Assembly: GCA_016946835.1 (NCBI GenBank)
Contig: JACVTC010000024.1
Coordinates: forward strand, 1,499,501 to 1,563,500
Length of the DNA stretch: 64,000 nucleotides
Source: Neocallimastix lanati (nom. inval.)
Taxonomy: Eukaryota; Neocallimastigomycota; Neocallimastigomycetes; Neocallimastigales; Neocallimastigaceae
Direction: 5' to 3'
In this document: one piece after another, positions 1-64,000 of the stretch
How positions within the stretch are numbered: position 1 is the first letter of the stretch
Layout: each line of letters starts with the position of its first letter
Translations under genes and position numbers: made by a program
The notes under the pieces: model-generated
The model's database searches: none
What the model was told of the DNA's origin: nothing
Seen by the model: the letters and a program-made list of their open reading frames with translations, nothing else

Positions 1-51
1 TTTTTTTTTTTTTTTTTTTTTTTTATTTTATTGTATTTTTTTAACATTATT

Positions 52-3000
52 CTAATTTTTGTTACTATTTTTAGAAAAATGACTTAACAATTTCTTTTTA
101 TATACATTTAAGCTTATATTTTCACTATTTTCACTATCATCATTTTCGTCGGACAAAGATACAGAATCATCAGATTCTTCTTGATCAGTCAATGTTTCTA
201 TATCAACATCTTCATTATCTTCGTTTTCATCTTCATCCTCATCATCATCAGATTCTTCTTCTTCTTCTTCTTCTAATTCAGTGTCTAATTCTGTTTCGGT
301 CTGTGTTTCTATATTACTTTCAATATCGGATTCAGATTCATTTCCAGTTTCATCAGCTATTGATTCATAATCTTCAGTACCAGAACTAGCTCTTTCTAAA
401 TCTATTTCTTCATCATTATCTTGTTCATTTCTTCTTTTATTATTTTTGTTAATAGCTTCTTTTTTACTTAAATTATTTTCTTCCTTATTACCTTTAATGG
501 TTTTGTTTTTAGATTCACCATTGGTTTTAACATAATCTTTTAATTTAATTATTTCTAATTTGGATTCACCATCGATTTTCATAAAGTCTTCTAATTTAAT
601 TATTTCTACTTTAATTTCCTCTTGTCTATCATTTTTATTATTTATTGAAACATCAGAAGACTTATTTTTTTTATTATTGATGTTTCGATTGATAATACTG
701 CTTTCTTTTAAATTGATTAAATTTTTATTGTCTTCATTATTATTATTATTCTTAATATTATCTATATTAATTTCATCATCTTCATCATCTTTATTAGTAT
801 TATCTATAATTTCATCGTCTTCATCATCTTTATTAGTATTATCTATAATTTCATCGTCTTCATCATCTTTATTAGTATTATCTATAATTTCATCATCTTC
901 ATCATCTTTATTAGTATTATCTATAATTTCATCATCTTCATCATCTTTATTAGTATTATCTATAAATTCATCTTTCTCATCATCATCACTATTAATTTCT
1001 ATAATTTCAACAATATTTTTATTTTTGGAATTTTTATTATTAATTTGAATACTACTATTGTTAACATCATTAACTATATTAATATTATTGTTATGATTTT
1101 CATTCTTATTTTTATATTTATCTTTATCATTATCTTCATTTTCTTCAATAATTTCTTCATCGTTTTCTTCATTATTATCTTTATTATTGTTTTCATTATT
1201 ATCTTCACTATTATTATCATTATTATATTTATTATTACTTTTATTATCAAGTTCATTATCTATTTTATTTTCATCATTATTATCTTTATTGTCAATATTC
1301 ATTTTTTTATCCACATTTATTATTTGGTTATTATCATTTTTACCCTCCACACTTATTACTTCATTTTTCATTTCATTATCATCATTTTCATTTTTATAGT
1401 CATTGTCACTATTTTCTTTAGTATTATTATTATTATCATTATTTGAATTAACATTAAGATTAGTATCTTTGGTTGTATCAATATTTTTATTACTATTACT
1501 AAATTCAACATCCGTTTCTTCATTATTTTCATTTTCACTTTTATACTTATTATAATATTCTTCATTAGTAATATCTATATATTCATTTTCATTTTCATTT
1601 TCATTTTCATTTTCATTTTCATTTTCATCTTCGTCTTCATCTTCATCTTCCTCTTCATCTTCATCCTCATCTTCATCATCTTCGTCTTCTTCATCATCAT
1701 CTTCATTTGTTATGTCAATATCATCATTATCTTCTGAAGATGATAAATCTTGACTATTAATATCGTCTTCTTCATTTTCATTTTCTTCTTCTTCTTCTTC
1801 TTCCTCATCATCATCATCAATTTTTTCTAAATCAATATCAATATCTTGTTCTTGATTTTTATGCTTTATTTTTCTTGAACTTTTAATATCAATAACAAAA
1901 TTATTCTTTCTTGAATTAAATAATTTAATTTTTTTGCCCGTTTTTGTAGTTATTTTAGTAGGTTCATCACTATCTAAATTCTTTCTTTTCAAGCTTTTAT
2001 TATATTTGTTATTCTCTTGTTCAACTTCTTTATTTTTTGTATATGTACTATCTTCCTTCTTTTTATTTTCCTTTATATTTTCTTTATCTTTAACATCTTT
2101 ATCATTTTCTTCGTCATTCTCTTCATCTTCTTCATTTTCTTCTTCATCTTTAAGATTCCTTTCCTCATCGACTTTAATATCCTTATCCTCATATTCATCA
2201 TCCCCATCTTCATCCTCATCATCTTCTTCATTTTCTTTATCTTCATTATCATTATTAGTTTCTTGTATTATTTTTTCTTTCATACTATCATTTTCATTAT
2301 ATATATTTCTACCATTATTAGTTTCATCTAATGATTCAAATTGCTTTTCTTCTTTAATTATATCCCTTTGTTCATTATCTTCAATAGTAGTAATATTTGA
2401 ATCCTCAATATCCATATTACTTTCGTCATTATCATTTATATTAATTATATTATTATTAACCTTTGTTTCAATTGATTTACTTATAATATATTTTGATTCT
2501 TCTGTTTCAACATCCATAATTGATAAACTATTATTTGAATCATCTATTATAATAGAGTTTCTCGTATTATCTTCTTGTTTTTTAATGTTTGTATTATCAA
2601 TTTTCATATTATCTTTTTCATTATTAATATTCATTACATTATCATTTGTTTTTCCATTATTTTGTATATTACTCAAAATATTTTCAATTTTTTCAAAGTT
2701 TTCATTATGTTCTGAATAATCATTATCTACTTCATTTTTGGCTGAATTTTCCTTTATATTTTCTTTCTTTACCACAAGCCCAGATTCTTCAAAATCATTA
2801 GAATTTTTATCTTTAAGCAATGATTTAGAAGTATTTTCCTTAATATTATTTAATTTATTAATATCTTTTTCATTTTCTTTTTTGATCATAATTTGATCAA
2901 TATCATCTTTACTTTCTTCATTATTCTTTTTCTTTTCTTTAATATTATAATTTACTACTTTATTTTTATTATCAATTAAATCTTTTTCTTTAATTTCTGT

Positions 3001-3789
3001 TTTAATAAAATCATTCTCTTTATTATTTTCATCATCTTTTTTCATTTTATTACTTTCATCATCATCTTCTTTTATTTTTGTTTCTTTAGAATCAACAACA
3101 TCAATTATCATATTATCTGTTTCACTTTTATTGACAATAATATCCATTTTATCTTCTTTATTATTTTTTTCATTTTCATTTTTGATAGTAAATTCATCTT
3201 TGACATTTTCATCATCAATTTTAATAATATCATTTGTTTTATCTTCTAATTGAATATCATCATCCTTATTTTCCATAGATGATTTATCTTTTTTAGTATC
3301 CTTAGAAATTTTATTATTAGCTTCTTTTTCTTTTTCTTTTTCTTTTTCTCTTTCTTTTGCCTTTGCGATTTCTCTTTTTTCAAAAGCTTTCTCTAATTTA
3401 CAATAAGCAATTAATTGAACTTCTATTAATTTAACAAGCTTTGTAGTTTCCGTGCTTTCAATTTTTTCGAAAAATTTTGATTGCTTAAGTTCTTCATTTT
3501 CTGAATTAGTATTATGAACAAGATATAACATTCTCAAATAAATATCAATAAGAACATCCATTAGTTCTTTTCTTTCTTTATCACTTACAGTTTTATTATT
3601 TAAAAATAATTTATTATACATATCATATGTATCAAATAATAGACTTCTCAATTTTCCTTGACTTTCCATTATATCTTTATTAATAAGATTTTCGTGTAAT
3701 TTTAAATAATCTAAAATATAATCTTTATTGACATTTTCTAAATTTAACAATGGCGTTTCTGATATTTTATTTTCAAGCTTCATTATTGA
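52..3789 (-). CDS. HIR3: HIR3 exon 13 (C-terminal helical segment and large acidic tail)
   Basis: The acceptor AATAG at 3789 joins in phase 0, so the in-frame ATG at 3783 is probably internal. The first ~130 residues are ordered and helical (LDYLKLHENLINKDIMES, LIDIYLRMLYLVHN, KLVKLIEVQLIAYCKLEKAF). The remaining ~1,100 residues are low complexity: Lys/Glu stretches, then Asp/Glu/Asn blocks, five copies of a 13-residue repeat (DNTNKDDEDDEII type) and an acidic C-terminus. Long acidic tracts are common in histone chaperones and in CABIN1/Hir3, which supports a histone-contact role. The stop is TAG at 54-52. If exon 12 is not spliced to it, this would be a separate acidic protein starting at 3783. 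Confidence 0.75.
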   Translation of the reverse strand, partial: SIMKLENKISETPLLNLENVNKDYILDYLKLHENLINKDIMESQGKLRSLLFDTYDMYNKLFLNNKTVSDKERKELMDVLIDIYLRMLYLVHNTNSENEELKQSKFFEKIESTETTKLVKLIEVQLIAYCKLEKAFEKREIAKAKEREKEKEKEKEANNKISKDTKKDKSSMENKDDDIQLEDKTNDIIKIDDENVKDEFTIKNENEKNNKEDKMDIIVNKSETDNMIIDVVDSKETKIKEDDDESNKMKKDDENNKENDFIKTEIKEKDLIDNKNKVVNYNIKEKKKNNEESKDDIDQIMIKKENEKDINKLNNIKENTSKSLLKDKNSNDFEESGLVVKKENIKENSAKNEVDNDYSEHNENFEKIENILSNIQNNGKTNDNVMNINNEKDNMKIDNTNIKKQEDNTRNSIIIDDSNNSLSIMDVETEESKYIISKSIETKVNNNIININDNDESNMDIEDSNITTIEDNEQRDIIKEEKQFESLDETNNGRNIYNENDSMKEKIIQETNNDNEDKENEEDDEDEDGDDEYEDKDIKVDEERNLKDEEENEEDEENDEENDKDVKDKENIKENKKKEDSTYTKNKEVEQENNKYNKSLKRKNLDSDEPTKITTKTGKKIKLFNSRKNNFVIDIKSSRKIKHKNQEQDIDIDLEKIDDDDEEEEEEEENENEEDDINSQDLSSSEDNDDIDITNEDDDEEDEDDEDEDEDEEEDEDEDEDENENENENENENENEYIDITNEEYYNKYKSENENNEETDVEFSNSNKNIDTTKDTNLNVNSNNDNNNNTKENSDNDYKNENDDNEMKNEVISVEGKNDNNQIINVDKKMNIDNKDNNDENKIDNELDNKSNNKYNNDNNSEDNNENNNKDNNEENDEEIIEENEDNDKDKYKNKNENHNNNINIVNDVNNSSIQINNKNSKNKNIVEIIEINSDDDEKDEFIDNTNKDDEDDEIIDNTNKDDEDDEIIDNTNKDDEDDEIIDNTNKDDEDDEIIDNTNKDDEDDEINIDNIKNNNNNEDNKNLINLKESSIINRNINNKKNKSSDVSINNKNDRQEEIKVEIIKLEDFMKIDGESKLEIIKLKDYVKTNGESKNKTIKGNKEENNLSKKEAINKNNKRRNEQDNDEEIDLERASSGTEDYESIADETGNESESDIESNIETQTETELDTELEEEEEEESDDDEDEDENEDNEDVDIETLTDQEESDDSVSLSDENDDSENSENISLNVYKKKLLSHFSKNSNKN

Positions 3790-4390
3790 CTATTTTTATT
3801 TTAATTATATATAATATTAATAACAAAACATGGTATTATTAATTATTTCATTATTTATTAATAATATTAATATTAATAAAATATTATTAGTATTAAATAA
3901 AAACAAATTATTATGAGTAACTTATAAAAGTTTAAACATTATATTATATAAAATTAGATGTTAAAAAATAATTATAAAAAAATATTTTATTATAATTTAT
4001 TTATCCTATCTTACATCAGTATATGTATTAAAAACGGTTTTTCTTGATTTTTTTGGATATAATAGAATTGTAGGAGTTGCATTATAAACTTTATTAAGTA
4101 AAAGTTTTATTGTTTCTAAATCATTAGTTTCTCTTAAAATCTCTGAAAAATATTCTATATAAAACTTTATTGCATAAAAGTATCTTCCAGGTCTAAATTA
4201 ATTATTAATAATTATATAAATAAAATGTTAATAGTAATATTACTAAGTATCAAAAAATCATTATATTATATTATTTACATTATTTTAATTTAATTTATTT
4301 TATTCAATATTTACTTTATATTTAAATTTCTACTATTTATTTTATTATATTTTATTTTATTAAATTTTACTTTATTAAGTTTTATTCTAT

Positions 4391-4430
<40 letters not shown>

Positions 4431-6056
4431 ATACATATCATAGTCTTTTGTCCATACTGATATAATAGTATTTCTTTTAATTACATTTTTTAATTGAAAT
4501 AAAGACTGAATTGTTTCTTGGGCTTTATTTGGGTCATTTTTAACTTTAAAATAAATCCAAGAAATTTTATAAATTGGTTTATCATACCAATTCTTTTTAT
4601 CTAGATGATGAATTCGTTTTAATTCAATTAAAAGACGATCAAATGCTTTATCATATAATGTTTCAGATCCTTGAAGCTCTCCGTTCCAAATAAGTTCAGG
4701 ATTTGTTGATGTATTAATATGATCATGTGTTCCAAATTTATCCATTAAAGATAAAATTATTTCAGGTTCAATACAATGTTTAATTAAAATCTTACATAAA
4801 TATGATACTAATTTAATGAGCGGTTCATAAACTTTCTCTACACCATGCTGATTATGATTATTAATAATATTTATAGAGCTAATATAATATCTTATAACAA
4901 TAGATGAATCTCTTTTAAGTTTCTCACTAACTTTTCCTAGCATATACGAATATTCCCAATGTTTTTTATCATATCTCATCGCCATTGAAAAACAGTAGAA
5001 ACAAAATTTCCACAGAACATTATGAAATGCTTCTTCCATTGAGTTATTAATTGGAAGTTCATTAATATTTTGCATAAAATCTGAAAATTTTCTTGATTTC
5101 GGTATTTGTTCTTGGAGTGAAATTGGTAATTTCATATATGATAAACTATTTTTTGAAAAAAATAAATTTTTATGAAGTTCCGATTTTACTAATGAAACAT
5201 AAATTAAATATCCCCACTTAGACCATAAATTCTTTGCAATTTCTTCTTTTGTATATTCTAGGGCATAATTTTCGAGGAGTAAATCTTTTTCTTCATAAAT
5301 AACTTTTTCTTCCACTTCTTCTTCTACTTCTTTTTTATACTTCATTTTCTTTTCATTATCCTTTACTTCTTTATTTTTATCTTCTTGAAGAATTTTATCT
5401 TCCAAACCAATTTGTTTCATAAGTTTAACTGATTTTACAAAGCAATGAAATGCCTTTTTCTGATATCTGATAATTCTTTTTAGTTTATCTAAATATTCAA
5501 CAGCACTCCAATCAATTTTTTCATTTGCATATTGATGAAAACATTCACCTAATGAAAACCAAGAATCAAAATGATTTGGATTTAAATAAAGATTAAGTTG
5601 AAAGCAGTCAATTGCTTCTTGTAAATTATCATCCGAACTCTTTGGTTTATGAAGGGAATACAATAATTGTCCTTTCAAATAATAAAATATATTATAAAAT
5701 GGAGGAACTTTTCCTAAGTTTACTTTCTTTAACTCAATATCCCATGAAGAAATATGTGGTTTAAATTCTTTAGTACAAGGTGAAAATTCCAAATCATAGG
5801 GTCCGATATCCGATTTTAAATAATATTTTATAATTTGTTTATTTTGTTTAACACTACTAGATATTACTTTAGCTAACAATAAAAGATATGATAAAAGATA
5901 AATATTTTAAAAAAAAAAAATTAAAAACAATAAGAGATAACAACAGCAAAAAATAATATAATAATATAATAATAATAATAATAAATAAATAAATAAATAA
6001 ATAAAAAAGTAATAATAATAAATAAATATGTAATTTAATATAAATAAAAAATAAAA

Positions 6057-6087
<31 letters not shown>

Positions 6088-6193
6088 TAAAAATAAAAAT
6101 AAAAATAAAAATAAAAATAAAAATAAAAATAAAAATAAAAATAAAAATAAAAATAAAAATAAAAATAAAAATAAAAATAAAAATAAAAATAAA

Positions 6194-6224
<31 letters not shown>

Positions 6225-7260
6225 TAAAAGAAAAGAAAAATTAAAAGAAAAATTAAAAGAAAAAATAAATAAATAAATAAATAAAAATAAAAATAAAAAT
6301 AAAAATTAAAAAAAAAAAAAAAAAATTATTTTAATAATAATATTTAACAATATTAATAAAATTTACCTATATTTGGTTCTAACGATTCAATAGTATCATT
6401 TAAATAATCCAATGAATCTAATGCCAACTGGCGTTGTTTATTTGTTAAAGTTGAAAATTTAGTTATAATATCATCTCCCAAAATTTTAATATAACTGATA
6501 ATAGTTTCCATATCTAATTCTATTTCTTCAGTTTCATGATCATCAACTTCATATAAGCCTTCAATATGATATAAGCAATAATAACATAAATAAATACCGA
6601 TAACATAATCATCATTCTCTTTATTAAGCTTTTTCAAATGCTTTATACATAATTTTAAGAAACGGCCTTCACTATAATTACATATATGAAGATAACCCAA
6701 TTCATCATGAATATATGTAAATAATTCAGTAATTATATTATTTATTTTTTCTTCAAAACTAACATTTTCGTATTCTTCCTTTTTATTACTTCCATTTTTT
6801 CTATTAGAGCTATTATTAGAATTGATAGTGTTGGTATTTAAAGAATTTCTTTTATTATTATAATGAACTTCATTATTTAAAAGATTATCTTCACGATCAC
6901 TAATAATAATAATGTCTTTGCTATCCTCTTTAATCATCCCATTTAAATCATTAATGTTATTAATATGATTTTTATTTTTATTATTATCATCATTATCCTC
7001 GGTTCTTTCTTCCTTATTATTTTCATCTTTTTCTTTATTTGAATTACTATTTATTTCTTGATGATTTTTTTTATTATCAATATTATTATCAATATCCATA
7101 GATAATGGTTCTTCAAAAATTGGTATTTTATCATAGTTTTTATTATTATTTTTATGACTACTTTCATCAGCATTTTTATCGACATTTTTATTATTACTAT
7201 TATTACAATTATCATTATTATTATTATTTTGATCAATCATGATTATATCATTATCATAAG

Positions 7261-7302
<42 letters not shown>

Positions 7303-10300
7303 CATGATCAATTATAATTACTTTATCATTGGAAGTTTTATTACTACTATTATTATTTTTATTATCATCAGTATCATGATCAATTATAATTATTTCATCA
7401 GTGTCAATTTTATTATTTTTTATATCATCATTATTATTATCATCATAATCAATTATAATTACTTCATTTTCAGTTTTATTAATATAATTATTGTTTTTGT
7501 TGTTTTTATTTTCAATTTTATTGTTTTTTTTATCATCATTATTATCATCATTATCAATTACTATTACTTCATTATTATCAATTTTATTATTATTATTGCT
7601 ATTGTTGTTGTTGTAATTATTATGATTTTCATTTAAACTACTGTTATTATTCATTAATTTTTGAGTAGTTGATTCCTTAAAATATTTCTGTTCCAAATCT
7701 ATTTTTATATCTTTTAAGTAATTAATAGTATAAATAAACAATATCCAAATGTCTAATATATATGTATTGAATTTTTCCTCGATAGAACTTTCTTCTTTAG
7801 AAAGCATTTTAATATATTGATATATTTCTTGTGAATGCTCAAAGAAAAATAATCCAATACGACTATATAAAAATATTATTGATAAAAATAAATAAAAAAT
7901 ATTTTCTGATTCTTCATTTAATTTTCGATAAAAATCACTTGATGATGGATCTGTAATTATTTTAACAATATTAGAAAAAATAAAACTATATTTTAATATT
8001 AAACTTTTATTTTCTATTGTTTCAATATTTCTAGTAATATCAATTAGCATATATATTAAGCAAATAAATTCATCATATGATTTATTTAATTCTTTATATG
8101 ATTTCCGTAAAAGTTCTAATAATTGATATCGTACACTTATTGAACTTTTATTAATATATTCTAAAAGAATGGAATGGTATAATTCACTTTCTGATGTTAA
8201 CTGAATATTTTCATCTTTATTCCAATTTTCCATTTTATTATGAAATTCTTGTGATATTTTTTGATTATCACTGATAAAAAAATCATCAAATAATTTTCTT
8301 AAATGTAATATTATCTCTTGATAATTTTTTGAAGAATACATAAATTTTGTTTCATTAATATATTGTGATGCATTAATCATACAAATATGTAATTTTACAA
8401 TTGATGGTGTAAGCTTTTTAATATATCTTGCATTATGATAAATAATTTCATTAAATTCTTGCTTTAATATTAAACTTAAATAATAAATTGCTTCTTCTAT
8501 ATTTCCAATTAAATATTCATATTGATATTTTAGCCAAAGGTACCTAACATAAATTTTAGTATCTGAAATATTATTAAAATAAGTATATTCATTAAGAACT
8601 GACCACCATTTATTAAAAAGTTTAAATTCCACTGATTCTAAATCCGATGAATTTAATGTACAAATTAGTATATTATCATTTTTGTTATTATTTACTACGA
8701 ATGAATCAAAAAATAATTCCAAAAGTGAAACAAAAAGTTCAAGAATCCAAACTCGATTAATATCATTTTGATATTCATCATTAAAATATATTTTAAATAA
8801 GGATGAACCTGCACCATGTTTTTCTAAAATTTTCCAAATTGTAAATATGCATTTATTCATATCTTCTGGCCATTCCCAATCAAGCCAATTTTGTTTAATA
8901 TATTTATCATTGGATACATTTTCAACCATAAAATATGTTGCAAATTGTAATAATAAATTAATAATATTTTGCTTTGATTTATTTAATTTATCAATAAATG
9001 TGATTACTGAATTTTTTGAATTAATTTTTCCAATAATATTGCTATTTAGACTTTTATCAAAATTCGAATACTCATTATCATTATTAGAATTTTTATTTAT
9101 ATTCATGTTTTCATTACTATCGTAATGATTAATAATATTATCTTGATTATTGATTTTATTATTTAAACTATCCTTACTTTTATTATCTTTACTATTAATT
9201 TTTTTATTTGACGAATCAATTATTGCTTTACTTTCTTTAATAGAACTGATTAATTTATTATTTCAGTTAAAATGAAATAAAATAAAATAATAATAATAAT
9301 AATAATAATAATATTAATATTAATTATATCAAAATAAAAATAAAAAAGTACATATATTTATATAAAAAAATAAATATTAAAATATATATATATTATAATA
9401 TAATTGTATATATATATATATATTAATAATGATTTATCAATAAAAATAATTTATTAATACCTCATTTTTAATCCTAATAATTTATATTCAATATTAGATT
9501 CTAATAATTTTATATCATTAATTAGATATATTGAAACAGGTTGTTGATTTGAATTGATTTCATCATTTATCATTCCACCCATTTCATAATTATAATTGTT
9601 TGGTATAATAAAATTTATTTTTTTTTTAAAATTAAAATAAACATCTTTTTCTTCCGTTTGTCTTGTCTCTTGTTCTATTTTTTCTCTAACTCTCTTGGAC
9701 GTTCTTTATAGTATTAACAATATAAAATATTTTTATTATTTAGTATTTATGTATATATATTTACATATTAACATATTATTAAATTTCCTCTTTTTTTTTT
9801 TTTTTTTTTTTTTAATTATTTTATTGTATTATTACTATTTCTATTATACCTGACTTTATCTTCTTCTGGTAATAAAAACTTTTTACGCTTTCTATCATTT
9901 GTATTAACTTTATTTTCATCATTAGATTCATTTTTTAATTCTTCTTTACTTTCATTGGTTGAAGCTTCACTTGGAGATTTCATAGGAATATCTGATATGT
10001 TATATTTAATATTTACTTGGGCTAAAACGCAAGATTCAACTCCTTGTTTTTTCCTAGTCATATATAATACAAATTATTAATTATTATTTAAAATAAAAAA
10101 AAAAAAAAGAAAAAAATATGTACCAATAATTTCCAATATTACTTTATTAATTCATTATAAATTTTTAACAATAGTTCACCAAGTTCTTTCCAATTATTAT
10201 TTTCAAGTGTATAATCTATATTCTTGCATGAGTGTTCTAATTTACCTATTATAAAAAATAATTATAGCAATATTAAACAAAATTTTTTGATTAGTTTTTT

Positions 10301-10323
10301 TCATCATTTAATATTTTTTAATG

Positions 10324-10406
<83 letters not shown>

Positions 10407-11502
10407 GTAAAATAAGATTAATATTGAAATAAAATAAAAAGATTTCATTTACAAAAACATTCTGATTTTCTTTTTTTAGTTTCTTCTGGGTATTTTTCAA
10501 ATAGTAATTTTAATTCTTCTTTTTTATTATTAAATTCTTGTATATCTGAAAATGTACATCTTAATGGTAAAGTTCTAATAAATTATAATAAATTTTTATT
10601 AAGCATATATATTTATAAGTAATAAATTAATTATATAATATTGTATATTATTCTCAACTAAAATATTTCATACGAGTTAAAAGATAAATTTTGTGTAAAT
10701 TCCCATAAAATATCATATTTAATCCAAATTCCTCTCACCCAACCAGAGTTTATTTCTAAAGCTCTATTAACATACTTTAAACAAGTAATGAAATCCCCCA
10801 TTTCATATAGAACCTTTTTATTTATATACATAAATATATTATAATTTATATATATATATATATATTTAATTATGAATTATTTCATATTTCATATAATAAA
10901 AATTATTTTAATCAATTAAAAATAAATTATTGAAATCCTGAAATCCAATTTCAAATTAAAATTACATTGCTTAAACCTGTTAATGCTTTCCATAATGAAA
11001 TACTGGTATTTGAATTTTCCAATGCATGTTTATATGCATTATATGCATTTTCATAATAATTAATCAAAAAATATAATTCACCAATTTTATACCACAAATT
11101 TGTATCTGTTGAATCAATTAAAATTGCCTAAATATTTAATTAATAATATATTATCAATATAATAAATATATATATATATATGAAAAAAAAATAATAATAA
11201 TAAACAATTATTAATATTATAATTATTTATAATTTATTTTATAATTTATTAATTAAAAAATCATTTTAATTAATATACCTTTTCATAATAGTCTATTGCT
11301 TTATCGATATTATTTTCTTTCTCTAAAACTACAGCGTAATTTTTCAATACAACAAAACGAACTAAATGAATTGGAGAAGATTGGATAGTTTTAACCTACA
11401 TTAATTTAATATAATATTATCACAAATTTAAAAAAAAAAAAGAAGAAAGCAAAGATAATAAATTATATTTAAATATTATTAATTACAAATTTAATTTTTT
11501 TT

Positions 11503-11543
<41 letters not shown>

Positions 11544-11980
11544 GAAAAATTATTTATCTTGTTATTATATTATTATTATTATTATTATCTAAACAAAAAT
11601 ATTTAATCACATTTATATATTCTCAATATTACCTTCTGAAGTTCCTCATTAAATATGTCAATTTTCATTAATTCTTCATAAATGTTTTTTGCTTTATCAT
11701 ACTCTCCTTTATTTTGTAATATTAAAGCTTTATTATAATTTTCAAAAGCTTTTTTTACTTTAACATCTTTAGTATCAATTTCCTTAAATTGATCCCTCTC
11801 TTGAGGAACATTAAATGCAATGAATCTCTACAAATATTTTTAAAAAAATATATTCAATTTTTAAAATTATAAAAATCATTTGTACATTTCATATTAAGAA
11901 ATATTGATATAGTATAAAGTCAAAAATTATTTAATAATAAATATGAAAATATATAAATAAATATTATTTTTCTTTACCAT
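52..11980 (-). CDS. HIR3: HIR3/CABIN1-like histone chaperone subunit (13-exon gene)
   Basis: Scaffold subunit of the nuclear HIR (HIRA/CABIN1/UBN) complex, which deposits H3-H4 independently of replication. Exons read by hand on the minus strand: 11978-11980, 11633-11827, 11279-11395, 10966-11127, 10674-10813, 10453-10574, 10143-10245, 9850-10053, 9461-9703, 6367-9245, 4435-5872, 4015-4192, 52-3789. All 12 introns are GT..AG and phases agree throughout, giving 9,522 nt and about 3,173 aa. The start MRFIAFN resembles CABIN1 MIRIAALN. The TPR motif DSTDTNLWYKIGEL is nearly that of CABIN1, and the SKRVR motif follows in exon 9. The family is usually 1,600-2,200 aa; the excess is Asn-, Asp- and Glu-rich sequence in exons 10 and 13. 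It is the only host gene I see in the window. The splice model is inferred; family identity is strong. Confidence 0.88.
777..975 (-). repeat. 39-bp coding minisatellite in HIR3 exon 13
   Basis: About five tandem 39-bp units encoding a 13-residue acidic repeat (DNTNKDDEDDEII). Units differ only at single bases such as tcatcg/tcatca, which suggests recent expansion or homogenisation. The frame is kept because 39 is divisible by 3. Confidence 0.85.
4015..4192 (-). CDS. HIR3: HIR3 exon 12
   Basis: A 178-bp exon encoding IPGRYFYAIKFYIEYFSEIL and then TPTILLYPKKSRKTVFNTYT. It is bounded by a TTTAG acceptor and a GTAAGA donor, preserves frame from exon 11 and ends in phase 0. If the donor were skipped, translation would stop at a TAG two codons later (ending YTDVR), so a shorter protein isoform lacking exon 13 is possible. 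I favour splicing because the next open frame joins in phase and continues the helical sequence. Confidence 0.75.
4435..5872 (-). CDS. HIR3: HIR3 exon 11 (C-terminal TPR block)
   Basis: This exon runs from a TTGTTAG acceptor to a GTATGT donor. The donor abuts a run of about 30 A on the plus strand, so a naive translation ends in poly-Phe that is really intron. It encodes the most recognisable Hir3/CABIN1 TPR sequence: FYNIFYYLKGQLLYSLHKP, AIDCFQLNLYLNPNHFDSWF and SLGECFHQYANEKIDWSAVE. These are followed by a Lys/Glu-rich linker and further helices (CFSMAMRYDKKHWEYSYMLG). Phase 2 at its end joins exon 12 to read DYDIPGRYFYA. Confidence 0.85.
6040..6310. repeat. (AAAAAT)n simple repeat in HIR3 intron 10
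   Basis: A long array of aaaaat-type units with a few interruptions (ataaaagaaaag, aattaaaag). It lies in the 494-bp intron 5873-6366 and is flanked by (ata)n and (aata)n stretches. It has no coding potential. Confidence 0.9.
6367..9245 (-). CDS. HIR3: HIR3 exon 10 (helical core with Asn-rich SIM-like insertion)
   Basis: This 2.9-kb exon starts after an AATCAG acceptor at 9245 and ends at a GTAAAT donor after 6367. After about 50 low-complexity residues it enters FIDKLNKSKQNIINLLLQF and WPEDMNKCIFTIWKILEKHG, the long helical-repeat core expected of Hir3/CABIN1. A low-complexity insertion (about 6800-7660) then interrupts the fold with Asn runs (AAT/AAC repeats) and five hydrophobic-acidic blocks (VIVID, VIIID, IIIID, VIIID, IIMID), plus IIIISD near its C-terminal side. 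The helical sequence resumes at about 6770 (INNIITELFTYIHDELGYLH). Domain boundaries are approximate. Confidence 0.82.
9461..11980 (-). CDS. HIR3: HIR3 exons 1-9 (N-terminal TPR domain and SKRVR motif)
   Basis: Exon 1 is only the ATG (11978-11980), followed directly by a GTAAAG donor. Exon 2 resumes in frame at 11827. Exons 2-5 encode TPR-type helices (KAFENYNKALILQNKGEYDK, then a helix pair around LWYKIGELYFL, then VLYEMGDFITCLKY). Exon 6 contains LPLRCTFSDI, which aligns with FLKCDMSIHD of CABIN1. Exon 7 ends in LGELLLKIYNEL (CABIN1 has LGESLLAMYNHL). Exon 8 (9850-10053) is Ser/Glu/Lys-rich and exon 9 opens with RTSKRVRE. Donors are GTAATA, GTATAT, GTAATT, GTATGA, GTAAAT, GTAATA, GTATAA and GTATTA. 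Introns are 89-237 bp, almost pure A/T, and some carry long homopolymers (10327-10404). The very short first exon is the weakest part of the model. Confidence 0.82.
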
Positions 11981-12677
11981 ATTGAGATGTAATTTTTTTT
12001 ATATATATATTAACTTTTTTCTTTACATGAAATTAAAATTAATTATTAATATCAATCTCAGAAAAATATTTAAATGTCTATATATATTTTTAATATTCTA
12101 AATACATATATTTATTTTTTAAAAAAAAAATAATAATAATAATAAAATAAAATAAAAAAAATATAAAAAAAAAAAAAAGTTATATTATTTAATGTAAATA
12201 ATATATTAATATTATATATTTAAATTTTAAAAAATTGTCCTACAATTAAATTAAAATTTTTAAAAATTATGAAAAAAAAAAAAAACTTGAGTTGATTATT
12301 TTTTCTAAAAAAATTTTTGAAAATTTAATTAAAATAATTTATTTTGTAAAAATAAATTAAAGGAATATTAACAATCAATATATGATTTAAAAATGTTACT
12401 AAAAAATAATATTTTTTTATTTCAACTTATCTATATTTTAAAGTATTTATTTTTATATTTATGTTTTCTTTTATATATGAAAGTAACCATATTTTTCATA
12501 ATAAAATAATGTTATACAAATTTTATATAATAAAATTAAATTATTTGAAACTTTACTAAAATATTCATTTAATTAATCTATCAATTAATTAATTAATTAT
12601 TTATTTACTTATATATTTACTTATTTATTTAATTAATTATTATTTATTTATTTGTTTATTTATTTAATTAATTAATT

Positions 12678-12709
<32 letters not shown>

Positions 12710-13163
12710 TTTTAATTATTTATTTAGTTAGTTTATAAAACGATATTAAACTATTTTAAAATAAGTATTTTTAGGGTTAGAATATTTAAAAATAGTATGT
12801 TGTAAAATATATATAAACATAATATAAATGATATAAAACAAATATGTGTAGCAACATATTTGTATATTTAATAATAATTATTAAATATTAAATTTATATC
12901 TCTTTTGTCAATTGAAATAATTACTTATTCATATATTATTCAATATTTATAAATATATTATTCATTATAATATGAAATATATTAAATATATTAAATTAAA
13001 TAGTTAATTTCTTCTAAATATATATAAGAATATTATTATATATATATCCTAACTATGCATATTTATTTTAAAGTTTATATTAAAAATACATAATACTTCT
13101 ATATATTATAATATATAATATAATGAAATAGTTTTAGTTATTTTAATTATAATTATACATAGT
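11981..13163. other. AT-rich intergenic region upstream of HIR3
   Basis: About 1.2 kb of nearly pure A/T with tatttattta and aattaatta repeats. I find no open frame, RNA gene or clear mobile-element boundary. It must include the HIR3 promoter (minus strand, reading left from about 12000), but no recognisable element stands out from the background. Confidence 0.6.
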
Positions 13164-13519
13164 TGATATTATTTATTATATTCATATTTATTATATAATT
13201 ATATTCTTATATATTTAACTTTATTATTCTTATTTATATTTTAAGAATTATATAGTTATATTTATTATATTTATTATTTTAATATATATTTATTATATAT
13301 TATACTATACTCCGATATAATATATTTTAAATGTATATTTATTATTATTAATATATATTTAAATTATTATAAAGATTTCCTAATAACTACTCTTCTTTAT
13401 TGTAGTTTATAGAAGACCCTTGGTTAATTGGGTTTTATAAATTAAAATATATTAATAAAGGTTAATTAAATATAACGATACTATTAAAAATTAGTAGCAC
13501 ATAAAAGTCCCGCATATCA
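13164..13519 (+). repeat. Probable 5' LTR of Gypsy-0
   Basis: The right end is well placed: TCCCGCATATCA followed by AAAA and the PBS. The left end TGATATT at 13164 mirrors the terminal ATATCA, but no second copy is visible to prove it, so the length (about 356 bp) is uncertain. Confidence 0.4.
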
Positions 13520-13524
13520 AAAAT

Positions 13525-13543
13525 TGGTGGAGATATCGGGGAT
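13525..13543 (+). promoter_or_regulatory. Primer-binding site of Gypsy-0
   Basis: TGGTGGAGATATCGGGGAT lies 5 nt after the LTR end. TGG is the expected complement of a tRNA CCA end. The next seven bases fit an acceptor strand TATCTCC plus discriminator A. Gypsy-4 has almost the same PBS. The primer tRNA is not identified. Confidence 0.65.
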
Positions 13544-14017
13544 GTGCAATAGTGTTGTTATATTGTTTTAAAAAAAAAAAAAAAAAAAAATAAATTTGAG
13601 GATTAATTATACACATTAAATATTATATTTTATTTTTTTTATAATTGGTTATTGAGCTGAGATTGGTTATAATTAATAATAATAAATCATTAAATAACAC
13701 AAAACTAATTTAAATTATTAAAAGGATATATAATTAGAGACAACTGGGAATTCGGACCAGAATAAAAACGAACAAGTCTTTAATTTTCCTTTATATTAAA
13801 ATTATTAAAATAGGATTAGTTATAATTGTTTAGTAATAATATTTTAGTTGAATAGTAATAATAATAATTATATAAAAAAAATATATATATATATATAATT
13901 ATTCTATATATAGGATAATAATTATTTGTATATAATATTAATAGAGTTAGCAATAACAAAATAAAAGAGTAGAATAATAAATTATTTCACAATAGAATTA
14001 TAAAAAAAAAAAAAAAT

Positions 14018-14303
14018 AATACATATTTTCATATTTAAAAATAACTAGGAATAGGATATAAAATAAATAAAATAAAATAAATATAGAAAATGTTATTGGT
14101 ATTTATTATTAGTTATTAAACCAAAACGCAATAACGAATTAAAAAAAAAAAAAAAAAAAAAATACATATTTTCATATTTAATAATAACTAGGTATAGGAT
14201 ATAAAATAAATAAAATAAAATAAATATAGAAAGTGTTATTGGTATTTATTATTAGTTATTAAACCAAAACACAATAACGAACTAAAAAAAAAAAAAAAAA
14301 AAA
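14018..14303 (+). repeat. 143-bp tandem duplication in the Gypsy-0 leader
   Basis: Two copies, about 14018-14160 and 14161-14303, share ACATATTTTCATATTTAA, ATAACTAGG.ATAGGATAT, TGTTATTGGTATTTATTATT and CAATAACGAA, each ending in poly(A). They differ at a few positions, so the duplication is not brand-new. Confidence 0.85.
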
Positions 14304-14325
14304 AAAAAATATTTAACTTTCTTTT

Positions 14326-15382
14326 ATGAGAAGTAGTAGTAGTAGTAGTAGTAGTGAACATAATAATAGCATTAATAGTAGTACTAACAAAACCATGTCG
14401 GATACAAAGACTCTTCCAAGGATAGATGGTCCTCACAGAGACGCGGAGATCTGGCAGTTCCGGATCGAACAATGGTTTAAAAGAGAAGGGATAACTAACG
14501 ACAAAGATAAGTCTAGTTATATTATCTCTTCTGCAGAAGATGATTTGGTAAGAGTATTGAAAATGAAAGAAAATGAATTAGGTAAAACTCCCACATTAGA
14601 TGAATGTGGTGAAGTTATCAAAAAGAAATATTGGCGAGAGAATAAAAAGGAAGATAAACTTAGACAGTTCAAACGTATGACTATAGAGCCAAGAGAAACT
14701 GTCTACGATTTTAACACAAGATATTTGAATTTATATGATTTATTAGAAAATGAAGACAGAGCTTCAATTTCAGTCATTGACTATGAGAATGCTCTTAGAC
14801 CAAGACAACAAATATATGAGAAAATAGCAATGGAAGAATACAAATCATTAGAGGATGCATGTAGTCAAGCTGAAAAATATGAAAGCATTCTACAAGAATC
14901 TAATTTTTATAATAATAACAATAGTAAAAAGGAAAGAATGTATTCCAATAATTATAACAGAAATAATTATCATGATAATTCATTCTCTAATAATAATGGT
15001 TATAATTATAACAACTCTTGGAATAGAACTAGTGGTATAAACTCCAGAAACTCTAGGAATACTCCCACGAATATACCTCCCAATCCCATTCATAGAAATA
15101 ATCATAATATGCTAAATAATTTTATAATAATGGAATTAATAACCCATATAATATAAATAATAATTATTTAAATAATAGAAACAATAATAATTATAAAATT
15201 AACAACAATCAAATATCTAATAATGATGGAATAGATGACTTGGTAAATAGAATGCTGAGCTACAGATTAAAACATGTTATTTCTGTAACCAACCTGGTCA
15301 TCTTGTTAAGGATTGTGCCGAATTAGCCAAAATTAAGCAAGATCCAAATTATATAAATTATTTTAATTTACAAAAAAACTGA
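14326..15382 (+). pseudogene. Gypsy-0 gag (frameshifted)
   Basis: Capsid-like Gag. The likely start is ATG 14395 (MSDTKTLPRI), since the upstream (AGT)n Ser run is probably leader; an ATG at 14326 is also in frame. The first frame carries a Retrotrans_gag-like region (LRQFKRMTIEPRETVYDFNT) and an Asn-rich linker, then ends at 15156. A frameshift moves to frame 2, where a CCHC knuckle follows (CYFCNQPGHLVKDC, 15275-15316). That frame ends at TGA 15380-15382, just after a slippery heptamer. The same knuckle and downstream organisation occur in Gypsy-1, -3 and -4. Confidence 0.8.
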
Positions 15383-15405
15383 ATGATGGAAGAAGGCAAA
15401 CTTCC
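15373..15405 (+). promoter_or_regulatory. Putative -1 frameshift signal of Gypsy-0
   Basis: A_AAA_AAC in the gag frame (15373-15379), then an 8-nt spacer that includes the gag stop, then stem GGAAG (15388-15392), 8-nt loop, CTTCC (15401-15405). After a -1 shift the frame is open (LNDGRRQTS) and starts the pol side. The layout equals that of Gypsy-1, -3 and -4. Confidence 0.65.
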
Positions 15406-15779
15406 CTTAATCAAATTGCCACTTCTCCAGTAATAACTGCAGCAACATGGAACAATAATTACGATGCAATTATTGCTGCAGCAAAACGTAGTAGAGATGA
15501 AAAATATTCATCTCACCTAAGGCAAAAAGAAATTGTAAAAACAATAATAATATTAAAATAAATAATAACAATTACTATAACAATATAAATGAAAATAACA
15601 ATAACGATTTAAATATAAGTGATAATGTTAACAATAATATCTTATACAATTTACGAAATCGTAAAATTCTAAAATCAAATTTAAATAATAATATTAAGAA
15701 TAATATTAATAATAAAGGAAGCAATAATAATAATGAAAATAATATCAATAATTATAACAAAATATTATAATAAATATAA

Positions 15780-16380
15780 TAACACTCAAAAAAAACAAAA
15801 ATTATTTTATTTTTTATTTATTTTTTTTTTAATTATTTTATTAATTATATTTATTATAATACTATAAGCCGCAAGGGTTGATATAGTATTAATATTAAAA
15901 AAAGTTTTATTAAAAAATTAAGTTTTATTAACTAAACAAAATTAAAATAAAAAACACAAAGAAAAGAATATTTGTTAATAAGAATTTTACTCATATTTAT
16001 ATTTTTTTCAAAAGTTAAAGTTATTAAAAAATAAAAATAAAAGTTTCTAAAAAGTTCTTAAAAATCGAAAAATTTAGAAAAAATAGAAAACAATAGAATT
16101 AAGAATTTAATAGAATAAATTTTAATTAATTAAACACAAGAATTATCAAGAAATTCTAGTAATTTCTTGAACTATAAAGAATCTTCTAGATATTTTTTAG
16201 AATAAAACTATAAAATAATAATAAATGTGAATCGAACCCTAAGTAGTTTGATTCATGGTATTAGTTACTAACAACTATACCAGAAATAATATTTTTTAAA
16301 TTTAATTATTAGTTTTAAAACTTTATTGAAAAATAATACTAAATATTAAAATAATAAAATAATTGTAATTATTAATTCTG
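15780..16380 (-). mobile_element. Probable decayed LTR insertion with tRNA-like module inside Gypsy-0
   Basis: Non-coding block that separates the Gypsy-0 transframe region (ends about 15775, NLRNRKILKSNL) from its protease region (from about 16390). It carries a Pol III-like module in minus orientation (A box near 16282, B box 16228-16239), like the chromoviral LTRs elsewhere in the window. I could not find clean TG..CA ends or a TSD, so the borders are approximate. Confidence 0.4.
16219..16289 (-). other. tRNA-like sequence with Pol III A and B boxes
   Basis: Reading leftwards: A-box-like TGGTATAGTTGTTAGT starting at 16282 and B-box-like GGGTTCGATTC (16239-16229). The T-stem does not pair, so it is not a functional tRNA. 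Box spacing is tRNA-like. Confidence 0.6.
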
Positions 16381-16468
16381 TTATAATAATAATAATATTA
16401 ATGGAAAATTAATTAATAATAATTCAAGTAATTATAATAGCAATAATGATACATCCAACTTGACTACA

Positions 16469-16500
<32 letters not shown>

Positions 16501-16680
16501 TAATAAAAATAATAATAAAAATGACACATTGGAAAACAAAATTGACATAGATTCAGTGGAATTAAATATACTTGCATCTAATATTAGTAATAAATTTAAC
16601 GATAAAAATAATAGTACAAAAATATTGGAACAAAATAATAAGAAGGAAAAAACTACTAGGGAGGCCAAATCATTAAATTA

Positions 16681-18012
16681 TTAGAGGGTATTGAACCTTA
16701 TGATATTATAGAAGAATTACAAAATACCCCAGCAAATATTACTTTGGCCCAATTAATAGGTATAAGTAGTGCCCTACGTTCAAATATCACTAAAAGTTTT
16801 AAAAAGGTAAGAACTGAGGATGATGATGCAGTGGTAGGATGTGCAGAATATCATAATGATATAGAAGAATTTGAAATAGTAAATAATCCTACCCATTGCT
16901 ACGCTACAAGAGAAATTCAAGAACACGATATTGCTATAGTCAATGGTACAGTTAATGGTCATTCTGCTGCTGTATTAATTGATGGTGGTTGTAATACAAA
17001 TTTGGTAACCAGAAATTTTCTAAATAAAAATATTAAAAATTATACCATAGTTGGTTCTACTTCTGGTAGAGTGCATCAGACATTATCTAATACGGAAGAA
17101 CGTGTTTATGAAATGGTAAAATTAGAAGTACAAATTGGTACTCTAAAAATTAATGCAGTCTTTAGAGTATTTGATAATGATGACTCAATATTTGATATAA
17201 TAATTAATTTAAAAACACAAGCAGATTATAAATTATTAGCAGATGCAGATAGTAAATATTTATACGTAAAAAGTGGTATTAATAATGTTAATGGTGTGTT
17301 TACCTTTAGTGCGGTCCCATTGGTTCCTTTGGAAGATGTGCATGAACTTCATACACAGTGTATGTTTTGCTATATATTAGAGAATAATACTAGTATTAAT
17401 AATGTAATTAGTACCAATAAAATTAATACAACTAATAAAAATAAAATTTTGGAAGAATTAATCAGCAATATGGATATCAAAGATGAAAATTTTAAAAATG
17501 AAATTAAATCCATATTAACTTCATATTCAGATGTAATAGCTATATCTAGTGATGATTTAGAACCATCCAAATTGCTACCTCACCATATTGAATTACTAGA
17601 AGGTAGCAAGCCAATAAAATAAAAGGCATATAGGATCTCCCAGGTACAACTTTTAGCACTAAAAGAAGAATTAAAAAAATTAATAGACAAAGGATTAATT
17701 TCACCTTCTCATTCACCTTGGTCTTCACCTATTGTTTTAGTACCAAAGAAAAATGGTAGATGGAGACTGTGTATAGATTATAGGTTATTAAATAAAATAA
17801 CAAAAAAAGATGCTTATGCCATCCCTATAATTCAAGAAATTTTTGATGCATTGAAAGATGCAGTAATATTTTCTACTATTGATCTTTTTAGTGGGTATCA
17901 CCAGATACCCCTGTATGAAAGCGACCAAGAAATTACTTCTTTTACAACTAAATTTGGAAATTATTACTTTAAGGTAATGCCTTTCGGATTGACTAATGCT
18001 CCGGCAACCTTC
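16681..18012 (+). pseudogene. Gypsy-0 protease and reverse transcriptase N-terminal part
   Basis: Protease with LIDGGCNTN at the active-site position where the relatives have DTCAS, then RT. The reading frame from 16681 (LLEGIEPYDIIEEL) is broken by TAA at 17620-17622, where relatives encode KPIKQKAYRL (CAA to TAA). After the stop RT continues in the same frame: SPIVLVPKKNGRWRLCIDYR, STIDLFSGYHQIPL and VMPFGLTNAPATF. It is cut by the Copia-2 insertion before YxDD. Upstream (16390-16680) is an Asn-rich stretch in another frame. Confidence 0.85.
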
Positions 18013-18762
18013 TGTAAAGAGACTTAGTCTGATTGGGATACGTATACAAGGTTACACAGACTAAAGATTAGAATAACTAGGTTAGAAAAATTTTTACTCT
18101 GTATTTTATTTGTTATTTGGTTAGGGTTCTTTTATTATTAAAACAAGATAATTATTTTATGAATCAATAGATTATTTAATTAGAATATAATCCGAATAAA
18201 TAATTCATATAAAATTTATTTGGTAACACGTAATTAATGTAAAATAAAGAAACTTTGGTTTTTTAAAATTAAATTAATTTTATTTATTATTTATTGATAT
18301 AAAAGTTTAATAATAAAAAGTTCAATATAATTTTTATAAAATAGAAAGTCTTAATTATAATTTCTATAATAAAATTTTCAATTAAAGATAAATTGTCAGA
18401 GATAATTTGTCAATAATCTTTTTCCAAGATTAATTTAAAATAAAAACTAAACTATTTATATTTTTCCTAAACTATGTTTACATGGCTTATAAAATTTTTA
18501 CACTTTATTTCTATTATTAATTCCTAATCTAAATAAATTTTTATTTTAATTATTTAATAATAAATTGGATCCCTTATTTATTTTGTTTTAAGTTTTCTTT
18601 AATATTATCTAGATAATTAAAAAATTAAAATATTAATTATTTTGTAATTAATTTCCTAATCTAATAAGGGTATATTTTATATTTGATATATGTTATTTAT
18701 ATTTTAATAATTAAATTATAATAAAAATAATTATAAAAAATTCTAGTTAATTTTAGTTAACA
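18013..18762 (-). repeat. 3' LTR of Copia-2
   Basis: 750 bp in minus orientation, beginning TGTTAACTAAAATT (18762) right after a purine tract (TTTAAGGG) and ending CTCTTTACA at 18013, where it interrupts the Gypsy-0 RT codons (NAPATF). The ends form a partial inverted repeat (TGTTAA/TTTACA). An inverted repeat CTTAGTCTG..CAGACTAAAG lies near its left end. The partner LTR would be right of the window. Confidence 0.75.
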
Positions 18763-18785
18763 CCCTTAAACTTTAAATGTAAATA

Positions 18786-19920
18786 TCATACTTTTCTTGA
18801 GAATTCATCCATGAATGCAATAAAGTATTTTTTATTATTAATAAATGAATTGTATGGACCTAAAATGTCTGAATGTATTATTTCTAATATTTTAGTAGCT
18901 TTTGGTGTTTTTCCTCCGTGTAATTTCCTTGACATTTTAGCTACTTTACATTCTATACATTTAGGAGTTTTTATTTGGTGTAAACTTAGATATTTGTTTA
19001 TATTTACTAGGTAATAATGACCTAGTCTTCTATGCCAAATTTCAAGGCTTTTTTCATCAACTTCATTTAAAGCCATAATATTTTTATCCTTTTCTTCAAT
19101 ATTTTTATTAATCTTGTAAGTATTTACTAAGAATTGATTATCATTTGTAGAATAATAAGTTCCTATATATACATTATTTGGACCCCATAAGTTAAATCTT
19201 CCATGTGTATAATCATCAGTGTCAATAATAACTCTATATCCTATTTTGGCCAGTTCTATTCCACTAATAAGATTTTTAGTTGCAGATTTTGAATATAATA
19301 CCCTGTCTAGTCGTACATATATTCCATTAATATAACATTCGTAAGTACCATATCCTTCGAAGCTACACATTGTCCCATTGGCACATCTTAACTTTATTTT
19401 GAAGTGAATAAAATTATTTAGCAAATTAAAATCGTTAGTTATATGTTCTCCAGCACCAGTATCATATAACCATTCACTAGTCTTATCATTTTCTTCATAA
19501 TAATTAGTGTTGTTTACATATAATTCCTCTTTTTTATTAGGAATTGTTATTTCTTTTGGAATAATAAAACTGTCATTCACGTATTCAATTAATCCAGAAA
19601 ATTTAACCTTATTGTTAATGTTTATTTCTTCTTGTTTTTCTATCAGTGTCCTTGCGTCTTCAAAATCAAAATTATCGTCATAACTACTGGCACTGTCTGG
19701 ATCAGAAATTTTACTTATTAAATGTAAAGACTTCTTTGGATAATCATTTAATGTGGTCTTTACTTGAAGCTTTTCTTGCCTCCCTTTATTATGATTTGAC
19801 TTCGTCTTCATATTATAAATGCAGTTTCTGGTAGAGTGTCCTTTAACTTCACAAATATGGCAATATGATTTACTATTATTGTTTTTGTTACTATTATCTT
19901 TATTATTATTGTTATATTGG
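18786..19920 (-). pseudogene. Copia-2 gag-protease-integrase fragment
   Basis: Ty1/copia polyprotein segment: CCHC knuckle CHICEVKGHSTRNC, protease WLYDTGAGEHIT, GAG pre-integrase WHRRLGHYYL with CIEC, and the start of the integrase core (IHSDILGPY, FIAFMDEFSRK). It stops abruptly, and 20-odd bases later the PPT and LTR follow, so most of integrase, all of RT and RNase H are deleted. Its upstream end at 19920 is the target site of LTR-G; the coding frame continues at 50698 on the far side of the nest. Confidence 0.88.
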
Positions 19921-19937
19921 TGTAACGAAATCTTCAG
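19921..19937 (+). repeat. LTR-G, left end (split by the 30-kb insertion stack)
   Basis: TGTAACGAAATCTTCAG is the start of a chromoviral-type LTR (compare TGTAACGAATCTTAAA in Chromo-1). Its remainder is at 50067-50693. The flanking TSD ATTGG occurs at 19916-19920 and 50694-50698. Confidence 0.8.
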
Positions 19938-20893
19938 TGGTAGACTCGGGGTTGACACTTAGATATTTAAAATCAAGCAGGGGGGAACGGGTATTACCCT
20001 GCTTTGATTTTAAATAAAAAAAAAAATAATTCTTTATTAAAAGTTATTTATTTTTTTTATTAATATAAAATTTTATTATTTAAAGTACAATTAATTGTTT
20101 ATAATTTAAGTAATTTTATAGAATTATTGAATTAATTTTATATCAATAATTCATTTTTGTTTTAATTTTTATAAATATAATAATATAATATTCAAATATA
20201 ATTTAATTAAAAATAATTATAAAATAAATATATAGAAAATAGTTTTTACTATTTTCTTTGATATTTTTAAGTTAAATAAATTGTTTTTAAAGATTAATAT
20301 AATAAATTTAATAATCTTTAATTATTTTAAATAATACTTGTAATTATTTTCAAAATAAAATAAAATTTTTATAATATTTAATTAATAAATTTGATAATAT
20401 TTAAATAATAATTTTTATAATAAGTAAAAATTTTTAATAATAATTTTTAATAATAAATTTAATTAATAATCTTAATAATTTTATAATAATATTTAATAGT
20501 TATAATATATAAATTTTTATAATAATATTTAATAATTTTAATAATTTTATAATATTAATAATTTATAATAATTTTTAGAATAATATTTAATTAATAATTT
20601 TAATAATTTTATAATAATTTTTATAATAATATTTAATTAATAGTTTTAATAGTTTAGTATCTTAAAAGTATAATTTTAATATTTACAATTGTATTTTAAT
20701 ATACATATATTTAATAATATAACAATAAAATAATTAATTAAAATTTATTTACATTATTTACAAGTTAAAATTAATTTATATCAAAATAAATTAAATTTTA
20801 TTATTAAGTTTAGGTTATCAAGAATATAGGAAAGTACAATTTAGTAAAGAATTATTAATAATAAAATAAAGGTTATTAATTCATTCTTTACCA
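19938..20893. mobile_element. LTR-H: 956-bp LTR-like insertion
   Basis: Starts TGGTAGACTCGGGG and ends TTCTTTACCA, with TGGTA/TACCA ends and a 4-bp TSD TCAG (19934-19937 and 20894-20897). It has no ORF. Near its left end is a GC-rich hairpin (19968-20015). Its right end (CATTCTTTACCA) is repeated, reverse complemented, at 63797, so this is a family. I infer a solo LTR or small non-autonomous element. Confidence 0.7.
19968..20015. other. Stem-loop in LTR-H
   Basis: TTTAAAATCAAGCAGGG pairs with CCCTGCTTTGATTTTAAA around a 14-nt GGGAACGGGTATTA spacer, with one bulged T. It is a rare G/C-rich patch in this AT desert. The function is unknown. Confidence 0.7.
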
Positions 20894-21569
20894 TCAGTGG
20901 TACAGAACTTTTCATTTATTTATTTTCAATAATAATATATTCTAATTAATTCTAATTAAACTTATTTATTTATTCCCGAATTTATCTAAATTAATTAAAC
21001 TCAACATTAATATTCTAATGTTTTTAAATATTAACTAAGCTCTCTTTTATTTTATTTTAAACCCCTTAACTAACTTAATTATTATTTAAACTTAAAACTA
21101 TTATATTAACAACACAGCTTAACACTAAATTAAAACACCCTTAATTTATTTTACCTTATTTTATTCTAAAATTTAATTTATAAAATTTGAGAGAGAGTTT
21201 TTTAATATTTTTTTGATTTTACAAGTTATTTATAGAATTTAATGAAGATTTTTAATTGGTTCAAATAAATTTTTAATTAATTAAAATAAAATAATGTATA
21301 AAAAATAATAAAATAATATATAAAAATAATAAAAATTAAAGTAAAAATAAAAGTAAAAGTAAAAATAAAAATAAAAATATAAAATAAAAATAAAATATAA
21401 GATAAAAATAATATAATAAAAATTAAAATAAAAATAAAGTAAAAGTAAAAATACAAATAAAAATTTAAAATAAAAATAAAGATATAAAATAAAAATAATA
21501 TAAAAAAAAATAAAAACAAATATAAAATAATAAATTCAATAATATAAGCAATATTAGATTGTTCCGTAT

Positions 21570-22189
21570 TGTAACGAATCTTAAAAAATTAGAAATTAGA
21601 ATGCTGGCATAGTGGTTAGTCACTATGACCTCAGCCTGAACCACTAGGGTTCGACTCACACCTTTACTAAAATTTTATATCATTTAAATTTTAAAGAATT
21701 TTTATACTTCATTTCTGTATTTGTTTCTGTATTTGTTTCTGTATAAATTTCTGTAAAAATTAACAAAAGAAATTCTTAGAAATTAATAGAAACAAATAAG
21801 ATAGAAATTCTATTTTAATTTATCTTTTATCATTATTTCTTTTAGATTCTTTTTAACCGAAAATAATCAATTTTTATGAAACTTTTTAATGATTTTATGG
21901 TTTTAAATTTTTATGGATTTAAATTTTGAAAAACTATAAATAGGAGTGAATTTCGCAGCCAAAAAAAAAAAAAAAAAAAAAAAATATTCTAAAAATTGTG
22001 TTTTTATTAATTATTGAATTAATTAATAAGTAATTCGAAATATTACAATAATTAATCTTTATAATTAATATTTTTAAATTTCTTAATTAATAAAACTATA
22101 TTTTAAAAAACCAAATTACTTATTAATCAAAAAGTGCTTACCTATTGTGTTACACTCTTTAAAACACGGATATTCCAATATTCGTTACA
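21570..22189 (+). mobile_element. Solo LTR of the Chromo-1 family
   Basis: 620-bp TGTAACGAAT..ATTCGTTACA with a 10-bp perfect terminal inverted repeat and a 5-bp TSD CGTAT (21565-21569, 22190-22194). It is nearly identical to the LTRs flanking Chromo-1 (57256-57868, 63186-63796) in the opposite genome orientation. It contains the tRNA-like module near its 5' end. Confidence 0.9.
21598..21665 (+). other. tRNA-like Pol III module in chromoviral solo LTR
   Basis: A box TGGCATAGTGGTTAGT from 21605, a perfect 7-bp CATAGTG/CACTATG hairpin around it, and B box GGGTTCGACTC (21647-21657). The T-arm and acceptor stem do not pair, so it is tRNA-derived and not a working tRNA. Confidence 0.7.
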
Positions 22190-22196
22190 CGTATCA

Positions 22197-22234
22197 AGAT
22201 GCCCCCGTTGAGTTAGGACTTCGTCCCTGAAGTC
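22197..22234 (-). promoter_or_regulatory. PPT and adjacent hairpin of Gypsy-1
   Basis: Minus strand: hairpin GACTTC-(AGGGAC)-GAAGTC (22217-22234), overlapping the last pol codons, then AACGGGGGCATCT directly before the LTR. Hairpin and purine tract recur in Gypsy-2 and Gypsy-3 at the same spacing. Confidence 0.75.
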
Positions 22235-25200
22235 TCTATTTCACATAACTTATACGGAACAATATTTTTTAAATGGACATTACGTTCTGCAATTTCATTA
22301 GTGAGCGGATCACACAAGGTAACAGTATTAAATTGTTTTTTAACTATCTTCATTGGTCCAAGGAAAAATGGGTCAAGTTTTCTTCGATTTATTAGTCGTA
22401 CTAATACAAGATCCCCTGGATTGTAATCTGCCTTAAGTCTCTTCATTTGTTTTCTCCGATCTTCCCAAAGCTTATTAGCTGTTTCAATATTGTTAACAGC
22501 TTCTTTTATCCATTTATTATGTTTTGTGAATCTTCTAATTAAATATTCTTCGTCAGACTCCCACTCCTCTTTTTTATCTAAGTTAATCATTAGCTCAAAT
22601 GGCTGCAAATCCCGACGACCATATAGAAGCTCAAAACTTGAAAATTTAGTTGTTTCATGCTTACATGTTCTAATAGCCCATAATGCACTTGGAAGGATTT
22701 CGTCCCAGTTAGTAGTATTTTTATTACATAATATTCTTAAATACTTCCCAATTTCTTTATTGCGATTCTCTACCTCGCCATTGGATTCCGGGTGATAAAC
22801 ATTAGTATAGTTTACATAGACACCATAGAGATCTAAGAAAGACTTCGTCTTATCTGATCGAAACTGCGGACCGTTGTCAGTGACAAGTATCTCTGGTGTA
22901 CCGTGCCTAGAAAATACTCTTGTAAGAAAATGTATGACATCATCAGATTCGATATTAATACTGGGTTCGGCTTCGACCCACTTGGTAAGATAATCTACTA
23001 ATACAAAGATATATTGGTATCCCTTCTGTGTTTTGGGTAAAGGTCCAACAATGTCTAATCCAACCTTAGTAAATGGTAAACCAGGTTTAGTAGATAAATT
23101 TTCAGTTTGATAGTTTCCTGTTTGTGGACGAAAGAGTTGGCATCTTTTACATGTTCTAACTAAGTACTTAACATCCAATATCATGTTTCTCCAGTAGTAG
23201 TCGCGTTTGAGCCGATTATAAGTCTTGAATATTCCTTCATGCCCGATTCCATGGGCCTTTAAAACAAGATTTATCTTTTCTTCATTATCCTTTATAACTT
23301 TTCTTAGGGTTTTAGAATCTTTATCATCATAATATTCTACATTGTCAATTGTTACAAAGCTATTTTTAAAATTATTAACGGGGTTATTACCATCTTCCAA
23401 TATTAAAGGAGCAACTATTTTGTCTTTAGATTCCATTCTGGACAGTGCATCTGCTATGACATTCTTTTTTCCGGGTTCGTATAATACTTTTATTTTAAGC
23501 ATTGAAAATAATATTACCCATCTTGTCTGTCTTGCATTATTTGTTTCTTTATTCTTAAAGAGTCCTACTAATGGTTTGTGATCCGTGTAGAGAAGAGTTT
23601 CGAATTTATTTCCAGCGAAGTATGATTTAAATTTTTTGACACAATAAGCAGCAGCAGTACCTTCAAGATCAGTAATTCCGTAGTTTTGTTCTCCTGGTTT
23701 TAAAGTTCGACTAATAAAATGTATTGGCTTTTCATTATTATTTTCATCTTTCTGTAATAATACACCTCCTATTCCTGAATATGATGCATCCGTACGTATA
23801 ATAAATTGCTTTTCAAAATCTGGCATTGTTAGTATTGGTGCTTTCATTAATCTATCTTTCAACTTATCGAATCCTTCTTCTTGTTCTGAGTTCCAAACAA
23901 ATGGGGTTTCTTTCTTTAAAAGTTTATAGAGAGGTTTAGCAATACTTGAGTAATTGGCAATAAATTTACGATAGTATCCAACTGCGCCCAAGAAGGACTG
24001 GAGTTGCTTTACTGTTGTAGGAGCAGGCCAACTAGCAATGGCGTTGACTTTAGACATTATCGGTGAAATTCCTTCAACTGAGAGTGTATGTCCCAGAAGC
24101 TCTACCTTTTTCTTAAAGAAATTGCATTTTTCTAGATTTACTTTTAACCGATTTACAGATATAATTTCAAAAACTTTAATAATATCTTTAATATGTTCTT
24201 CTAATGAATTGGAAAAAATAACTAAGTCGTCGATGTAGATGAACATACATACTCCAATTAGTGGGAAAAAGATCCTGTTCATTTCCCTCTGGAAGGTTGC
24301 TGGTGCATTACAGAGACCGAAAGGCATGACACGAAATTGATAGTTTCCAAAGATAGTAGTGAAACTGGTTTTAGGAATATCATTCTTTGACATTGGAATT
24401 TGATGGAATCCTGAAAACAAGTCTATGGTTGTAAAATATTTGACTTTCTTCCCTATGGAGAAAAGGATTTCATCTATTAAGGGTAATGAGTATGCATCTT
24501 TTATAGTTAAATCATTCAATTTTCGAAAGTCTATGCACATTCGCCATTTATTATTTTTTTTAAGAACTAGTATTACAGGGAAAGACCATGGTGAATTGGA
24601 TGGTTCTATAAGTTTATTATTAATTAGCTTGGTGATTTCTTCCTTAAGTGCATCAGCTTGTACCTTTGATAAGCGATAGCATTTTTGTTTGATTGGTTTA
24701 GCACCATCTTTCAATTGAATGGTATGTGGTAATAATTTAGTTGACTGTAATTCCTCAATTTTGGTAGCTAAAATATGATAATATTTATTAAATAATTTTT
24801 TAACTTGTTTTTTATATTTCCACGGAATTTCCAATATTAACTTATCAATTATTTCCTTTTTCTCGTCAATATCCTCTTTTTCTTTTACCTTTTTTGTAAA
24901 ACAAAGTAACAACAATCTGTCTTCTTCTTCATTTGTTTGTTTGGTAGGCAATTCTTCAGTGCTTATACATTTATCCTTTTTGTGTAAAGGTATTATTCTC
25001 TCCCAAGTCTCATCTCTGTTCATTCTACAAAGGAAATTGTCAACTGGGTTTATGAAAAGGTGATTTTCTTTAAGTGTTCTATATCCGATTAGTACGTCAA
25101 AGATATTTTTATCATGATCAATTATCATAAAGCTATCTTGTATTTCTATATTTCCAAATTTTAGTCTCAAATAACAAGTTTCCATAACGATATTCTTATT

Positions 25201-26016
25201 GGAGAAAACTTGAATAATGTTATCATCAGTGTATCCAGATGGAGTTATATTCTTTAATTTGTTAAAGTATTTCCTTGTAATTAAGTTAATGCTAGCACAA
25301 GTATCTAGAAATGCTACTCCTGGTGTGTTTTCTACGATACATTCTGCGGTCGCAACGTCTTCTCTGCTTAATGCGGACATCATCACCTTTTCTGGGTTTT
25401 CTTCAGTCATCTCAGGGGCTTTCAATTTTAATGCCTTAGAGAGTTCCGATCTTAGCTTAGGACTCGCATCAATCAATTGGGATATTGAGATATTTGCCAT
25501 TAGCTTGTTTAGGTCGTCTGTAATGTTGTACCTTTTCCTTCCTTCCATCATAGACACATGTTTAGTATTGTTATTACCTAGTTGCTTATTCCTTTTTTCT
25601 TTTATTGTATCACTTGGTAATGTACTTTGATTCTTATTTGGTTTATTGATATTGCTGTTATTCTTTTCTGCTTCGGTCTGTATTTCTTTAGTTCTTTCTA
25701 TTTTTGACATGCTTTTCGCTTTATTTATTGATGGTTGTGCAATTATTGAAACATCTACTTCTTCAAGTTTTTCTTTGTTGGAATTTTTGTTATTTTCAGT
25801 TTCCATGTTATCTTGAGCATACTGAAGGCCTTTAGGGATTGGTATACTAACTGGGTTTTCTTTTAATGTTCTTATAGTTCTATTTTCATAAGGTTTTGAA
25901 CCAGAATTATTTTTATTTCTTCTTATAACCGCAGCTAAAATTGGTTCTTTTGACTCTGTAGGGTTCTGAGAGGTTGTGGTTTGATATACGGGAGTTTCCC
26001 TTCTCCCATTTATTAG
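22213..26016 (-). CDS. Gypsy-1 Pol (protease, RT, RNase H, integrase), -1 frame to gag
   Basis: Made as a Gag-Pol fusion. The frame is open from the shift site at 26016 (LINGRRETP) to TAA at 22213; the first internal ATG is at 25806. Counted from that Met: protease FLDTCASIN at 166-174, RT with YIDDLVIF (about 514) and FSGFHQIPM, RNase H IIRTDASYSGIGG, integrase zinc domain (H..H..CKRCQ) and core DIVGPL/TDNGPQF/E (about 930-1030), then a GPF-like module (DPFFLGPMKIV). There is no chromodomain. The protease active-site triad is DTC instead of D[ST]G. The C-terminal codons overlap the hairpin near the PPT. Confidence 0.92.
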   Translation of the reverse strand, partial: LINGRRETPVYQTTTSQNPTESKEPILAAVIRRNKNNSGSKPYENRTIRTLKENPVSIPIPKGLQYAQDNMETENNKNSNKEKLEEVDVSIIAQPSINKAKSMSKIERTKEIQTEAEKNNSNINKPNKNQSTLPSDTIKEKRNKQLGNNNTKHVSMMEGRKRYNITDDLNKLMANISISQLIDASPKLRSELSKALKLKAPEMTEENPEKVMMSALSREDVATAECIVENTPGVAFLDTCASINLITRKYFNKLKNITPSGYTDDNIIQVFSNKNIVMETCYLRLKFGNIEIQDSFMIIDHDKNIFDVLIGYRTLKENHLFINPVDNFLCRMNRDETWERIIPLHKKDKCISTEELPTKQTNEEEDRLLLLCFTKKVKEKEDIDEKKEIIDKLILEIPWKYKKQVKKLFNKYYHILATKIEELQSTKLLPHTIQLKDGAKPIKQKCYRLSKVQADALKEEITKLINNKLIEPSNSPWSFPVILVLKKNNKWRMCIDFRKLNDLTIKDAYSLPLIDEILFSIGKKVKYFTTIDLFSGFHQIPMSKNDIPKTSFTTIFGNYQFRVMPFGLCNAPATFQREMNRIFFPLIGVCMFIYIDDLVIFSNSLEEHIKDIIKVFEIISVNRLKVNLEKCNFFKKKVELLGHTLSVEGISPIMSKVNAIASWPAPTTVKQLQSFLGAVGYYRKFIANYSSIAKPLYKLLKKETPFVWNSEQEEGFDKLKDRLMKAPILTMPDFEKQFIIRTDASYSGIGGVLLQKDENNNEKPIHFISRTLKPGEQNYGITDLEGTAAAYCVKKFKSYFAGNKFETLLYTDHKPLVGLFKNKETNNARQTRWVILFSMLKIKVLYEPGKKNVIADALSRMESKDKIVAPLILEDGNNPVNNFKNSFVTIDNVEYYDDKDSKTLRKVIKDNEEKINLVLKAHGIGHEGIFKTYNRLKRDYYWRNMILDVKYLVRTCKRCQLFRPQTGNYQTENLSTKPGLPFTKVGLDIVGPLPKTQKGYQYIFVLVDYLTKWVEAEPSINIESDDVIHFLTRVFSRHGTPEILVTDNGPQFRSDKTKSFLDLYGVYVNYTNVYHPESNGEVENRNKEIGKYLRILCNKNTTNWDEILPSALWAIRTCKHETTKFSSFELLYGRRDLQPFELMINLDKKEEWESDEEYLIRRFTKHNKWIKEAVNNIETANKLWEDRRKQMKRLKADYNPGDLVLVRLINRRKLDPFFLGPMKIVKKQFNTVTLCDPLTNEIAERNVHLKNIVPYKLCEIETSGTKS

Positions 26017-26022
26017 TTTAAA
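25990..26022 (-). promoter_or_regulatory. Programmed -1 frameshift signal of Gypsy-1
   Basis: Slippery U_UUA_AAC in the gag frame (26022-26016), then an 8-nt spacer containing the gag stop, then stem GGGAG (26007-26003), 8-nt loop, CTCCC (25994-25990). The -1 frame continues open into pol. Confidence 0.8.
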
Positions 26023-26921
26023 TGATTATTTTCTTTTTCTTTATTTTCTCTCTCTTCTATTTCAGCTAACTGCTTAAATGTATAAGGACACCTTCTAAAG
26101 ATGTGACCTATTTTTCCACATCGGAAGCAAACTATATTTTCATTGCGATTTGTTTCATTTTGAGATTTATTTTCAAATTCAGTATTATTTACATTTCTTT
26201 GGTTAAAATAATTATTATTTTGAAGTGTGCGTCTTTGATTCTGCTTCTGATTATAATTATAGTTATTATTATAATTATTCCTTCTAGTATTAAAGTAATT
26301 ATTACTCCTTCTATTATTATTGTATTCATGTTGATATCTTTCAGATTGATTATTGGACTGGCCATGAAATAGTGTTGTCATTACCGTAACTTTATTTGAC
26401 GTCTTTATTTGTTCCGCTCTCTCGGCCAATTCAGCTTCTTCAAACGCGTCTTCTAAATCTTCCGATCGTTGGGTAATTACTTGAGATCTAATGTAAGGTC
26501 TATACTTAATTGATTCAATATAATCATCTACAGTAACAAATGTTTGGTAAAATTTTGGTAAGCTATCGTAGAGTTTCTTATATCTCCAGTTGAAGTCGGC
26601 TATTGTTTCACCCCTTTGAATCTTCAATTTTTGTAGCATTTTACATTTTTCTTGTGGTGTGATCCTAAGTGCTTCCTCCAAAGCTTCTTTTATCTCTTTT
26701 ATGGATGGATAAATCTTATCATCTTCAGTTTCCTTTTCTAGTTCTTGTACTACACCTCTTAGCCTTCCATTTACACATTCTAATGCCCAAATGAATATAC
26801 TCTTAGGAGATTCTATATCTGCTAGAGCCATCAACCTATTAAATTCTTCAAACCAAGAGTCCAATTCTCCTGTTGATTCAGTTACTCTTGGTAATAATTT
26901 TTGGATTTCTAAAATCTTCAT
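26013..26921 (-). CDS. Gypsy-1 Gag
   Basis: 302 aa, starting MKILEIQKLLPRVTE. The N-terminal capsid region (LDSWFEEFNRLM, KLKIQRGETIADFNWRYKKL) is shared with Gypsy-2, -3 and -4. An Asn/Arg-rich linker follows, then CCHC knuckle CFRCGKIGHIFRRC and the tail FKQLAEIEE. It ends at TAA just after the slippery site. It forms the particle and packages element RNA. Confidence 0.9.
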   Translation of the reverse strand: MKILEIQKLLPRVTESTGELDSWFEEFNRLMALADIESPKSIFIWALECVNGRLRGVVQELEKETEDDKIYPSIKEIKEALEEALRITPQEKCKMLQKLKIQRGETIADFNWRYKKLYDSLPKFYQTFVTVDDYIESIKYRPYIRSQVITQRSEDLEDAFEEAELAERAEQIKTSNKVTVMTTLFHGQSNNQSERYQHEYNNNRRSNNYFNTRRNNYNNNYNYNQKQNQRRTLQNNNYFNQRNVNNTEFENKSQNETNRNENIVCFRCGKIGHIFRRCPYTFKQLAEIEERENKEKENNHLN

Positions 26922-27224
26922 TCTCTTACTTTCTGTTGTTAATATTTTAATATTTTATATAACTAATTAAACTGTTATTTTGTTATAAAAACCCGACCAG
27001 TAATCTTATTATTATACGCTAATTTCTGTGACGTTTCGTCCCCTGTGTTCATTCCGACTCGAAGATCTTTACACAGCCCTAATCCCCCACGCTGATCGAA
27101 ATTAGCAGCTTGTATAATGCTGAAATTAAAATTACTGTTGTTTAAATAACAAAAGAAGGAAAACTTCTATTACCAGTTGAACAACAATAACAATATTTCA
27201 ATCCAAAGGTTGATGGATGGATCA

Positions 27225-27280
<56 letters not shown>

Positions 27281-27542
27281 AACTCACTATTACTACTATC
27301 ACTATTATATATAAATATTTTTATAAAAATTCTACACACTAAATTAATTATTATTCAATTATTTATTACTATATTTTATTCTTTCAATTTATAAAATTTC
27401 TTATATTATTGTTATTATTAATTTATACTAATATATATTTTTTTTTTTTTTTTTTTTTATCAAATTAGTCTATTCTAAATTATTGAATTAATTATTTTCA
27501 TATTATTATTGTCTTGTCCTGCATAGCTCGCCAAAATTTTTA
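26922..27542 (-). other. Gypsy-1 5' leader with PBS
   Basis: Non-coding. The PBS candidate TGGCGAGCTATGCAGGACA (27533-27515) starts 10 nt after the LTR end and differs from the PBS of Gypsy-2/-3. Poly(T)/(TTA)n tracts lie at 27230-27280 and 27430-27460. An inverted pair GCTAATTT/AAATTAGC (about 27018 and 27105) could fold the gag-proximal leader. Confidence 0.65.
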
Positions 27543-28216
27543 TGGTACAGGACTTTTCATTTATTTATTTTCAATAATAATATATTCTAATTAATTCTAA
27601 TTAAACTTATTTATTTATTCCCGAATTTATCTAAATTAATTAAACTCAACATTAATATTCTAATTTTTTTAAATATTAACTAAGCTCTCTTTTATTTTAT
27701 TTTAAACCCCTTAACTAACTTAATTATTATTTAAACTTAAAACTATTATATTAACAACACAGCTTAACACTAAATTAAAACACCCTTAATTTATTTTACC
27801 TTATTTTATTCTAAAATTTAATTTATAAAATTTGAGAGAGAGTTTTTTAATATTTTTTTGATTTTACAAGTTATTTATAGAATTTAATGAAGATTTTTAA
27901 TTGGTTCAAATAAATTTTTAATTAATTAAAATAAAATAATGTATAAAAAATAATAAAATAATATATAAAAATAATAAAAATTAAAGTAAAAATAAAAGTA
28001 AAAGTAAAAATAAAAATAAAAATATAAAATAAAAATAAAATATAAGATAAAAATAATATAATAAAAATTAAAATAAAAATAAAGTAAAAGTAAAAATACA
28101 AATAAAAATTTAAAATAAAAATAAAGATATAAAATAAAAATAATATAAAAAAAAATAAAAACAAATATAAAATAATAAATTCAATAATATAAGCAATATT
28201 AGATTGTTCCGTATCA
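27543..28216 (-). repeat. 5' LTR of Gypsy-1
   Basis: 674 bp; on the plus strand TGGTACAGGACTT..TTCCGTATCA. Matches 20898-21569 and the solo copy 49395-50066. Confidence 0.9.
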
Positions 28217-28220
28217 TCAG

Positions 28221-29219
28221 TGTAATAATTTAATTAAAAAATTATAATTAAATTATTAATCATTAATATTAGCTCTAACTGCTAATATTAAAGGGTTAGA
28301 AAAGAATCATACTTACCTATGGTCCTTTCTAATTATCGAGTTTATTATAACGAATTATAATAGACGAAACACTAAAATTGATAAGGAAAAGTTTTAATTA
28401 TAAAATTTGTTTTTATTAAAATAATTTGTTTTATTATTTATTAAAAATTTTAAATGTTAAAACTTATTGTCATTATTATTATATTATAATTGTTATAATA
28501 ATAACTCTTGATTTCTCAAAGAGAACTCAAGAGCCTTATTTATACTTTTTTGTCAAAATAAGGTTAAAATCAAAAGGGGTTCTAATCTTAACAAATCTCT
28601 TATCTAGGAAAAGACTAGAAGAAAAACCTAGATAAGTTTTTTGATCGATATTCTATCCATATCGATCATCGCGTTAATTAAGTAAAACCGATTACTTTTA
28701 AGAAGTAATTGGAAAAACCTTAATTAACCGATTACTTAATCTAATATAATGATCGAAAATAAAAGAATAAAATAATGAAAATTATTTCGATCATAAAATT
28801 TAAAATTTAATCTATTTAGTTCTATTTTATAGAACTTTACATAAAAATATAAAACAATACATTAATAATAAAATACATGATTAATACAATACAGAATACA
28901 TGATAGAATACAGAATACATGATAAAATACAGAATAGTGTTTTAGTTTATGATTTAATAAGTGAGAGAAAACTAAAACTAATAAATTTAATAATTAAGTG
29001 AATAATTAAATAAATTTAATATTATTTTAAATGTATAAAAATTATTTGATTAAATAAATTTTTAATATTAAACTAAATAAAATTTTAATATATAATTAAA
29101 TAAATTATTAATTATAATTAATTGTATAAATGAAATATGAGTTAAATAAAAGTTATATTAATTATAACCTAACTAAGAAAATATAATTATTTTGTTAAAA
29201 ATAATTATAGATTCTTACA
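28221..29219. mobile_element. LTR-F: 999-bp solo LTR-like element
   Basis: TGTAATAATT..GATTCTTACA, with TGTAA/TTACA ends and a 5-bp TSD ATCAG (28216-28220 and 29220-29224). The left TSD uses the last A of Gypsy-1, so it inserted after Gypsy-1 next to the same target. It has no ORF and no tRNA-like boxes that I can see. Internal inverted repeats occur at 28505-28535 (CTCTTGA..TCAAGAG). Confidence 0.7.
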
Positions 29220-29225
29220 ATCAGT

Positions 29226-29691
29226 TGATACGATATTTTATTTATGTATCTAAATTAATATTTATTTATGGGCAATGACAATAAGGAATTATGACAAAAT
29301 AATATATTCTAATATTAAATAGAAATAACACATACAATAATACAAAATAAAGTAATAAATATATCTTTTTAATGTACTCTTTATTTATTATTAATTATTA
29401 ATTATTACATCAATTATTATTATTACTCTCTTACATAAATATTATAATTAATTATCTCAAATATACATAATATCTCTTTTTAACTATACTAAAATAAAAT
29501 ATAAAAATAGCTATTTAAGTGAATTAATTTATCATAAGTATATACTTATAAATAAAAGAATTCTCCGTTTAATAATTATTATTCTAAAATTATATATATT
29601 ATTCTAAAATTATTATTGACCAATAATATTTAAGTATTTCTTTAACCTAAAGAATCTACCTAAATACCATTTTTATAGTGGTCACGTATCA
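29226..29691 (-). repeat. 3' LTR of Gypsy-2
   Basis: 466 bp, plus strand TGATACGATATTTT..GGTCACGTATCA; the ends form TGATACG/CGTATCA inverted repeats. Confidence 0.9.
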
Positions 29692-29730
29692 AGACGCCCC
29701 CACTTAAATTAGACTTCGTCCCCTGAAGTC
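29692..29730 (-). promoter_or_regulatory. PPT and hairpin of Gypsy-2
   Basis: Minus strand: GACTTC-(AGGGGAC)-GAAGTC hairpin (29730-29712), then GTGGGGGCGTCT against the LTR. It is non-coding here, which argues the hairpin is a cis-acting element. Confidence 0.75.
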
Positions 29731-29962
29731 TCTATAACCATATAATAAAATTTTTTTTTTTTTTTTTTTTTTTTGTTATTAAAATTTATTATTGGATTTA
29801 TTAATTTTTTTTTTTTTTTTTTTTTAAAAAAATTAAATTTTTGAATTAATGATTATTATAATTTTTGAAATTCGAAATCTTGAAATTTCGAATTAATTTA
29901 ATTTAAATTATTGTTATATATATAATTATTTATTTATTAATACTTCATCATAATTAAATTAT

Positions 29963-31405
29963 TTATTTATTTTTTTTATTTCTATTATTATTATTTTTAT
30001 TATTATTATTGTTATTGTTATTGTTATTGTTATTATTGTTTTTATTATAATTCATTTCGTTAATATTATTAACATTTTTATTTTCGTTATTTGTATAATT
30101 ATCATTGTTATTAGTATTGTTATTATTAAAACCACTATTATTTCCTACTGAATTTATGTTTCTACTATATCCATTATTGTTTTTATTTATATTATTTCCA
30201 ATTATATTATCTTGAGTATTATCTATATTTGAATTAAACGTATTTTCTACACAATTATTATTTAAATTATTGTTGAAATTAATTTCATTTCCAATATTTA
30301 CATCTTTATTTCCTTGCATATTATAATTTATACCATGATTATTGTATATTCTATTTTTTTTTGTATTCATATTCTCATTTAAACTACTATTATTGCTATT
30401 GGTACCAAAATTTTTATTTAAATCATAATTACTTTTATTTAGATAATTATTTAAATTATTATAATTATTATTACCAAAATTATTATTTAAATTATAATTA
30501 TTTCTATAAATTTCTCTATTTCCATTATGCTTTTTACCAAAACTAATCATGTTATGATGATTTTCAGCAATATTACTATTTAAATTATAATTTCTACGAT
30601 AATAATTAATATAGTTTTTATTTCTATCAAATGAATTAAATTTATAATTATAATTATTATGGTTTTCAGGTATAAAATTTCTTCTTTTATTTATTTCCAA
30701 AATTCCAGTTCTTTCTAATTCCGCTAATTCTTTAAACGAGTGTCTACAATTAATTGCTTTATGACCTAACTCATAGCATCTAAAGCACATAATTTTATTA
30801 TTATTGTTTTTATTGCTATTTAATTTATTCATTTTGCAATTATTATTATTCCATTTTTGATTATTATTCTTATAAATATTATTTAAATTTAAATTTAATT
30901 TCTTTTCAATTCTTTCAACTTTTTCTGCATATTTGATAGCTTCTTTTATATCTTCGATTTCTTCTTCTAATATTCTTAAACAAGGATATATTCTGGACCT
31001 GATTGAATTAACATAATTATTAACAGTAATTAATTTCTTTATATTACTATCAATATCATTATATTTTCTTAAGTATTTATAATTAAAATTACTAATTGAT
31101 TCATTTGAATTAATTTTTAAATTAATTAAGTTCCAATATTTTACGCTTGATGTTATTTCTAGATATTCTTCTAAGGCTATTTTTATTTCTTTTAAGCTAG
31201 GAACCTGATTATTTTTTTCCTTTAATTCATCAAGAACATACCTAATTTCTTTATTTACACATTCTTTACATAAAATAAATCTTCTTTCTTGTTCTTTTAT
31301 ATTCCATAATTCAAATAACTCAGTTAATTCTTCTATCCATTCATTAATATCATTATTATAATTTTCTAATAATGGTAACGTATTTAATATCTTAAAAACA
31401 TTCAT
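29963..31405 (-). CDS. Gypsy-2 Gag
   Basis: 480 aa, starting MNVFKILNTLPLLENYNNDI. The capsid region aligns with Gypsy-1/-3 Gag (WIEELTELFELW, IKIALEEYLEITSSVKYWNL). CCHC knuckle CFRCYELGHKAINC and tail HSFKELAELE follow. Relatives stop about 20 residues after the knuckle; here about 240 Asn-rich residues continue to TAA. There is no slippery site and no pol frame downstream (29731-29962 is poly(T) and AT-rich). The Gag alone may be packaged into particles of an autonomous relative. Confidence 0.88.
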   Translation of the reverse strand: MNVFKILNTLPLLENYNNDINEWIEELTELFELWNIKEQERRFILCKECVNKEIRYVLDELKEKNNQVPSLKEIKIALEEYLEITSSVKYWNLINLKINSNESISNFNYKYLRKYNDIDSNIKKLITVNNYVNSIRSRIYPCLRILEEEIEDIKEAIKYAEKVERIEKKLNLNLNNIYKNNNQKWNNNNCKMNKLNSNKNNNNKIMCFRCYELGHKAINCRHSFKELAELERTGILEINKRRNFIPENHNNYNYKFNSFDRNKNYINYYRRNYNLNSNIAENHHNMISFGKKHNGNREIYRNNYNLNNNFGNNNYNNLNNYLNKSNYDLNKNFGTNSNNSSLNENMNTKKNRIYNNHGINYNMQGNKDVNIGNEINFNNNLNNNCVENTFNSNIDNTQDNIIGNNINKNNNGYSRNINSVGNNSGFNNNNTNNNDNYTNNENKNVNNINEMNYNKNNNNNNNNNNNNNNKNNNNRNKKNK

Positions 31406-31629
31406 CTTTAAAAAATTTTATTTATTCTTATATATTTTTTTATTATAATTTTCTATTTCAATTTAATATTATTATAACTATTACTATTATAATTATTAGT
31501 AACTAATTTAAACTAATTAAATTCTTTTTATATACATACTAAATAATATTTATTATATAGACGTATTATTTTATTAATATTATTTTCATATTATTTTGCT
31601 ATTGTCACGCCCGGATTCTCCACCAAATT

Positions 31630-32095
31630 TGATACGATATTTTATTTATGTATCTAAATTAATATTTATTTATGGGCAATGACAATAAGGAATTATGACA
31701 AAATAATATATTCTAATATTAAATAGAAATAACACATACAATAATACAAAATAAAGTAATAAATATATCTTTTTAATGTACTCTTTATTTATTATTAATT
31801 ATTAATTATTACATCAATTATTATTATTACTCTCTTACATAAATATTATAATTAATTATCTCAAATATCCATAATATCTCTTTTTAACTATACTAAAATA
31901 AAATATAAAAATAGCTATTTAAGTGAATTAATTTATCATAAGTATATACTTATAAATAAAAGAATTCTCCGTTTAATAATTATTATTCTAAAATTATATA
32001 TATTATTCTAAAATTATTATTGACCAATAATATTTAAGTATTTCTTTAACCTAAAGAATCTACCTAAATACCATTTTTATAGTGGTCACGTATCA
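31630..32095 (-). repeat. 5' LTR of Gypsy-2
   Basis: 466 bp, matching 29226-29691. The minus-strand end is followed by AATT and the PBS at 31625-31608. Confidence 0.9.
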
Positions 32096-32099
32096 CAGT

Positions 32100-32658
32100 T
32101 GGTACGTTATTTTTATATATTGTATCTTTTATATGATTTGGGGAAAGCAAGTTGTAAAACTATAAAATAATATATTCTAATAAAAGAAATAAATAAAAAA
32201 ATTATAACACAAAATTAATAATAAATTTTAATAAATAATAATGTGTTACTTTTAAGTCTTTATTTTATTTATAAGTTTTGTTCTTTAAATAAGTACATTT
32301 AAATTTATTATAACTTTATTATATCTTTAAATTTATATTTTAATAATAATATTAACCAAAATATCCTAAATATTTATTCACCCGAATAAATATTTTATAA
32401 TTCCTATTCTAACTATTATATTCTTTAAAGATATTAAATTATTAAGTTCCTCCTTTGTTAGTATTTTATCTTTCACTTATTTTTATACTATAATTTATCT
32501 TAATTCTTATTGGTTATCTATTAATTAAAATTATTTTTATTAATATTATAATTTTATATACTAATTAAACCTTATACCTATTATAATAAAATAACTAAAG
32601 AATTATTTATTTTCTTATATTTTTAATAATTTATTCTATTTTAGTGAGTAACGTACCA
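32100..32658 (-). repeat. 3' LTR of Gypsy-3
   Basis: 559 bp with 10-bp perfect terminal inverted repeats TGGTACGTTA/TAACGTACCA. Confidence 0.9.
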
Positions 32659-32750
32659 AGACGCCCCCACTTTGTCTAGACTTCGTCCCTTGAAGTCGTG
32701 ATTTATGGATATAATGGATAAAATTAAAAAAATGTTATTATATTCTTTAA

Positions 32751-32790
<40 letters not shown>

Positions 32791-32911
32791 TATATGAACT
32801 ATATAACTATATAAAATTTTTTTTTTTTTTATATTATATATATACAATTTCATACAATAATGTACGTGTATACATTACATATATGTAATTTTATACTATA
32901 TTGTATATGCA

Positions 32912-32945
<34 letters not shown>

Positions 32946-33442
32946 TTTTTTAGGTAAGTAAATTGTAAAATTATGTTATATTGTTTATAAAATTTTATAA
33001 AATTATATACTTGTTTACTAATTTAATTTATATATATTCTGTCTATATATCTTTGTATATTTTAATATTATATTTTACTATTATATTTTACTATTCTATT
33101 TTACTATTATATTTTACTATTCTATTTTACTATTCTATTTTACTATTATATTTTACTATTATATTTTACTATTCTATTTTACTATTCTATTTTACTATTC
33201 TATTTTACTATTCTATTTTACTATTCTATTTTACTATTATATTTTACTATTATATTTTACTATTATTTTTTTACTATTATATTTTACTATTATATTTTAC
33301 CATTATAATCTATTATTATATTTTTATTATATTTTATTATTTATATCTAATAAAAGAAATTACTGGATTAGAAATGTGAATTAATTTATTAAACTTTTCA
33401 ACAATAGCTAAATGTTTATTTTTTGTAAGTTGAAATTCAAAC

Positions 33443-33491
<49 letters not shown>

Positions 33492-33596
33492 TCGTTATCT
33501 ATATTCTGAAAATTATATAATTGTATTATTTATCTATCTCTATAATTTTTTTTTAAAACGTGTTATTGTCAGGAAGTTATAGGTTGTATTAAAATA

Positions 33597-33630
<34 letters not shown>

Positions 33631-33729
33631 TTTTTGATAAAAAACCATATTTATTTTATATATATTATTTTTTAATTTATAATTGATAATAAATATTGAT
33701 AAATAAAAAAATTCATATGTAAATATTAT

Positions 33730-33772
<43 letters not shown>

Positions 33773-33873
33773 CATTCTTTGATTATCTACTTATTAAAAA
33801 AAAACTTGCTATAAATATTGTTTTAATTATTTAATAATTATTGTAAATATATTTATATTATCTGATAAGTATC
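32659..33873 (-). other. Gypsy-3 3' non-coding region (hairpin/PPT, minisatellite, poly(T))
   Basis: Hairpin GACTTC..GAAGTC at 32679-32697 and PPT at 32659-32672. 33065-33340 is a tandem array of about 11 to 22-bp units of the type ttttactattctattttacta. Long T runs at 32756-32788, 33449-33490, 33613-33635 and 33732-33765. No coding sequence is seen; an envelope gene is absent. Confidence 0.75.
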
Positions 33874-36800
33874 TTAGTCTTCATTTGTGAGGTTTAGTTC
33901 CGTAAAGTATGGAATAATATTCTTCAGGTGGATATTACGTTCTGCTAGTTCACCAGTCGTTGGGTCGCATACTGTCACTGTGTTTAATTCTCTTTTAACA
34001 ATTTGTAATGGTCCTGTGAAGAATGGGTCTAGCTTCCTTCGATTAAATACTTTCACTAATACTAAGTCCCCTGGTTTATAGTCACTTCTCATTCTTTTGA
34101 TTTGTTTCCTTCTATCGGACCAAAGTTTGTTTGCGGTTTCAATATTTCTTATGGCTTCCTTTATCCACTTATCATGTATCAAAAATTTTCTGAGCCAGTA
34201 CTCTTCATCACTTTCCCATTCATTTTTCTTTTCAATATTAATGGATAATTCGAAAGGTTGTATATCCCTCCTTCCATACAATAATTCGAAGCTACTGTGT
34301 TTTGTAACTTCACTTTTACAAGTACGTAGTGCCCATAAAGCACTATATAAAGTCTCATCCCAATGCTTATCTTTTTTTCCCAGGATTCGTAGATACTTCC
34401 CAATTTCTTTGTTTCTGTTTTCAACTTCTCCATTCGAGGCTGGATGGTAAGTTGAAATATAGTGAACATAAACATCGTGTAGATCTAAGAATGCTTTTGT
34501 TTTATCTGCGGTGAACTGTGGACCATTGTCTGTTACCAGTATCTCAGGGATACCATGTCTTGAGAATACTTTCTTTAAAAAGTTTATCACGTCATCTGCT
34601 TCCGATGTTACTAGTGGTTCAGCCTCTACCCATTTGGTTAAATAGTCAACTAGAACAATTATAAATCTATTACCTCTTGGAGTTTCTGGTAGGGGTCCAA
34701 TTAAATCGAGTCCAACTCTTGAGAAAGGGTATCCTGGAGGAGTGGCATTATCTTCTGGAAATTGATTTAATGTTTGTGGCTTACATGTTTGGCATTTGTA
34801 ACAACATCGAATATAATTATTAATATCCTTTTTCATATTTTTCCAATAATAATCTCTTTTTAGTCTGTTGTATGTTTTATATACTCCCTCATGGCCAATT
34901 TGATGAGCTTGATCAATTAATGTTAATTTTTCTTCTATGCTTTTCACTATGTACCTTAATTTATCGCCTTGTTTATAATATTCTTTGCCATCAATAATTA
35001 TTATTCTTTTTTTGATATAATCTTCTATAAATTTATTAATACTATTACTATTATTATTATTATTATTATCACTTATACCATTATCACTATTATCAACTTC
35101 ATTATTATTGTTATATATAATATTTATTGTTTCTTTAGGTTTATCAGAAGTTTCCAATCTAGACAGAGCATCAGCTATGACATTTTTCCTCCCCTCTTGA
35201 TATTCGACTTTAACATTCAAGATGGATAATTCCGTAACCCATTTGAGATGTCTACTATTGGTAGGTTCACGATTATTAAATATACCAACAAGCGGTTTAT
35301 GGTCAGTATAAACTATAGTTATAAAAGAATTACCAGTGATAAATTGTTTAAATTTCTGAACACAATGGAAGACAGCTTTACCTTCCAGGTCAGTAATACT
35401 ATAATTTTCTTCCGATTTACTTAATGATCTACTTTCATAAAAAATAGGAACCTCAAGATTATTTTTATCTCGTTGTAGAAGAACACCTCCTAGTCCATCT
35501 CTAGAAGCATCGGTACGTATAATAAATGGTTTAGAAAAATCTGGGGGAGTTAATATAGGTGCTTGTATTAATTTATTTTTTAATTCTTCAAATGCTTTAA
35601 TACACTTTTCGGAAAAGTTAAATATCGAGTTCTTCTTTAAAAGGTAAAATAATGGTTTTGCTATTTGAGCAAAATTTTTAATAAATTTGCGATAATATCC
35701 TATAGCACCAAGAAAAGATTTAAGTTGTGTAGTATTTTTAGGTGGTAACCAATTAACAATTGTTTTTACTTTTTCCGGAATAGGAGAAATACCATCTGTC
35801 GAGAGCTTGTGACCAAGTAGTGAAACTTCTTTTTTAAAGAATGAACATTTTTCCAAATTAATTTTTAATCCATTGTCTTTTAGTATCTTAAAAACACGAC
35901 GTAAGTGTAAAATATGTTCATTTATATCTTTAGAAAATATAACTATATCATCAATATAAATAAATACACATTCACCGATTAATTCAAAAAATATTTTGTT
36001 CATTTCTCTCTGAAAGGTTGCTGGGGCGTTACATAAACCAAATGGCATTACTCTGAAGTTGTAATTGCCATACATTGTGGTAAATGCAGTCTTTTCTTTA
36101 TCTTCGGGAGCCATTGGGATTTGGTGGTATCCTGAAAAAAGGTCAATCGTAGACAGGATTTGTGAATTATTTCCGATTTGCAAAAGAATTTCATCGATTA
36201 AAGGTAATGAATATGAATCTTTAATTGTTATATTATTTAATTTACGATAATCAACGCACATTCTCCAATCTTTATTATTCTTTTTAGGTACTAAGACAAC
36301 AGGAAAGGACCAGGCAGAGAAAGACGGTTCAATCAACCGATTATTGATTAAAAATGTAAGTATTTCTTTGAGAGCCATAGATTGAGCTTTAGAAAGTTTA
36401 TATGCTTTCAGTTTTATTGGTTTAGCATTTGGAATTAAATTAATTCTATGTGGTAATAATTTAGAAGTTCCAAGGTCATCAGTCTTCAAAGCTAATATGT
36501 CTTTAAAAATTTCGAATAGCTCTTTTATAGAGTTCTTATGTTCACTAGGTACGGCATTAATAATATCATTTATTAGATTTTCTTTAACATTAATAGTTTG
36601 TTCTAATTGTTTATCTTTATTCTGAATAATTATAGTAAGTAGTAAGGGTGTAGATGCATTTGTGTTTTCTTTATTAATTTCTTCTCCTGAGTCAATTGGG
36701 TTTTTCAGATTAATATCGTAGTAAAGGTCAGCTAATTTCTTGTAGGTATTATCTTCATTAATATAATATAATGAGTCATTAACTAGGTTAATATCAAACC

Positions 36801-37122
36801 TATTTTTCTTTAATGAATCAACTCCAATTAGAATGTCGAAAAGGTCATCTTTTTCAATTACTCTAAAATAATCTTGGAAAGTCTTGTCTCCTATAGTTAT
36901 TTCTAGCTCATATATTTCGGATTCAATTGTCGAGTTTGAACAAGCTTGAAAAATAGTTTCTGAGATTCTTCCTATGGCAGGTTTGTTTATATTATATTTT
37001 TCTAAAGCAGATCTTGTAATAGCATTAACACTAGCGCAAGTATCTAAAAATATCTCACAATTGGTATTTTCAACTTTTCCTTTTACTTTAATTATTTTAA
37101 ATTTATTAACTATTGTCATCAC
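33874..37122 (-). CDS. Gypsy-3 Pol, main part (protease, RT, RNase H, integrase)
   Basis: 1,082 aa from the first Met after the TAG. Protease FLDTCASVNAITR near residue 30, RT with YIDDIVIF and STIDLFSGYHQIPM, RNase H IIRTDASRDGLGG, integrase zinc finger (H..H..CYKCQ), core GLDLIGPL/TDNGPQF/E, and a GPF module (DPFFTGPLQIVK). All catalytic residues I can check are present. The real polyprotein would begin in gag through the -1 shift. The upstream segment 37153-37980 is in the same frame, separated only by TAG at 37153-37155. Confidence 0.9.
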   Translation of the reverse strand: MMTIVNKFKIIKVKGKVENTNCEIFLDTCASVNAITRSALEKYNINKPAIGRISETIFQACSNSTIESEIYELEITIGDKTFQDYFRVIEKDDLFDILIGVDSLKKNRFDINLVNDSLYYINEDNTYKKLADLYYDINLKNPIDSGEEINKENTNASTPLLLTIIIQNKDKQLEQTINVKENLINDIINAVPSEHKNSIKELFEIFKDILALKTDDLGTSKLLPHRINLIPNAKPIKLKAYKLSKAQSMALKEILTFLINNRLIEPSFSAWSFPVVLVPKKNNKDWRMCVDYRKLNNITIKDSYSLPLIDEILLQIGNNSQILSTIDLFSGYHQIPMAPEDKEKTAFTTMYGNYNFRVMPFGLCNAPATFQREMNKIFFELIGECVFIYIDDIVIFSKDINEHILHLRRVFKILKDNGLKINLEKCSFFKKEVSLLGHKLSTDGISPIPEKVKTIVNWLPPKNTTQLKSFLGAIGYYRKFIKNFAQIAKPLFYLLKKNSIFNFSEKCIKAFEELKNKLIQAPILTPPDFSKPFIIRTDASRDGLGGVLLQRDKNNLEVPIFYESRSLSKSEENYSITDLEGKAVFHCVQKFKQFITGNSFITIVYTDHKPLVGIFNNREPTNSRHLKWVTELSILNVKVEYQEGRKNVIADALSRLETSDKPKETINIIYNNNNEVDNSDNGISDNNNNNNSNSINKFIEDYIKKRIIIIDGKEYYKQGDKLRYIVKSIEEKLTLIDQAHQIGHEGVYKTYNRLKRDYYWKNMKKDINNYIRCCYKCQTCKPQTLNQFPEDNATPPGYPFSRVGLDLIGPLPETPRGNRFIIVLVDYLTKWVEAEPLVTSEADDVINFLKKVFSRHGIPEILVTDNGPQFTADKTKAFLDLHDVYVHYISTYHPASNGEVENRNKEIGKYLRILGKKDKHWDETLYSALWALRTCKSEVTKHSSFELLYGRRDIQPFELSINIEKKNEWESDEEYWLRKFLIHDKWIKEAIRNIETANKLWSDRRKQIKRMRSDYKPGDLVLVKVFNRRKLDPFFTGPLQIVKRELNTVTVCDPTTGELAERNIHLKNIIPYFTELNLTNED

Positions 37123-37152
37123 ATTATTAATAGCATTACTTTTAGGAGTAAG

Positions 37153-38025
37153 CTACAAAGCTTTACTAAATGCTGTTCTGAATTTTGGGAATAGATCAAG
37201 TAAGTATCCTAATTTAGTAATAACTTCAGTAGATGCAACTTCTTTTAATAGATCTTGTATTAAATAATCATCAAATTGTTCTATTAATTTAATATGTTTT
37301 TCTTTAGATTCTTTGTTGTTACTTAACGAAGGTGGAGATTTCTTTGCATTTTCAATAATATCTTTAATTCTTTCTTCATGATTGTTTCTTTTACTCGTTC
37401 TAATATTCTTCTCGGCTATAATTGAAGGATCTAAGTACTCCAATTTTTCGGTTTGATTACTATTAGAGGTAGTTTTATTATTTTTATCTAAAGTAGTATT
37501 CTTATCTACTGTATTTGTAGACTTATTTTTATTAATTTCATTATTTGGTATACCAACTTCAATATCATCTTTAATCATAATTACATCTTCAATTGGTAAA
37601 GTATTAGTTTCCATATTTTGATCCTTTTGGTTATTCACCTTTTTTTCTTCATCAAGACAAGCATCATATTTGTTGTTATGTCTCATAGCTGCTGTTTGAA
37701 TCGGCGTCGGATTATTCTTTAATGTATCATTGGATTTCTCTTTATTATAAGGAATGGAACTTACGTTTTTTTCTTTTTGTTTTCTGACAGCTGGTGCAAG
37801 AACTTCAATTGGTTTATTAATATGTAAAGGTTGATAATTTGATATTGATTTATTATGGTTATTCATATTATTATTATTAATATATTTATTATTAATATTG
37901 TTACTATTATTATTAATATTGTTACTATTATTATTAATATTTCTATTATGATGATAACAATTATTAGCATTGTCTTCCATGTGGTTGGTTTGTTTACTGG
38001 AAGTTATCCTTCTCCCATTTAGTGG
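37153..38025 (-). CDS. Gypsy-3 Pol, N-terminal transframe segment
   Basis: The frame opens at the shift site (38025, PLNGRRITSS) and runs to TAG 37155-37153 after FRTAFSKAL. It is Asn- and Lys-rich, then resembles the corresponding Gypsy-1 segment (EVITKLGYLLDLFPKFR; Gypsy-1 SQLIDASPKLRSELSKAL). In Gypsy-1 the TAG position is Lys, so a nonsense mutation is the simplest reading. The coding frame continues beyond it. Confidence 0.8.
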   Translation of the reverse strand, partial: PLNGRRITSSKQTNHMEDNANNCYHHNRNINNNSNNINNNSNNINNKYINNNNMNNHNKSISNYQPLHINKPIEVLAPAVRKQKEKNVSSIPYNKEKSNDTLKNNPTPIQTAAMRHNNKYDACLDEEKKVNNQKDQNMETNTLPIEDVIMIKDDIEVGIPNNEINKNKSTNTVDKNTTLDKNNKTTSNSNQTEKLEYLDPSIIAEKNIRTSKRNNHEERIKDIIENAKKSPPSLSNNKESKEKHIKLIEQFDDYLIQDLLKEVASTEVITKLGYLLDLFPKFRTAFSKAL

Positions 38026-38031
38026 TTTAAA
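37999..38031 (-). promoter_or_regulatory. Programmed -1 frameshift signal of Gypsy-3
   Basis: U_UUA_AAC (38031-38025), 8-nt spacer with the gag TAA, stem GGGAG (38016-38012), 8-nt loop, CTTCC (38003-37999; one G-U pair). The -1 frame is open into pol. Confidence 0.8.
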
Positions 38032-39200
38032 GATTTGTTGATCATTCCCCTTTCTTCCATTTCCGCTAATTGTTTGAACGAATAGGGGCAGTTTGAAGCC
38101 TTATGCCCATTTTGGAAACAACGGAAACAAGTAGTTTTCCTATTTTGGTAGTCTTTATTAAAACTTTTATTATATTCCTTATTTGGAATAACCCCTGGAT
38201 TTCTATTTATGGTAGTTGTAAGTATATTAGCATCAATACCGTTATTATTGTCATATACGTTACTATTTTGAGAAACTGCGGTAGCTATATTGTTGGTATT
38301 GTTATCGTTACTAATATTATTGTTTTTATAATTGTAATTAGAGTTATTACTATTTTGCATTCTATTAGGTAAATAATTATAATTATAGTTGTTGTTATCC
38401 ATGATATTATTCATATTTTGATTGACGTTAGTATTATAATTATTATTGAGGTTCATAAATCTTGAACCATTACTAAAGTTTCGGTTATTCCTTCTAAAAG
38501 GTGGACGAAAATTATTATTGTAAATATTTCTATTAGTACTTTGATTTATATTATGTTTATAAGAAGGTTCTCCATAAAAATTCTGATAAAATGGGTGATT
38601 CATTATAGGACTATCCAAATTTTGCACGAACATTAAATTAGATCTATTCTTATTATTATCTTGCCCAATATTACTGATTATTTCTTTTTCAGCTTCTTCG
38701 GATACTTCAGCTACCTTAAAAGCTTCAGATAAAGTTTCGCATTCGGTTGTCATAACTCTTGAACAAGGAAAGACCCGTGTACTTATAGCAGTAGTATAAT
38801 CCTTTATTGAAATTAATTTTTGATATTCTCTTGGTAGGCCTTTATATAATATTTTGTATCTATGATTAAATTTTTTTATAGTTTCTTTATTATTAATTTT
38901 TAATGATTTTAATACTGCACATTTATCATTAGGTGTGATGTGCAAGTACTCCTCAACGGCAGCTTGGATTTCTTTGAAGCTGGGATATCTAACTTCGTTT
39001 CCATTCTTACTTTTTAAAGAGTTTAAGGCCCCATGCATGTCTTCTTCGACTGCTTCTTTGGCCCAGACAAAAATTCTTCTTGGTTCCACAACATCGTAGA
39101 GCTCCATCACTCTGACGAATTCATGCATCCATCCATCAACATCTTTTCCATAGTCGATGAGATTTGGTAATGCTTTCTGTAATTTGGCAGCGTCAATCAT
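38019..39200 (-). CDS. Gypsy-3 Gag
   Basis: 393 aa, starting MIDAAKLQKALPNLIDYGKD. The capsid-like region (WMHEFVRVMELYDVVEPRRI, LKINNKETIKKFNHRY) is followed by a long Asn-rich linker, CCHC knuckle CFRCFQNGHKASNC and tail FKQLAEMEERG. It ends SLNH-stop, the last codons forming the slippery heptamer. The leader 39201-39448 upstream is non-coding and holds the PBS. Confidence 0.9.
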   Translation of the reverse strand: MIDAAKLQKALPNLIDYGKDVDGWMHEFVRVMELYDVVEPRRIFVWAKEAVEEDMHGALNSLKSKNGNEVRYPSFKEIQAAVEEYLHITPNDKCAVLKSLKINNKETIKKFNHRYKILYKGLPREYQKLISIKDYTTAISTRVFPCSRVMTTECETLSEAFKVAEVSEEAEKEIISNIGQDNNKNRSNLMFVQNLDSPIMNHPFYQNFYGEPSYKHNINQSTNRNIYNNNFRPPFRRNNRNFSNGSRFMNLNNNYNTNVNQNMNNIMDNNNYNYNYLPNRMQNSNNSNYNYKNNNISNDNNTNNIATAVSQNSNVYDNNNGIDANILTTTINRNPGVIPNKEYNKSFNKDYQNRKTTCFRCFQNGHKASNCPYSFKQLAEMEERGMINKSLNH

Positions 39201-39448
39201 GATAAATAGAATTTATTAAAAAAAAGTAATATAAAATAGTTATATTTATTTATAATATAATAATTGTTTTGTAAAAAAAAAAAAATGAAGAAACAAAAAA
39301 AAATAAAAATTGTTTTATAATAATACAATAAATGCTTTTGTACTATAAATATATAAAATAAAAAAAATGAATGAATTAAAGTAAAGTAATTTCTCTTATT
39401 ATTTTCATATTATTTTATCTTGCTTCCGCCCGGATTCTCCACCAATTT

Positions 39449-40006
39449 TGGTACGTTATTTTTATATATTGTACCTTTTATATGATTTGGGGAAAGCAAG
39501 TTGTAAAACTATAAAATAATATATTCTAATAAAAGAAATAAATAAAAAAATTATAACACAAAATTAATAATAAATTTTAATAAATAATAATGTGTTACTT
39601 TTAAGTCTTTATTTTATTTATAAGTTTTGTTCTTTAAATAAGTACATTTAAATTTATTATAACTTTATTATATCTTTAAATTTATATTTTAATAATAATA
39701 TTAACCAAAATATCCTAAATATTTATTCACCCGAATAAATATTTTATAATTCCTATTCTAACTATTATATTCTTTAAAGATATTAAATTATTAAGTTCCT
39801 CCTTTGTTAGTATTTATCTTTCACTTATTTTTATACTATAATTTATCTTAATTCTTATTGGTTATCTATTAATTAAAATTATTTTTATTAATATTATAAT
39901 TTTATATACTAATTAAACCTTATACCTATTATAATAAAATAACTAAAGAATTATTTATTTTCTTATATTTTTAATAATTTATTCTATTTTAGTGAGTAAC
40001 GTACCA
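39449..40006 (-). repeat. 5' LTR of Gypsy-3
   Basis: 558 bp; differs from 32100-32658 by about two changes (one T deletion, one C/T). Confidence 0.9.
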
Positions 40007-40010
40007 CAGT

Positions 40011-41323
40011 TGTTATGGTTCGAGGAATTCAAAAAAAAAAATTATATAATATTAAAACACAAAAAAAAATTTTATTTCTTTCACAATAATTTTTATTTAT
40101 TTATTATATTTTTTTATTTTAATTTTTATTTTATTTTTATTATTATTTTTACTTATTTATTTTATTTTTATTTATTTATTTTATTTCTATTTATTTATTT
40201 TATTTTTATTTATTTTATTTTTATTTTATTTTTATTATTATTTTTATTTATTTTTATTTTTATTTATTTATTTTTATTATTATTTTTATTTATTTATTTT
40301 ATTTTTATTTTATTTTTATTATTATTTTTATTTATTTTTATTTATTTTTTTTTTATTTATTTATTTTTTTTTTATTTATTTATTTTTATTATTTTTTTTA
40401 TTTTATTTTTATTATTATTTTTATTTATTTTTATTTTTATTTATTTATTTTTATTATTATTTTTATTTATTTATTTTATTTTTATTTTATTTTTATTATT
40501 ATTTTTACTTATTTATTTTATTTTTATTTATTTATTTTTTTTTTTATTTATTTTTATTATTTCTATTTTTATTTTCTTTTTTTTTTTCTCTCCCCTAAAA
40601 AGGGGTTCCAAGGTAGTCAATTTATATCTTTTTGAAGATATAAAAGTAGCAAAGCCTCTGGAAGTAGTTGAAGAGATGGAAAAACAATAGATTTTTAAAT
40701 CTTATTGATTATTTCCTTATTGTAATAAATAGAAATTTTATTATTTCCTAATATTCAAATTAACCAAAATAAATCTATAATATAAAAGATGCATTATAGA
40801 TAAGAATTAAACAAAAAAAAGAGAAGCAGTATTACAATAAAATTGAATACTTTAACTTAATTTTGATACTAATTTAATATGTAATCTTATATATTAATTT
40901 GAATGACATAATAGAAAATAAAATACATTTATTAATATATGAAAAATCTTTTACAATTTTAAATACAGAAAATTTTATTTTATTTATTTCTTTCATTTCA
41001 ATTATTTCTTAATTCGAAAGACAGAAATATTGATAAAGTTATTTAAGTTGTTTATATACAGGAATTATTCCTTATTTAGAAAAATAATACTAAAAGTAAT
41101 TAGTACTATGTTATTGCTAAACTCTCATAAATTTAATTTACCTTTATAAGGAATGAACATAAATTTAAATTAAATTTTATGTATAAACTTAAATTTTCAG
41201 ATCAAATAATATAGTAAAATTATTAATGTAAAGAATACATAAATTTATTAATATTTTAAAAATCACATTGACTATATTAAAAGGTTTTTAATAAGAATCA
41301 ATTTATTACTTCATTCTTTATCA
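40011..41323 (-). repeat. 3' LTR of Gypsy-4
   Basis: 1,313 bp, plus strand TGTTATGGTTCG..TTCTTTATCA. About 500 bp of T/A-only (attttattttt)n sequence at 40070-40590 yields a false all-hydrophobic frame. A hairpin AGCTA..TAGCT (about 41346-41360) sits between pol end and PPT, where Gypsy-1/-2/-3 have theirs. Confidence 0.88.
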
Positions 41324-41346
41324 CGATGCCCCCGCTAAGACTCAAG

Positions 41347-42666
41347 CTATATTGTAGCTGAGTTATATTTTACTATATTTTTGAGGTGTACATTCCGATT
41401 TAATAATATTCCTGAATTTGGATCAGCTAACGTAACTGTATTAAACTTTTTCTTGATTACTTTTAAAGGTCCATTAAAATAAGGTTCTAGTTTAGTTCTA
41501 CTAAAGTTTCTAACTAGGACTAAATCTCCCTCCTTGATTTCCTTAGCCTGATTCATACTTTGTTTTTCTTCTCGTCTAACAGCCCAATATTTATTTGCAT
41601 TTTTCACATTTTCTGATGCTTCTATGGTCCATCTATAATGAGATATAAACTTTTCCAATAGAATTTCATCAGAAGATTTATTTATACCTTTAGTCGGTCT
41701 TGCAGCTATATCAAAAGGTTGTTGGTCTTCACGACCATAAACTAATTCAAAACTAGAATGGTTAGTGGTACTATTTTTAACAGTTCTTAAAGCCCAGAGA
41801 GCAGAGGGTAATACCTCATCCCAATCTTTATTTTTTGTCCCAAGCAATCTAAGGAGTTTACCAATTTCTTTATTACGATTTTCCGTAAGTCCATTAGATT
41901 CGGGGTGATATGTTGTAACAAATTTTATATATACATCATATAGATCTAAAAATATTTTAGTCATATCTGATGTAAATTGGGCACCATTATCGGTGGTAAT
42001 TACTTGGGGAACTCCATGACGAGAAAATACGTTAATAAGGAACTTAATTACGTCTTTAGAAGTGATATTTTCAGTGGGTTCTGCTTCTACCCACTTAGTG
42101 AAATAATCAACAGCTACTATTATATATTGATTATTACTTCTAGTTTTAACCAGTGGACCGATAATGTCCAAACCAAGATGTACAAAAGGTCCTTCCACTT
42201 TAGTAGGTAGATTTTCTGTAGGCTCTGGATAAGGTTGTGGTCGATTTAATTGACATTTTTCACACTTACTGACAACACGTTTAACATCATTCACCATGTC
42301 GTTCCAATAATAACTCTTACGTAAACGTTGATAAGTCTTATAATAACCATCGTGTCCAATATTATGAACCTCTAATATTAATTTTATTCTTTCATTAAGA
42401 TCGGTTACTAATTTTCTATAATTGTTACCATCAATAAAGTAGTCAATACCATCAATAGTGGTGAATTTTTCATTGATAAAATCATGTATTACTTTGGATA
42501 ATAAGGCTTCATTTTCATCATTCGTAATATCATGGTTAATTATTTTCGTAGCTAAAACTACATTTTCTTTATTATTTTTCATTCGGGATAGGGCATCAGC
42601 AAGCACATTCTTTTTACCGGTTTCATATCTAATGTCTACACCAAGCATACTAGCTGTCAAACACAT
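41347..42666 (-). CDS. Gypsy-4 Pol, C-terminal part (RNase H end, integrase)
   Basis: 439 aa beginning CLTASMLGVDIRYETGKKNV (end of RNase H), then integrase: zinc domain H..H..CEKCQLNRP, core LGLDIIGPL, TTDNGAQFTSD and the Glu of LTENRNKE, and a GPY/F-like module (LEPYFNGPLKVIKKKF). No chromodomain. It is out of frame with the upstream pol part by one base; adding one G at about 42660 would restore the RW pair found in Gypsy-1. It is otherwise intact. Confidence 0.88.
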   Translation of the reverse strand: MCLTASMLGVDIRYETGKKNVLADALSRMKNNKENVVLATKIINHDITNDENEALLSKVIHDFINEKFTTIDGIDYFIDGNNYRKLVTDLNERIKLILEVHNIGHDGYYKTYQRLRKSYYWNDMVNDVKRVVSKCEKCQLNRPQPYPEPTENLPTKVEGPFVHLGLDIIGPLVKTRSNNQYIIVAVDYFTKWVEAEPTENITSKDVIKFLINVFSRHGVPQVITTDNGAQFTSDMTKIFLDLYDVYIKFVTTYHPESNGLTENRNKEIGKLLRLLGTKNKDWDEVLPSALWALRTVKNSTTNHSSFELVYGREDQQPFDIAARPTKGINKSSDEILLEKFISHYRWTIEASENVKNANKYWAVRREEKQSMNQAKEIKEGDLVLVRNFSRTKLEPYFNGPLKVIKKKFNTVTLADPNSGILLNRNVHLKNIVKYNSATI

Positions 42667-45548
42667 CTAGTTTGCCTTGCATTATGTGGTTCCTTATTTT
42701 TGAACAACCCTAGTAACGGTTTATGGTCCGTATATACAATAGTTGGTATTGGATTTCCATCTATATACGGTTTTAATTTAGTTATACAATAATATAGGGC
42801 AGCACCTTCTAGGTCCGTTATACCATAATGCTTTTCTGCTCTGGTCAAACTTCTACTAATAAAGTGAATAGGGTGTTCTTTTCCAGTTTCATTATCTTTT
42901 TGTAATAACACACCTCCTATTCCATCATAAGAAGCATCGGTACGTATAATAAATTCTTTATCAAACTGAGGGAAACTTAATATGGGTGCATTTATTAGTT
43001 TTTCTTTCAGTACTTCAAACGATTTTTGGTATTCACTAGTCCAAACATACTTCACACCTTTCCTTAATAATTTACACAAACACGCAGTAATTTGTGAATA
43101 TTTATCGATGAAATTTCTATAGTATCCAACAGCTCCTAAAAATGAACGTAATTCATGGATGTCCTGAGGGGGTTTCCAATCTCTGATAACCTCGATTTTA
43201 CTATCAAGAGGTTTTAAGCCTTTAGTGGTTAATCTATGCCCCAAAACATTCACTTCTGTTTTCATGAAGTGACACTTTTCAATATTAAGTTTTAATCTAT
43301 TTTCTTTGAGTATGGATAAAACTTGTTGAATATGTTGGAGGTGTTCTTCAACTGTTTTAGAGTATATAAGTATATCATCGATAAAATTATAAACACACTT
43401 TCCTATTAAAGGAAATAGGATTCTATTCATTTCTCTTTGAAAGGTTGCAGGAGCGTTGGTTAAACCAAATGGCATAACTTTAAATTGGTAGTTACTAAAC
43501 TTAGTGGTGAAAGTTGTTATACCAATACTTTCTTCCTCCATTAAAATTTGGTGATATCCAGAGTATAAGTCAATGGTAGTGAAGATAGTTGCACCATTGA
43601 GACTATCAAAAATTTCATCAATGTATGGTATAGAATAAGAATCCTTTATAGTAGAATCATTAACCTTCCTATAATCTACACACATACGCCATTTCCCATT
43701 AGGCTTTGGTACTAGAACAATAGGCGAAGACCATTCAGAATTTGAAGGCTCAATTAACTTTTTATTAATTAACTTAGTTAATTCTTCCTTTAAAATATCT
43801 GTCTTAAATTTTGTTAGCCGATAAGCTCTTTGTTTTATAGGTTTGGTACCAGCTTTTAGATTTATTTTGTGTGGTGAAAGCAATGATGGTGTTAATTCCT
43901 CAGACGACGTAGCAACAATTTCTATATTGTCCTCTAATAGGTGTATTATATCAGTTCTATATTTTTCATTTAGAGTATTCATAAATATTGTATTATGTAT
44001 ATATTCCATAGGTGGTAATCCTTCTAATTTCTTTAATTCCCCACCAGCATATTTTTCCTTACTATTATCCTCAAGTAATTTGTTAACACTACAAATATAT
44101 TTTTCGTCAATTGCAGAATTATTTATTGGTGTAATAGAACTGATAGTACCATCCATGTTATATTTACATAAGCAATTATTTAAGGGATTAATAAATAATC
44201 TATTATCAACTATAGTTTTTAAATTAATTATCATGTCATAAAATGGTTCCTCTTTTTCTACAATTCGGAAATCAATTAACAGTGAAAGCTCATTAATTTT
44301 CACAGGTATCCTAACGACTATTCCTTCAGAGTATTCATCGTCTCTAGTGGCAAGCATTATTCTACCACAACTATGACCAACAACGGTATATTGGTATGGT
44401 AGAGAATTATAATATTTTTGTGACATAATATTTAAATTACTACACGTATCAATAAGTAATTTTCCAGATACACCATCAACAGAGGCATCTACCATTGCAA
44501 TATCCTCCTCTGTTATTTCTGTACTTTTACTTTTATAGTTATGATCAACATTATTAACTAATGTTGTAGTAGCAACTACATTATTAATAGCGCCAACAAC
44601 ATTAGTGGTGGCTTTTACTAGTTTTAAACCTTGGGAAACTTGACTTCTTATTTTAGGCGCAGCATTCCAAAGCTGTCCAAAGGTAATATTACACTTGGTA
44701 TTGCTTAAATCATCCCATACATCATATTCCTTATAATTAGAAAGCATTTTAATAATTCGATTTACCCGAGGTATTTTCATACTATTATTATTATCATTAT
44801 TATTATTATTATTAATACCATCTGTATTAATTAATTTATTTAATATATTTTTATTATTCGTTACATGATTATTATCGATAATAGTTTCATTATTATTAAT
44901 ATTAATAGTATTATTATTATTAATATCATTTACGACTGGGGTTTTTCTAATAGTTCCGTTGTTACTATTATTAGGATTACTAGTATTATTATTATTATTT
45001 TTGTCTTTTTTCCTTTCTCTAGTTTGGTTAATTTCCCTTGGAGCTTCTACATTATCAACTTTTGAAGTTATTTCCTCTTTATTAGTAATTAAGTTTACAT
45101 TAGACTGACTGGATGATGCAGTTTCGAATTCTTTAGAATTAGTACTAGATTTCAAAAATCTTTCTTTATCACGTATTGCTTTTTCAATTTTCTTTTCTTT
45201 ATTGATATTTGGTTGCATAATTATTGATGTTTGCAACTGTTTCTTATGAGGTATCACCTCTTCAGTTTCCAATTCTCTTTCTTTTCTTTTTCTTAATGCA
45301 GGAGTGTTTATAGGTCGTGGATTATCACGTAGGTTTTTATGAATTTTCCTTCCTTTTCCATTATCTAACTCAACATCACTTTCATCAAGTTTTCTTTTTG
45401 CCGCACCGACAAAATATTCTCCTACCTGATCATGACTTTTGATAGTATAATCCACTCTGTAGTCTTTACTTTCTGCATCAGAAGAATTGGAAGTATATTT
45501 TAATGAAGCTATTTTTTTGATGGGAGTGCTTCCTCTCCCTTCTACTGG
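42657..45548 (-). CDS. Gypsy-4 Pol, N-terminal part (protease, RT, RNase H)
   Basis: The frame opens at the shift site (45548, PVEGRGSTPIKK). A Lys/Asn-rich region of about 330 aa precedes protease LLIDTCSNLNIMS, then RT (SPIVLVPKPNGKWRMCVDYR, TIDLYSGYHQILM) with FIDDILIY in place of YIDD, then RNase H IIRTDASYDGIGG. It ends at TGA after ARQTRCV because of a 1-nt frameshift. Confidence 0.88.
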   Translation of the reverse strand, partial: PVEGRGSTPIKKIASLKYTSNSSDAESKDYRVDYTIKSHDQVGEYFVGAAKRKLDESDVELDNGKGRKIHKNLRDNPRPINTPALRKRKERELETEEVIPHKKQLQTSIIMQPNINKEKKIEKAIRDKERFLKSSTNSKEFETASSSQSNVNLITNKEEITSKVDNVEAPREINQTRERKKDKNNNNNTSNPNNSNNGTIRKTPVVNDINNNNTININNNETIIDNNHVTNNKNILNKLINTDGINNNNNNDNNNSMKIPRVNRIIKMLSNYKEYDVWDDLSNTKCNITFGQLWNAAPKIRSQVSQGLKLVKATTNVVGAINNVVATTTLVNNVDHNYKSKSTEITEEDIAMVDASVDGVSGKLLIDTCSNLNIMSQKYYNSLPYQYTVVGHSCGRIMLATRDDEYSEGIVVRIPVKINELSLLIDFRIVEKEEPFYDMIINLKTIVDNRLFINPLNNCLCKYNMDGTISSITPINNSAIDEKYICSVNKLLEDNSKEKYAGGELKKLEGLPPMEYIHNTIFMNTLNEKYRTDIIHLLEDNIEIVATSSEELTPSLLSPHKINLKAGTKPIKQRAYRLTKFKTDILKEELTKLINKKLIEPSNSEWSSPIVLVPKPNGKWRMCVDYRKVNDSTIKDSYSIPYIDEIFDSLNGATIFTTIDLYSGYHQILMEEESIGITTFTTKFSNYQFKVMPFGLTNAPATFQREMNRILFPLIGKCVYNFIDDILIYSKTVEEHLQHIQQVLSILKENRLKLNIEKCHFMKTEVNVLGHRLTTKGLKPLDSKIEVIRDWKPPQDIHELRSFLGAVGYYRNFIDKYSQITACLCKLLRKGVKYVWTSEYQKSFEVLKEKLINAPILSFPQFDKEFIIRTDASYDGIGGVLLQKDNETGKEHPIHFISRSLTRAEKHYGITDLEGAALYYCITKLKPYIDGNPIPTIVYTDHKPLLGLFKNKEPHNARQTRCV

Positions 45549-45554
45549 TTTAAA
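45522..45554 (-). promoter_or_regulatory. Programmed -1 frameshift signal of Gypsy-4
   Basis: U_UUA_AAC (45554-45548), 8-nt spacer with the gag TAG, stem GGGAG (45539-45535), 8-nt loop, CTCCC (45526-45522). The -1 frame is open into pol. Confidence 0.8.
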
Positions 45555-46501
45555 GGTCCTTTGGAAAAAATCAGTTTCTTATTTTCTTCTATAATGGCTT
45601 GTAGTTTGGGACAATGTTGTTGATAATGTCCAGGTTCCTTACAGAAGAAACAGGTTTTGACGGTAGAGTTTCTTGGTCCACGTGTAAGGTTCTCCCTTTC
45701 ACTTTCATCAGAAACTTTCCTATTGTCCCTGTTTTCATAAGTATTTCTTGGTGGTGAACTACGACTCTTATTATAATTATTATTATTGTTGTTGGAAACA
45801 TTTCTATTAGGACTTGGTACACGATGTAACCTCACAGCAAGTCTATCCACTTTTTCTGCAATTTCATAAGCCTTTGAAAGTGGTATATCATCAATTAAAG
45901 TTACTCTTTTCCAGGCCTCAATATTATTCTCAAGTGCATCAGCATAGTCCAAGATACTGATTTGTTTTTTGTGAGTTTTATCTAATTTTAAATATAATGT
46001 CCGATATCTTTTATTAAAATCCCTTACTTTTTCATTTCTACCAATTTTAAGAGCACGCAATTCCCTTAATAAGGTATTCTGATCTTCCTTTGCCCCATAG
46101 AATACTTCAAGAGCGTTGACGATCTCGACAAAAGAAGGATAACGGTTAGTTCTAACACTATCATTACTAGAACTACTTGAACTAGTAGAGCTACTGGTGC
46201 TAGATCCTGACATCTCACCAGTATCAGTGGAACCATTCAATTCTACATCTTCTTCTGCTGTAGTAGCAGGTAGTTCTAATTCTTGGATAATTTGTCTTGG
46301 TTCACCAGTAGACGTTAATAGGCAAGCAACAAAAATAGTTTTTGGATCAGTGATATTTTGTAATTGGATCCATAACTCAATTTCAGAAGCCCAAGATTTT
46401 ATATCCAAATGGTCCTTGTTTAATTTATCAACATATTTTAGTTCCTTTTTAAGATCTTTAAATGAAGGAACATTAGTAGTACCATTAGTAACTGAAGCCA
46501 T
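45542..46501 (-). CDS. Gypsy-4 Gag
   Basis: The likely start is ATG 46501 (MASVTNGTTNVPSF); an upstream in-frame ATG at 46546 would add 15 residues (MNILPILLYNFYSRN). Capsid-like helices (DIKSWASEIELWIQLQNI, LRALKIGRNEKVRDFNKRYR), a Ser-rich insert, then CCHC knuckle CFFCKEPGHYQQHC near the end. The stop follows the slippery heptamer by one codon. Confidence 0.88.
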   Translation of the reverse strand: MASVTNGTTNVPSFKDLKKELKYVDKLNKDHLDIKSWASEIELWIQLQNITDPKTIFVACLLTSTGEPRQIIQELELPATTAEEDVELNGSTDTGEMSGSSTSSSTSSSSSSNDSVRTNRYPSFVEIVNALEVFYGAKEDQNTLLRELRALKIGRNEKVRDFNKRYRTLYLKLDKTHKKQISILDYADALENNIEAWKRVTLIDDIPLSKAYEIAEKVDRLAVRLHRVPSPNRNVSNNNNNNYNKSRSSPPRNTYENRDNRKVSDESERENLTRGPRNSTVKTCFFCKEPGHYQQHCPKLQAIIEENKKLIFSKGPLNQ

Positions 46502-46559
46502 ATTTCTTGAGTAGAAATTATACAGTAATATAGGTAAAATATTCAAAATAAAAATAATA

Positions 46560-46620
<61 letters not shown>

Positions 46621-46857
46621 GTGTGTGAGTATGTTATAGATATATATAATATAGTATTAGAATTTATAAGTTTACAAACACTTCAGAGATTAGAAAAAAA
46701 AAAAATTGGTAAGTTTACAAACACTTCAGAGATTAAAAAAAATAAGTAAAAATTTTTTTTTTTTTTTTTTTTTTTTGTTTGTTTGTTTTTGATATCCAAG
46801 ATTAAAATATTTTATAATTATTGTTTATTAAATTATATCTTTATAGTTATTTATATG

Positions 46858-47065
46858 AGGTTCGAAATACACTTCGACCACCTACAAGAAATATATTTTT
46901 AGGTTCGAATAACACTCTACCACCTAAGGAAATTTTATATTATTGGTTCGAATACCTTTCGATCACCAATAGAAGATATAATTATATTAAGGTTATAAGC
47001 TCGAATGACACTTCGACCACTTATAATGATAATTATTTGGTTCAAGATACACCTCGACAACCAAA
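46858..47065 (-). other. Array of five tandem hairpins in the Gypsy-4 leader
   Basis: Five hairpins spaced 41-52 bp. Arms: AGGT/ACCT (46858, 46880), TTAGGT/ACCTAA (46899, 46922), TATTGGT/ACCAATA (46941, 46965), TTATAAG/CTTATAA (46993, 47020) and TTTGGTT/AACCAAA (47036, 47059). The loops are conserved (TCGAAT.ACACTTCGACCA type) while the arms change together. 47358-47381 holds a further CACTATT/AATAGTG hairpin. Confidence 0.75.
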
Positions 47066-47147
47066 TCAAACAGGTAGTAAAAAAAAATGTAGTAGTCTTT
47101 CTTCTTTGGCTCAATTTCACTTAACCACAGAGTAAGAACAGTAAACA

Positions 47148-47183
<36 letters not shown>

Positions 47184-48078
47184 GAATTCAGTACACTAGA
47201 ATTTCTTATATGTAGCACGGAATAAATTAATTGCTAAATTAAAAAAAATTAATATGGAAAATTTATAAATATTTCTTATATATATATTATTAGCTTTATA
47301 TTATTTTCGGATCCGCAGATTCTTTACAGGGCCGTTCGACCTCCACTATTGAACCGTCAGAATAGTGAATATAACAGAGTAGTGTGTGCCTGTACGAACA
47401 CGGGACCTTACCACTTTTTCTATTCTGTTATCACTTGTATCACTAAACCTTATTCAATAATGCTCTACTACCTCCCTATGTGTAAAGCAATCCTTCTCCT
47501 ATTCTCTAATATAAACGTCTAATTTTTATATCTATATATATCAACAGTCTTGGTATCAATATATAGATACTATATATATGTATATATTTATAAATTTGAA
47601 TTTATAATTTCAATTATAATATAATTTAGTCGATAATATAAATACGAATTACTATATACACTTAATTGTAACAAAGCCTTAAGCTAAGGAGTTTTTCATC
47701 CAACAGCCGCCGATTACAATAAGTTATAAATTGTATAAAAGTATTCTTATATTAATGAATAAATGTATAATATAATTAAATTATTATTCTTACTAATTAG
47801 TACTTGACAGGAATAAATATTTCAAAGTTTTATATCACACTGTTTCTCTTGCACAAACAGAAATATAACAACTTTGTTGAATGAAATTATTTATCCAACT
47901 AATATAGTAAAGACGTAGGTGCTACTTTAAATTATTAATATTTATTTATGTATATATTATATTTCTATATTATTGTAAAAAAAATTTTTTTTTTTTTTTT
48001 TTAATTAAATAAAATTATTGTGTATGTTTTAATATTAGTTTTTAATTTTGAAATCCCCGATATCTCCACAAAACTTTA
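47066..48078 (-). other. Rest of Gypsy-4 leader with PBS
   Basis: Non-coding. The PBS region at 48052-48070 reads TGTGGAGATATCGGGGATT on the minus strand, one G short of the Gypsy-0 PBS. A block with unusual G/C content lies at 47310-47520. I see no gene. Confidence 0.6.
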
Positions 48079-49390
48079 TGTTATGGTTCGAGGAATTCAA
48101 AAAAAAAATTATATAATATTAAAACACAAAAAAAAATTTTATTTCTTTCACAATAATTTTTATTTATTTATTATATTTTTTTATTTTAATTTTTATTTTA
48201 TTTTTATTATTATTTTTACTTATTTATTTTATTTTTATTTATTTATTTTATTTCTATTTATTTATTTTATTTTTATTTATTTTATTTTTATTTTATTTTT
48301 ATTATTATTTTTATTTATTTTTATTTTTATTTATTTATTTTTATTATTATTTTTATTTATTTATTTTATTTTTATTTTATTTTTATTATTATTTTTATTT
48401 ATTTTTATTTATTTTTTTTTTATTTATTTATTTTTTTTTTATTTATTTATTTTTATTATTTTTTTTATTTTATTTTTATTATTATTTTTATTTATTTTTA
48501 TTTTTATTTATTTATTTTTATTATTATTTTTATTTATTTATTTTATTTTTATTTTATTTTTATTATTATTTTTACTTATTTATTTTATTTTTATTTATTT
48601 ATTTTTTTTTTTATTTATTTTTATTATTTCTATTTTTATTTTCTTTTTTTTTTTCTCTCCCCTAAAAAGGGGTTCCAAGGTAGTCAATTTATATCTTTTT
48701 GAAGATATAAAAGTAGCAAAGCCTCTGGAAGTAGTTGAAGAGATGGAAAAACAATAGATTTTTAAATCTTATTGATTATTTCCTTATTGTAATAAATAGA
48801 AATTTTATTATTTCCTAATATTCAAATTAACCAAAATAAATCTATAATATAAAAGATGCATTATAGATAAGAATTAAACAAAAAAAAGAGAAGCAGTATT
48901 ACAATAAAATTGAATACTTTAACTTAATTTTGATACTAATTTAATATGTAATCTTATATATTAATTTGAATGACATAATAGAAAATAAAATACATTTATT
49001 AATATATGAAAAATCTTTTACAATTTTAAATACAGAAAATTTTATTTTATTTATTTCTTTCATTTCAATTATTTCTTAATTCGAAAGACAGAAATATTGA
49101 TAAAGTTATTTAAGTTGTTTATATACAGGAATTATTCCTTATTTAGAAAAATAATACTAAAAGTAATTAGTACTATGTTATTGCTAAACTCTCATAAATT
49201 TAATTTACCTTTATAAGGAATGAACATAAATTTAAATTAAATTTTATGTATAAACTTAAATTTTCAGATCAAATAATATAGTAAAATTATTAATGTAAAG
49301 AATACATAAATTTATTAATATTTTAAAAATCACATTGACTATATTAAAAGGTTTTTAATAAGAATCAATTTATTACTTCATTTTTTATCA
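48079..49390 (-). repeat. 5' LTR of Gypsy-4
   Basis: 1,312 bp, differing from 40011-41323 by one base in an A run and a C/T near the end (TTCTTTATCA/TTTTTTATCA). Confidence 0.9.
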
Positions 49391-49394
49391 CAGT

Positions 49395-50066
49395 TGGTAC
49401 AGGACTTTTCATTTATTTATTTTCAATAATAATATATTCTAATTAATTCTAATTAAACTTATTTAATTATTTCCGAATATTATCTAAACTAATTAAACTC
49501 AACATTAATATTCTAATGTTTTTAAATATTAACTAAGCTCTCTTTTATTTTATTTTAAACCCCTTAACTAACTTAATTATTATTTAAACTTAAAACTATT
49601 ATATTAACAACACAGCTTAACACTAAATTAAAACACCCTTAATTTATTTTACCTTATTTTATTCTAAAATTTAATTTATAAAATTTTGAGAGAGAGTTTT
49701 TAATATTTTTTGATTTTACAAGTTATTTATAGAATTTAATAAAGTTTTTTAATTGGTTCAAATAAATTTTTAATTAATTAAAATAAAATAATGTATAAAA
49801 AATAATAAAATAATATATAAAAATAATAAAAATTAAAGTAAAAATAAAAGTAAAAGTAAAAATAAAAATAAAAATATAAAATAAAAATAAATTATAAGAT
49901 AAAAATAATATAATAAAAATTAAAATAAAAATAAAGTAAAAGTAAAAATACAAATAAAAATTTAAAATAAAAATAAAGATATAAAATAAAAATAATATAA
50001 AAAAATAAAAACAAATATAAAATAATAAATTCAATAATATAAGCAATATTAGATTGTTCCGTATCA
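49395..50066 (-). mobile_element. Solo LTR of the Gypsy-1 family
   Basis: 672 bp, TGGTACAGGACTT..CCGTATCA, with TSD CAGT on both sides (49391-49394, 50067-50070) and no internal region. It has a few more differences from the Gypsy-1 LTRs than they have from each other. Confidence 0.9.
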
Positions 50067-50693
50067 CAGTTAATAAAATTAGAACTTTGGTTCAACGGTT
50101 AGTTATATTGACCATGACCAATACTTCATGGGTTCGACTCACAACTCAACCCATTTTGCATAAATAATTATTTTATTAATTATTTTATTAATTATTAATA
50201 ATATCTTCTTGAATATTCTTTCTGTATAAAATTATAGAAAGTTAAAGATTCTTTCGGTTTGTAATTTAACCGAAATGAATTTAGAAATTCTTATTATATA
50301 AATTATTTTATTTTTTTTTGATAAGATTCATTTTCATCAATTAAAATCTATATTCTAGAAACTTTACATTATTAATTATTTAAACATATTTCTAAATATT
50401 TCTTTAAAATTATTTTTATGTTAAAACTGTTTTTCCGTTAAAAGTATAAATAGTGCGAACTTCACGAATGAAAATATTTTTCTTCGTGCTTTTATTAATA
50501 ATAATTAACGTATAAGTAATTCGAAATATTACCTTGTTGATTAATATTAATAATTATTTTAAATTTTATAATTAATAAAAAATATTTCTAATAAAACGAA
50601 TTATTTATACAGATAGTGTAAACCTATTGAGTTTTCTCCTTTCTGTGTTTCTATATCTCATCCCGCCTTTACAATAGAAGCACCTCCGTTACA
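50067..50693 (+). repeat. LTR-G, main part: chromoviral-type solo LTR with tRNA-like module
   Basis: Continues from 19921-19937: AGTTAATAAAATTAGAAC, tRNA-like module, then the block shared with the Chromo-1 LTR (ATAAGTAATTCGAAATATTA), ending CACCTCCGTTACA. Joined length is about 640 bp. The TSD ATTGG at 50694-50698 equals 19916-19920. It is related to, but clearly diverged from, the Chromo-1 LTRs. Confidence 0.8.
50081..50150 (+). other. tRNA-like Pol III module in LTR-G (landing site)
   Basis: A-box-like TGGTTCAACGGTTAGT from 50088 and B box GGGTTCGACTC (50130-50140). Taking 7 nt before the A-box T as position 1 gives 50081. The insertion stack ends at 50066, 14 nt upstream. Confidence 0.7.
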
Positions 50694-50698
50694 ATTGG

Positions 50699-51601
50699 TT
50701 ACCATTTTGCTTTCCTCTGTTCTTAGAGTTAAAGCTTTTGTTACTATGGTTGTTGTGTTGATTTTTCTTTGAGGAATTACTAGTTCTTCTTCCTCTACCG
50801 ATAAAATCCAGATCCATTGGATCATCTTTTTAAATGGTTTTGTTATCTTCCCAATTTTCTAGGTAAGATTTTGCATAAATAAAACTTTTGAGATTATTAA
50901 TATATACATTAGGGTCACTATTCAAGTTAATTTGAATGAAATTTTTATAATCATCCGGTAGTATGTTATAGAGATATTTTAATTTTTCCTTATCAGTGAT
51001 CTCCACATGTTGTTCTTCCATATCATCGAAAGTTTCTTTCATAAGTTCTAGCTTTTCGATGATTTGATTTCTGTCTCTGGCTTTAATACTTCTTAACCTT
51101 TTAAGCCAGTATTCCATATCAGCATTTGAATTTCCGTATTTTGATTTGAGTCTTTCCATTATACGGAAACCATTATTAAGTCTGCTGATTTCTCTTAAAA
51201 CAGAATCATCGACATTCTTACTGATCATGAGTATCATGTCAGCATCGATCTTTTCTGCTTCCTCAACTAATCTGATTAAGAGGGTTACCAAAAAAGTTAG
51301 TTAGCTGAGTATTGATATCAGTGTCATTGTTTCGATTAACCTCAGCATTGTTGTTTCGAATAGGTGCAGCAGGAGCTTGCGGCAACATTTTTGTAATTAA
51401 TTTAGTAATTACCTTGTTGGTAACATCGTTGACATAGGTATTATAATTAAAACCTACATCATTAAGTTTTCCAACGACGTCGACTTCCATGAATTCCTTA
51501 ATGTCTTGACGTTTAGCGGCATTGTCAATAAAGAATTTCCACTCATTAAAGTTGGATTTTCCATGGATGCGTTGGTCCTTAGCTAAGTTAAAGTCTTGCA
51601 T
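50699..51601 (-). pseudogene. Copia-2 gag, N-terminal part
   Basis: Copia Gag starting MQDFNLAKDQRIHGKSNFNE (UBN2-like WKFFIDNAAKRQD). A frameshift at about 51285, in TTTTTTGG, moves to the frame encoding LIRLVEEAEKIDADMI, YWLKRLRSIKARDRNQIIEK and LYNILPDDYKNFI. It then runs through FIGRGRRTSNSSKKN to KQNGNQ at 50698. Across LTR-G the same frame continues as YNNNN at 19915 and reaches the CCHC knuckle. 50699-51601 and 18786-19920 are therefore one gene split by about 30.8 kb. Confidence 0.85.
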
Positions 51602-51662
51602 GATTTCGAAGCGGTGAAGCGTATTAATTAAGTACTTTTAATAATAAATGATATGAGTCAAC

Positions 51663-51922
51663 TGAGACTCTTAATCTGTTATTAAATACACTTTATTAAT
51701 TTATTATCAAGAACTACAAAAATTAAAAATATTACATTATAAATTATTTATATCATACATTTTATAATAATTTCACATATATACATATGATATACATCAT
51801 TTGATATAATACGCCACTATTACTTATATACATATATTATTATTTAAGTTTCTTATATTTATTTATTATCTATATTAACTATATTAATTATTATATTAAT
51901 TATATTAAACTTATTTCTAACA
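51663..51922 (-). repeat. 3' LTR of Copia-1
   Basis: 260 bp; matches 57022-57255 base for base over most of its length. Confidence 0.88.
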
Positions 51923-51942
51923 CTCCCCGTAAGTTTAATATA

Positions 51943-53090
51943 CTAGATTTTATTTAATAAAGCGTTTCTAAAATTATTAGTTAATGTTCCATTTAAATAT
52001 TTTGTTAATCCATCAGCTAAATTATGTTGAGATCTTATATATTTCAAATCAATTTCATCTTCTTTTATTAACTCTCTAATTTTATGATATTTTAAATCAA
52101 TATGTCTTGATTTTGGATTTATTGTTTCATTTATACTGTTATATATCGCAGCTCTATTATCTATTTTTATAGTGATACATCCAACATCAATATTTAATTC
52201 ATATAAGAAATGTTTTACCCACATACATGTTAATGCACATTCGTTAAGACTATAATATTCACTTTCGGCAGTTGATACAGCTACACATTGTTGTAACTTT
52301 GAATACCACGTAATAGGAGCTGTACCCATTAAGATAATAAAACCAGTAGTAGATCTTTTTGTTTCTTCATCTCCACCTAAATCAGCATCAACATAAACAT
52401 TTAAATTAATATTGTTAGTAAATTTAATTCCGTAATATTTTGTAAACACATGGTTCGCTTTTACATCTAGTAAAACCTAATTCTAATAAAGTATCATTTA
52501 TTTTAAAATTCCACATTCTTCCAGCTTGCTTCAAACCATATATAGCTTTATTCAATCTCCAAAAACCTTTGTTATAATTTTCATCACCTTCTGGAATTTC
52601 CATATACAATTCTTCATTTAATTCAGCATTTAAATATGCTGCTTTTATATCTAGTTGATAAATATTAAACTTATAATGTACTGCTAACGAAGTTATAATT
52701 CTTAAAGAATCTTGTTTTAAAGTTGGTGAGAAAGTTTCTATATAATCTATACCTAAAACTTGAGAGAAACCCCTCGCATCTAGTCTAGCTTTACATTTTA
52801 CTATTTCACCTTTATCATTTCTTTTATACGTAAATACCCATCTACAAGATATTAAATTTTTATCTTTAGGAACATTACAAACAAAAGTATAAACATTTTT
52901 ACGTTTCATATTATCCAACTCAATACTAACAGCTTTTAACCAATTATCTTCATCAGGTCTCTCAAAAATATCATTAAACTCTAATGGTGGTTCTAAGTCT
53001 ACTGCATTAAAAGCTATTAATTTAAAATTTGATAAATATTTAATTTTCTTATTAATATTTTCATACTCTTCATTATATTTTCTCTTGTTA
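51943..53090 (-). pseudogene. Copia-1 RT N-terminal part joined to RNase H by an internal deletion
   Basis: RT begins about 53020 (EPPLEFNDIFERPDEDNW) and continues through CRWVFTYKRNDKGEIVKCKA, LDIKAAYLNAELNEELYMEI and LNKAIYGLKQAGRMWNFKIN to EPCVY near 52450. The usual VARGF is DARGF. The palm segment with YVDD is missing. The sequence jumps, with a frame change, to the RNase H part (VYVDADLGGDEETKRSTTGF, AVSTAESEYYSL, KIDNRAAIYN, SRHIDLKYHKIRE) ending at 51943. Confidence 0.85.
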
Positions 53091-54192
53091 TTTTTATTCT
53101 GCTTATATACTTCTTCAGTTATATTTAAAATATTATTTATACTATTACTTTTTTTGTATTTATATTGTTTGTTTACATTATTTTGTTTATTTAAATTTAA
53201 ATTATTTTTATTATTTGAATTTAAATACCTTTGTTTATTTACATTTTTATTTTTATTTTTACCATTTAAATTTGAATTTTTATCTACAGTTACGCGTATT
53301 CCATTATTATTATTAATATTATTATTATTTGAATTTAATTCTTTACTTACAGTTCTTTGGTTTGAATTATAATTTGTTTTGTTTACATTTTCAATTCTTA
53401 AAATTTCATTTAAATTTTTATTTACATTATTTGAATTTAAATTATTATTTCCAATTAAGTTCTTAATACTAAAAGAATTATCTTTAATTGAGGAGTCATT
53501 ATCATTATTTATATTATTTTTATTACCATTTAATTGTTCCTGATTAATTTTTGAATTAACTTCTCTATTTAAATTTTGTTCATTTTGTTTATTATTTAAT
53601 TGATCATTTTTTGCATTTAAATTCTGAAAATTTAAATTATCGTTTTTAAAATTTAAATTATTATTTTTTAAATTATCATTATTTAAATTATTATTATTAT
53701 TTAAATTTCTATTATTCTGATATAATTATTTAAATTATCTATATTTTGAGCAATTTCAAAATTTTCATTTAAATTATTTAAATGGCCACTTTGAAATTTG
53801 AAATTAGGATAATTTAAAATAGGAGAAGAAAAATTTTGTTTTAAATTATTGTAATTATAATATGGATAATTATAATTTGGCATACTGTAATTATATTGAC
53901 CATAAAAATTTTGGTTAAAATTATTTGGTAAATAATTTCCGTAAATGGAAGGATCATAATAATTTAAATTATTATTATAATAATTTGGTAAATTATTTAT
54001 ATTATTTATATTATTATTAATTAAATTATTATTATTACTATTATTATTATTATTATTATCACTATTATTAATATCATTACTGTTATTACTATTATTAATA
54101 TTATTATTATTGTTATTATCACTGTTATTAATATTATTATTATCAATGCTTAAATAAAAGTCATAATCATTTTCAATATCACTTACATCATC
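53091..54192 (-). pseudogene. Copia-1 Asn-rich hinge between integrase and RT
   Basis: Low-complexity AAT/TTT-rich coding remnant with several stops. No motif is recognisable apart from Asn/Phe/Leu runs. This is the variable integrase C-terminal region of copia elements, expanded here. Confidence 0.6.
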
Positions 54193-54721
54193 TCACCCGT
54201 TTTCATAATAAGGAGTAAAATTTATAAAATCAGGAATAGAAGAAGGGAAGTTACAATTACCTGGGGAGTCTTCAAAAAAGACGACAGAACGAGAAAGTAT
54301 TACTTTGTTATTAGTTATATCATAAACCCTATAAGCGGAAGGGTTCTGGTCATATCCGATAAAAATACCAGGGAGAGCAGAATTAGAAAGTTTCTTTCTA
54401 AAAGACTTAGGAACATAAAAGAAAACCAAAAACTCTAAATCTGTTAAAGTCCACTTTTTCATTATATAGAAGTTCATAAGGAATGTTATTATTAATACCT
54501 TTATGTGGAATACGGTTATGGATAAAGTTAGCTGTCTTGATAGAGTCCTCCCAGAAAACATGGTTTAAATGAGCATCTTCTAACATCGCCCTTGCACTAG
54601 GAAAAAGAGTACAATGTAAGTGTTCCACTCTACCATTTTGTTGTGGATTATATGGAATTGTATATTCAAAAATAATGCCATTGAAATTACAAAATTCATT
54701 AAATTTATTATTAATAAACTA
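54193..54721 (-). pseudogene. Copia-1 integrase C-terminal half (nonsense and frameshift)
   Basis: Starts at TAG 54721-54719, replacing the Glu of the usual NGTEF, then FINNKFNEFC, YTIPYNPQQNGRVEHL and ANFIHNRIPHKGI. After a frameshift near 54440 it reads LEFLVFFYVPKSFRKKLSNS, GIFIGYDQNPSAYRVYDI. The catalytic Glu region carries VEHLH where copia integrases usually have VER-N. Confidence 0.8.
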
Positions 54722-56782
54722 GGTACCATTATCCGAGTGAAGATATTTTATATTTTTATTAAATATGTTTTTAACCTTATTATACCAAGTAGTAAAAACG
54801 TTAAATATATCACCTTTAGATTTACAAAAAAGAACCCATCCATATCTAGAAAAATCATCAAGAATAGTAAGGAAACATTGATTACCATACAAAGAAGGTT
54901 GTTTTAGAGAAACCGTATCTAAATGAATACGTTCAAACGGTTCGGAGGCTTTATAGACATTGGAATGGTAGGGAAAATTTTTTAACTTGGAGTGAGCACA
55001 TATTTTACATTTTGATTTATTATTTATTTTTGTAAGGATATTACGTAAACTGTGAATATTGTAATGGCCCAAACGCCTATGCCAGGTGTATAAATTTTCA
55101 TCCTCATTATTACTAGTAATACTATTGCACGTATAATTATTATCAAAATTTATTTTATTTTTTGAAGTCCATAAAATATAAGTTTTTGAATTATTTGCAC
55201 TTGTGCTACAAATTTTATTATTTTTCTTATATATAGAAACATTATTTTTATTGTTGATTTTTTGAAATACTGTTTTATAATTCTGGTCACTTAAACAATC
55301 TATAGAAATTAAATTCTTTTTAAAAACTGGAACAAATAAAACATTTTTTAAAGTGATTTTATTATCGTTTATATAGCCATTATACGTTCCAATAAATTTA
55401 GATTTTACACTCTCCCCGTTAGCAAAATATATTTCTCTATTAAATTTACTAATATTGGAAAGGCAGCTTAAATCGCCTGTCATGTGGTATGTAGTTCCAG
55501 AGTCGAGTATCCACGCGTTTAATTTATTTTTATTTTTATTTTTATTTTTATTATTTAATTCACTTTCTTCCTTTAATTCATTACACGTATAATATCCTAA
55601 TTTTTGAAAAGGAAACATATTTTTAGAATAATTGGAAATTATATTATTATTTGATTCAATATTATACACGTCATTGTAATCTTTGAAGAAAAATTCTTCA
55701 TGTTTATCTTCGTAATTATAATTATTATTATCAATTTCTACGTTTTTACATTGAATTTTATTTACATGATTTAATGTGTGCCTCCCATTATTATTATTAT
55801 TATTATTATTTTTATTTTTAAAATTATTATTTTTATTATTATTTTTATAATTATTTTTAATTCTGCATTGGTCAGAATAATGACCAAATTTTCTGCAGTT
55901 CCAACATTTGATATTATTTCTATTACTATAGAATTTACTGTTTGAATTATTATTATTATAATTTTTATATTTATTATTATTATAATTATTTTTTTTATTA
56001 TTAAAATTATTATTATTATTATTATTACGTATTTTATTACTATAATTATTATTACTATAATTATAATTTGAATTAATTTTTGATTCAACATTTAAAACTG
56101 TTGAAATTTTTTCTTCCTTCTTGATAATTATTTCTTGGATATTTCTTAGCTGTTGGCTTACAGTTATTAAGTGATTGGTAATAGTATCCCAATTTGGAAG
56201 ACAACTTATGATGTTTGATTTAATAGCTAGGTCTTCAGGAAATGAACTGTATAAATATTTGAATTTATCTTGGTAATCTAGACTTACATTTAGTTTTTCT
56301 AATTCTTTAAATTTTAAATTCATTTCTGAAATAAAAATTGAAATGCCATCGTCAATTTCTGGATTGTATTTCATTTTTAATAATTCTTCTTTTAGTTGTT
56401 CAATTCTTTCAGATCTTGTTTTTAGATTTGAGGATTCGATTAATTTAAACATTTCGTATGAAGTTAAAGATATACGGTCCATTCTCATTTTTAAATATTT
56501 TGGTATATTATTCATGATAAACCTTTTGGTTTTTGCATCTTCTACAATCATATCTTCTGTAACATTTTCATTATAATATGTATTAGTTGTACCATCAACC
56601 AAGGTTAATTTTTCCCTTTGTTCATTTTTTAATTTTTCACCAGAGATTTTCTTAATCACTTCTCTTAATATATATTGTTCCAATTTATTTCCTTTTAATA
56701 GTACATATAAGTCTTGTTTCCATGTTTTATAATTTGTCTTATCTAGCATCTCTATAGTACCACAATCTTCTTTGATACTCAT
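54719..56782 (-). CDS. Copia-1 Gag, protease and integrase N-terminal half
   Basis: 687 aa from ATG 56782 (MSIKEDCGTIEMLDKTNYKT). UBN2-like Gag, CCHC knuckle CWNCRKFGHYSDQC, Asn-rich linker, protease WILDSGTTYHMTGD, GAG pre-integrase YTWHRRLGHYNIHSL with CKIC, and the integrase core IHLDTVS, FLTILDDFSRYGW up to HSDNGT. It is truncated by a TAG. The leader 56783-57021 is AT-rich and non-coding. Confidence 0.88.
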   Translation of the reverse strand: MSIKEDCGTIEMLDKTNYKTWKQDLYVLLKGNKLEQYILREVIKKISGEKLKNEQREKLTLVDGTTNTYYNENVTEDMIVEDAKTKRFIMNNIPKYLKMRMDRISLTSYEMFKLIESSNLKTRSERIEQLKEELLKMKYNPEIDDGISIFISEMNLKFKELEKLNVSLDYQDKFKYLYSSFPEDLAIKSNIISCLPNWDTITNHLITVSQQLRNIQEIIIKKEEKISTVLNVESKINSNYNYSNNNYSNKIRNNNNNNNFNNKKNNYNNNKYKNYNNNNSNSKFYSNRNNIKCWNCRKFGHYSDQCRIKNNYKNNNKNNNFKNKNNNNNNNNGRHTLNHVNKIQCKNVEIDNNNYNYEDKHEEFFFKDYNDVYNIESNNNIISNYSKNMFPFQKLGYYTCNELKEESELNNKNKNKNKNKLNAWILDSGTTYHMTGDLSCLSNISKFNREIYFANGESVKSKFIGTYNGYINDNKITLKNVLFVPVFKKNLISIDCLSDQNYKTVFQKINNKNNVSIYKKNNKICSTSANNSKTYILWTSKNKINFDNNYTCNSITSNNEDENLYTWHRRLGHYNIHSLRNILTKINNKSKCKICAHSKLKNFPYHSNVYKASEPFERIHLDTVSLKQPSLYGNQCFLTILDDFSRYGWVLFCKSKGDIFNVFTTWYNKVKNIFNKNIKYLHSDNGT

Positions 56783-57021
56783 TTTTATTTTATTTTTAAT
56801 TTTATTTTATTTTAAAATATTTATTTTTATTTTTATTTTTTTTTTAAAAATATTTAAAAATACACTCTTTTTAAAATTTTAAAACACTCACTTTTAAAAT
56901 TTTAAAAAAAACACGCTCTCATTCACTTTTAAAATTTAAAACACTCACTCACTCACTTTTTAAAATTAAAAAAAAAAAAAAAACACCAATGTATAAATCA
57001 CTATTATAAAACGCGGAGTCT

Positions 57022-57255
57022 TGAGACTCTTAATCTGTTATTAAATACACTTTATTAATTTATTATCAAGAACTACAAAAATTAAAAATATTACATTATA
57101 AATTATTTATATCATACATTTTATAATAATTTCACATATATACATATGATATACATCATTTGATATAATACGCCACTATTACTTATATACATATATTATT
57201 ATTTATGTTTCTTATATTTATTAACTATATTAACTATATTAATTATTATATTAAT
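57022..57255 (-). repeat. 5' LTR of Copia-1, truncated by Chromo-1
   Basis: Matches 51663-51922 until ATTATATTAAT at 57255, where the Chromo-1 LTR begins. The missing end should lie right of the window. Confidence 0.85.
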
Positions 57256-57868
57256 TGTAACGAATATTGGAATATCCGTGTTTTAAAGAGTGTAACACAA
57301 TAGGTAAGCACTTTTTGATTAATAAGTAATTTGGTTTTTTAAAATATAGTTTTATTAATTAAGAAATTTAAAAATATTAATTATAAAGATTAATTATTGT
57401 AATATTTCGAATTACTTATTAATTAATTCAATAATTAATAAAAACACAATTTTTAAAAAATTTTTTTTTTTTTTTTTGGCTGCGAAATTCACTCCTATTT
57501 ATAGTTTTTCAAAATTTAAATCCATAAAAATTTAAAACCATAAAATCATTAAAAAGTTTCATAAAAATTGATTATTTTCGGTTAAAAAGAGTCTAAAAGA
57601 AATAATGATAAAAGATAAATTAAAATAGAATTTCTATCTGATTTGTTTCTATTAATTTCTAAGAATTTCTTTTGTTAATTTTTACAGAAATTTATACAGA
57701 AACAAATACAGAAACAAATACAGAAATGAAGTATAAAAATTCTTTAAAATTTAAATGATATAAAATTTTAGTAAAGGTGTGAGTCGAACCCTAGTGGTTC
57801 AGGCTGAGGTCATAGTGACTAACCACTATGCCAGCATTCTAATTTCTAATTTTTTAAGATTCGTTACA
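57256..57868 (-). repeat. 3' LTR of Chromo-1
   Basis: Perfect 10-bp terminal repeats TGTAACGAAT/ATTCGTTACA. It carries an intact tRNA-like module at 57775-57840. Confidence 0.9.
57775..57840 (-). other. tRNA-like Pol III module in Chromo-1 3' LTR
   Basis: Minus strand: A box TGGCATAGTGGTTAGT from 57833, B box GGGTTCGACTC (57791-57781). Identical to the copy at 21598. Confidence 0.7.
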
Positions 57869-58088
57869 TGGTCCTCCTCTAGGATTCGGATGCCAGACGA
57901 ATCTTTTGCTTTAAATCTAAACTATTTCTAATTCTAACTTTTATAATAATAAACTATAACTAAAATACTTATAGGAGTGATAATTTAATTAATACATTGG
58001 ATAATAAAAATTACATGAATTTTAAGTTTTAAAAATAAAGTATAAAAATAAAACTATCTAGAATAAATGTTTTTGAATAATATAAAAT

Positions 58089-58119
<31 letters not shown>

Positions 58120-58200
58120 TTTTTTTAAAATAATCATAAGTTAGAATGATTAATAGTACTTTGATGAAATAAAATTTATTTTTGATTAAATGATTTATAT

Positions 58201-63185
<4,985 letters not shown>

Positions 63186-63796
63186 TGTAACGAATATTGG
63201 AATATCCGTGTTTTAAAGAGTGTAACACAATAGGTAAGCACTTTTTGATTAATAAGTAATTTGGTTTTTTAAAATATAGTTTTATTAATTAAGAAATTTA
63301 AAAATATTAATTATAAAGATTAATTATTGTAATATTTCGAATTACTTATTAATTAATTCAATAATTAATAAAAACACAATTTTTAAAAAATTTTTTTTTT
63401 TTTTTTTGGCTGCGAAATTCACTCCTATTTATAGTTTTTCAAAATTTAAATCCATAAAAATTTAAAACCATAAAATCATTAAAAAGTTTCATAAAAATTG
63501 ATTATTTTCGGTTAAAAAGAGTCTAAAAGAAATAATGATAAAAGATAAATTAAAATAGAATTTCTATCTGATTTGTTTCTATTAATTTCTAAGAATTTCT
63601 TTTGTTAATTTTTACAGAAATTTATACAGAAACAAATACAGAAACAAATACAGAAACAAATACAGAAATGAAGTATAAAAATTCTTTAAAATTTAAATGA
63701 TATAAAATTTTAGTAAAGGTGTGAGTGGAACCCTAGTGATTCAGGCTGAGGTCATAGTGACTAACCACTATGCCAGCATTCTAATTTCTAATTTTT
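63186..63796 (-). repeat. 5' LTR of Chromo-1, interrupted near its start
   Basis: Matches 57256-57868 to TTTTTT at 63797, where TGGTAAAGAATG begins. The B box here is GGGTTCCACTC, one base off consensus. Position 1 of its tRNA-like module is 63782. Confidence 0.88.
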
Positions 63797-64000
63797 TGGT
63801 AAAGAATGAACATATAATGGATTATTAATTAGAATTTCAACTTACTTTAGAATCCATTATATTATTCTTTACTTAATATTACTTTACTATATTTTCTATA
63901 CTAAAATATTTTCTAAATATATTTTTTTTATTTTTATTAAAAGTTTCTAAAATATTATCAATAATTCTATATTTTTATTATTAATATCAATATCTATAAT
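63797..64000. mobile_element. LTR-H-like insertion, truncated by the window end
   Basis: TGGTAAAGAATGAAC at 63797 is the reverse complement of the LTR-H right end (CATTCTTTACCA at 20893) with divergent sequence beyond, and shares a second TTCTTTACT block. It lies exactly 14 nt upstream of the tRNA-like position 1 in the Chromo-1 5' LTR. Confidence 0.6.

Follow-up and report, generated by a model that had tools for sequence, protein, structure and literature searches.

Stacked LTR retrotransposons ahead of a tRNA-like module in an anaerobic gut fungus suggest Pol III-guided integration

How could seven LTR insertions come to lie end to end at a single spot inside the LTR of another retroelement? 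In the window analysed here (the whole 64,000-nt stretch of Neocallimastix lanati DNA), seven insertions fill the region 19934-50070 with only TCAG, CAGT or ATCAG(T) between them (Table 1), and together they split one solo LTR, LTR-G2, about 14 nt ahead of where position 1 would fall in a tRNA-like module with A and B boxes. We consider it highly probable that several LTR-retrotransposon families of this fungus share a fixed integration point, some 14 nt ahead of position 1 in internal promoters of the Pol III type; the Pol III initiation machinery most likely determines where this point falls. A preliminary description of the locus had given TCAG or CAGT for every junction; the seven insertions and eight junctions exist, but junction 4 reads ATCAGT, and the target-site duplication (TSD) of LTR-F has 5 bp, those of Gypsy-1 to -4 having 4 bp.

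Table 1. Positions of features in the window (position 1 is its first letter)
Feature	Position	Strand	Details
Left TSD of LTR-G2	19916-19920	.	ATTGG (5 bp); second copy 50694-50698
LTR-G2, first 17 nt	19921-19937	+	TGTAACGAAATCTTCAG
Junction 1	19934-19937		TCAG
LTR-H, solo LTR	19938-20893	.	TSD TCAG
Junction 2	20894-20897		TCAG
Gypsy-1	20898-28216	-	TSD TCAG
Gypsy-1 3' LTR	from 20898		LTR-G inserted near its end, at 21570
Solo LTR-G within Gypsy-1 3' LTR	21570-22189	+	TSD CGTAT; tRNA-like A box 21605, B box 21648
Gypsy-1 ORFs	22213-25806; 26013-26921		pol; ORF with sub-threshold zinc knuckle
Gypsy-1 5' LTR	27543-28216		
Junction 3	28217-28220		TCAG
LTR-F, solo LTR	28221-29219	.	TSD ATCAG
Junction 4	29220-29225		ATCAGT
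Gypsy-2	29226-32095	-	LTRs 29226-29691, 31630-32095; TSD CAGT
Gypsy-2 ORF	29963-31405		480 aa, CCHC knuckle text
Junction 5	32096-32099		CAGT
Gypsy-3	32100-40006	-	LTRs 32100-32658, 39449-40006; TSD CAGT
Gypsy-3 ORFs	33874-37122; 37153-39200		pol; other ORFs
Junction 6	40007-40010		CAGT
Gypsy-4	40011-49390	-	LTRs 40011-41323, 48079-49390; TSD CAGT
Gypsy-4 ORFs	41347-42666, 42657-45455; 45542-46546		pol; capsid-like (below Pfam cut-off)
Junction 7	49391-49394		CAGT
Solo LTR, Gypsy-1 kind	49395-50066	.	TSD CAGT
Junction 8	50067-50070		CAGT; module-proximal TSD copy, last of stack
LTR-G2 remainder with tRNA-like module	50071-50693	+	
A box	50088-50098	+	TGGTTCAACGG; starts 21 nt past last LTR end
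B box	50131-50140	+	GGTTCGACTC; starts 64 nt past last LTR end
Chromodomain Ty3/Gypsy element, LTRs = LTR-G	57256-63796	-	3' LTR 57256-57868; 5' LTR cut at 63796
Its gag-pol-chromo ORF	58201-62400		1399 aa
Further LTR element	63797-64000, continues beyond window	-	inserted at same place, chromovirus 5' LTR

Once the stack is removed, LTR-G2 is a complete LTR (TG...CA, TSD ATTGG), in agreement with the earlier proposal that the target lies inside the LTR of another retrotransposon; uninterrupted copies elsewhere in the assembly begin with TGTAACGAAATCTTCA(G/A)TTAG.... The distances of the A and B boxes from the last LTR end place tRNA position 1 at 14 nt, as the preliminary description had it. 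ARAGORN and Rfam give no tRNA match at the module, which is therefore regarded as a promoter-like A/B-box pair and not as a genuine tRNA gene; a further check gave nothing beyond a weak and unrelated snoRNA match, on the opposite strand. Among 20 LTR-G2 copies read, 13 (10 distinct) carry the end of another LTR at the target spot and seven are empty, five of the latter sharing the same left flank text and looking like right-hand LTRs inside elements. The empty sites show that the elements inserted into the target. One LTR-G2 element that was read has an 814-aa ORF, and an unscored first look gave 771 candidate copies of LTR-G and 959 of LTR-G2.

The seven units of the stack represent six LTR families, each with its own TSD. 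Pfam RVT_1, RNase H and rve occur on one ORF in Gypsy-1 and Gypsy-3 and on two ORFs in Gypsy-4, so that these three have the pol order of Ty3/Gypsy elements (RT and RNase H, then integrase). Gypsy-2 does not: it has a single ORF, without Pfam match, and no pol ORF. The ORFs of Gypsy-3 across 37153-39200 likewise have no Pfam match, and a chromodomain was found neither in Gypsy-3 nor in Gypsy-4.

A second case lies at the right window edge, where a further LTR element interrupts the 5' LTR of an element that carries a chromodomain (PF00385, E 9.1e-18) behind its integrase, as in chromoviruses. The LTR of the inserted element has 836 nt (1654 bases of the element were read), and its end is 21 nt from an A box and 64 nt from a B box. 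The PBS-side text beside this LTR resembles Gypsy-4, but the LTR does not align to that of Gypsy-4 beyond low-complexity pieces, and the element therefore shares only the LTR start and the PBS-side text with it. The solo LTR-G within Gypsy-1 also has both boxes; no element is inserted there.

The 199-Mb assembly to which the window belongs, marked as that of an anaerobic gut fungus by its dockerins and Orpinomyces relatives, was searched for further copies, the top-ranked matches being read. BLAST of the window LTRs against the AT-rich flanks returned mostly low-complexity matches, hence the comparison was filtered by identity, length and end, using full ends of the window LTR families (75% identity, 150 nt) at most 300 nt from an ARAGORN tRNA. 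In this sample the LTR end lies 13-17 nt from the tRNA 5' end in all eight cases (Gypsy-2, Gypsy-3, LTR-F, LTR-H), within the 10-20 bp peak that had been foreseen. One LTR-H copy (86% identity) precedes a tRNA-Arg gene by 16 nt (L056), three other copies of LTR-F have a tRNA gene at 14, 16 and 17 nt, and at a tRNA-Met gene (L018) a stack of the same build ends with an LTR 14 nt from the gene. A search with a pattern that joins a Gypsy-2/-3-type LTR end to a B box after it returned 17 matches, 15 of them distinct and five already among the flanks read; inspection by eye assigns 11 to tRNA genes and six to LTR-type modules. Their A boxes start 21-23 nt beyond the LTR end, a distance judged by eye in one match, and the reversed pattern gave none in the same assembly. 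That the Pol III machinery guides integration, as suggested earlier for the window, is thus well supported.

On the outer right side of Gypsy-2, -3 and -4, 54 flanks were read: the immediate neighbour is a tRNA gene or fragment in nine, a module in five and the next LTR in 39, a minority of these having been traced on to a Pol III target. Gypsy-2 (n=17) contributes three tRNA genes, one module and 13 LTRs, Gypsy-3 (n=18) two tRNA genes and 16 LTRs, and Gypsy-4 (n=19) two tRNA genes, two identical tRNA-Ser fragments, four modules and 10 LTRs; the remaining Gypsy-4 flank (L086) has neither tRNA, module nor adjoining LTR and is the single unexplained flank of the 54. A B box occurs in 10/54 of these flanks versus 0/40 control flanks (20 Gypsy-3 left, 20 LTR-G right), and random insertion is rejected on the controls. 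Chance is also very unlikely because independent copies of the same arrangement occur elsewhere in the assembly.

Seen from the tRNA side, 24 of 36 genes are preceded at 12-18 nt by a five-letter LTR-end motif, chosen after the junctions had been seen, where base shuffling predicts about three. The gene set was reduced from 54 to 44 by leaving out genes with a neighbour tRNA at most 40 nt upstream, and to 36 unique ones. Motif hits elsewhere include 8/36 in the 5-11 nt bin and an unexplained cluster of 10 at 65-70 nt; the plain CA-dinucleotide profile (24/44) is without a clean peak.

The gag/pol ORFs of Gypsy-1 to -4 all lie on the minus strand, bearing out the shared orientation first described, and in 10/10 scored insertions the PBS-side LTR end faces the target, hence transcription runs away from it. 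Gypsy-2 and Gypsy-3 each present one facing end, LTR-F enters in both orientations, and the opposite-end pattern has one match, whose tRNA does not face the LTR. Insertion might instead be unguided and the pattern left by selection, tRNA flanks and retroelement LTRs being safe places. tRNA flanks are indeed regarded as safe integration sites (PMC5006619), and a 199-Mb genome can presumably hold much retroelement DNA. However, selection for safety is expected to produce neither a register 2-3 nt wide nor a single orientation, and the LTR-G chromovirus of the same genome has unlike flanks in 20 copies; we consider this explanation very improbable.

It could also be supposed that stacking follows sequence, the integrases favouring TCAGT or the termini of LTRs already in place, and that the tRNA-like module is incidental. 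All stack TSDs in the window are TCAG, CAGT or ATCAG, and the 39 LTR-abutting flanks would fit. TSDs at other sites, however, read ATAA, GAAC, ACAT, GATA, AAAA, TAAA and AGTT, and beside tRNA genes, at the same distance, ATAA and GAAC are found at both sides and ATTT, AAAA and TTCT on the right side; two Gypsy-2 pairs (L022, L012) disagree, as do two of eight Gypsy-3 pairs by one base. Since the TSD differs from site to site, a preference for TCAGT is rejected and the target is positional. Moreover, the ends of LTR-G are likewise TG...CA, yet 20 flanks read beside them show no attracted neighbour: none has a B box, and a TG follows the TSD once (L124). Spacing from the A box is almost constant, which leaves a sequence-led origin hardly probable. 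Equally poor are the prospects of tandem or segmental duplication or an assembly artefact, for although the repeats closely resemble one another and several contigs seem to be duplicates (L008/L009, L024/L026, L073/L074, L091/L097, L092/L096), six families with own TSDs argue against duplication, recurrence of the junction type on many contigs makes an artefact unlikely, and the empty LTR-G2 sites speak against both.

Under Pol III-guided integration, TFIIIC on the A and B boxes would put TFIIIB in place, and TFIIIB would fix the insertion site, as for yeast Ty3, for which contact of integrase with TFIIIB has been reported and the TSD has 5 bp; TFIIIB/TFIIIC may thus serve as the tether here. 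Each newcomer would insert between the module and the preceding element and duplicate the same 4-5 bp anew, and elements would therefore stack outward, the oldest probably farthest from the module. LTR-LTR substitutions per site fall towards the module, from 2/672 in Gypsy-1 (a third difference, at the LTR-G junction, is left out) through 1/466 in Gypsy-2 and 1/558 in Gypsy-3 to 1/1312 in Gypsy-4, a trend of one or two substitutions per element (Gypsy-1 versus Gypsy-4, p = 0.27). The modules do not score as tRNAs but share their insertion register with tRNA genes, an indirect hint that they may be occupied by Pol III and act as functional Pol III promoters.

Pol III-upstream integration by Ty3/Gypsy elements is itself known from Ty3 of Saccharomyces cerevisiae (and Ty3p, Ylt1, Tyl3, Tyl6, Tca8), Tj1 and DGLT-A. 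Ty3 enters in both orientations, 1-4 bp ahead of a tRNA start site that itself precedes the mature tRNA by about 10 bp (PMC5911963), whereas the present elements, in another phylum, have 4-bp TSDs (Gypsy-1 to -4), a single orientation in Gypsy-2 and -3, and targets that include LTRs of another retroelement. In Schizosaccharomyces japonicus, Tj1 is likewise Pol III-directed with fixed orientation (PMC4600332), but its TSD has 5 bp and it is oriented like its target, while here the PBS-side end faces the target. The dictyostelid DGLT-A, also without chromodomain, inserts 13-33 bp ahead of tRNA genes, and a later element entering at the same gene comes to lie between the gene and the earlier one (PMC5006619), as proposed here; it enters in either orientation (PMC5911963), in another host and at another set of targets, whereas the present elements form long stacks and also use LTRs. 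Its chromodomain relative Skipper-1 shows no tRNA specificity in that host (PMC5006619).

Targets other than tRNA genes have parallels as well. TRE5-A targets non-tRNA A/B-box pairs on Dictyostelium rDNA (PMC5391098), but is a non-LTR element, the example given lies 47 bp upstream of +1, and the target is on an rDNA element, not a retroelement. tRNA-derived promoter-like sequences are described in Helenus/TRIMp3 LTRs, and 5S-derived ones in Cassandra; fungal Helenus are short non-autonomous TRIMs (311-1263 bp) with 5-bp TSDs (PMC10886601). They share the A and B boxes inside the LTR, but LTR-G, flanking a gag-pol-chromo ORF, falls outside the short, non-autonomous, non-coding kind. Among the literature matches listed, from a search of papers outside subscription, no report was found of tRNA-targeted retrotransposons in anaerobic fungi or of such targeting into LTRs. 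As far as the searches reach, the target inside the LTRs of a coding Ty3/Gypsy element with a chromodomain, the single orientation of Gypsy-2 and -3 and the recurrent stacks are new.

It is possible, though we would sooner doubt than assert it, that a coding chromodomain Ty3/Gypsy lineage carries working sense-orientation Pol III promoters in its LTRs, besides any Pol II promoter, and so forms a dispersed landing grid that draws tRNA-targeted retrotransposons off tRNA genes into the chromovirus, one family living in and disabling the end repeats of another. If so, the insertion register would be a natural TFIIIB footprint over possibly hundreds of loci.

These findings extend Pol III-guided retrotransposition to anaerobic gut fungi, and thereby to a large repeat-rich genome and not compact ones only, with retroelement LTRs taking the role of tRNA genes. 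With them, sequence data can indicate which A/B-box pairs likely assemble into Pol III complexes, and a targeted one-orientation element would be a useful second case beside Tj1. Stacks with a fixed point of entry may preserve the order in which their elements arrived.

All eight junctions listed in the preliminary description are present in the sequence, and their exact coordinates could be fixed. From left to right, the stack consists of 17 nt of LTR-G2, LTR-H, Gypsy-1, LTR-F, Gypsy-2, Gypsy-3, Gypsy-4, a solo Gypsy-1-type LTR and the LTR-G2 remainder, and only TCAG, CAGT or ATCAG(T) separates the neighbours. The interrupted outer LTR starts with TG, terminates with CA and is bracketed by ATTGG at 19916-19920 and at 50694-50698. 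Duplications are 4 bp long for the Gypsy elements and 5 bp for LTR-F and the LTR-G kind. The alternation of TCAG and CAGT is a one-base slip; a stack beside a tRNA-Met gene shows one as well, from TAAA to AAAA (locus L018; LTR ends judged by eye).

Features in and around the stack (window coordinates)
Feature	Position	Remark
copia-type ORF	18786-19958	left flank of LTR-G2; Pol_BBD, gag_pre-integrs below cut-off
LTR-G2, left piece	19921-19937	17 nt of interrupted LTR
Gypsy-2 ORF	29963-31405	480 aa, CCHC knuckle text, no pol
Tandem repeat in Gypsy-3 interior	about 33040-33300	13-bp unit
LTR-G2, remainder	50071-50693	
Chromovirus	57256-63796	LTR-G at both ends
Window-edge LTR element (L161)	63797-64000 and beyond	interrupts chromovirus 5' LTR at the equivalent place

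The flank survey covered copies of Gypsy-2, Gypsy-3 and Gypsy-4, with LTR starts and ends assigned by eye, mostly via texts recurring at several loci; outer flanks lie beyond the element, internal ones are its own interior. For Gypsy-2, 30 LTR loci of 40 scored were fetched, giving 13 internal and 17 outer right flanks. Three of the latter hold a tRNA gene at 14-15 nt (Leu, L007; Asn, L016; Ser, L022; ARAGORN), one a tRNA-like module, i.e., an A/B-box pair within an LTR (L015), and in 13 another LTR starts at the target-site duplication (TSD) or one to two bases off. Among 20 right flanks of Gypsy-3 (2 internal, 18 outer, 17 of these distinct), two outer flanks have tRNA genes (L062, L071; Rfam RF00005), 15 adjoin another LTR and one has an LTR-like start 4 nt farther along (L078). 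The 20 right flanks of Gypsy-4 comprise one internal and 19 outer flanks (17 distinct): two with tRNA genes (L082, L083), two identical ones with a 5' tRNA-Ser fragment (L091, L097), four with modules (L084, L092 = L096, L095), ten adjoining another LTR and one without tRNA, module or LTR start (L086). Here, as in the whole-assembly matches below, tRNA identities were read by eye.

TSDs of Gypsy-2 (4 bp) match within a copy and vary between copies (e.g., ATAA, GAAC, ACAT, GATA, TAAA, AGTT), except at L022 and L012, where they do not match. Six of eight left-right pairs of Gypsy-3 agree, and two (contigs C57, C113) are one base apart. One Gypsy-3 left flank (L142) is text found inside Gypsy-4. 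Two Gypsy-3 LTRs lie 4 bp apart at G000:C1:3576811-3577936, as if the family had re-entered its own site.

No tRNA gene was seen by eye in the right flanks of the LTR-G chromovirus (n=20), which are mutually unlike and show TG after the TSD only in L124, nor in the left flanks of Gypsy-3 (n=20), one of which (L143) corresponds to nt 1-13 of an LTR-G2. Ten of the 54 right flanks hold a B box with at most one mismatch at 40-100 nt, versus none of 40 control flanks (Fisher p = 0.004). The view from the tRNA side rests on 36 unique genes in loci selected because they contain tRNA-Arg; 24 of these genes have an LTR-end motif that stops 12-18 nt upstream, where base shuffling predicts 3; the 5-11 nt bin holds 8 and the six bins of 19-60 nt hold 0-4 each. 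A second cluster 65-70 nt upstream (ten hits; L031-L060) is unexplained. Near-identical tRNA-Arg genes, 34 of 63 scored tRNA matches, lie inside 230 kb of one contig (G000:C555:170732-399007), and Asn-Arg tRNA pairs are present on other contigs.

Across the assembly (199 Mb, 762 contigs; for the dockerin family PF02013, 150 matches were scored of 1440 candidates), a Gypsy-2/-3-type LTR end followed by GGTTCRA after 60-78 nt has 17 matches, 11 tRNA genes and 6 LTR-type modules. The reversed pattern has none in the same assembly, and the mirror pattern at the left LTR end has one, with a tRNA gene that does not face the LTR. Likely duplicates (C43/C236, C132/C313) reduce the 17 to 15. The 17 include five loci that also belong to the flank survey (C554, C610, C752, C132, C313), and the LTR at C588 is a relative, neither Gypsy-2 nor Gypsy-3. 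The A box starts 21-23 nt past the LTR end (C268:411774 judged by eye). In the copies sampled, this spacing and that of the three Gypsy-2 tRNA genes bear out the distance check proposed with the preliminary reading of the seven end-to-end insertions as Pol III-guided integration at one reused site.

LTR-G2 is itself a recurrent target. In 20 copies (of 41 rows), picked by similarity downstream of the insertion site, 7 are uninterrupted and 13 carry the end text of another LTR (10 distinct), the occupants including Gypsy-4 (L103) and Gypsy-2 (L114, L115). Five of the seven empty copies have one common left flank and resemble right-hand LTRs inside elements. A second LTR-G2, on C588, holds a TCAG stack of Gypsy-3 plus one further LTR. 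The window-edge element, a further instance within the window that the preliminary description does not list, lies 21 nt from an A box and 64 nt from a B box; it has an 836-nt LTR and has only the LTR start and PBS-side text in common with Gypsy-4. The LTR-G element is a Ty3/Gypsy element with a single 1399-aa ORF (gag, RT, RNase H, integrase, chromodomain). In L162, the single LTR-G2 element read, an 814-aa ORF joins gag in frame to the integrase end and chromodomain; because RT and RNase H are missing and identity to the LTR-G element ORF is 61-70%, it looks like a deletion derivative.

The PBS-side end faces the target in all ten scored cases (Gypsy-2 five, Gypsy-3 three, Gypsy-4 one, window-edge element one); because Gypsy-4 flanks were taken on the right side only, its single case is one from the module sample. 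Both orientations occur for LTR-F. Insertion distance from the A box is equal for tRNA genes and LTR modules though TSD sequences differ, which fits an integration complex that would be tethered to TFIIIB, itself placed by TFIIIC, as described for Ty3 (PMC5911963). Each newcomer would insert beside the module and displace older elements outward, as a table note in PMC5006619 records for later insertions at dictyostelid tRNA genes. The LTR-LTR substitution rate drops towards the module, as predicted, with numbers too small for significance (p = 0.27).

Gypsy-1 and Gypsy-3 are 56% identical in Pol, and Gypsy-3 and the chromovirus 32%. Among the matches listed for Gypsy-3 Pol are five relatives (43-61% identity) named Orpsp1_1, a prefix we take to denote Orpinomyces; together with the dockerin matches, they indicate that the assembly comes from an anaerobic gut fungus. 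Gypsy-2 and Gypsy-3 have the PBS text CGCCCGGATTCTCCACCA in common, and Gypsy-3 may mobilise Gypsy-2.

Among the papers listed, our literature search found no report of Pol III-guided retrotransposon targeting in anaerobic fungi, of a coding Ty3/Gypsy element whose LTRs hold tRNA-like modules or of tRNA-like LTRs serving as insertion targets. Already published are Ty3/Gypsy integration guided by Pol III, successive insertions at a single tRNA gene, the targeting of A/B-box pairs outside tRNA genes, and TRIMs whose LTRs are tRNA-like (PMC5911963, PMC5006619, PMC5391098, PMC10886601). No chromodomain was found in the ORFs searched of Gypsy-1, Gypsy-3 or Gypsy-4, and the division into tRNA-targeted elements lacking a chromodomain and untargeted elements bearing one resembles that of DGLT-A and Skipper-1 (PMC5006619).
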